The notes under the pieces were generated by a model. It did no database searches. It had not been told where the DNA came from and was given only the letters and a program-made list of their open reading frames with translations. Made by a program: the position numbers and the translations under genes. From Chrysochromulina tobinii (Eukaryota; Haptophyta; Prymnesiales; Chrysochromulinaceae), in NCBI GenBank assembly GCA_001275005.1, contig JWZX01001884.1, forward strand, positions 1 through 34,617: DNA of 34,617 bases. The letters are read 5' to 3'. Shown in pieces: positions 1-34,617 of the stretch. The number at the start of each line of letters is the position of its first letter. Positions within the stretch are counted from its first letter, which is position 1.

Positions 1-2818
1 GCGGCGGCGGTGGCGGCGCTTCGTATAGCGGAGCTAGCGGCTGGGGCAACCGTTCAGGGCTGCGCTTGGGTTTGGGCTCGTCTCCCTCCTCCGCCTCGAC
101 GATGACCGACGCGACGGCGGCAGAGAAGGCGGAGAAGCCGAAGCTCAGGCTGGTCGCGAAGGCGCCCACTTGTTCACGCGCCGCGGCGGCGGCGGAGTTG
201 AGGGCCTCGGCAGCTGCCTCCGTCATCTCGGTCAGAGCGATGTCCCCATCGTCAAAGGCCGCGCCTCTGGGTTGGGGAGCGCCTTCCGCCATCTGCGCGG
301 GCTGCCACGTGGACGAACCGGCAGTTCCGCGCCGCACCATTGGCGGTGCTGCAGGCGGTGGTCCAGCAGGCGACGGCGGCGCTGGGGGCAGCGGCGGCGG
401 CGGAAGGCCGATGCCCTGCTGGACGAGGAGCTGTGCGCAGAGCAGTGCCTTGCGCCGCTTGCAGTGCTCGAGGAGCATCTCCGCGGGCGGCAGCTCCGGT
501 GGCGGCGGGATGCCCGGCGCCTCGCCCCCGACCACCTCAGTCGCCGGCTCGGTCGCCGGCGCCGGCGCTCGGGCGGCCTTGGCCTCGGCCGACACCGCGG
601 CAGGCGGCGGCGCATTCACATTCACACCGGCTGCAAGGAGCCGCAGCAGCTGCAGCGGTTGGTCTGCCTCGCACGCAGCGTACAAGGCCGCCGTGAGCGC
701 CTGCGCCAGCGCGTCCGGGGAGGCGTCGGCGACGAGCGTGCCGGCTGGGAGCAGACGGTGCTTGGGGACCACAAACTCCTTAAGCTCGTACTTGAGACGG
801 ATGAAGACCTCACGGTAGGTGCGCGGCCCTGGCCCGTCGGGCCCGTCCGAGGTCGCAGGTACGCGCACGCTCGCCGGCAGTGCGGGCTGCCAGACGCCAT
901 TCGGGCCGGCGGGCGGCGGCACGCTCGCAGCACCATCGGCAGCCGGTAGCGGCGGCGGCAGCGTGGCCGTGTGCAGGTGGCTGATGAGGTTCACGAGCGG
1001 CTCATCCATCGAATCAAGCACCAGGGAGCGCACCTTGCTCACGTGTACTCCCAGAGAGCGGTGGCAGCCCGCACATTCGAGACAGATGACCACGCCCAAA
1101 TTGATGCTGACCCATTCGGGCGCCGCCGCGCCGCAGTCCGCGCACTTGAGCCCGCTGCTCAGGAATTCTTCGAGAGCGGCTGAGCGATTCGTCGTCTTGC
1201 GCCCCGGTGCGGAGGGCGCTGCTCCAAAGGCGGCTGCCACGGCGGCGTTGATCGCGTCGGCCCAATCGGTCATCGTACGCTGCGAGAGCGCCTGCAGCTG
1301 GATGAGCTCATTCGGAGAGCGCAGCTCGAGATGGAATCCCGTCCCCTTGCGGATCGGCTTGACGTTGCACAGCACGAGCTGCAGCTCGGCCACCTTGAGC
1401 TTCTCCTTCTTGGTGGACAAGTCCTCACCGGCAGTGTGGCGCGAGGGCAGGCGATCGATGGTGAGCGTACCGTTGGCGATGACGCACCAGCACCGCTTCC
1501 ATTGGCGGAGGAGGCCCTGCTGCACGAAGAGGATGCCTTCCTTGACCGCCGCCTCGGACGGCGCGACCGCCGCGGGCGCGTCCGCGCCGGCGAGGAGCGG
1601 TGAGGTGAATGCCTGCAGCAGCGTACGCGGCACGGCCATCTCGGCGGGCGGCATCGAGAGCGACTCGACGAGCGCCTTCAGTGGGACGACCACCTCGCGG
1701 ATCTGGGCACGCACGTCCTCGAGCCCCTGGCCCGCCACCTCCGCCTGGCTCTGCATCGCCCGGATGGAGAGCTCATGGCGTTCGAGAATCTTCTGCTCCT
1801 GGAGCGTGCTCGCGAAGTTGGCGTAAAAGTAGTCGACCAAGGTCCGGGCGAGCGCAATGCGCGCGGCGCGCCGCGTCTCCAGCAGCCGTGCCTGGAACGT
1901 GTGACGTGTCTTGAGGAGTCCCAGCTGATGGCGCAGGACTGCCGCCTGAGTGTCGTGCAGGGTCGCCGAGCCAGAGCGAAGTTCTGCCATCGAGCTCGGG
2001 GTGCCCTGCGAGTCGCCCGCGCTCGAGGCCGCGTCGTCCGTCGAGGCGGAGAAGGAGCGGCCCTCGGCGCCGCCCACGGCCGGGGGGGCGGCGTCGGCGG
2101 GCGGCGGCGGCGGGGGTGGCGGCGCGCCCGTATCGCCGATGACTGCCGAGGAGAGCTCCTCGAGTGATTTGCCAAACTGGGCGTTGAGCTTCTTGCCGAA
2201 GATGGAGATGCCCGCGCCCAGGCGCGACTTGGCCGCGCTGAGCGCGGCGGCACCCGCCTGCGCGGTCGCCTTGGCCGTGGTCTTCGCATGCGCCCTGACC
2301 GCCATGGCCGACCGGTCGTCTTCGAGCGCAAGAAACTCATTGAGTGACTCGTAAAAGTCATGCGAGAGCGAGCTGTACGTAGAGGAGAGGCGTGGCAAGG
2401 AGGCGAGGCCGCGTGGGTCTTCGAGCATCGCCGTCAGCGGCTCGATGAGCAGCGAGGTGACCTGCCGGCATTGCATCGACTCCGCCACCTCCAACTGAGA
2501 AAAGATCTCTGCGAGACTGCTCGAGTTGAGGATGGGCGTCGAGCCCTCGGCGCTGGCCTCGGTGGCGGCCGCAACGCTAAGGTCCGCGTGCGCGAATGCT
2601 TCGCCGCCAGCCGCGGCGAGTGCGTCCCCGAGCTCCTTGCGCGCCAGCGTCGCCGCCTCCGATGCCTTGATCGACTTTTGCGCGAGCGCGAGGATTTTCT
2701 CCGCCGTGCGCTGCAGCGAGGCCGCCTCGCGCTCGGCGGAGGCGAGCGCCTCACGCAGCGCGGGGGTATCCGAGCCGCAGGTCGCCTCCCAGGTTTCGGA
2801 AGCGGTGAGAGGCTCCAT
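1..2818 (-). CDS. ACAP/ASAP-type ArfGAP (BAR-PH-ArfGAP-ankyrin), 3' end off the left edge
   Basis: The minus frame is open from the ATG at 2818-2816 to base 1, about 939 residues with no stop, so the 3' end lies outside the window. Order seen: an Ala/Glu-rich helical N-terminal half fitting a BAR domain (about residues 10-360, with a proline-rich loop), a PH domain starting near [10 protein letters not shown] and ending near [10 protein letters not shown], then an ArfGAP zinc finger CADC-x16-CLEC followed by the arginine-finger segment [17 protein letters not shown] segment like [15 protein letters not shown] closes the GAP domain, and two weak ankyrin-like repeats follow ([36 protein letters not shown]). 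Known members stimulate GTP hydrolysis by Arf GTPases on curved endosomal or plasma membranes. A Pro/Ala-rich insert splits the ArfGAP domain. The tail after the ankyrins is proline-rich. No intron is visible. The family call is firm; the substrate Arf is unknown. Confidence 0.9.
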
Positions 2819-2981
2819 CGCTGCGTGGGGAGCGCCGTCGACGTCAGGCGCGAAGGACGTCACCCGTGAAGGACGGGAAACTGTGAAGACGTGCGCTGTG
2901 TGAACACTCGGCCGCCCACAATGTACTGCAGACAGTTCGGTCCTACAGCTACAACACGAGCAAGCGTGCGTACTTGTATTC

Positions 2982-4004
2982 TCAACGCACCCTTGAGCCT
3001 TCATAATTTTGGTCCGTCCAAAGACCCTCAGCGCGTAAGGCCTGCTGCTTCTGTGCGTGGCCTCGGAATATGCTGTTGACGTGCACGATGACGGCGTCGC
3101 CCTTACAGCCGTGCTCAAAGTACGTGTGCCCGCTTGGGAAGCGCAGGTGCGGCAGCGACTGCAGGTGCACGGCGTTCGGCTCCCCATCGCTCTGGACGAG
3201 CAAATCGTGCAGCACACGTTGGTTGCGACTCGCCCCAAGGCGAATGAGTTCGCGCTCCCAGGACTTGATGAGCCCGATCGTGCGTGTGTTGCTGAGCACG
3301 CCCATGAAGCCCGCGTTGTGGTAATTGTGCGTGCGAAAGGGCCACAGGGCAGGTTTCTCCACCGGCATCCACATGTCGAACTCGGGAGAAAAGTGTTGCA
3401 GCGGGTCGGAGACCCAAAAGGCATCGACGTCGGCAAAGAGGAGGTTCTTGCCGACTGTCAGATGGCGCAGCATGTGCGTGGCGCGCGCCGCCATCATTTG
3501 CTTGTACGCAAGGCTGTTGAAGCCTGACTCGACGGTGGAGCTGTTGATGTGGCCGCGCTCGACGAGCACCAATGGCTCCGATGGGTACTTTTGCTGCAAA
3601 CGCTTCAAAGCTTTGTCGTCCTCGGCGACGACGAGCACTTCGTAGGGCAGCCCGAGCCTCTTGTACTGCGCGAACCACGCGTGGAAGAAATCGACGTAGC
3701 CGTCGTTGAGCGTGAGCATCACTGTGAAGCGCACAGCATTCGTGTCCAGGTGCTTGCTGATCGGCGATGGGCACACGCAAAAGTAGTACTGACCCCATTC
3801 GGTCCACGCCATACTCGAAAGCGCGTACAGTGCGAGCGCGGCACCAGCCGTGCTTGCATGCCGATGGCGCCATATCAATTTGCGGAACGCCACAGCGTAC
3901 TCTACCACCTGCTTGGCCACCATGGCCGCGCCACACCACGCCGCCGGAGGTGCGTCTTGGAGTGGCGCGTGAACGAGCCTGTAGAAAACCCACAGAGCAA
4001 GCAT
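2982..4004 (-). CDS. GT77-like nucleotide-diphospho-sugar transferase, type II membrane protein
   Basis: This is a 340-residue intronless gene with an ATG at 4004-4002. The N-terminus has hydrophobic stretches near residues 1-35 and 52-66 ([15 protein letters not shown]) that can serve as a Golgi signal anchor. The lumenal part resembles the Nucleotid_trans family (plant RRA, XEG113 and RGXT enzymes). Visible hallmarks are [15 protein letters not shown], a DxD motif in [14 protein letters not shown] (Asp192 and Asp194) that would bind the metal and nucleotide sugar, and the segment [17 protein letters not shown]. Members transfer arabinose, xylose or galactose to cell-wall polymers or glycoproteins; the donor and acceptor here cannot be read. 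Length is typical of the catalytic core. It is divergent from the gene at 4203, with 198 bp between start codons. Confidence 0.82.
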
Positions 4005-4202
4005 TGTCCCCAGGCGCGATGGTCACAGGATTCCAGTGAACAACGCGCGAGTGAGCAGCGTGACGTTCCTCGACGAAACTTGTGGCTGAATTTGAAACGA
4101 CGGGACGCCGTTTCGACGTTCGCATTCGAGCCTTCTTGGGCTTTCCACCGGGAAATTCAAGTGTGAAGAGTGTGTGTTCAAGAGTGTGTGATCTGGAGGA
4201 AG
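4005..4202. promoter_or_regulatory. Divergent intergenic region between the glycosyltransferase and the SKP1/LRR gene
   Basis: Only 198 bp separate two oppositely directed start codons, so both promoters must lie here. I see no TATA-like box. An inverted repeat GAAACG-n9-CGTTTC lies at 4094-4114. Base composition drops toward A/T near 4085-4100. This is inference from position only. Confidence 0.4.
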
Positions 4203-6206
4203 ATGCGTGCATCGTCGGCTGAGGAGACGGAGGAGGCGCCCACGGCGAAGGAGGCCAAGCACGAGGAGCAAATACGCGTGCGAGCGCGAGACGGAGAGGA
4301 GGTCACGTTGTCGCGCGACGCAGCCCGACTCATGGGCACCTTGAAGGATCTGATGGATCTCGCCACCTCCGAGGATGGCATCTATCCCTTGCCCACGATC
4401 ATGGCCTCGACGCTTCAGATGGTGTGCAAGCTGATGGACCCAGACTACACGTGGCCGAGCTCGGACGAGCATTCGGTCGTGCAGCTGATCCAGCTCATCG
4501 AGGACGCCCTCTATCTCGACGCCCCCGTGGTGGCGCTCAAGCACATCCAGCGCGAGATCGCCTCCCGACTCAACGGCAAGCGCGCCCCCGAACTCTGCGC
4601 GCTGATCGGCGCGGGTGGTGACTTTGGCAGCGCTGAGAAGCAAGCGCCGCCAAACGCCGAGCCGGCATTTGTACCGGAAGACGTTGAGGCGCCGCAGCAG
4701 CCGGCCAACTCCACGTTACCGCCCGAGCCGCTGCAGCAGCCCTCGTTCTCGGCGGACGCCATGGAGGCTGCTCTGGGCCTGGTGGACGTGGCCACGTTGG
4801 CCGAGCTCAAGGGCGTGACTCGATCGTGGCGGGCGCTGGCGCAACGTGTCCTCTGCTCGCGCCTGTGCCGCCGCGACGGCCAGCCAGTACCCACACGTCT
4901 GGATGAGATCACCGACCTTGACGTGGAGCAGCTGATCGAGGCCGGCCGGCCCGGGGACGCGGCCGTAGCGGGGCGGATGCTGCCTGGGCTTGCGCGCCTC
5001 CATGGCTACGGCTATGTGGTGGACGTGGCCGCTGTTCGGGCCGCGGATCTGCAAAACGGGGCTTGGGACACGCGCCGCCCTTCATTTCTACATGGGACAG
5101 CTAAGGATGCTCTCAAAAGGATGCATTGCATCTCAGGCGAAGGAGAGCCGCCGTTGGAACTGACGATCGCAGCTGTTGCCTGTGCGGGCTCGGGAATCGT
5201 TTGCGGTATCCCGGTGCAGCAAATGCGCGAGGGCGGCGTCACGGTGCTCAACTTGTCCAATAAGGGGCTCCAAGTGGCTGCAGCCATGCTCGTCGCCTAT
5301 CTCATCCCTGCTACGTCGGTGGTGCTCAAGAACTGCAACTTGCTCAAGAACAGCCTCGACGTTAAGTCGGCCACGATGCTCGCCAAGATCGGCGCGGAGA
5401 AGGGCATCATGCTCTCGGGCATGACGCGTGACCAGAGTTTGGCCTATTTCTCAGGCCAGAACCTCCGACCCGCCGACGCCATCCTCATCGCGTCTGACCT
5501 GAAGTTCATGGCGGTCCTGACCACCCTGGACTTGGACAGCAACAACATCGGCAACAACGGTGCCAAGGCGATCGCGGAGGCGCTGAAGGTCAACGGGGTC
5601 CTGACCGAGCTCAAGCTCTGGAGCAACAAGATCGGGGACGAGGGAGCCATCGCGATCGCGGAGGCGCTGAAGGTCAACGCGGTGATGACCACCCTCGACC
5701 TCGGAGGCAACAAGATCGGGGTTGAGGGTGCCATCGCGATCGCGGAGGCGCTGAAGGTCACGGCGATCTTGACCACCCTCTCCCTCTGGAACAACAGCAT
5801 CGGGGACGAGGGAGCCACCGCGATCGCGCAGGCGCTGAAAGTCAACGCGGTGGTGACCTCCCTCTTCCTCGGATACAACAAGATCGGGGACGAGGGAGCC
5901 ATCGTGATCGCGGAGGCGCTTAAGGTCAACGCGGTGGTGACCACCCTCTACCTCGGAGGCAACCGCATCGGGGTTGAGGGTGCCAAGGCGATCGCGGAGG
6001 CGCTGAAGGTCAACGCGGTCCTGACCAACTTGGACTTGTTCAACAACTCCATCGGTGCGGAGGGTGCCATCGCGATCGCCAAGGCGCTGAAGGTCAGCGC
6101 GGTCCTGACCAGACTGGACATCCAGGTCAATAACATGGGAGATGCAGGGGAAAAAGCGGTGCAAGATGCGGTGAAGGGCAGGAGTGGATTTGAGTTGAAG
6201 CTGTAG
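4203..6206 (+). CDS. SKP1-like / F-box-like / leucine-rich-repeat fusion protein
   Basis: The gene encodes 667 residues. I start at the ATG at 4203; the frame stays open upstream only to a GTG. Residues about 23-140 look like a whole SKP1: a POZ-type half (VRARDGEEVTLSRDAARLMG, YPLPTIMASTLQMV) and the C-terminal helices (ALYLDAPVVALKHIQREI, NGKRAPELCALIG). Residues about 180-215 (AMEAALGLVDVATLAELKG, then TRSWRALAQRVL) are F-box-like. After a spacer come eight RNase-inhibitor-type LRRs of 28 residues, pattern VLTTLDLxxNxIGDEGAxAIAEALKVNA. In SCF ubiquitin ligases SKP1 and the F-box/LRR receptor are separate proteins; here they appear in one chain. The LRR assignment is certain, SKP1-like likely, F-box tentative. 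No intron. The ligase role is inference. Confidence 0.85.
   Translation: MRASSAEETEEAPTAKEAKHEEQIRVRARDGEEVTLSRDAARLMGTLKDLMDLATSEDGIYPLPTIMASTLQMVCKLMDPDYTWPSSDEHSVVQLIQLIEDALYLDAPVVALKHIQREIASRLNGKRAPELCALIGAGGDFGSAEKQAPPNAEPAFVPEDVEAPQQPANSTLPPEPLQQPSFSADAMEAALGLVDVATLAELKGVTRSWRALAQRVLCSRLCRRDGQPVPTRLDEITDLDVEQLIEAGRPGDAAVAGRMLPGLARLHGYGYVVDVAAVRAADLQNGAWDTRRPSFLHGTAKDALKRMHCISGEGEPPLELTIAAVACAGSGIVCGIPVQQMREGGVTVLNLSNKGLQVAAAMLVAYLIPATSVVLKNCNLLKNSLDVKSATMLAKIGAEKGIMLSGMTRDQSLAYFSGQNLRPADAILIASDLKFMAVLTTLDLDSNNIGNNGAKAIAEALKVNGVLTELKLWSNKIGDEGAIAIAEALKVNAVMTTLDLGGNKIGVEGAIAIAEALKVTAILTTLSLWNNSIGDEGATAIAQALKVNAVVTSLFLGYNKIGDEGAIVIAEALKVNAVVTTLYLGGNRIGVEGAKAIAEALKVNAVLTNLDLFNNSIGAEGAIAIAKALKVSAVLTRLDIQVNNMGDAGEKAVQDAVKGRSGFELKL
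5513..6170 (+). repeat. Tandem 84-bp coding repeats (LRR array)
   Basis: About eight 84-bp units, one per 28-residue LRR, follow each other without spacers. The core GCGATCGCGGAGGCGCTGAA recurs almost unchanged. Variation is concentrated in the codons for the exposed beta-strand positions (for example LDLGGN, LSLWNN, LFLGYN, LYLGGN). Confidence 0.9.
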
Positions 6207-7082
6207 ATTGTGCAAGCATGTGAACATGTGTGGATCGCTGTTTCGTGTTCTGTGAAGTTATTTCCTAATTTGGAAGCTGCCGGATTAGGCGTTTTCAATA
6301 GGGTGCTGAATTATTTTCCGAACGCGAGCGGACACCTTCTGACCTGTTAGGAAGCGAGCCTTCCAACGTACTCTGCAGCTCATGTCGAGCTCCACGACGA
6401 CGCCGGGGGCGCCCTCCGTGCCACCGCCAAGCCCGGACTTGCGATCGAGCTGATACGGCTTGCGCCCTAAGCCATGGCACGATCGCAGCCCGCGGCGCAC
6501 GGCCACGGCCTGCGGCGTACCAACCCGCCCTCCGCGCTCCGGGTAAAATTTGCCATGAAGGTGCGCAAGCGCGCACAGCAGCGCTAGAGCAGGCTACGCT
6601 TATGCGCATTGTCAAGCAAGTGCGTGCTACCCTCGGTGACGCACCCTGTCACTGTGGGCCGACTTTGTCACGCATGCCAACGCGTGCTACATGGACGCCA
6701 TCATACGGACGGGACCTTCCGTCGCGTTCGTATCCCGAGCCGTCGGACCTGACCTAGAAAGAACTCGGGCCAGAGCCGGACCCAAGGATCGGGGGCCCGC
6801 TCAGCCGTGATCTGTGATGTATCGGCTATCGCACCCAGTCCGCACTGGACGGGGCACGGGCGCATGGTCGAGCTCTTGGCGCGTAGAACGTACACGGAAG
6901 TACAGGGCTACATGCAGCCATGTCTACGTTCCTAAGTAGGATTCGGAGTCCGGCCCTCTCTCTTCGCCGGCTCCAGGGCCCCCTGGGGGTGTTTGTTGAT
7001 TTCAACATCCCTTTCGCAGATGCGCTGGCCGCTGCACAAAGAAGACCTAATTTGAGCTCTGCACCGCAGCTGATGCTATTTT
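6207..7082. other. Intergenic region, no gene recognised
   Basis: The 876 bp between the LRR gene and the end of the armadillo gene hold only short open frames (73 to 106 codons, on both strands), none with a recognisable domain or a reading frame supported by codon use. Composition is less GC-rich than the flanking genes and varies along the stretch. It may be 3' UTR plus a decayed element. The armadillo gene arrives on the minus strand and the LRR gene on the plus strand, so the two 3' ends face each other and no promoter is expected. Confidence 0.5.
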
Positions 7083-10000
7083 TCAGCCACGGAGAGCTCT
7101 CGCCGCCGGCGCGTTTGGCTCCACACCAAACTGGGGCGGCCTGGCTCGCATCGACTTGGGCGGTTTCTCCTTGGCGGCGCCCCGCGGGGTGGACGGCTTC
7201 ATCTCCTTGTCCTTCTCTTTCGCGTGATCTTTAGTGTGATCAGGGGGAGCTGGAGGCTTGACGCCGCCGCGCTTGGTGGTGGCTCCGCCGCCTCCCGTCT
7301 CGTTGCTGGCACCCGCGGGCTTAGCGCTCAGTACGGCGCTGCTGATGCGGCTGCCACGCGGCGACGGCTCGTGCTGCGCCTGCGGCGCCTTGCGCGGGGA
7401 AACCTCGCGCCGCGTCTTCTTGCCCTTGCGCTGCCGGTCGGCCGGATCGGCGCCGTCTCGGGCACCCTCGTTCCGGCCACCCGCCGCGCTGCTGCTCGGC
7501 GCCGTACTGAGCGCCTCGTAGAGCTTGGGCGGCACGTTGAGAAGCGCCAGGATGGTGGTGACCTGATGAGGCACGCAATCAGCCTGAGGAGGGAGGCACT
7601 CAGCCTGAGGAGGGAGGCACTCAGCCTGAGGAGGACGGCACTCAGCCTGAGGAGGGAGGCACTCAGCCTGAGGAGGACGGCACTCAGCCTGAGGAGGGAG
7701 GCACTCAGCCTAATGAGGGAGGCACTCAGCCTGAGGAGGGCGGCACTCAGCCTAATGAGGGAGGCACTCAGCCTAATGAGGGAGGCACTCAGCCTGAGGA
7801 TGGTGGTGACCTGGTCCCTCAGCCACGAGGGCTCGGCACGGCGCGCGATGGCGAGGAAGGGTTCGGTGGCGTTCGCCAGGAGCATCCCCGCACGAGCGTC
7901 CGCGTCGTGCGCCAGATTAGAGAGCGTCGCGAGCGCCTGCCCGTGTGCCTCGCACCCGTCGTCACGCACGAGCTCGATCAGCGGCGCGAGAGCCCCAGCC
8001 TCCACCAGCCGCCGCTTGTGCTGCGCCGCCTCGGCGGTTTCGCCTTGGGTGAGCCCCCAGAGGGCGCAGCACGCGTGCTTCTGCGCGCTCGCACTGCCGA
8101 GCGAGAGCAGCGTCACGAGAGGCCCCACGCCTCCCACGTTGACAATCGCTCGCTTCGCGACACCCTTGTCCTTTGCAAGGTCGGCCAGCACGCCAGCAGC
8201 AAAGGCCTGCGCCTCCGCGCTCTCGTCACGGCTGAGCAGGGCCACGAGCGGCACGATGCCCCCTACCTTGACAATGGTCGCCTTGTTCTCGCCCTTGGAC
8301 CCGCCGAGGTGCCAGAGCGCCTCGGCCGCGTAACGCGCCGTCTCGAGCTTCTCCGAAGAGAGCAGGGCGACGAGCAGCGGCACGCCCCCCGCGCCCGCGA
8401 CGAGCTGCTGCCCCTTGGTGGTGGCCGCGATGCGCGAGAGGCACGCGCACGCATGCAGCTGCGCCTCGCGCTGCGCCGACGGGATGAGCATCTGGACCAG
8501 AGGCGGCGCGCCCCCCGCCCCGATCAGCGCCTCCTTGTTGGCGGCGAACTGGCTCAAGTGGAAGAGTACCTCCGCCACACGAGTCTGCAAACCGGACGCG
8601 TTGCGCCCATCGCCCAGCAGCCCGCACAGGGGCGCGATGGCTCCTTCGGCGGCGATGGCGGCGCAGTTGGCCGCCGATCGCCCCGCGAGCACCGCCAAGA
8701 TGCGAGTCGCCATGAGCGTGGCCGACGCGTTGCGCACGTGATGGAGGAGCGCCACGAGCGGCCTGACGACAGCATTCCGGTTGGCGTCGCTCGGCGCCCC
8801 GATGTGGATCAGAGCGTTCATTGCATGCCGTTGCGTCTCCTCATCCACACTGCCGAGCAGCAGCACAAGTGGGCCGATCGCGTCCAACGCGGGCCGCGCC
8901 AAGGCGAGCTGGTTCTCGGTGCAGTCGCGCACGAGGGCCTCGAGAGCGGCGGCGGCCCACTGTCGGCCCTGCTCAGTTCCCTCCGCGAGGACGCGGACAA
9001 GCGGGGCGAGACCCCCCGCCCGCGCGATGCCCAGCTGATTGTCTGCATTCGACGCGAGGTGCCACAGGGCGCGCGTCGGCGCATCCCACGAGGTGGTCGG
9101 CGCCGCCGACGCGCGCCCAGACTCGGCCGGTAACGCCGTCGCGGGCCGTTTGAGCATCTCGACGAGAGGCGCCAAACCGCCTTCCTCGGCGACTCGGATC
9201 TGGTTGATCACGTTCTGCTCCGCGAGTGCGCCGATCGCACCGGCCGCCCACCGGCGTGTGAACGCCTCCTCCACGCGCGCCTGCGCTGTCCCGGACGCTG
9301 TGCCCGGCACCGCGGACCCTTGCGCCGCCGGCGAGCCCGGCGCTGTCCCGGGCGCCGTCCCGGGCGCCGTCCCGGGCGCCGTCCCGGGCGGTGCGGGCGG
9401 CGGTGCGGGCGGCAGTGCGGGCGGCGGCACGATTTCCACTTGCGCAACGATGAGATGAGACGTCTTGATCAAGGAGCTGAGCATGGAGGACGCGCTATGG
9501 GTATGCCTGAGCTTGGTCCAGGCCGCCGAGGACGGAGGCATCGTGAGTGCCGGCCCCAAGCTGATCGGGATGACAGCCGCCGTCTCGAGCGCCATCTGCC
9601 TTGGGTGGAGCGTCGTCTCGAGCGCCTTCGTGGAGGGCTCCAGTCGACGCAGCACGGCGACCAACGGCTCGAACGCCCCTTCCTCGGCGATCATGTACTG
9701 CGTGTCGGCGTTGCCCATGCCAATGAATGCAAGGGCGCGCGCTGCCAGCGCTGACGGGCCGAGTATCGGCTCGTACAGCCATTGCACGAGCTGCGTGATC
9801 GCGCCCGCAGCCGCGATCTCGAGCTGCGTAGCATGCACCTTCGCCATGGCCTCGGCCCCGTCGCCGTCCGCTTGGGCCAAATTGGCGAGCGCGCTCGCGG
9901 CGTGCCGCTTGGCACCTGCACTCCCCATCGAGAGGAGCCGAACGAGAGGACGCACGCCGCCCGAGCGAACGATCGCCGCCTTGTTCTCGGCACGCACTGC

Positions 10001-13000
10001 ATCGTCGACGCCCTCCACCTCCGAGGTGACGCTCGCGAGGACGGAGGCCGCGTGCTCCTGGGCGGCCGTTGAGAGCTCCCGCGTGACCATCACGTTGATG
10101 ATGTCGTGGGCGCAGCACGCACGCGCGACGGCGCGTCGTGACGCGAGGTCCGTCGACTGCCAGAGCAGCCAGAGCGCGTACTCCTGCGCTTCCGCCGAGC
10201 CGAGCCGGAAGAGGCTGACGAACCTGAGGAGGGAGGCGAGCACGGGTCGTCAGCACGGGTCGTCAGCAGGGCTCGTCAGCACGGGTCGTCAGCAGGGCTC
10301 GTCAGCACGGTTCGTCAGCAGGGTTCGTCAGTTTGTCATGAGGGAGGCGGACGAACCGGTCAATGCCACCCGCCATCGCGACTGTCATACGCGTCTCGGG
10401 ACTCGTCGACGCTGCCATGTCCTTGAGCGCCGTCGCGGCGCGCGCGCGCACCGCGTCTGACTCGTTGCCAAGTAGCGTCACAAGCTGCTGTGTCACCTGC
10501 AACCAGAGGCCAACCGAGGGCCATCGGTGGGCCATGAGTGTCAGTGTCATTGCAGGGGTCCGTCAGTGCATCATCACACGGGAGCCACTCTCGGCACTTG
10601 CCTGCACTCGGATCTCCGGCGATCTGAGAGCAATGTGCGAGAGCGCCGACCCTGCCAACGATTGGCCAGTCGGCGTGCCATCGCGCAGCTGGCGAGCGAG
10701 CTCGGGGATGGCGCCCGCCTTTGCAAGTGCGCCACGGCTCTCCGAGTCGAGCGACAGGTCGCGTACCAGTCTTGTCACGTGTTCTTTCGCGCTGACGGAG
10801 CACTGCCTGGCGCCACTGCCCGTTGGCATGCTGGGCGGGGAGGCAGGTGCATGCGATCAGGTGCATGCGATCAGATGCATGCGATCAGATGCATGCTGGG
10901 CGGGGAGACAGATGCATGAGATCAGATGCCGTTGGGTGCACTCGGGTGCACTCAGATGCACTCAGTGTGCACTCCGGTGCAATCAGGTGCAATGTGCTCA
11001 GGAGATCCTGTGCAATCAGAGGCAATCAGAGGTGTCAATCTGCCCCCCTCGAGATCGTACCTTAGCATGGAGACGAGCGCCTGCGCGACAGCCCCCTGGT
11101 TGGCGCTGTTGTGGACCACGAGGGCCGCCAGGCTGGCTGCCGCCTCGGCCTTGGCCACTTCCGTGCCGCTCTCAAACAGAGCGGCCAGGGGCGGGATAGC
11201 TCCTGCCTCGGCGATACGCACGCGGTTCTCGGGCAGCGCAGCAAGGGCATGCAATGCCCCAGCGGCCGTCTCCTGCGCGCCACGCGTAAGCACAGCCGCC
11301 GCCAACCCCTCTCCCACGAGCGCGCTGGGGGCAGAGAGGAGCGAGATCAGTGGCGCGAGGCCGCCCTCGTCGGCAATGCGCCGCTGGTTCGCCTCGTGCG
11401 CCGTAGCTAGCGCCCATAAGGCTCCGGCCGCGCTCTGAGAGGTCATCAGAGCATTCCGACGGTCCTCAACTGCGCCGCTCACGCTGAGCAGGGCGATGAG
11501 CAAGGGCACCGCGCCGCACTCGGCGATCGCGGCTTGATTCGCCGGGTTGGACGCGCCGAGGTTCCACAGCGCACAAACGAGCTCGCACGGCAGGTACACC
11601 ACTTCAGAGGGCAATGCTCCACATGTACTCTCCGTGGGTGCCACCGGCGCAGGGTACACTGGCGTCGTGTTGGGCACATGTTCGGCGCGCGCCGCCGCCA
11701 TCCGCGCCGTCTCGAGCGCCGTCTCGGCTCTCAAGAGCTCAACGAGTGGCTCGATGGCACCCACAGCTGCGAGGGACACCTGTGGGGAGGGAGAGGAGGA
11801 GGTCATCGGGCTGTGGAAAAGGGACGTCGGTGGGAAGGAGGGCTGTGGGCGAGGGCTGTGGAAGGGATGTCTGTGGGAAGGAGGGCTGTGGAAGGGGGGC
11901 GAGGGCTGTGGAAGGGATGTCTGTGGGAAGGAGGGCTGGGGGTGAGGGCTGTGGAAGGGCCACCTGGTTGGCTGGATTGGAGCGTGCGAGGCTCGCGATC
12001 GCACGTGCCGCTTTGGCGGCCGTCTCGGCCTCCGACATGCCCGGACTGCCGCTACCTCCTGGGCCCTGTGTGGAGCGACCTGCGGAGCGCTGTGCGGCGG
12101 CGGCGGCAGCCGGTGGTGGCCGTGGTGGTGACGGCGAGGTCAACAGCTTGCCCGACGACGATGTCGGCATGGTCGTGGGCGCCGTGTAGGTGGGTGAGGC
12201 CGCGGCCGCCGACGCAAAGGAAACCTTGCGCGCCGCCGCCGCCGCCGTCTCTCGATGCCCTCTTTGGCCGAGAAGCCCCACAATCTGGGTCGCAATCTCG
12301 TCGCGATTAGACGGATGCTCAAGTGCGATGGCCGCGAGCGCTCCGGCCGCCTCGCGTTGCGCACGCACGCCACCCGCGCCCACAAGCGCCACGAGCGGCG
12401 CGATCCCACCCGCGATCTGGATGAGCTCCTGGTTGGCGGCATGGGGACCGGCGGCCAGGGCCCAGAGCGCCGCCGCGGCCTCCTCCCTGGCAGCGCTCGC
12501 CACGCCGGGCTGCTCGAGTAACCACACGAGACGAGGGATGCCACCTGCCCTCGCCACCTCGGTCTGGTTCAGCCCGTGCTCACGACTGATCTCCCCGAGC
12601 GCCTTGGCCGCGTGCGCACGCACCTCGTCGTCGTGCGTCGCTCCCTCAAGGAGGCGCACGAGCGGCAGCACGCCACCCGCGACTCGGATCGCCTCCTGGA
12701 TCGTCCTGCTGCCTCGCGCGAGGCTCGCCAGCGCCCCCGCGCCCTTCAAATTGCACCTCGCGCAGGTCTCCCGAAGCAGCTGCACCAACGGCCCGATCGC
12801 CGACGCTCCAAAGATGAGCTCCTGCGTCTCCGCGTTGCCGTCGGCGAGGGCCCAGAGGGCGCCTGCCGCCTCTGAGCGCGCGTGAAGCATCTCGAGCGCC
12901 GCCTCGTCCATAGGCGTGCCGAGCTCCTCCTGCACTGTCTGACGAACCTCTGACGAACCCCTGCCGAGCTCCTCTTGCGTTGCCTCCGCGGCGGCGGCGG

Positions 13001-16000
13001 CGGCGGTGGCGGCCGCGGCGGCGGCGGCGGCGGCGGCGGCGGTGGTAGTGGCGGCGGCGGTGGTGGTGGTCGTGGTGGCGGCAGCGCAGCGATGCACGAG
13101 CGGTTCGATGGCGCCTTCTTTGGCCACCAATATCTGCACCGTACTCGAGCTCGCGCACATGTCCGCAAGCACCGCCGCTGCCTTGGCCTGCGCCAACGGA
13201 CTAGTCGAGCCGAGGAGCGCGATGAGTGGCTTGATGCCCCCCTTGCTCGCAATCTCTTGCACGTGCTCGACCGAATCGCCGGATAGGTGCTTGAGCACGG
13301 CGGCCGCAAGCTCTTGCGCCTTGAGGCTCGTCGATCCGCCCCCCTTGATTTGCAATACCAGCCTCTCTATAGCGCCGGCTTCGGCAATCGCGCGACGGTT
13401 GTCCTCATTCTCGGCCGCGAACTTGAGGAGCATTTGGGTCACGTGCACCTGCCCCTCGGCGGATCCCGCGCCGAGCAGAGTCACCAAGCCCGTCGCAATC
13501 GCCAGTTGGTTCGACGGGTCGCCTTGGGCGAGGCATGAGAGGGCTCCGACGGCGGCTTCCTTGGCCGCGATCGTGCCGCTGCCCAGCAGCGCAACGAGGG
13601 GGGAGATGGCGCCCGCGTTGACGATGCGCCCAGGCGCCCCAGGGTGGCTCGCGGCGAGATCCCACAGCGCACACGCGGAGCGTTGCTGAGCGCCCTCGTT
13701 GCGGCAGCCGAGGAAGCTCACCTGATGAGGGAGGCCATACGAGACCGTCAGAGAAAATCAGAGGCCAGCACAGATCTGCAGAGGCCAGCAGGAGGCCACA
13801 TCAGTGGCCACAGCAGAGGCCATCAGAGGCTCACCAGCTTCTTTGCAATCTGCGCTTGGATGTCGGCATTGTTGCGCGCGAGCCGATCAAGAGCCTCCGC
13901 CGCATACACAGCCGCCTGCTCCGTCCCGTCATCAAGCAGCTGCACAAGAGGCCCGATGCCCCCCGCCTTGGCGATGGCGAGCTGGTTGCCCACATCGACG
14001 GACAAATGCCACAGTGCCGACGCGGCTCGTTCCTTCGAGAGAGGCGCCCCCGTTGTGACCAGTGCCACGAGTGGGATGATGCCTCCGGCGGCTGCGATGG
14101 CGCTCAGTCGATCGCCGCCTCTCCCAGCCGTCGTGGCGGGCAATGCAGCGGCTGTCGCCGCTGCGCCCCGCTCGGATGCATTCGTCGCTGTGGGTTCGTC
14201 GCTTGCCATCGAGAGCCCCATCCCACAAGCCTCAGCACCGGCGTGCTCCACAGTCGGTTCGACCGTCGTGCTCTCCGCCCACGTGAACGAGACCACCATG
14301 CCATCGCTCGCCCTCGCATCCACATGGCACTCGAGGCTGCTCACAATGGCTAGCGGGCCTGCATGCTTCTCACGAGAGGCGCTGGTGGACGCGGCAGCTC
14401 GAGTCCCGTCCATTGCGAGCTCGCCGCTCTCGTCACCGCCACCCGCCTCCTTCAGCTGGTGCTGGTGCTGGTGCTGGTGCTGGTGCTGGCGCACCGCCTC
14501 GCGGGCTTCCCGTTCGAGGATTGCCCCCTTGGCAAGATCCGAAATGACAGCGGCCGCGAGCTCCTGCGCCTTGACGGATCCGGAACGTGAAAGCGCCACG
14601 AGCTCGGAGATAGCCCCCGCCTCGACGAGCGCGCCCTGGTTGGCGGTCGAGGCGCACAGGTGCCAGATGGTGCGTGCCGCGTTCTCCTGCGCAAGGCTTG
14701 AGCCGAGGCGGATGAGTTTCAGGAGCGGACCGACCGCGCCGTGCGCGATGATGCTCTCTTGCATGGTCTGGTCGCTGTACGTGAGGTCGGCCAGCGTGGC
14801 AGCGGCTTGCTCCTGGATGCCAACGACGCTGGACGCTGCGGCGGCACGCTCCGGGTGCTCTGCATCCGCGGCGGAAGCTGCAAGTGCTGCGCCCTGGTCC
14901 ATGCCGAGTACGCCCGCGGTGAGCTCCCACATCCTCGTCGCCGTCTTCTTGTTTGGGATCGCGTGGAGCATCGAGATCACGCGCGCGACGCCGCCCGCTG
15001 CCGCAATCGCACGACGGCGCTTCTCCCCTGGCTTCCCCGCCACCGGCACCCACTCCATGCGCCCAAAGATCCTGCCCTGCGGCTTGAGCTCCGCCTCGAA
15101 GTCGATCACATTCTCCGTCCGGAGGCCGTCGAGGCTTACGAAGGCCTCTCCAATCTGAGTGTCCTTGGCCATCGGATCGTCGGCAGACACGTCATCCGAG
15201 TCGAAGACGCGCACGACGAGCCCGCTCCGGACCCCCAACGGCGCGTTCCCCTTCCCGTTCCCACTCCCGTTCCCGTGCGCGTTCCCGACGAACTCCGCCA
15301 GGGCCCCTTGCATCACAATCTCCTCCTCCCAGATTGGGTTGAGCGTCTTGGGGATCACTCTCGTGCGCCGTATCTGGCCCGCCGACGAGAGCGTCGCATA
15401 CGGGTCCGATGTACCTGCAGATCTCGACAGTGGCCATCAGAGGTCATCAGAGGACATCATGAGGTCATCAGAGGATGCAGTGGCTAGTGGCCATCAGTGG
15501 CCATCAGTGGTCATCAGTGGTCATCAGTGGTCATCAGTGGTCATCAGTGGTCATCAGCGGCAGCCCGAGGAGGCAATGTACCTGCGGATCTCGACGCCGG
15601 TCGCCGACGATCCGAGAGGGCGCCGTCCAGAGCGCCGCCCCCGCTCGCGTCTGGCGCCTCGTCCGCTGCAGCGAGCTTCACCGCCTTGCGCACGAGGATG
15701 CGCATCTGCCCATGGCCGCTGAGCCGCGCACGGAGCTCTTCCTTGATCTGCGCGCCAGCCTCGGACGTGCCTGTTGGAGCTTCGGGCAGTGAGCCGCCAT
15801 CGTCGGGCGTGTCACGCGCGTCCCTGGCCAGGTGCGCGAGGGCGCGCGCGGCAGTCTCTGGCGTGCCCGGCACCGCGCTATCGAGCAGCTCGACGAGCAT
15901 GGCGATGCCGCCCGCGTCAGAGATCGCGTCCCTATTGACGGGTGCCAGCCCCAGCTCGGCCAGCGCGGCGGCGGCTTGCTGCTGCGCTGCGCTCGACCCT

Positions 16001-19000
16001 TTTCGAAGCAGTGCGACGAGTGGCGAGACGCCTCCTACCTCGGCGACGGTCAGTGATACGATCGGATTCGAGCGACTCAACCGTCCGATAACAACGGCCG
16101 CGAGCTCTTGCAGATGCTCATCCTCGCTCGAGAGCAGCTCGACCAGGGGCGCCAGCCCACCCGCCTGCGCAATGACCACCCCCACCTCACTGTTCCCCGC
16201 GAGATGCCAGAGAGTGCGCGTCGCGTACTCCTTCGTCTCGAGGCTCGCCTTGCTCACGAGCTCAATGAGCGGCTGGATGCCGCCCGATTTGGCAATGGTC
16301 TCCTGCAGCACAAAGTGATTCGTCGCGAGAGAGAGCAACGCTCGCGCCGCCTCGCGCTGCGCGTCCATATTAGGCACGCGAACGTCCAGGCCGCCGGAGA
16401 TCCACGAGATCAAACTGGGCACCGCGCCCGCCTTCGCCAATGCGAGCTGGTTGGACGGGTTCTCACTGGCAAAGGTCGAGAGGCATCGAAGGACGCGCAC
16501 CGCGCCGCCCGCCGTCTGCACCATCGCGATGCGAGAGGCCAGTCGACCGACGAGCTGCTTGCAGATCTGCTCGCGGTTATCGGGATGCTTGCCCGCGAGG
16601 CTCACGAGGGCGCTGACGGCGTTCGCCTGTGATGACGTGTCCGCACCCGCCTCTGCCCATGCACCGCCATCGACGAGGAGGCTGACCAGAGGCTCGATCC
16701 CCCCCAGCTTGGCGATCGTCGACTTGTTCGAGACGTTGTCCTCCGCGAGGGCCCATATGGTGCGCGCGGCGGCGTCGCGCACCTGCGACGAAACCGCACG
16801 TAACCACACGGAGCCATCGGGTGTGGAGTCAGAAGCAGGTCTCTGGCGTGCCATCAGAAGCAAGTCTCTCGGATGCAAATCAAGAAGCAGGTCTCTCGCA
16901 TGCAAATCAAGAAGCAGGTCTCTCGCATGCAATGGGGTGTACTCAGCGCAGTCCGCATGCAATCAGGCGCCAACGGGTGTGGACTCAGAAAGGGATCCTT
17001 CACACCTCGTCGCTGCCATCCTTGACAAGCCCGCACAGTGGCGCGATGGCTCCCGTGCGTGCGACAGCCGTCTGGATGTCAGCATGGTTGCGTGCAATCG
17101 AGGCGAGCGCCATCGCCGCGTTCGCCTGCATCTCGGCGATCGGGCTCGAAAGCACGGTGATGAGGGCCGGGATGACGTTCGCGTCGGACATGGCCGACTG
17201 GTTGGTTCGGTTGCCCTCGCACAGCTGTGCGACGGCGCGTAACGTGTTGTTCACCAGCTGCACCGCGCCCATCATCTCCTTGCTATTTGAGCACGTGCTC
17301 ACCAGCACGTTGGCAATGAGAGGCACGCCGCCCGCATCGGCGATCCGCTGCTGGATCGCATGCGACTTGTACGCGAGCTGCGTGATTGCATTGACCGCAT
17401 TCTCCTTGGCGCGCGCTGAGCCGCCTAATAGCGCGAGCAGGGGCTCGATGCCGCCCGCGTCCACAATACTGAGCCTGTTGTCCGACGAGTCCTGCGCGAG
17501 GTTCGCGAGCGCAGCCGCCGCCTGTTCCTGTGCCCACGAGCCGTCCACCTCATCAAAGGGGTTGTCGTCGAGCATGCTTACGAGCTTCTCGATGATGAGT
17601 TGACGGTTGGCGTGTTCGATCGAGAGTCGCACCTGAGGAGGGAGGCACTCGGGTGATGAGGGAGGCACTCAGCCTGAGGAGGGAGGCACTCATGTGCACT
17701 CAGACCGTGACGAGGGCACCCTCGGTAGTCAGGGAGGCCACGGCCATCCCGGCTATCCGGTCACTCGCGAGGCCATCACGCCCATCACGCCCATCACGCC
17801 CATCACGCACGAGAGCGCCCTCGGCATGGTTGCGTGCGCGCGTGTTGTTCGTGCCGAGTAGCTGCACAAGAGGCCCGATGCCACCTGCCTCCGTGAGCTC
17901 GAGTCGGTTGGCGGCGTTGGCGGCGAGGGCGTAGAGCGCGCCCGCCGCCTCCTCCTGTGCCTTGTCGCCACAGGAGCCCCCGAGCAGGTTGACCAGCGGC
18001 GAGGTGGCACCCGCGACCGCAATGGCCATCGCCACATTGTCGCTGTCGTGCGCGAGGCGAGCGAGCGCCGAGGCGGCAAACTGACGGCCGGCGTCCCGCC
18101 CATTGTTGAGCAGCTGTACCAGAGGAGCAATGCCCCCCATGCCCACGATCTGGCCGCGATTGTCGGCGACGAGCGCTAACTCGGCGAGCGCCGCCGCCGC
18201 GTATTCTCGCGCACCCTCTCCCTCGTCATCTTGGGCCGTGCGGGGAGTTGACCTCGCATCCACAATCGCGATGAGGGGTGCGATGCCGCCCGTACTCGCA
18301 ATGTCCTTCTGCGCGGCAGTGCAGCCGCTCGCGAGGCGATAGAGCGCGGCGGACGCCTGCTCCCGCGCCACGCCGCTCGCGCTGCGCAGTGCCGTGATCA
18401 GGGGCTGCACGCCCCCCTCGGCCAGGATGATCGACTGGTTGCTCGTGTCGATGGACAACGACAGAGACCAGAGGGCGTAGTCCTTCGCCTCCGCCGCGCC
18501 ACGCTTGAGGAGAGTGATCAAGTCGGCCGCGGCGCCCGCACGGGCGATCTGGGCCTGTGAGCTCGGATTCTCCATCACGAGCTGCCACAAGCAAGTCGCC
18601 GCCGCCGACATGACCTCGAGGGCACCGGCCCCGAGCAGCGCCACCAGCAGGGACGTCACCTGCGCCTGGTTGGCCACATTCTCCTTGCCGAGGGCGAGGA
18701 GGGCGCGGGTCGCAAGCTGCTGCCCTCGCGCACCTCCTGTCGCGAGGAGCATGATCAGAGGTGCGACCCCGCCCGCGGATGCGATCGCCACCTTGTTGGG
18801 CATCTGCTGATCCGCGAGTGACCACAACGCACCCGCCACCTCGGCCTTGACTTCTGGCGTGCCTGTCCGAATTAGAGCGACCAGCTGGGTGATAGCGCCA
18901 AGGTCCGCCACGGCGCCCTGGTTGTCAGGGTTGTCGCGGCAGATGGCGGCCAGGGCGAGCGCTGCCATCGCCTGCATCTCGGGCGTGCCGCTCGCGCTCA

Positions 19001-20019
19001 GCATCATCACAAGCGGTTGGAGCCCGTTCATCCGGGCGATGGCCTCCTGATTGTCGCGGTGCATGTGGGCGAGACGCGCGAGAGCTCGAGCGGCACTCGC
19101 CTGCTCTCAGGGGTGATCCGGGGTGGTCAGGCGAGTGATCAGGGGGCAATCAAGGGGCATTCAGTGGGTCATCAGTCGGTCATCAAGCTGCACTCGCCTG
19201 CGCTTGAGGGCTGCGCCCAGAGAGCAGGGAGAGGAGTGGGAAGATCCCTCCCGCCTTGGCGACACTCTGCTGCACCTCCCCGTTTTCCTCGCTCAGCTCG
19301 GCGATCGCCGTCGCCGCGTGGCACTGCGCCGCGACGTTGGCCCCACTGAGCAGTTGGAGCAGTGGCGCGATCGCTCCCTCGCGTGCGATGGCCTCCTTGT
19401 TGACGGCGTGGCCCGCGCTCAGCTGGGAAAGCGCGAAGGCGGCCGACGACTGGATCTTGCCGCTCGTGAGCATGGCGACCAGCAGCGGCACCGCCCCCGC
19501 GCGCCCGACGTCGTCCTGCACGCTCGAAGCGCCCGCGCAAATGTTGGCCACGCACACGGCGGCGTGCATCTTGGCGTCGTCGATGCCCTGACGCAGCAAG
19601 CGCACGAGCGGAGCGACGGCCGTCCGGATCGGCGCCGCATGCGCCGGCAGCTCGGACAGTGACGACAGCGCAAAGGCCGCCTGCTGCTGCACCTTGTTGC
19701 TGCCCGTGCGGAGCAGCACGATGAGCGCGGGGATGGCGCCTGCGTCAGCGAGGGCGGTCTGCCGTGCGGCACTGCCCGCACCCACGTGCCCCAAGGTCGT
19801 CGCCGCCGCGAGCTGGCCCCCATCCGTGCCCTTGGACAGCATCTGGATCAGCGGGCCAAGCGCACCCGCCTTGACGAGCGCCGCCGCATGCGAGCTCTCG
19901 CCATTGGCATCCTGCTTGGACGCGAAAGCCGCCAGCCGTATGGCGACCTTTTCCTTGGCCTCCATGGGCACGGATTTGAGGGTGCGGATCTCTTCCACGA
20001 GGGTGTCGTGCATGCTCAT
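7083..20019 (-). CDS. Giant armadillo-repeat protein with an internal C2 domain, 11 exons, 3744 residues
   Basis: Exons on the minus strand in transcription order: 20019-19198, 19100-17811, 17632-17006, 16782-15582, 15414-13835, 13721-11964, 11779-11061, 10806-10602, 10496-10357, 10223-7811, 7562-7083. They sum to 11235 nt, exactly 3745 codons with the stop, and every junction keeps the armadillo register. Repeats of about 42 residues (AGGIxPLVxLLxxGSxEAKExAAxAL) fill nearly the whole chain. Residues about 1263-1420, across exons 4 and 5, form a C2 domain: MRILVRKAVKLAAAD, TSDPYATL, VIPKTLNPIWEEE, and the calcium-loop VFDSDDVSADDPM. The last exon is a basic, Pro/Ser-rich tail. Low-complexity loops interrupt the array (PGTA repeats, His-Gln repeats, Ala/Thr run). 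Plant CSI proteins, which guide cellulose synthase on microtubules, also join armadillo repeats and C2, but with C2 at the C-terminus. A scaffold role is inferred. Start: first ATG after an in-frame TAA; another ATG lies two codons on. Confidence 0.88.
7563..7810 (-). repeat. Armadillo gene intron 10, 21-nt minisatellite
   Basis: 248 nt. The perfect 17-mer CAGGTCACCACCATCCT lies at both junctions (7797-7813 and 7549-7565). The body is about eleven 21-nt units, CAGGCTGAGTGCCTCCCTCCT with small changes. Read without splicing it is open (LRLSASL repeats), but the following exon is then in the wrong frame. Confidence 0.9.
10224..10356 (-). repeat. Armadillo gene intron 9, TGCTGACGA array
   Basis: 133 nt, phase 2. 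Donor CG|GTTCGTCCGCCTC, acceptor CGCCTCCCTCCTCAG|GTTCGTCAGCCTC: a 14-nt junction repeat with one mismatch. The body is an array of about 12-13 nt units such as CCGTGCTGACGA. Confidence 0.88.
10497..10601 (-). other. Armadillo gene intron 8 (probably GC-AG)
   Basis: 105 nt if the donor is CAG|GCAAGT, the classic GC-AG donor. A GT donor six nt upstream (10607, CGA|GTGCAG) is also in frame. The GC choice restores VQVTQQLVTLLG, like AQVTSLLVALLG elsewhere in the array. Acceptor GGTTGCAG|GTGACACAG. Confidence 0.65.
10807..11060 (-). other. Armadillo gene intron 7
   Basis: 254 nt. Donor AAG|GTACGATCTC. The acceptor is least certain of the set: GCGCCAG|GCAGTG gives MLRQCSVSAKEHV, which matches the armadillo spacing residue for residue, but two upstream AGs (exon start 10815 or 10830) also keep the frame. 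The body repeats GATCGCATGCACCT and GAGTGCAC words. Confidence 0.65.
11780..11963 (-). repeat. Armadillo gene intron 6, CCTTCCACAGCCCTC array
   Basis: 184 nt. Donor CAG|GTGGCCCTTC, acceptor CCCCACAG|GTGTCCCTCG; CAGGTGKCCCT repeats at both. The body is an imperfect array of CCTTCCACAGCCCTC and CTTCCCACAGACATC units, so it holds many internal AG dinucleotides after pyrimidine runs. Confidence 0.85.
12980..13090 (-). repeat. GCN/ACN trinucleotide run inside armadillo exon 6
   Basis: A nearly pure run of GCC and ACC codons on the coding strand gives an Ala/Thr-only segment of about 30 residues between two armadillo repeats. It is in frame and probably a length-variable loop. Confidence 0.85.
13722..13834 (-). 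other. Armadillo gene intron 5
   Basis: 113 nt. Donor CTG|GTGAGCCTC, acceptor GGCCTCCCTCATCAG|GTGAGCTTC; the repeat is GGTGAGCYTC. The body contains several CTGATGTGGCC- and TGGCCTCTG-like words. Confidence 0.87.
15415..15581 (-). repeat. Armadillo gene intron 4, CCACTGATGA array, inside the C2 domain
   Basis: 167 nt, phase 1. A 20-nt direct repeat with one mismatch spans the two junctions (15576-15595 and 15409-15428; GTCGAGATCYGCAG|GTACAT). The body is a run of 10-nt CCACTGATGA units. Splicing joins the first C2 strands to TSDPYATL. Confidence 0.88.
16783..17005 (-). repeat. Armadillo gene intron 3, minisatellite body
   Basis: 223 nt. Donor GAG|GTGTGAAGG, acceptor TCGCAG|GTGCGCGAC. The body holds three units of about 27 nt, core GCATGCGAGAGACCTGCTTC. 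Splicing gives SDEVRDAAARTIW, a clean armadillo helix. Confidence 0.85.
17633..17810 (-). other. Armadillo gene intron 2, with a CGTGATGGG array
   Basis: 178 nt. Donor CTC|GTGCGTGATG, acceptor CCTCCTCAG|GTGCGACTC; GTGCG is repeated at both. The body begins with four CGTGATGGG-type units and ends in the shared tail GTGCCTCCCTCCTCAG. A second possible donor at 17705 would keep 105 nt (35 codons) in frame, but the armadillo pattern favours 17810. Confidence 0.75.
19101..19197 (-). other. Armadillo gene intron 1 (GC-AG)
   Basis: 97 nt. The donor reads CAG|GCGAGT and the acceptor GAGAGCAG|GCGAGTGCC. The 11-mer CAGGCGAGTGC occurs at both junctions, and a GT donor cannot keep the frame, so this is a GC-AG intron. 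The body has GACTGATGACC-like units, and an inverted copy of the repeat (CACTCGCCTG) lies inside. Confidence 0.8.
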
Positions 20020-20376
20020 CAGGCCCTCGAGGTCCACCTCCGGACGTCCAAGGAGGCTTGATTCCGCTTACGTTTTTTCTGGCTGTCACGCTCTTGACGC
20101 GTTCGAGGACCTCCCCTGTGGACCAAAGTCGAAAACCAAAAATCGGAAGCGGTGCATGCAGCAATTGTCCGAAAAACAAACGCGAGGTCCAGTCCTCTGC
20201 AGCTGGGTCCGGCTCACAAACGCTACTCACTAACGCGACTCCAGTATGGACCGGGTTTCTCCCATTTTTGGTCAGAGTTTCGTTCAATTTTTGGCGATTG
20301 GCTCGAATTGCGTTCGTGTTCGTCGCGTCTGGGGCTGTGTCGCCTCCTGCCGGAGGTCTGGACTGTGCAGCCCGCC
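20020..20376. promoter_or_regulatory. Divergent intergenic region between the armadillo and VTT genes
   Basis: This 357-bp region separates two divergent starts. It is locally A-rich: ACCAAAAAT occurs near 20135 and its reverse form ATTTTTGGT near 20263, with TTTTTGGCGATTGG soon after. I see no TATA box. No gene is recognised in it, although the plus frame of the VTT gene stays open back to about 20152. Confidence 0.4.
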
Positions 20377-21312
20377 ATGGTGTTGGCGCAATGCGAAGGC
20401 GACGGCGCCACCGAAGGCGCTGTCGCAGGGAACGCAAAGCTTCTGCCAGGCTGGGTTGAGTTCGACCCGTGCGACCCGTGCGTCATCTTGTGGTACCTGC
20501 TGGTCAACATCCTGGCCACGTCGGTGTGCCCCGTGCCGATCGCCGGCGCGATGACCGCCATCAGCGCTGTCCTCTTCGGCCTCGTGCCTGGCATGGCGAT
20601 CACCACAACTTCATCGCTCATCGGCGCGTACCTCGGGCATCTGGCGGTCCGGCACCTGTGCCGCCCGTGCTTCATGCGTTCGCTCGGGCGATATCACGAG
20701 CACTGGCTAGCCCTCGACACGGCGATCTCCCAAGCAGGCGCTACGCAGATCGCCCTCCTGATGCGTCTCTCGCCGATGTTTCCGATGGTGGCGAATAATA
20801 TCTTGCTCTCTCTCACGACCATCTCCACGTGGACGTACATGTGGACTTGCGCCGCCGGCGTGATCCCGTCCAACTTGCCCTACGCATACGCTGCCGAGCT
20901 CGGCGTCTCCCTTCATAACCACGAGGACCCCATCATGGTCACGATGACCGTGCTCGGCCTCCTCGCGTCAATGGCGTTCGCGTGGAAGCTCGGCGTCATT
21001 GCCAAGCAGCTGCTGCAGCAGCATGGGGTAGGGGAGGACGGAGAGAGTTCGCAGTCCCTTACTGAGGGCAGCAACGAGCTCTGGGACTCAAACAAGCAGG
21101 ACGGCGGCACGCCGGTGGTGGCTCGCCATCCAGCCGGCGAGGCCATCCGAGGCCATCCGAGGTCACTCGTGCCGCCACCCGTGCCGCCACCCGTGCCGCC
21201 GTTCAGGTTGGCGTTGCCAGTGTGGAGAGACAATTTGGAGGCGTCCTTTCGGGCTTTGAGTCAGATGGGACGAGACTGCTTCTCGCCGCACGCAGCGCCA
21301 AGAATGGTTTAG
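20377..21312 (+). CDS. VTT-domain (TVP38/TMEM64/DedA-like) membrane protein
   Basis: The gene encodes 311 residues. I choose the ATG at 20377 because its context CCGCCATGG is an ideal Kozak site; upstream the frame continues but has no ATG, only a GTG. Hydrophobic segments include ILWYLLVNILATSV, GAMTAISAVLFGLVPGM, TTTSSLIGAYLGHLAV, and MVTMTVLGLLASMAFAW. The family signature is seen in QIALLMRLSPMFPMVANN, matching the R-x-SP-x-x-P re-entrant motif of SNARE-associated Golgi/VTT proteins. Relatives act as lipid scramblases or in Golgi and endoplasmic reticulum membrane trafficking. The C-terminus is a polar tail with a short VPPP repeat. Only 64 bp separate its stop from the next start on the same strand. 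Confidence 0.85.
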   Translation: MVLAQCEGDGATEGAVAGNAKLLPGWVEFDPCDPCVILWYLLVNILATSVCPVPIAGAMTAISAVLFGLVPGMAITTTSSLIGAYLGHLAVRHLCRPCFMRSLGRYHEHWLALDTAISQAGATQIALLMRLSPMFPMVANNILLSLTTISTWTYMWTCAAGVIPSNLPYAYAAELGVSLHNHEDPIMVTMTVLGLLASMAFAWKLGVIAKQLLQQHGVGEDGESSQSLTEGSNELWDSNKQDGGTPVVARHPAGEAIRGHPRSLVPPPVPPPVPPFRLALPVWRDNLEASFRALSQMGRDCFSPHAAPRMV

Positions 21313-21376
21313 AATTGAATAAGATGCGTCCATTCATACCAAAATTCACACTTTGCGGCGGACTCTCTTCGCTACT

Positions 21377-24300
21377 ATGGAAGCCTCGCTAGAGGGGCCG
21401 CCGCAGGCCTCAATGAGCGCGCGGCTTGCTGCGCTCCAGCTGCATTCCTGCGGGAACAGCAGCAGTGGCACTCAGTGGTGGGCAGAGCGCGCGGCGCTCG
21501 ACGGTATCGCCGTGGAGCTCGAGGCCTCCAACTTTGTCGTCCTGGACTCGGTCCTGGGCGCATCAACAGTGGCGTCGTTGAGAGCGGAGGTGGAGGGCGT
21601 GCGGCGCGCAGGGCGGCTGAAGGCGTCAGAGCTCGGTGGTGGACGCACGGGCAGCAACGTGGCGTTCACGCGAGCCGAGGCCCGAGGCGACAGCATCGGG
21701 TGGTTCACTGGCGGCGAGGCAGCGCTCTGGCCGGATGGTACGCTGGCGCGGTATCTCGACGTCCTCGACGGGCTGATGGGCGCGCTCGGGAAGCGTGTGC
21801 CACAGCTTCGGGCAACCACGAAGCGCTCGAAGGCGATGATAGCCTGCTACCCGGGCAGCGGCGCGCGCTACGTGCGCCACCACGACAACGCGTGCAGCCG
21901 GAGCGAGGGCGAGCAGTGCAACGGGCGGCGGCTCACGGCCATTCTGTACCTCAACGAGGGGTGGGAGGTTGCCCATGGCGGCCATCTGCGCCTCTACCCG
22001 CCGTACAAGCCCGACGCAGCCAAGGAGGCCCTGCAGGAGCTGCAAGCGTGGTTATTGACGCAGCACGACGCTCCCGATGCTGAGATGGTCGCGCACACTT
22101 TTCACGAGCGGCTCGCGGAAATCACGACAAATGACGATGCGCCGCCGTTGTGCGACGTGGCACCGATCGCCGACCGCCTCATCCTCTTCTACTCGGACTA
22201 CCGCGTGCCGCACGAAGTGTTGCCTGCCCATCGGGATCGACTGGCGGTGACCGTCTGGTATTTCGACGAGGACGAGCATGCCCGAGCGTACAAACCCTCG
22301 GAGGAGACGGACGCGTACGAGGCGCTAGCGGTGGCGAAGCAGATGCGTCGATGGCGCTCGGACGCCGCCGCCACGGGCGGTGGTAGCGCCGCCGACGCCG
22401 CCGCGCCTCGGGGCGTGACTTCCTTATTTGGAAGTACCGAGTCTCTGGACGTGCCCGGCATGGAGCTGTGCCCGATCCCCGACAAGGGACTCGGCCTCAT
22501 CGCGACCCGCGCCTTTGCTCCCGGCGAGCGCCTGATTGCCGAGGCGCCTCTGGTGCTCTGGGAGAGTGCGCGCGGCGCGGACGGCGAGCACAAGTGGTCG
22601 GTGCTTGAGGAGCTCGTGGAGGCGCTTCCGGCGGGCTCACGGCGCGCGTTCGATGGTCTCATGGATAAGTACGCTCCCGACGACCAGTTCAAGACCGCAA
22701 GAGGCATCTGGAACACGAATGCCTTTCGCACGGAGGATGTTCTCGGCGACGGCAAGGCGGCGCAGTGCGATGGCGTGGAGCGATCCGCCGTCTTCCGAGT
22801 GTGTTCACGCCTCAACCACGCGTGTCGTCCGTGCGCGCACGTCGCATGGAGTGCACGCTTGGGGCAGCAGACGGTGCACGCGGTGCGCCCGATCGCGGCG
22901 GGCGACGAGGTAACCATCGCATACGTCGCAGGCGCCGATTGCATGCTGATTGCAACTGATTGCCTCCCTCATCAGGTGACCATCGCATACGTCGCAGGCG
23001 CCGATTGCATGCTGATTGCAACTGATTGCCTCCCTCATCAGGTGACCATCGCATACGTCGCAGGCGCCGATTGCATGCTGATTGCAACTGATTGCCTCCC
23101 TCATCAGGTGACCATCGCATACGTCGCTGGCGCCGAGGCGGGCGGCCGAGCAAGCCGCCAGGCCCACCTGCAAGCGAAGTATCATTTCGGCTGCGTGTGC
23201 GATGTGTGCGAGCTACGCGGCACGGCGCAGCAGGCGAGCGACGATCGCTTCGAGCGGCTTGCATGCATCCACAAGACATTGTCGAGCGTGCCGCCTTTGG
23301 AGCTCGAGGCGACTGTGGCGGAGAGTGTGGCGCTTCTGAATGCGGAGGGGTTGCCTCTGGTGTGGGCGAAGGCAGGCATGCTGCTCGTCATCGTGCAGCT
23401 CAAGCAGTCTGCCCGTCTCGGCCGCGCCGCTCACTGGGCTCGTCGAGGCGCCGCCGCAGCCACCTTCGCTCTCGGCGACGACTCGGCCACATTCCTCAAG
23501 TTTGCCAGCTTGGCGCAACTCTTTGGGCAAGCGGCGGGGGACGCCGAGGACGACGCGCCGGACACCCCCGACGATGCAGGCCGTTGGGCGTGGCTTCCTG
23601 CAGCGAGGGCTGTATGTGCCGCCGCGAAGGACGTCGCCGCTCCGAACGGCGCCCATCACGGCGCTCAGCACGCCGCTCCGAACGGCGCCGCCGCCGACGC
23701 CGACCCGGCACCGCCGTCCGATGCGGACGAGCCCTCGATGCACTCCGTCTACGTGGCTGGTGAGGGGCCGACGATCTTGCCCTCCTAATTGCCTCCTAAC
23801 TGCCTCCTAATTGCCTCCTAATTGCCTCCTAATTGCCTCCTAATTGCCTCCTAATTGCCTCCAGGTGAGGGGCCGACGATCTACGAGCGCGCCCAGGACG
23901 ACGCCACATGGCTGGCCGACGGCCGTGCAGGGCCGCGCGTGCTGCGCTTCGGGCTCATCAGCCATCGGCAGCGCTGGGCGCATCGACTCTGGCCGGCCGC
24001 GCAGGTGCTCGCGGCCCATCTGGATGCGCATCCAGAGCATGCACGCGGCCGAGCCGTCCTCGAAGTCGGCGCAGGCGCGGCGCTCCCGTCCGTGGTCGCC
24101 GGGCTGCTCGGCGCGTGCGCGGTCGTGACCAGCGACTGGCCCGACGCGCGAATGCTGGCCAACACGGCTGCGAATTTGAACGCCAACTTGGCGCCGGAGA
24201 TGCACCAGCGCGTGATGGTGGTCGGATATGATTGGAATACGCCGCCCCACCCGCTTCTGGGCGCGCTCGATGCGATCGTGAGCGGCGGGGCGCGCGCTGC

Positions 24301-24952
24301 GCCGTGCGCCGTGCGCGTGCTCGATCTCGCATTTGATCTCGGTTTCGACCGCGGCGCGGAGGCGCACATTCTGCCGGAGCAGCCACGGCGCTTCGACCTG
24401 ATCCTCATGTCAGACCTCCTCTATGAATGTGAACACGAGGCCCTCCTTCGAGCCATCGTGTGCTGCCTGTCGCGCTCTCGACCAGTGGGCGCCGTGCCGG
24501 GCACCGAGCCGCGCGCTGTGCCGGGCGGTGCGAGTCCACACGAGCCGCGCGTGCTGCTCACGTATCAGGTGCATGACCGGTGCCAGGCTGCTCGACAAGG
24601 CGCCTTCTTCACCATGGTGCCTGCCCACGGGCTTGTCGCCACCAAGCTGCGCAGCGTCGACGTCGGTCGACAATTTGAGGACAAGGAGGAGGAGGAGGCG
24701 GAGGAGGCGGAGGCGGCAGAGGGTGTGGACGACGAGCAGGACGACATCACGAGGCAGGTGCAACTTTGGGAGCTCACTTGGGCGCCGACTTGGGCGCCGC
24801 CCGGGGCGCCGACTGCCCCTCCCCCCGAGGCGGATGATGAGAATGTCAGGAGCGACGCCGCCGACGCGCCGCTCCTCGTAGGGCTCGTGCGCTTGGTCCG
24901 GTCTCGGGCTACGGGCGTGGCTACGGGGCGTTCCAGCTGGCGCTTCGTCTAA
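21377..24952 (+). CDS. EGLN-like prolyl hydroxylase / SET / EFM7-like methyltransferase fusion, 3 exons, 1090 residues
   Basis: Exons 21377-22909, 23108-23759 and 23865-24952 join in frame. Residues about 50-300 match HIF-type prolyl hydroxylases: YVRHHDNAC supplies His168 and Asp170, RVPHEVLP His279, and Arg288 would bind 2-oxoglutarate (RLAVTVWYFDEDE). Residues about 360-560 are a SET domain: GLGLIATRAFAPGE, RLNHACRPCAHVAW (NHxC-type motif with the usual PN changed to PC), GDEVTIAYV, and post-SET cysteines FGCVCDVC. The last exon is a class I methyltransferase like EFM7/NNT1: RWAHRLWPAAQVL, motif I VLEVGAGAALPSVV, and LILMSDLLYECEHEALL. The tail is acidic and proline-rich. Known relatives hydroxylate proline, methylate histone or other lysines, and methylate eEF1A. 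One protein with all three is unusual; targets are unknown. ATG at 21377 is the first in frame. Confidence 0.88.
22910..23107 (+). repeat. Intron 1 of the SET fusion gene: three 66-bp units
   Basis: 198 nt made of units 22910-22975, 22976-23041 and 23042-23107, nearly identical. Each unit is about 29 nt copied from the start of the next exon (GTGACCATCGCATACGTCGC...) plus a 37-nt tail ending TTGCCTCCCTCATCAG. The first donor is GAG|GTAACC; the others read GTGACC. All units are in frame without stops, so retention would add 22, 44 or 66 residues to the SET domain. Confidence 0.85.
23760..23864 (+). repeat. Intron 2 of the SET fusion gene: 11-nt TTGCCTCCTAA array
   Basis: 105 nt, phase 1. The perfect 19-mer GGTGAGGGGCCGACGATCT sits at both junctions (23759-23777 and 23864-23882). 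The body is about eight units of TTGCCTCCTAA, each containing CTAAT/CTAAC, and the acceptor is GCCTCCAG. Unspliced reading stops at TAA, so the SET and methyltransferase parts depend on splicing. Confidence 0.92.
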
Positions 24953-25248
24953 AGCCGAAGTCGGCGCGGTACGGCTCAGAAAGAAGCTTAAATTAGCGCG
25001 TGACCACATTGTAGAGAGATCTTGCACATTCGGTAATTAGACAGAGGAGAGACCGGGCCGCGGTGCGCGGAAGCGAAGACGAGAGACCGCGCGTCTCATA
25101 CAAGCCGAACTCTCACGCACCTTCGCTTCCCAGCACCGCGAGGGCTCGCGATGTCGTCTCTCCCTCGGCTCAGCACTGCTCTCGCCTCTCGGACGCCACG
25201 AGCAGCCCCCAGCGCGGCGAGCATCTTCGCGTGTAGTGCCTCCGCCGT
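24953..25248. other. Convergent intergenic region, nothing recognised
   Basis: 296 bp between the stop of the SET fusion gene and the stop of the ABC-F gene, which face each other. It should hold both 3' UTRs. No canonical AATAAA signal is seen. Confidence 0.5.
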
Positions 25249-28200
25249 TTACGACACCTCGACGGCGGCCGCGCTGCCCTGGGCATGGCGTTTCGCCTGA
25301 TCGAGCTCGCCAAACGTCTTGACCGTGCAGTCCCGCACGCTCCAAAACTCGGTGACGGCCCGTTGCAAAAAGTAGGCATCGTGGCTGACCACGACGACGG
25401 CGCCCGTGAACTCGCGCAGCGCCGTCGCGAGCACATCGACCGTCTCCATGTCGAGATGATTGGTGGGCTCGTCAAGGAAGAGGAGGGTGGGCTCGGACCA
25501 TGTGATCGCGCACAACACGACGCGCGACTTTTGGCCGCCCGAGAGCTTACCCATGGGCAGCCACGACATGCCGTCGACGATACCGAAGCCGCCCAGCCGA
25601 GTGCGCACCTCGGCCTCCTTGGAGCCGGGGAAGCGGGCCATCAAGAACTCAGTCGGCGTCTGGTACAGGTCGAGCTGCTCCACAAAGTGCTGTGCGAAGA
25701 TGGCAGAGCGCGCGCTCCGGTTGACCTCGATGGTCCCAAAAGTCGCCGCGAGCTGCGAGGTCATCAGCTTGAGTAGGGTCGACTTACCCGCTCCGTTGGC
25801 GCCGAGGATGCCAATCTTGGAGCCGAGGGAGACGGAGAGGCTCAGGTTGCGCAGCAAGATCTTGGGTATCGCTGGGGGGGGGACTGAGTACCCAAAGGCG
25901 GCGTCCGTCATCGTGACTAGATGCGGGCGCTTGAGCGGCGGCGGCGGCGGGAAGACGATCGCGATCGTGGCCTCATCCGTCTTCGCATCCGGATCGGCGA
26001 CGACGGCCCTCGTCCTCCATCTTCGCCAGCTGCTTCTCGCGCTGCTTCGCCTGCGCCACCACGCCCGCATGCCTCTTGTTCTTCTTGTTGTCCGCGCTCG
26101 AGTTCTTCGCAGGGTCGTACTTGTCGACGAGCTCCTGCATGTGCTTCCTCTCGAGCTGCTGCGCCTCGTACCTGTGCGGAGAGGGAGGGCGCCGTGGTGA
26201 GCTCGAGCGCCGTGCCGAGCGCTCGCATGCGCCGCCTCCGCTCGCGCCGCCGCGGGCGCCTCGTACCGCCGCTTTTGAGCGATGCGCTGCTCAGCCATGG
26301 TCTCGACGTACGCGGAGATCGAGCCCTTGTAGTGCGTGAGCGTCTTCGACTTGATCTGGATCACCTGAGGAAGGTTGCACTCGGCAGGCACTCAGCAGGC
26401 CCTGCCGCATCGCAGGCGCTCAGAGGTCATCATCAGAGGCCATCAGCTTCGAGATCGGATCTGGATCATCATCAGAGGCCATCAGCTTCGAGATCGGATC
26501 TGGATCATCATCAGAGGCCATCAGCTTCGAGATCGGATCTGATCATCATCAGAGGCCATCAGCTTCGAGATCGGATCTGGATCACATCCGAGACGACGTC
26601 GTCAAGAAAGCCGCGGTCGTGCGAGACGATGAGGATCGTCGCCTTGCACGCCTGCAGCCACTTGGTCAGCCAGACGAGCGCGGGGAAGTCGAGGTGGTTC
26701 GTGGGCTCGTCGAGCAGCAGCACCTGCAATCAGAGCCAATCAGCATGTAATCAGCATGCAATCAGCATGCAATCAGAGCCAGGTGGTTCGTGGGCTCGTC
26801 GAGCAGCAGCACATCACACGGCACAAAGAGCGCCGCCGCGAGCGTCACGCGCATGCGCCATCCGCCAGACAGATGCTCGATCGGAGCGGAGGCCGTGGCG
26901 GCTGAGAACCCGAGCCCCGAGAGGATGGCGGACGCCCGTGCCGCGGAGCCGTCGAGATCGAGATCTGCCATCAAGGCCTCGGTCTCGTCCAGTCGCTTCT
27001 TGAGGCGTGCGTACACCTTCTCGTTCACGCTGCGCGCCTCGGCCGCCTTCGCATCGGCATCGAGCGCCGTACCGAGCGCCGACGCCGCGTCCGGGGCGAG
27101 AGCCTCCGTCGCCTTCGCCACGGCCTCCGCGAGCTCCGCGTGCCGCCGGCGCAGAATCTGGCCCTCGAGATCGTACCTAATGAGGGAGGCCATCAGAGGT
27201 GGACTCAGAGGGGCACTCGGAGATGCTCAGCCATGGTCTCGACGTACCTAATGAGGGAGGCCATCAGAGGTGGACTCAGAGGGGCACTCGGAGATGCACT
27301 CGGAGGCAATCACGTGCAATCAAGAGCACTCAGAGGCAATCAAGAGAGGCAATCAAGAGAGGCAATCAAGAGAGGCAGTCAAGAGAGGCCATCAAGAGAG
27401 GCAATCAAGAGAGGCTATCTGGTCCTCGCGAGATCGTACCCGAGCACCGTCGCGAGGGGGGTGGAGCCGAGATCGTGCATCGGGTCCTGCTCGACGTACA
27501 CGACCTTGAGATGCTTGGGAAAGCTCGGCAGCTCATAGCTCGCGATCGCCTTCAGGAGCGTGGTCTTGCCAGTGCCGTTGCGCCCGACAAGGCCATACTT
27601 ATGGCCCTGGGAGAGGCGCAGCGACGAGGTCTCATCGAGGAGTGTCTTGCCGGCGCCGGAGAGGAGGATGAGCGATTTGATGGCGACGTCGCGCGAGCCG
27701 CCCGCCGCCTTCGAGGCGAGGTACAGCTCGCACGCCTGCTCTCGCGCGCGCTGCGCCGCCGCCATCTCCTCCTTCTCACGCTTGCGGATCACCTCCAATG
27801 CTGGCGCACCGAGCCGAAGGGTGCCGAACTTGACGCCGCCGTTGCCGCCGCCGTCCTCCTCATCGTCATCGGGTTTGACACCGTCCAATGTGACGGTGCG
27901 CGTGGCTCCATTGGCTCGCGCAGCGGCCGACTGCCGGTTGCCAAAGGCGTCAACCTCCTCGTTGCCGATCCCACCGATCAAATAGTTGGCCACCTTGGAT
28001 GTGTCGTCACCCATTCTGAACGGCTTGTTGAGCAGGGCCGGTGGCGCATTGTCTGACGCTGCACTCGAGGATGCTGCCGGCGCGACGCTCCCGAGTCGCT
28101 CGTGCAGCGTGCGGCACATGGCTTCCGCCGCATCTTCATCCGCGGCCAGCTCATATGAGATCAGTAGGTCCCGAAGCGCTTCAGAAAGGGATTCCACGCT

Positions 28201-28308
28201 CGCGTCGCCCTCCTCGACCACGGTCTGCACGGTACCCACAAGGTAGTCGATCACGTCGTCGTCGATCGCCTTGCCTTGAAGCAGCGATCGGATGGCCACG
28301 TCGGCCAT
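25249..28308 (-). CDS. ABC-F ATPase, ABCF3/GCN20 type, 5 exons, with one apparent frameshift
   Basis: Exons in transcription order: 28308-27440, 27176-26813, 26723-26586, 26364-26267, 26171-25249. The N-terminus ([10 protein letters not shown]..., [15 protein letters not shown]) resembles the ABCF3/GCN20 N-domain. First ATPase: Walker [10 protein letters not shown], signature LSGGWRMR, Walker [13 protein letters not shown], switch VSHDRGF. A charged linker follows ([14 protein letters not shown]). Second ATPase: [36 protein letters not shown]. There are no membrane segments. GCN20/ABCF3 proteins are soluble and work with ribosomes or in Gcn2 activation. The exons sum to 2392 nt, one more than a multiple of three: near 26005-26009 one extra C/G shifts the linker out of frame with ATPase 2. 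Without it the protein would be about 796 residues. ATG at 28308 chosen as the first real ATG; upstream is only a GTG. Confidence 0.88.
26172..26266 (-). other. ABC-F intron 4
   Basis: 95 nt, phase 2. Donor CGGCG|GTACGAGGCGCCC, acceptor CTCCGCACAG|GTACGAGGCGCAG: 12-nt junction repeat. The body is GC-rich and not obviously repetitive. Removal restores [18 protein letters not shown], the normal linker helix. Confidence 0.85.
26365..26585 (-). repeat. ABC-F intron 3, four units of about 39 nt
   Basis: 221 nt. Donor GAT|GTGATCCAGATCC, acceptor TTCCTCAG|GTGATCCAGATCA: 12 nt shared. The stretch 26428-26585 holds four units, each an exon-start-like part (GATCCAGATCCGATCTCGAA) plus CTGATGGCCTCTGATGAT. 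Confidence 0.88.
26724..26812 (-). other. ABC-F intron 2, carries a copy of the Walker B codons
   Basis: 89 nt. A perfect 32-nt direct repeat (26781-26812 at the donor, 26692-26723 in the next exon) encodes [11 protein letters not shown]. The intron starts GAT|GTGCTG and ends GATTGCAG|GTGCTG; the rest is TGATTGCATGC words. Retention would end the protein just after Walker B. Confidence 0.88.
27177..27439 (-). repeat. ABC-F intron 1, compound intron with a second acceptor-like unit
   Basis: 263 nt. Donor GG|GTACGATCTCG and acceptor CCTCATTAG|GTACGATCTCG share 12 nt. The body has several CTTGATTGCCTCT units. The end is duplicated: a block of about 50 nt ending GGCCTCCCTCATTAG occurs twice, and between the copies lies a 24-nt piece (27222-27245) identical to part of exon 4 (26289-26312). 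Confidence 0.8.
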
Positions 28309-28577
28309 TACGACCCTGATTGAAACCGCAATCAAAATTGGTCCTTGACCGCACGCACCGGCTGTCGCGTCTGTCGTGTTAACGTTCACGCAAGCAGGGG
28401 CCCGGCCCGAGGGCGGCGAAACCGCGGTCCGCCGCCGCGCGGCAATCGAACCGAAGAACGTGTACAGTAGCTACGCCAAAACACTGCAAACGAAAACACC
28501 CCCCCGCGCGGCCAGGGCCGCCAGACGCCTGACCCTGGAGCTTACGTTGCGCGCGGCGCTCGCGCGACTAGGGCGCG
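28309..28577. promoter_or_regulatory. Intergenic region upstream of the ABC-F gene
   Basis: 269 bp between the carbamoyltransferase stop and the ABC-F start, both on the minus strand. It should hold the ABC-F promoter. A C-rich run lies near 28500. No specific element is identified. Confidence 0.35.
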
Positions 28578-31500
28578 TCATTCCAAGTCCATGCTGATCA
28601 GGCGCAGCTCGTACAGATGCCTGAGCCGCTCGATCACGTCCTCCTTGGTCACGCTCCCCTCCGACTCGGCTGCAAGGTCCGCCGCGAGGCGCGCCGCGCT
28701 CGCGCCCGCGCCCGGGACGACGCGTTCGAGCACCTCGAGCTCGAGCGGATCCGCAAGCTCGAGCCACGTGTCCTCGCCCTGGCCCGCGTCCTTGGCGCGT
28801 ACCTCGACGCGCACGGGCACGCCGGCGGCGTCGGATACGGAGCGCGACGCAAAGGGTCGACGCTGCATCGGTACCGCCCTTTGGAGCGCCTCTGCCTCTT
28901 GGGGGGGGCAAGGAGGACGTCGGGTGAGCACGCCTCATCACAGCATTCACAGCATTCGCAGCATTACAGGACTCACAGGCAAGGACGTCGGGCGAGCGCG
29001 CCTCATCTAGTCATCAGAAGCCATTCGAAGCAATCCGAAGCAAACCAAGGGTAAGCAATCCAAGGCAAGCACCCATCGATCCATCAGAGGCACTCGGAGG
29101 CCATCCGAAGCCATCAGACGCAAGCACCTGTGGGAAAGGGCCGCCGTCGGATGAGCCTCCCATGGAGCACGAGGAGCGGCAATCAGTGGCAATCAGTGGC
29201 ATGCGCACCTGTGGGAAAGGGCCGCCGTCGGATGAGCCTCCCATGGAGCATGAGGAGTGAGAGCGCCTCGTCCGCCTCGAGGAAGCAGGCGAGGGCGTCG
29301 CGTGGCGACTCGACGATGGGCATGCGTGCGAGGTTGAATGAAGTATTCAACAGCATGGGCACGCCCACGAGGGCAAAGAAGGCGGCGATGAGCGCGTGGT
29401 AGATCGGCGCGTCGGCCTCGCCCACGGTCTGCAGCCGTGCCGAGCCGTCGACATGGGTAATCGCGGGCACTTGCTCGCGCACCTCTGGCCGCACCGTCGC
29501 GGTGATCTGCATGTAGGGCGACGCCAAGGTCGGCAGCCCATCGAACCAACTGTCGGCCTCCTCCGCCAGTACCGACGGGGCGAGTGGCCTCCATTGCTCG
29601 CGTTGCTTGACATGGTTGACCTTCCAATGATTCTCGGCCATCGCGGGGTTGGCGAGGATCGAGCGATGACCGAGCGCGCGCGCGCCCACCTCGGCGCGAC
29701 CGTTCACCCAGCCGACGATCTCCCCGCGGGCGAGCGCCTCGGCCGTGTACTGCAGCACTGCCGCGGAGGGGGCATCCCAAGCGCCGTCCCGGGCGCCGCC
29801 CCGCGCTGCGGACGACGGGCCGGTTGCGGCGCCGTACTGGGCAACGGCGCCGTCCTGGGCTCCGGCGCCGTCCTGGGCACCGGCGCCGGCGGCCGTCTCC
29901 GCAGTGCTGGTGGGCCGCGCGGCCTCGAGCTCGGCCTCGAGCTCGGCCTTGATCTGGGCCGCGAGCTCGGCCTCGAGCTCCGCCTCGAGCGCTCGATACT
30001 CCTCAAGATCCTCCGCTGAGACGAAATCCTCATCAGTCTCGTCATCCACCGAGCCCCCATCGGGCGCCGTCCTGGGCGCCGCGGCGAGTGTCACCTCCTC
30101 TATCCACGGGCTGAACTCGTCCATCGCCGCCTGCACCTCCGCCGCGCTGTACGCGCGCCCCATGCATGCAGGCCACGGGCTGCCGCGACGCGCCGGCGCG
30201 GGCACCCCCAGCTGTGGCAGGAGCGCATGGAGCGCGTACGCGGCGCAGCCCGCGGCAATGCCCTCGTCTCCCGGGTACGGGGGAATGAAGACATGCTCAA
30301 AGCCCGCCTCGCGCGCCACGCGTCCATTGAGCACGGAGTTCTGCACCACGCCTCCGACCAAGCACAGGTTCGTCTCGCCAGTCTGCTGCTGCAGCCGGCA
30401 GAGCCACTCGAGGGTCACCTGAAGACTCATCAGTCGTCATCAGTCGGTCATCGGTCGTCATCAGTCGTCATCAGTCGGTCATCAGTCGGTCATCAGTTGT
30501 CATCAGTCATTCATCGGACGTCATCAGTCGTCATCAGTCGGTCTCAGTCGTCATCGGTCGTCATCAATCGTCATCAGTCGGTCATCAGTCATCATCAGTC
30601 GTTAATCAATCGGTCATCAGTCTCACCTCTTCGAGATCCATCTGCACGCGTGCCGCGAGGGCCGCATACGCGCCCCGCATGCTCGCCTGCGCGGCAGGCA
30701 GCTCGGAGCGCTCCGCCAGGATCTTGGGCCCGAGCGCCTTCTGCAGCGCGCGAAAGCCATTGATGGGCGGCAGTTGATCGAATGCCTCCAGGGCGTCCCA
30801 TTCAAGGTGAAGCGCCTCGCCGTCCTCGCCGTCGAGCTTGCCGCGGAGCAGCGGCGTGCTCAGCAGGCGCGCGTGCACGGGGTCGCGCTGGACGTCCGCC
30901 CACGTGCCCGCCCACGGCGCGAGCCCCATCACCTTGCCGCATGCATTCCAGTCGCCAAAGATGTGTGACGAAACCCTCGAGTAGAGCGCGCCGACGGACT
31001 CGAGATTCTCAAACCCATGATTGTAGAGTTCCGAAGGCGAGCGCTGGGGTACCCAGCGCTTGAAGACGCGTGAGAGGGCGGAGCCCTCGAACAGGTACGC
31101 GCTCTCAGCCTCGCGGTGGCCAGGCGGCGCTCCGAGCGTCGACGAGCCTTGCGGCACCGCCACGTAGCCCGTAGCCTCAGGCAGTCGCAGGTCGTGCATA
31201 TAGTGAGTGTCGTCCCGGGCGGCCTGCATCGCGGCGAAGGTCTCGCCCATGCCGTCCATGACGACCACGAGGCCGCGCTCAAAGGGCGCCTGCGTGATCG
31301 CGCACCACACGTGCGCCAGATGGTGCGAGAGCTCAAAGTGCGGCACGCCCGGAAGTAGGTTGTCGTCTGAGAGAGCGCTGGTCGCGTACAGCCCCATCGG
31401 AACGCTCCACGGCAGCCGTCCCTCAAAGGAAGCAACGCGGTGATGGTGGTTGTTGGCGCACACGGCCACGACGTCCTCGATGGAGCTTCCGACGGCCTCG

Positions 31501-31706
31501 AGCGCGTGCCTTGTCGCGGCGGCCGTGTCGCCACCGTCGTGCTTCAGCCGGGAGAGCCGTTCGTTGGGCACGATGATCGAGTGCTGGCCGCACGTGGAGA
31601 TTAGACACGCGCCCGCATCATGCGAGTACTTGTTGAGCCCGAGCACCCACTTGGTCGGCGACGGGCCGATGAGCGTGTAGACGAAGGACGTGACCGCGAT
31701 CATCAT
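28578..31706 (-). CDS. NodU/CmcH/TobZ-family carbamoyltransferase, 3 exons
   Basis: Exons 31706-30627, 30418-29209 and, less surely, 28891-28578 (867 residues in this model). The N-terminal half has the Kae1-like fold signs of the family: VLGLNKYSHDAGACL, HFELSHHLAHVWCA (metal-binding histidines) and VVVMDGMGE. The second exon begins VTLEWLCRLQQQTG and NLCLVGGVVQNSVLNG, then the C-terminal domain GWVNGRAEVGARALGHRS, REQWRPLAPSVL and LLNTSFNL. Enzymes of this family use carbamoyl phosphate and ATP to carbamoylate hydroxyl groups of sugars, antibiotics and other metabolites; the acceptor cannot be told from sequence, and no biosynthetic cluster surrounds the gene. A Glu/Ala-rich, low-complexity insert separates the two domains. 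The third exon is an extension of about 100 residues (ending RLISMDLE) not known to me in the family. Confidence 0.85.
28892..29208 (-). other. Carbamoyltransferase intron 2, junctions uncertain
   Basis: 317 nt in the model used: donor CCCACAG|GTGCGC, acceptor GAGGCAG|AGGCGC, phase 1. The last 41 nt of exon 2 together with the donor (46 nt, 29205-29250) are repeated identically at 29124-29169, giving a second donor. A further pair of similar blocks, core GCTCGCCCGACGTCC / GCTCACCCGACGTCC, lies before the acceptor. Confidence 0.5.
30419..30626 (-). repeat. Carbamoyltransferase intron 1, GACTGATGACC array
   Basis: 208 nt. Donor GAG|GTGAGACTG, acceptor GAGTCTTCAG|GTGACCCTC (GTGAnnCT shared). 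Almost the whole intron is an 11-12 nt array of GACTGATGACG / GACTGATGACC, the same word as in armadillo intron 1. Splicing gives QMDLEEVTLEWL, as in homologues. Confidence 0.87.
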
Positions 31707-32000
31707 TTGTGTTCACACAGCTTGACCTCGAGCAGCTCTGAATGAAACGGATGTGAGCAGGTGCTTGCGTTTCGCGCCAGCTCTCGTGGGACCAGCTCTG
31801 TGAGAAACGGCTGTGAGCCGGAGCTTGCGTTTCGCGAGAAGGGGACCCGAGAAGGCACCGCACCTCACAGTTGAAAGGTCGTGCCTGCACCTCGAGGCTT
31901 TGTCGCAAAGATGGATCTCCTCCCTGGAGAAACTCGGAAATATTTCTCAGCCAACGAAAACGATTTCCGTGTCGAAATTGCCTTTTCGGGCGACGTGACG
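31707..32000. promoter_or_regulatory. Divergent intergenic region with a 44-nt direct repeat
   Basis: This region separates the carbamoyltransferase start from the secreted-protein start. Two copies of a 44-nt block (31733-31776 and 31793-31836, period 60, six mismatches by eye) start CAGCTCTG and end GCTTGCGTTTCGCG. They could be paired regulatory sites or a 5' UTR duplication. The plus frame of the next gene is open from 31881, with an alternative ATG at 31911. Confidence 0.5.
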
Positions 32001-32579
32001 ATGTCTCGAAGCCTCATTGCGCTCGCAGCCGTTCTCGCTTGTGCGCACGCGTTGCCGGATACAAAAGCCCCAATCGAAGCTGTTGGCAAAGCTGCTGATG
32101 GTTCTGCTCGTCAGCTGCAGGCCCATGGGGCCGCCGCACCGGCACCGCCGAAGCCCAAGAGCGTCAGCATTTGGTCCATAGCAAAGCGGTTTTTCACGTC
32201 GCGCGAGAAAGCGAAGACGAAAGTGGCGAGTCACGGCGCGAATGCGACGATTCCGACCATGACGCCCCAGTACGCCATGGGCTTCAAGACCATGGTTTCG
32301 TGGTGGTGCAAGAATGCGACAAACAAGGAAAAGGCTTTGTGCCAGCTGAGTGCGCAGGGCAAAGCTACCGGCGACGCACTCAAGAAACCGCCCTCTCTCG
32401 ATGAAAGCAGGGAGGCTGTCAAGGCCTACTGCGCCGAAAAAACACACCAAAGCAAGCTCGTTTGCATCCAGTGGAGGATAAAGGCAGCTGTCGTCAAGAG
32501 TGTGGGGTCGAAGGCAGCCGCTGCGAAGAGCGCGGGGTCGAAGTCGAAGGCAACCGACACCAAGACTGGAGAGTTGTGA
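32001..32579 (+). CDS. Small secreted protein of unknown function
   Basis: The gene encodes 192 residues. I prefer the ATG at 32001 over the in-frame ATG at 31911 because it opens with a clear signal peptide, MSRSLIALAAVLACAHA, cleaved before LPDTKAP. The mature part is basic. It has four cysteines in its middle (WWCKN, ALCQL, AYCAEK, LVCIQW), enough for two disulfides in a small helical core, and a Lys/Ser/Ala-rich C-terminal tail of about 30 residues that looks disordered. I recognise no family. Base composition is less GC-rich than the neighbouring genes (more AA codons). A cell-surface or secreted role is inferred from the signal peptide only. Confidence 0.7.
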   Translation: MSRSLIALAAVLACAHALPDTKAPIEAVGKAADGSARQLQAHGAAAPAPPKPKSVSIWSIAKRFFTSREKAKTKVASHGANATIPTMTPQYAMGFKTMVSWWCKNATNKEKALCQLSAQGKATGDALKKPPSLDESREAVKAYCAEKTHQSKLVCIQWRIKAAVVKSVGSKAAAAKSAGSKSKATDTKTGEL

Positions 32580-32880
32580 GCGTCGATCTGTACGATGCCG
32601 TGGGGCACTAAATGCACGCGGCCTGTGTGTGTGGGGATGCTGTTGGCTGCCCGCCCTTACAACCATAAACGCCGCGCGGCGGAACGGGTAGCTCTAGTAG
32701 TGGGTGCGGGCACAATACATCGCGAATTCGATCAGTCTTGATGACGAACCGCCACGGCCACGCGACCGCACGCGGGAGTCAGGCGCGATGGAAAACACGA
32801 ACCGACACATGCGCATGAAGATCATAGTAAAAGCGCGGGGGACAGTTTTAGTGACAAGTACAACAGTAGCTGACAAATTG
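32580..32880. other. Convergent intergenic region, nothing recognised
   Basis: 301 bp between the stop of the secreted-protein gene and the stop of the transporter gene on the other strand. It must hold both 3' UTRs. I see no gene, repeat or standard polyadenylation signal. Confidence 0.5.
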
Positions 32881-34378
32881 CTAGACAGCCCGCGTCTTCT
32901 CCTTCTCGTCTGCTCTGCCACGACTGACGATGGCCGCGATCGATGCCGCAAGCCCGAGCCCCAGTGGCAATGTGTTCAAGCTCAGCCGGCGCGCCTCCGC
33001 GGGCGGAGCCTGGCCATCCGCGAGCTTGTGAAGGATCTCATCGGCGATGGCGCCCTCGACGATGTCGAGGCGCGACTTGAGTGGGAAGGTCGAGGCTACT
33101 TGGCCCGGGGTCGCCTTCGAGATCACCACCGCGCCCTCGTCGGCCGACAAAGCTGGCTTCACCGCGGAGGCACCCACTCCCTCTTCTTCAGAGCATGCAA
33201 GGAGGGCGGCGAAGATCATGAACACGCCGCCTACCCAGGTGCCGATCGAGACGGGCTCCCGAAGGGCCAAGTAGCCCATGATGCCCGCAAAGAGCGGTTG
33301 GAGCGCAGCGAATGGCTGTGCCTTCGCGGCAGAGATGGAGCGCATCGCTTCGAATTGGACTGACGAGGAGAGGAATCCGGGCACGAAGACCCCGAGCGCC
33401 ATCAGCCCAAACTGGGCCAGTGGAATGTGACGAATGCGCCGAACGGTCGCCGCAGAGGGTCCTCCGCGAGCCACGTCGAGGAGCATCACTGCCGTCGAGA
33501 TCCCTCCCATGTAACACATGCGAAGGAGGTTGAGGGAAGCCGCGCTGACCGATTGCAAGTGAACAGTCGTACGCACGCGAAACCACCCGTAAAGGAAGGC
33601 GCCCACCTGAGGACGAAAGCCATCGAACGCCATCGAACGCCATCAGAGGCTCACTCAGAGACGCAATCAGCTCGAGCCACCGCAAGGCACTCACCACGAG
33701 TGCAGCTGCCCCTCGGAGATTCAATGCAGCGGAGGTCATGCCGCTGCCATCCTGAATTCCGTCGACGACCGCCACGAGGACGGCGGCGCCGAAAGCCAAG
33801 CCGCACGCGGCCCATGTGCGTGCGCCAAAGTCACCCAGTCCGAGCAGCACCGACAGAAGCGGTACGAAGACGTTGTCGGTCGACTGGAAGATCTCCGCCA
33901 TCGCAGCGGGGACTCTGCAAGTTCCCCACACCGAAAAGAAGGAACAGAGGACCGAGAGCAGAGCGAGCTCAAAGGCGGCGAGATGCGGGCTCTGCTCGCT
34001 GTCGGATCTACCCTTGGCCCTGTCGGGCTCGCGTCTTGCCATAAAGAACTGTATCGTGCGAGTGATGGTGGCCAGGAGGCAGAGAACGTTGTAACGGACA
34101 AACACTATGAAGATCATCCCGAGCGGCTCTGCACCGGGAACCGTAGCCAACGATCGCAGGAAGACAGTGTAGCTTCCGAAACCCGCGTTTGCGAGCAGCA
34201 AAAGCAGCTTGGCACGGGCCAGAGCACCTGCCGTGACAGGAGTAAGGCCTCCTCGAAGACGATGTACGGCCGTCGCGTGCACATCCTTCGGAGTAAACAT
34301 CAAAGGCCGGCTCTGAACCCGGGCGTCGACGCTGACGGTAGCCACCAGGCACACGAGCAGGAAGCAGCTGGGAGGCAT
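32881..34378 (-). CDS. EamA/DMT-type transporter with N-terminal signal, 2 exons
   Basis: Exons 34378-33695 and 33606-32881 give 469 residues. The ATG at 34378 starts a signal peptide, MPPSCFLLVCLVATVSVDA; the following RLRGG-containing segment could belong to a plastid-type bipartite leader. Two EamA halves follow: the first from KLLLLLANAGFGSYTVF to FGAAVLVAVVDG, the second from VGAFLYGWFRVRTTVHL to GVFMIFAALLAC, about ten hydrophobic segments in all. The motif FAALQPLFAGIMGYLALREPVS is typical of the ninth segment of drug/metabolite transporters. The long polar C-terminus ends with one more hydrophobic stretch (LPLGLGLAASIAAIV). Members export or exchange small metabolites; plastid phosphate translocators belong to the same superfamily, but substrate and organelle are not shown here. 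Confidence 0.85.
33607..33694 (-). other. DMT transporter intron
   Basis: 88 nt. Donor GTG|GTGAGTGCCTT, acceptor GTCCTCAG|GTGGGCGCCTT: an 11-nt junction repeat with two mismatches. The body contains CCTCTGATGGC and two TTCGATGGC words, as in other introns here. Splicing joins GAAALV to VGAFLYGW in frame. Confidence 0.88.
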
Positions 34379-34617
34379 GCTTGACGACCTGGAGCGGCTT
34401 CGCGCTCGAGGGTGGGCCACCGAGCAGCTTCACCGACCCTGCCGCGTTACAGGGTCGGACGCTATCCGGTATTTGCCCTGGCAAACCGCTCAGGGAAACA
34501 CAGGAAATGTCCTTTTCATTATGAATACACACAACACGTAAGCAGCACAGCTGTGAAGACAATACAATACAATACAGGCCAGGCCTCAACTGAGACACAT
34601 GCAGGCAGAGAGCTGAG
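34379..34617. promoter_or_regulatory. Region upstream of the DMT transporter gene
   Basis: 239 bp from the transporter start to the right edge. It should contain its promoter and 5' UTR. A short ATACA triplet array lies near 34560-34576. No gene is recognised. Confidence 0.35.

What the first reader, a model, noticed from the sequence alone, without database searches (positions are those of the whole stretch)
7549..33694. Introns in five genes begin with a copy of the downstream exon start
Seen in sequence: in most of the 19 resolved introns the donor side GT... repeats the first bases of the next exon after AG. Lengths range from 5 nt (armadillo intron 2) through 11-14 nt (introns 1, 6, 9; ABC-F 1, 3, 4), 17 nt (intron 10), 19 nt (SET intron 2) and 20 nt with one mismatch (intron 4), to 32 nt (ABC-F intron 2). 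Established: introners in Micromonas, Aureococcus and others insert with target-site duplications that supply one splice site. Inference: an introner-like family used AG|GT sites here, but the duplications are longer and more variable than a fixed transposase footprint, which may point to staggered-break repair or tandem duplication.
Basis: partly seen in the sequence, partly recalled or inferred. Interest (0 to 1): 0.9.

Follow-up and report, generated by a model that had tools for sequence, protein, structure and literature searches.

The report
Tiny introns with long target duplications
In the genome of an ocean alga (a haptophyte), thousands of copies of very short DNA cassettes that carry only the end signal of an intron seem to have been inserted into genes, each borrowing its start signal from an unusually long duplicated piece of the exon it landed in, which gives a clear view of how new introns can be born.

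Summary
In detail: 11 of 18 window introns have a junction repeat score of 8 or more, against 0.29 expected from mismatched pairs.

The introns share an anatomy: exon1 | (D F)n | D' exon2. D copies the first bases of exon 2; near-identical copies measure 14-51 nt with sharp ends. F is a short dispersed cassette with a fixed 3' end (branch-point-like CTGAT, pyrimidines, CAG). F1, TGATTGCCTCCCTCATCAG, has 4,893 places within three mismatches in the 53-Mb genome (reversed control 2). A second family, F2, has 3,374 (control 66) and the same D architecture. A close allele has one SET-gene unit where the window has three; six more distant relatives have none. HSP90 points to a haptophyte.

Best reading: introner-like 3'-splice-site cassettes whose long, variable target duplication supplies the 5' splice site. 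No terminal inverted repeats were seen and microhomology marks the 5' junction, so retroposition-like insertion is favoured over a transposase; that step is inferred. The genome sample is biased towards F1-rich contigs, and no RNA was available. New variant of a known kind.

The parts
22910..23107 (+). SET-gene intron 1: three 66-nt units (22910-22975, 22976-23041, 23042-23107), each D (29 nt) + F1; D' is 23108-23136
   Evidence: close allele with one unit, six relatives with none
23760..23864 (+). SET-gene intron 2: D 23760-23777 (18 nt), filler of an 11-nt repeat CCTCCTAATTG; D' 23865-23882
   Evidence: not F1 or F2 by score
27177..27439 (-). ABC-F intron 1: D 11 nt at the 5' end, F1-type 3' end, and at 27224-27247 a 24-nt copy of another exon of the same gene (26288-26311), followed by a second F tail
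   Evidence: P0001 shows the same D followed by a different interior
26724..26812 (-). ABC-F intron 2: 32-nt D (26781-26812) repeated at 26692-26723; filler of CTGATTGCATG type
   Evidence: keeping both D copies would double the Walker B motif
26365..26585 (-). ABC-F intron 3: 12-nt D; 39-nt tandem repeat inside
26172..26266 (-). ABC-F intron 4: 11-nt D and an F2-type 3' end
7563..7810 (-). armadillo intron 10: 14-nt D, D' 7549-7562, interior of a 21-nt repeat of F1 type
10224..10356 (-). armadillo intron 9: D 13 nt with one mismatch, F1-type 3' end
10831..11060 (-). armadillo intron 7: no local D by score; its first 15 nt (11046-11060) equal the start of ABC-F exon 2 (27162-27176)
13722..13834 (-). 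armadillo intron 5: 6-nt repeat, F1-type 3' end
15415..15581 (-). armadillo intron 4: 20-nt repeat with one mismatch across both borders
17633..17810 (-). armadillo intron 2: 5-nt repeat, F1-type 3' end with the 21-nt repeat unit
19101..19197 (-). armadillo intron 1: GC donor, D 8 nt exact (12 with one mismatch)

Best explanation
These are introner-like insertions of very short cassettes (F, about 29-50 nt in the simplest cases) that carry a whole 3' splice region: branch-point-like CTGAT or CTCAC, pyrimidines and CAG. Each landed in an exon and duplicated roughly 14-50 nt of target. The upstream copy (D) begins with GT or GC and serves as 5' splice site; the cassette's own end is the 3' splice site, so splicing restores the old mRNA. 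The long D...D' repeat then lets D+F units amplify in tandem and could let the intron be lost exactly. Shown by sequence: the dispersed cassettes, the D copies, their variable length and sharp ends, and a difference in unit number between alleles. Inferred: splicing at the D start, exact loss, and a retroposition-like insertion (RNA ending in CAG copied at a nicked target; a variable second cut gives the variable duplication; microhomology joins the 5' end).
For: F1: 4,893 places within three mismatches, control 2; acceptor profile TGCCTCCCTCATCAG|GT from 263 predicted introns, each position at least 58%. D: 85 of 149 F1 acceptors have an upstream copy of the next exon start at score 9 or more, 4.1 expected by shuffling. 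Length: 22 last-unit copies with at most one mismatch and up to 45 nt measure 14-41 nt (SD 7.4), and identity beyond the end falls to 22%, so this is not decay of one fixed length; one more of 51 nt is wholly exonic. F2: 3,374 places, control 66; 23 of 40 sites with D at score 10 or more, 0.42 expected. Microhomology at the D/F junction: mean 2.0 against 0.39, permutation p = 0.0002, n = 16. No terminal inverted repeat in either consensus: 4 of 12 positions. Homology: ABC-F relatives align across the four junctions; six SET relatives lack the insert, a close allele has one unit.
Against: No RNA reads; junctions rest on frame and homology. 64 of 149 F1 acceptors and 17 of 40 F2 sites have no D at those thresholds, by decay or another origin. 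The microhomology test used only 16 junctions with self-periodic F. No partner reverse transcriptase was linked: 4 of 26 RVT_1 places looked at have no motif. A SINE-like element should also hit intergenic DNA; only 2 of 153 motifs lie there, against 8% of bases. The sample is biased, and 34 of 41 F2 sites come from two loci.
Confidence: 0.6

Rival explanations
1. Staggered double-strand breaks in exons were filled in and rejoined (giving D and D') with capture of a templated insert copied from existing intron 3' ends (giving F), for example by polymerase-theta-type repair. Selection kept only insertions that splice.
For: Variable duplication length, microhomology at the D/F junction, repetitive filler in F1, and an exon piece from elsewhere inside ABC-F intron 1. 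Daphnia new introns are explained this way, with exon repeats of 4-12 bp (PMC4202315, passages).
Against: Thousands of copies end at the same CAG in two families. F is not copied locally: last-28-nt differences 8.58 within a locus against 8.49 between loci, p = 0.61. F2 is not repetitive.
Confidence: 0.22
2. Cut-and-paste or MITE-like DNA transposition by a DDE-type transposase, as inferred for most published introners.
For: Dispersed families, target duplication, cassette brings the 3' splice site and takes the 5' site from the duplication, as in Symbiodinium (PMC9860276, passages).
Against: Duplications of 14-51 nt with wide spread against 3-9 bp reported; no terminal inverted repeats; inserts of about 29-50 nt. 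No transposase search was run.
Confidence: 0.08
3. Tandem genomic duplication of exon or of a segment across an intron 3' end and the next exon makes the new introns, as in a potato RdRp gene.
For: Explains (D F)n arrays such as the three SET units; a similar architecture is described for potato (PMC4974935, abstract).
Against: Does not supply the first F in an intron-free exon; F is shared between unrelated genes.
Confidence: 0.06
4. The pattern reflects satellite-like growth inside ordinary introns plus a strict local splice consensus, not mobile elements.
For: Many introns hold tandem repeats; 74 of 140 distinct sampled introns lack an F1 end; F1 has a 10-11-nt repeat.
Against: F2 is not repetitive and has D too. 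D matches the intron's own exon 2: re-paired controls predict 4.1 of 149 and 0.42 of 40.
Confidence: 0.04

Closest known systems
Introners that carry the 3' splice site and take the 5' site from the duplication (Symbiodinium microadriaticum example, PMC9860276; passages and sections 15 and 17 seen)
   Same: Dispersed family, cassette brings 3' splice site, target duplication gives 5' splice site, mRNA restored
   Different: There 4 bp duplication and terminal inverted repeats; here 14-51 nt, no inverted repeats, much shorter insert
Chrysochromulina sp. introners (a haptophyte, PMC9860276; figure-legend passage seen)
   Same: Haptophyte host, no terminal inverted repeats
   Different: 4 bp duplication; carries the 5' splice site and takes the 3' site, the reverse of this case
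Daphnia new introns from staggered-break repair (PMC4202315, passages)
   Different: Repeats of 4-12 bp; F here is a dispersed family of thousands of copies with one 3' end
Fungal introner-like elements (PMC4457414, search listing only) and the statement in PMC9860276 that fungal introners lack duplications and inverted repeats
   Same: Multiplying introns, an RNA route proposed there
   Different: Here long target duplications
LINE/SINE-type retroposition (recalled; no paper read)
   Same: Fixed element 3' end, variable-length duplications, microhomology at the 5' junction
   Different: No poly-A tail seen, no partner identified, far shorter insert, strong sense bias in genes
Potato RdRp intron gained by tandem duplication across an intron-exon border (PMC4974935, abstract)
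   Same: New intron = exonic piece giving the donor + copied intron 3' end; fits the later (D F)n amplification
   Different: No dispersed cassette family

Membership tests
Introner | Multi-copy family of similar introns in unrelated genes | tested here: met
   F1 4,893 and F2 3,374 places; 54 distinct F1-ended introns in the sample
Introner | Similarity near both intron ends (the criterion of PMC9860276, section 15) | tested here: not met
   Only the 3' end is shared; information content is near zero upstream of about -41, and the 5' end is the locus-specific D. So by that survey's working rule it would not be called
Introner | Creates a new intron at a formerly intron-free site | tested here: inconclusive
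   Six relatives lack the SET insert at protein level (7 of 12 hits read); no empty DNA site was seen
Introner | Spliced from the transcript | not testable with these tools
   Frame and homology fit; no RNA reads
DDE-transposon introner | Short fixed target duplication (3-9 bp) | tested here: not met
   14-51 nt, spread wide
DDE-transposon introner | Terminal inverted repeats | tested here: not met
   4 of 12 end positions match in each consensus; some published families also lack them
Target-primed retroposition | Fixed 3' end and variable target duplication | tested here: met
Target-primed retroposition | Microhomology at the 5' junction | tested here: met
   mean 2.0 against 0.39, n = 16, periodic F1 only
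Target-primed retroposition | Matching reverse transcriptase element in the genome | tested here: inconclusive
   26 RVT_1 places; one long frame reads like a non-LTR RT by eye, Pfam gives RVT_1 only; 4 of 26 loci inspected, none with the motif
Staggered-break repair neointron | Repeat of adjacent exon at the opposite intron end | tested here: met
   but repeats are longer than the 4-12 bp in PMC4202315

The most novel reading that the evidence does not exclude
The mobile agent is the excised intron RNA itself. After splicing, intron RNA ending in CAG is reverse-transcribed at nicked exons, mostly copying only its 3' cassette and duplicating 14-51 nt of target, sometimes copying the whole intron with the donor locus's D. 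Armadillo intron 7, which begins exactly at its 5' splice site with 15 nt of the ABC-F exon-2 start (and by eye has a short own repeat, CATGCYAA), and ABC-F intron 1, which holds a 24-nt copy of another exon followed by a second F tail, would be such longer copies. Spliceosomal introns would then be the retroelement, not its passenger.
Probability: 0.22. Interest if true: 0.95.

Novelty: new variant of a known kind. Interest (0 to 1): 0.8.

Why it matters
How introns arise is still debated. Here one genome seems to hold thousands of insertions in different states of decay with the duplicated target still readable, so the insertion step, the source of each splice site and later growth or loss can be dated and tested. 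The duplications are several times longer than published introner footprints, which points away from the usual transposase model. The largest published survey asked for similarity near both intron ends and removed low-complexity families (PMC9860276, sections 15 and 17), so elements with a long locus-specific 5' part, such as F1 and F2, would tend to be missed, and this kind may be commoner than known.

Tried and rejected
Gene-local copying of F: not supported. Last-28-nt differences 8.58 within a locus and strand (171 pairs) against 8.49 between loci (2,962 pairs), p = 0.61.

Family-free scan for D-F-D by direct repeats: not useful. 408 hits with AG before D', but 55-315 with eleven other dinucleotides; tandem repeats swamp it.

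Sense-only insertion: the first count, 151 of 153 in sense introns, used an acceptor profile trained on the motif and is circular. Without the profile: 143 of 153 sense, 8 antisense, 2 intergenic. With a window-trained model: 140 sense, 8 antisense, 5 intergenic; on 150-nt flanks sense beats antisense in only 54 of 77.

Foreign D as a general feature: 2 of 70,587 anchored comparisons reach score 12 (armadillo 7; and L018, which may be domain paralogy). Shifted controls gave 63, 32 and 27 hits; I think F copies mis-annotated as exon cause this, so they are no clean null, and the case rests on single examples. A first list of exon pieces inside introns (182 matches, 60 shown) was mostly F1 and F2 themselves.

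Link to a reverse transcriptase: none found in 4 of 26 places. Rfam: no match in the window.

Print: ten searches listed no report that I recognised as introners with duplications of this length or this haptophyte family. The library holds open-licence papers only; the 2023 Current Biology paper on dinoflagellate introners was seen only as a reference.

Sampling: 18 of 20 regions, and L002 and L010, lie on contigs that hit the SET intron. The four other 10-kb regions (L011, L014, L036, L037) hold one weak F1 motif, antisense, where the genome density (a different criterion) would give about 3.7.
Full report
What was examined. The window is the whole contig C861 of a 53.15-Mb, 2,253-contig assembly. 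HSP90 from the same assembly is 92% identical to Emiliania huxleyi, 94% over 88% of its length to Calcidiscus, 92% over 87% to Tisochrysis, 90% to an entry beginning 'Phaeocyst', 86% to one beginning 'Chrysoc' and 85% to Diacronema, so the organism is a haptophyte. Identical HSP90 proteins come from metagenome sources, so it is probably uncultured. A small gene finder that uses no repeat information was trained on the window and run on 234 kb, the window included.

The observation. In 18 window introns the junction repeat is far beyond chance: 11 of 18 at score 8 or more, 0.29 expected. In 222 sampled introns the exact right-hand repeat is 8 nt or more in 26, against 0.29. The excess starts at the donor and fades by about +24; on the left of the cut no position exceeds z = 2.5. 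So the copied piece begins at the splice site.

The cassettes. The acceptor profile of 263 predicted introns reads TGCCTCCCTCATCAG|GT with every position at 58% or more, far beyond a usual acceptor. The exact 19-mer TGATTGCCTCCCTCATCAG has 879 places in the genome (control 0), 4,893 within three mismatches (control 2). Many copies hold CTGATTGCATG-like repeats upstream; 29 of 122 intron interiors have a 10- or 11-nt period. A second, non-repetitive family reads GCATGCAAGTGCTCACCACGGCGCCC...CCCCACAG, with 3,374 places within two mismatches of its core (control 66). Six of 18 window introns end in F1 (13 or more of 15) and one, ABC-F 4, in F2; 74 of 140 distinct sampled introns lack an F1 end.

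The duplicated target. Of 149 F1 acceptors, 85 have an upstream copy of the next exon start at score 9 or more; shuffling gives 4.1. Of 82 with no further motif within 130 nt downstream, 38 have a copy. Of these, 28 have at most one mismatch: 22 measure 14-41 nt (SD 7.4) with 22% identity just beyond the end, one of 51 nt is wholly exonic by eye, and five (49, 57 and three at the 60-nt cap) run into F of a tandem unit. The simplest inserts F are 29-42 nt. For F2, 23 of 40 sites have D at score 10 or more (0.42 by shuffling); 19 non-tandem lengths run from 10 to 43, median 24, with F2 about 41-50 nt. Most F2 sites (34 of 41) lie in two loci.

Splicing evidence. The armadillo translation shows no stop across ten junctions. 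ABC-F aligns at 53-55% identity to P0002, P0003 and P0005 and at 71% and 73% to P0007 and P0020; P0002, P0003 and P0007 cover all four junctions, by eye without gaps there. Keeping both D copies of intron 2 would double the Walker B motif. ABC-F has a frame slip near 26030; the comparison stops before it. The full-length HSP90 in JGI data fits removal of one intron that holds an F2 core but no D.

History. A close allele (P0121, 92% over the whole query) has one 22-residue unit VTIAYVAGADCMLIATDCLPHQ at the SET site where the window has three; P0122-P0127 (47-53%) read straight through (7 of 12 hits read). So unit number varies and relatives lack the insert. The unit has no stop in frame, and I cannot tell whether P0121 comes from DNA or RNA, so some alleles might translate it. 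P0001 shares ABC-F exon 1 and the D of intron 1, then differs, as expected if intron interiors change quickly.

Mechanism. Variable duplications, no terminal inverted repeats, one 3' terminus and microhomology at the D/F junction (mean 2.0 against 0.39, p = 0.0002, n = 16) fit target-primed retroposition, or break repair with a templated insert, better than a DDE transposase. I favour retroposition because thousands of copies share one 3' end and are not locally copied. Without a motif-trained profile 143 of 153 F1 motifs lie in sense inside genes, 8 antisense, 2 intergenic, and all 41 F2 sites in sense; selection on exons explains part of this. Exceptions include a D-F-D' at L013 about 3180-3345, in weakly coding or antisense sequence, and an inverted copy of exon plus intron in L018 about 6130-6400. 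Two window introns carry exon pieces from elsewhere, the basis of the bolder reading that excised intron RNA is the mobile form.

Comparison. Known introners have 3-9 bp duplications, 4 bp in the Symbiodinium and Chrysochromulina examples (PMC9860276, passages). Daphnia new introns have 4-12 bp exon repeats (PMC4202315, passages). Amoebophrya introners have 3-5 nt direct and 8-20 nt inverted repeats (PMC7789003, passages). A survey of 213 introns reports border repeats of 4-30 bp, mean 11.4 (PMC11782384, abstract and passages). Ten searches listed no report that I recognised of short 3'-splice-site cassettes with long variable duplications supplying the donor.

Noticed in passing
genome-wide; window 26172-26266; L016, L018, L020, L023, L024, L030, L035: A second cassette family (F2, GCATGCAAGTGCTCACCACGGCGCCC...CCACAG) with the same long duplications; its 5' part holds the palindrome CTTGCATGCAAG in some copies.
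   Followed up: partly
L018 about 6130-6400: An inverted copy of an exon end plus D-F units lies inside an intron of the same gene, while the exon site it resembles (about 6860) has no intron now.
   Followed up: partly
L013 about 3180-3345: A D-F-D' structure in weakly coding or antisense sequence, perhaps an insertion that is not an intron.
   Followed up: partly
window about 26030: The ABC-F reading frame slips by one base; probably an assembly or sequencing error.
   Followed up: no
window 29126-29258: A 52-nt coding stretch near the carbamoyltransferase 3' end occurs twice with CTGATTGC filler between; borders unclear.
   Followed up: no
window 5499-6111: LRR gene with an 84-bp coding tandem repeat of about 7 copies.
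   Followed up: no
window and sample introns: GC donors make up about a fifth of predicted donors (GT 0.78, GC 0.21).
   Followed up: no
L031, L032 (of 26 RVT_1 places): Reverse transcriptase frames, one Gypsy-like and one non-LTR-like by eye, without the F1 motif nearby.
   Followed up: partly
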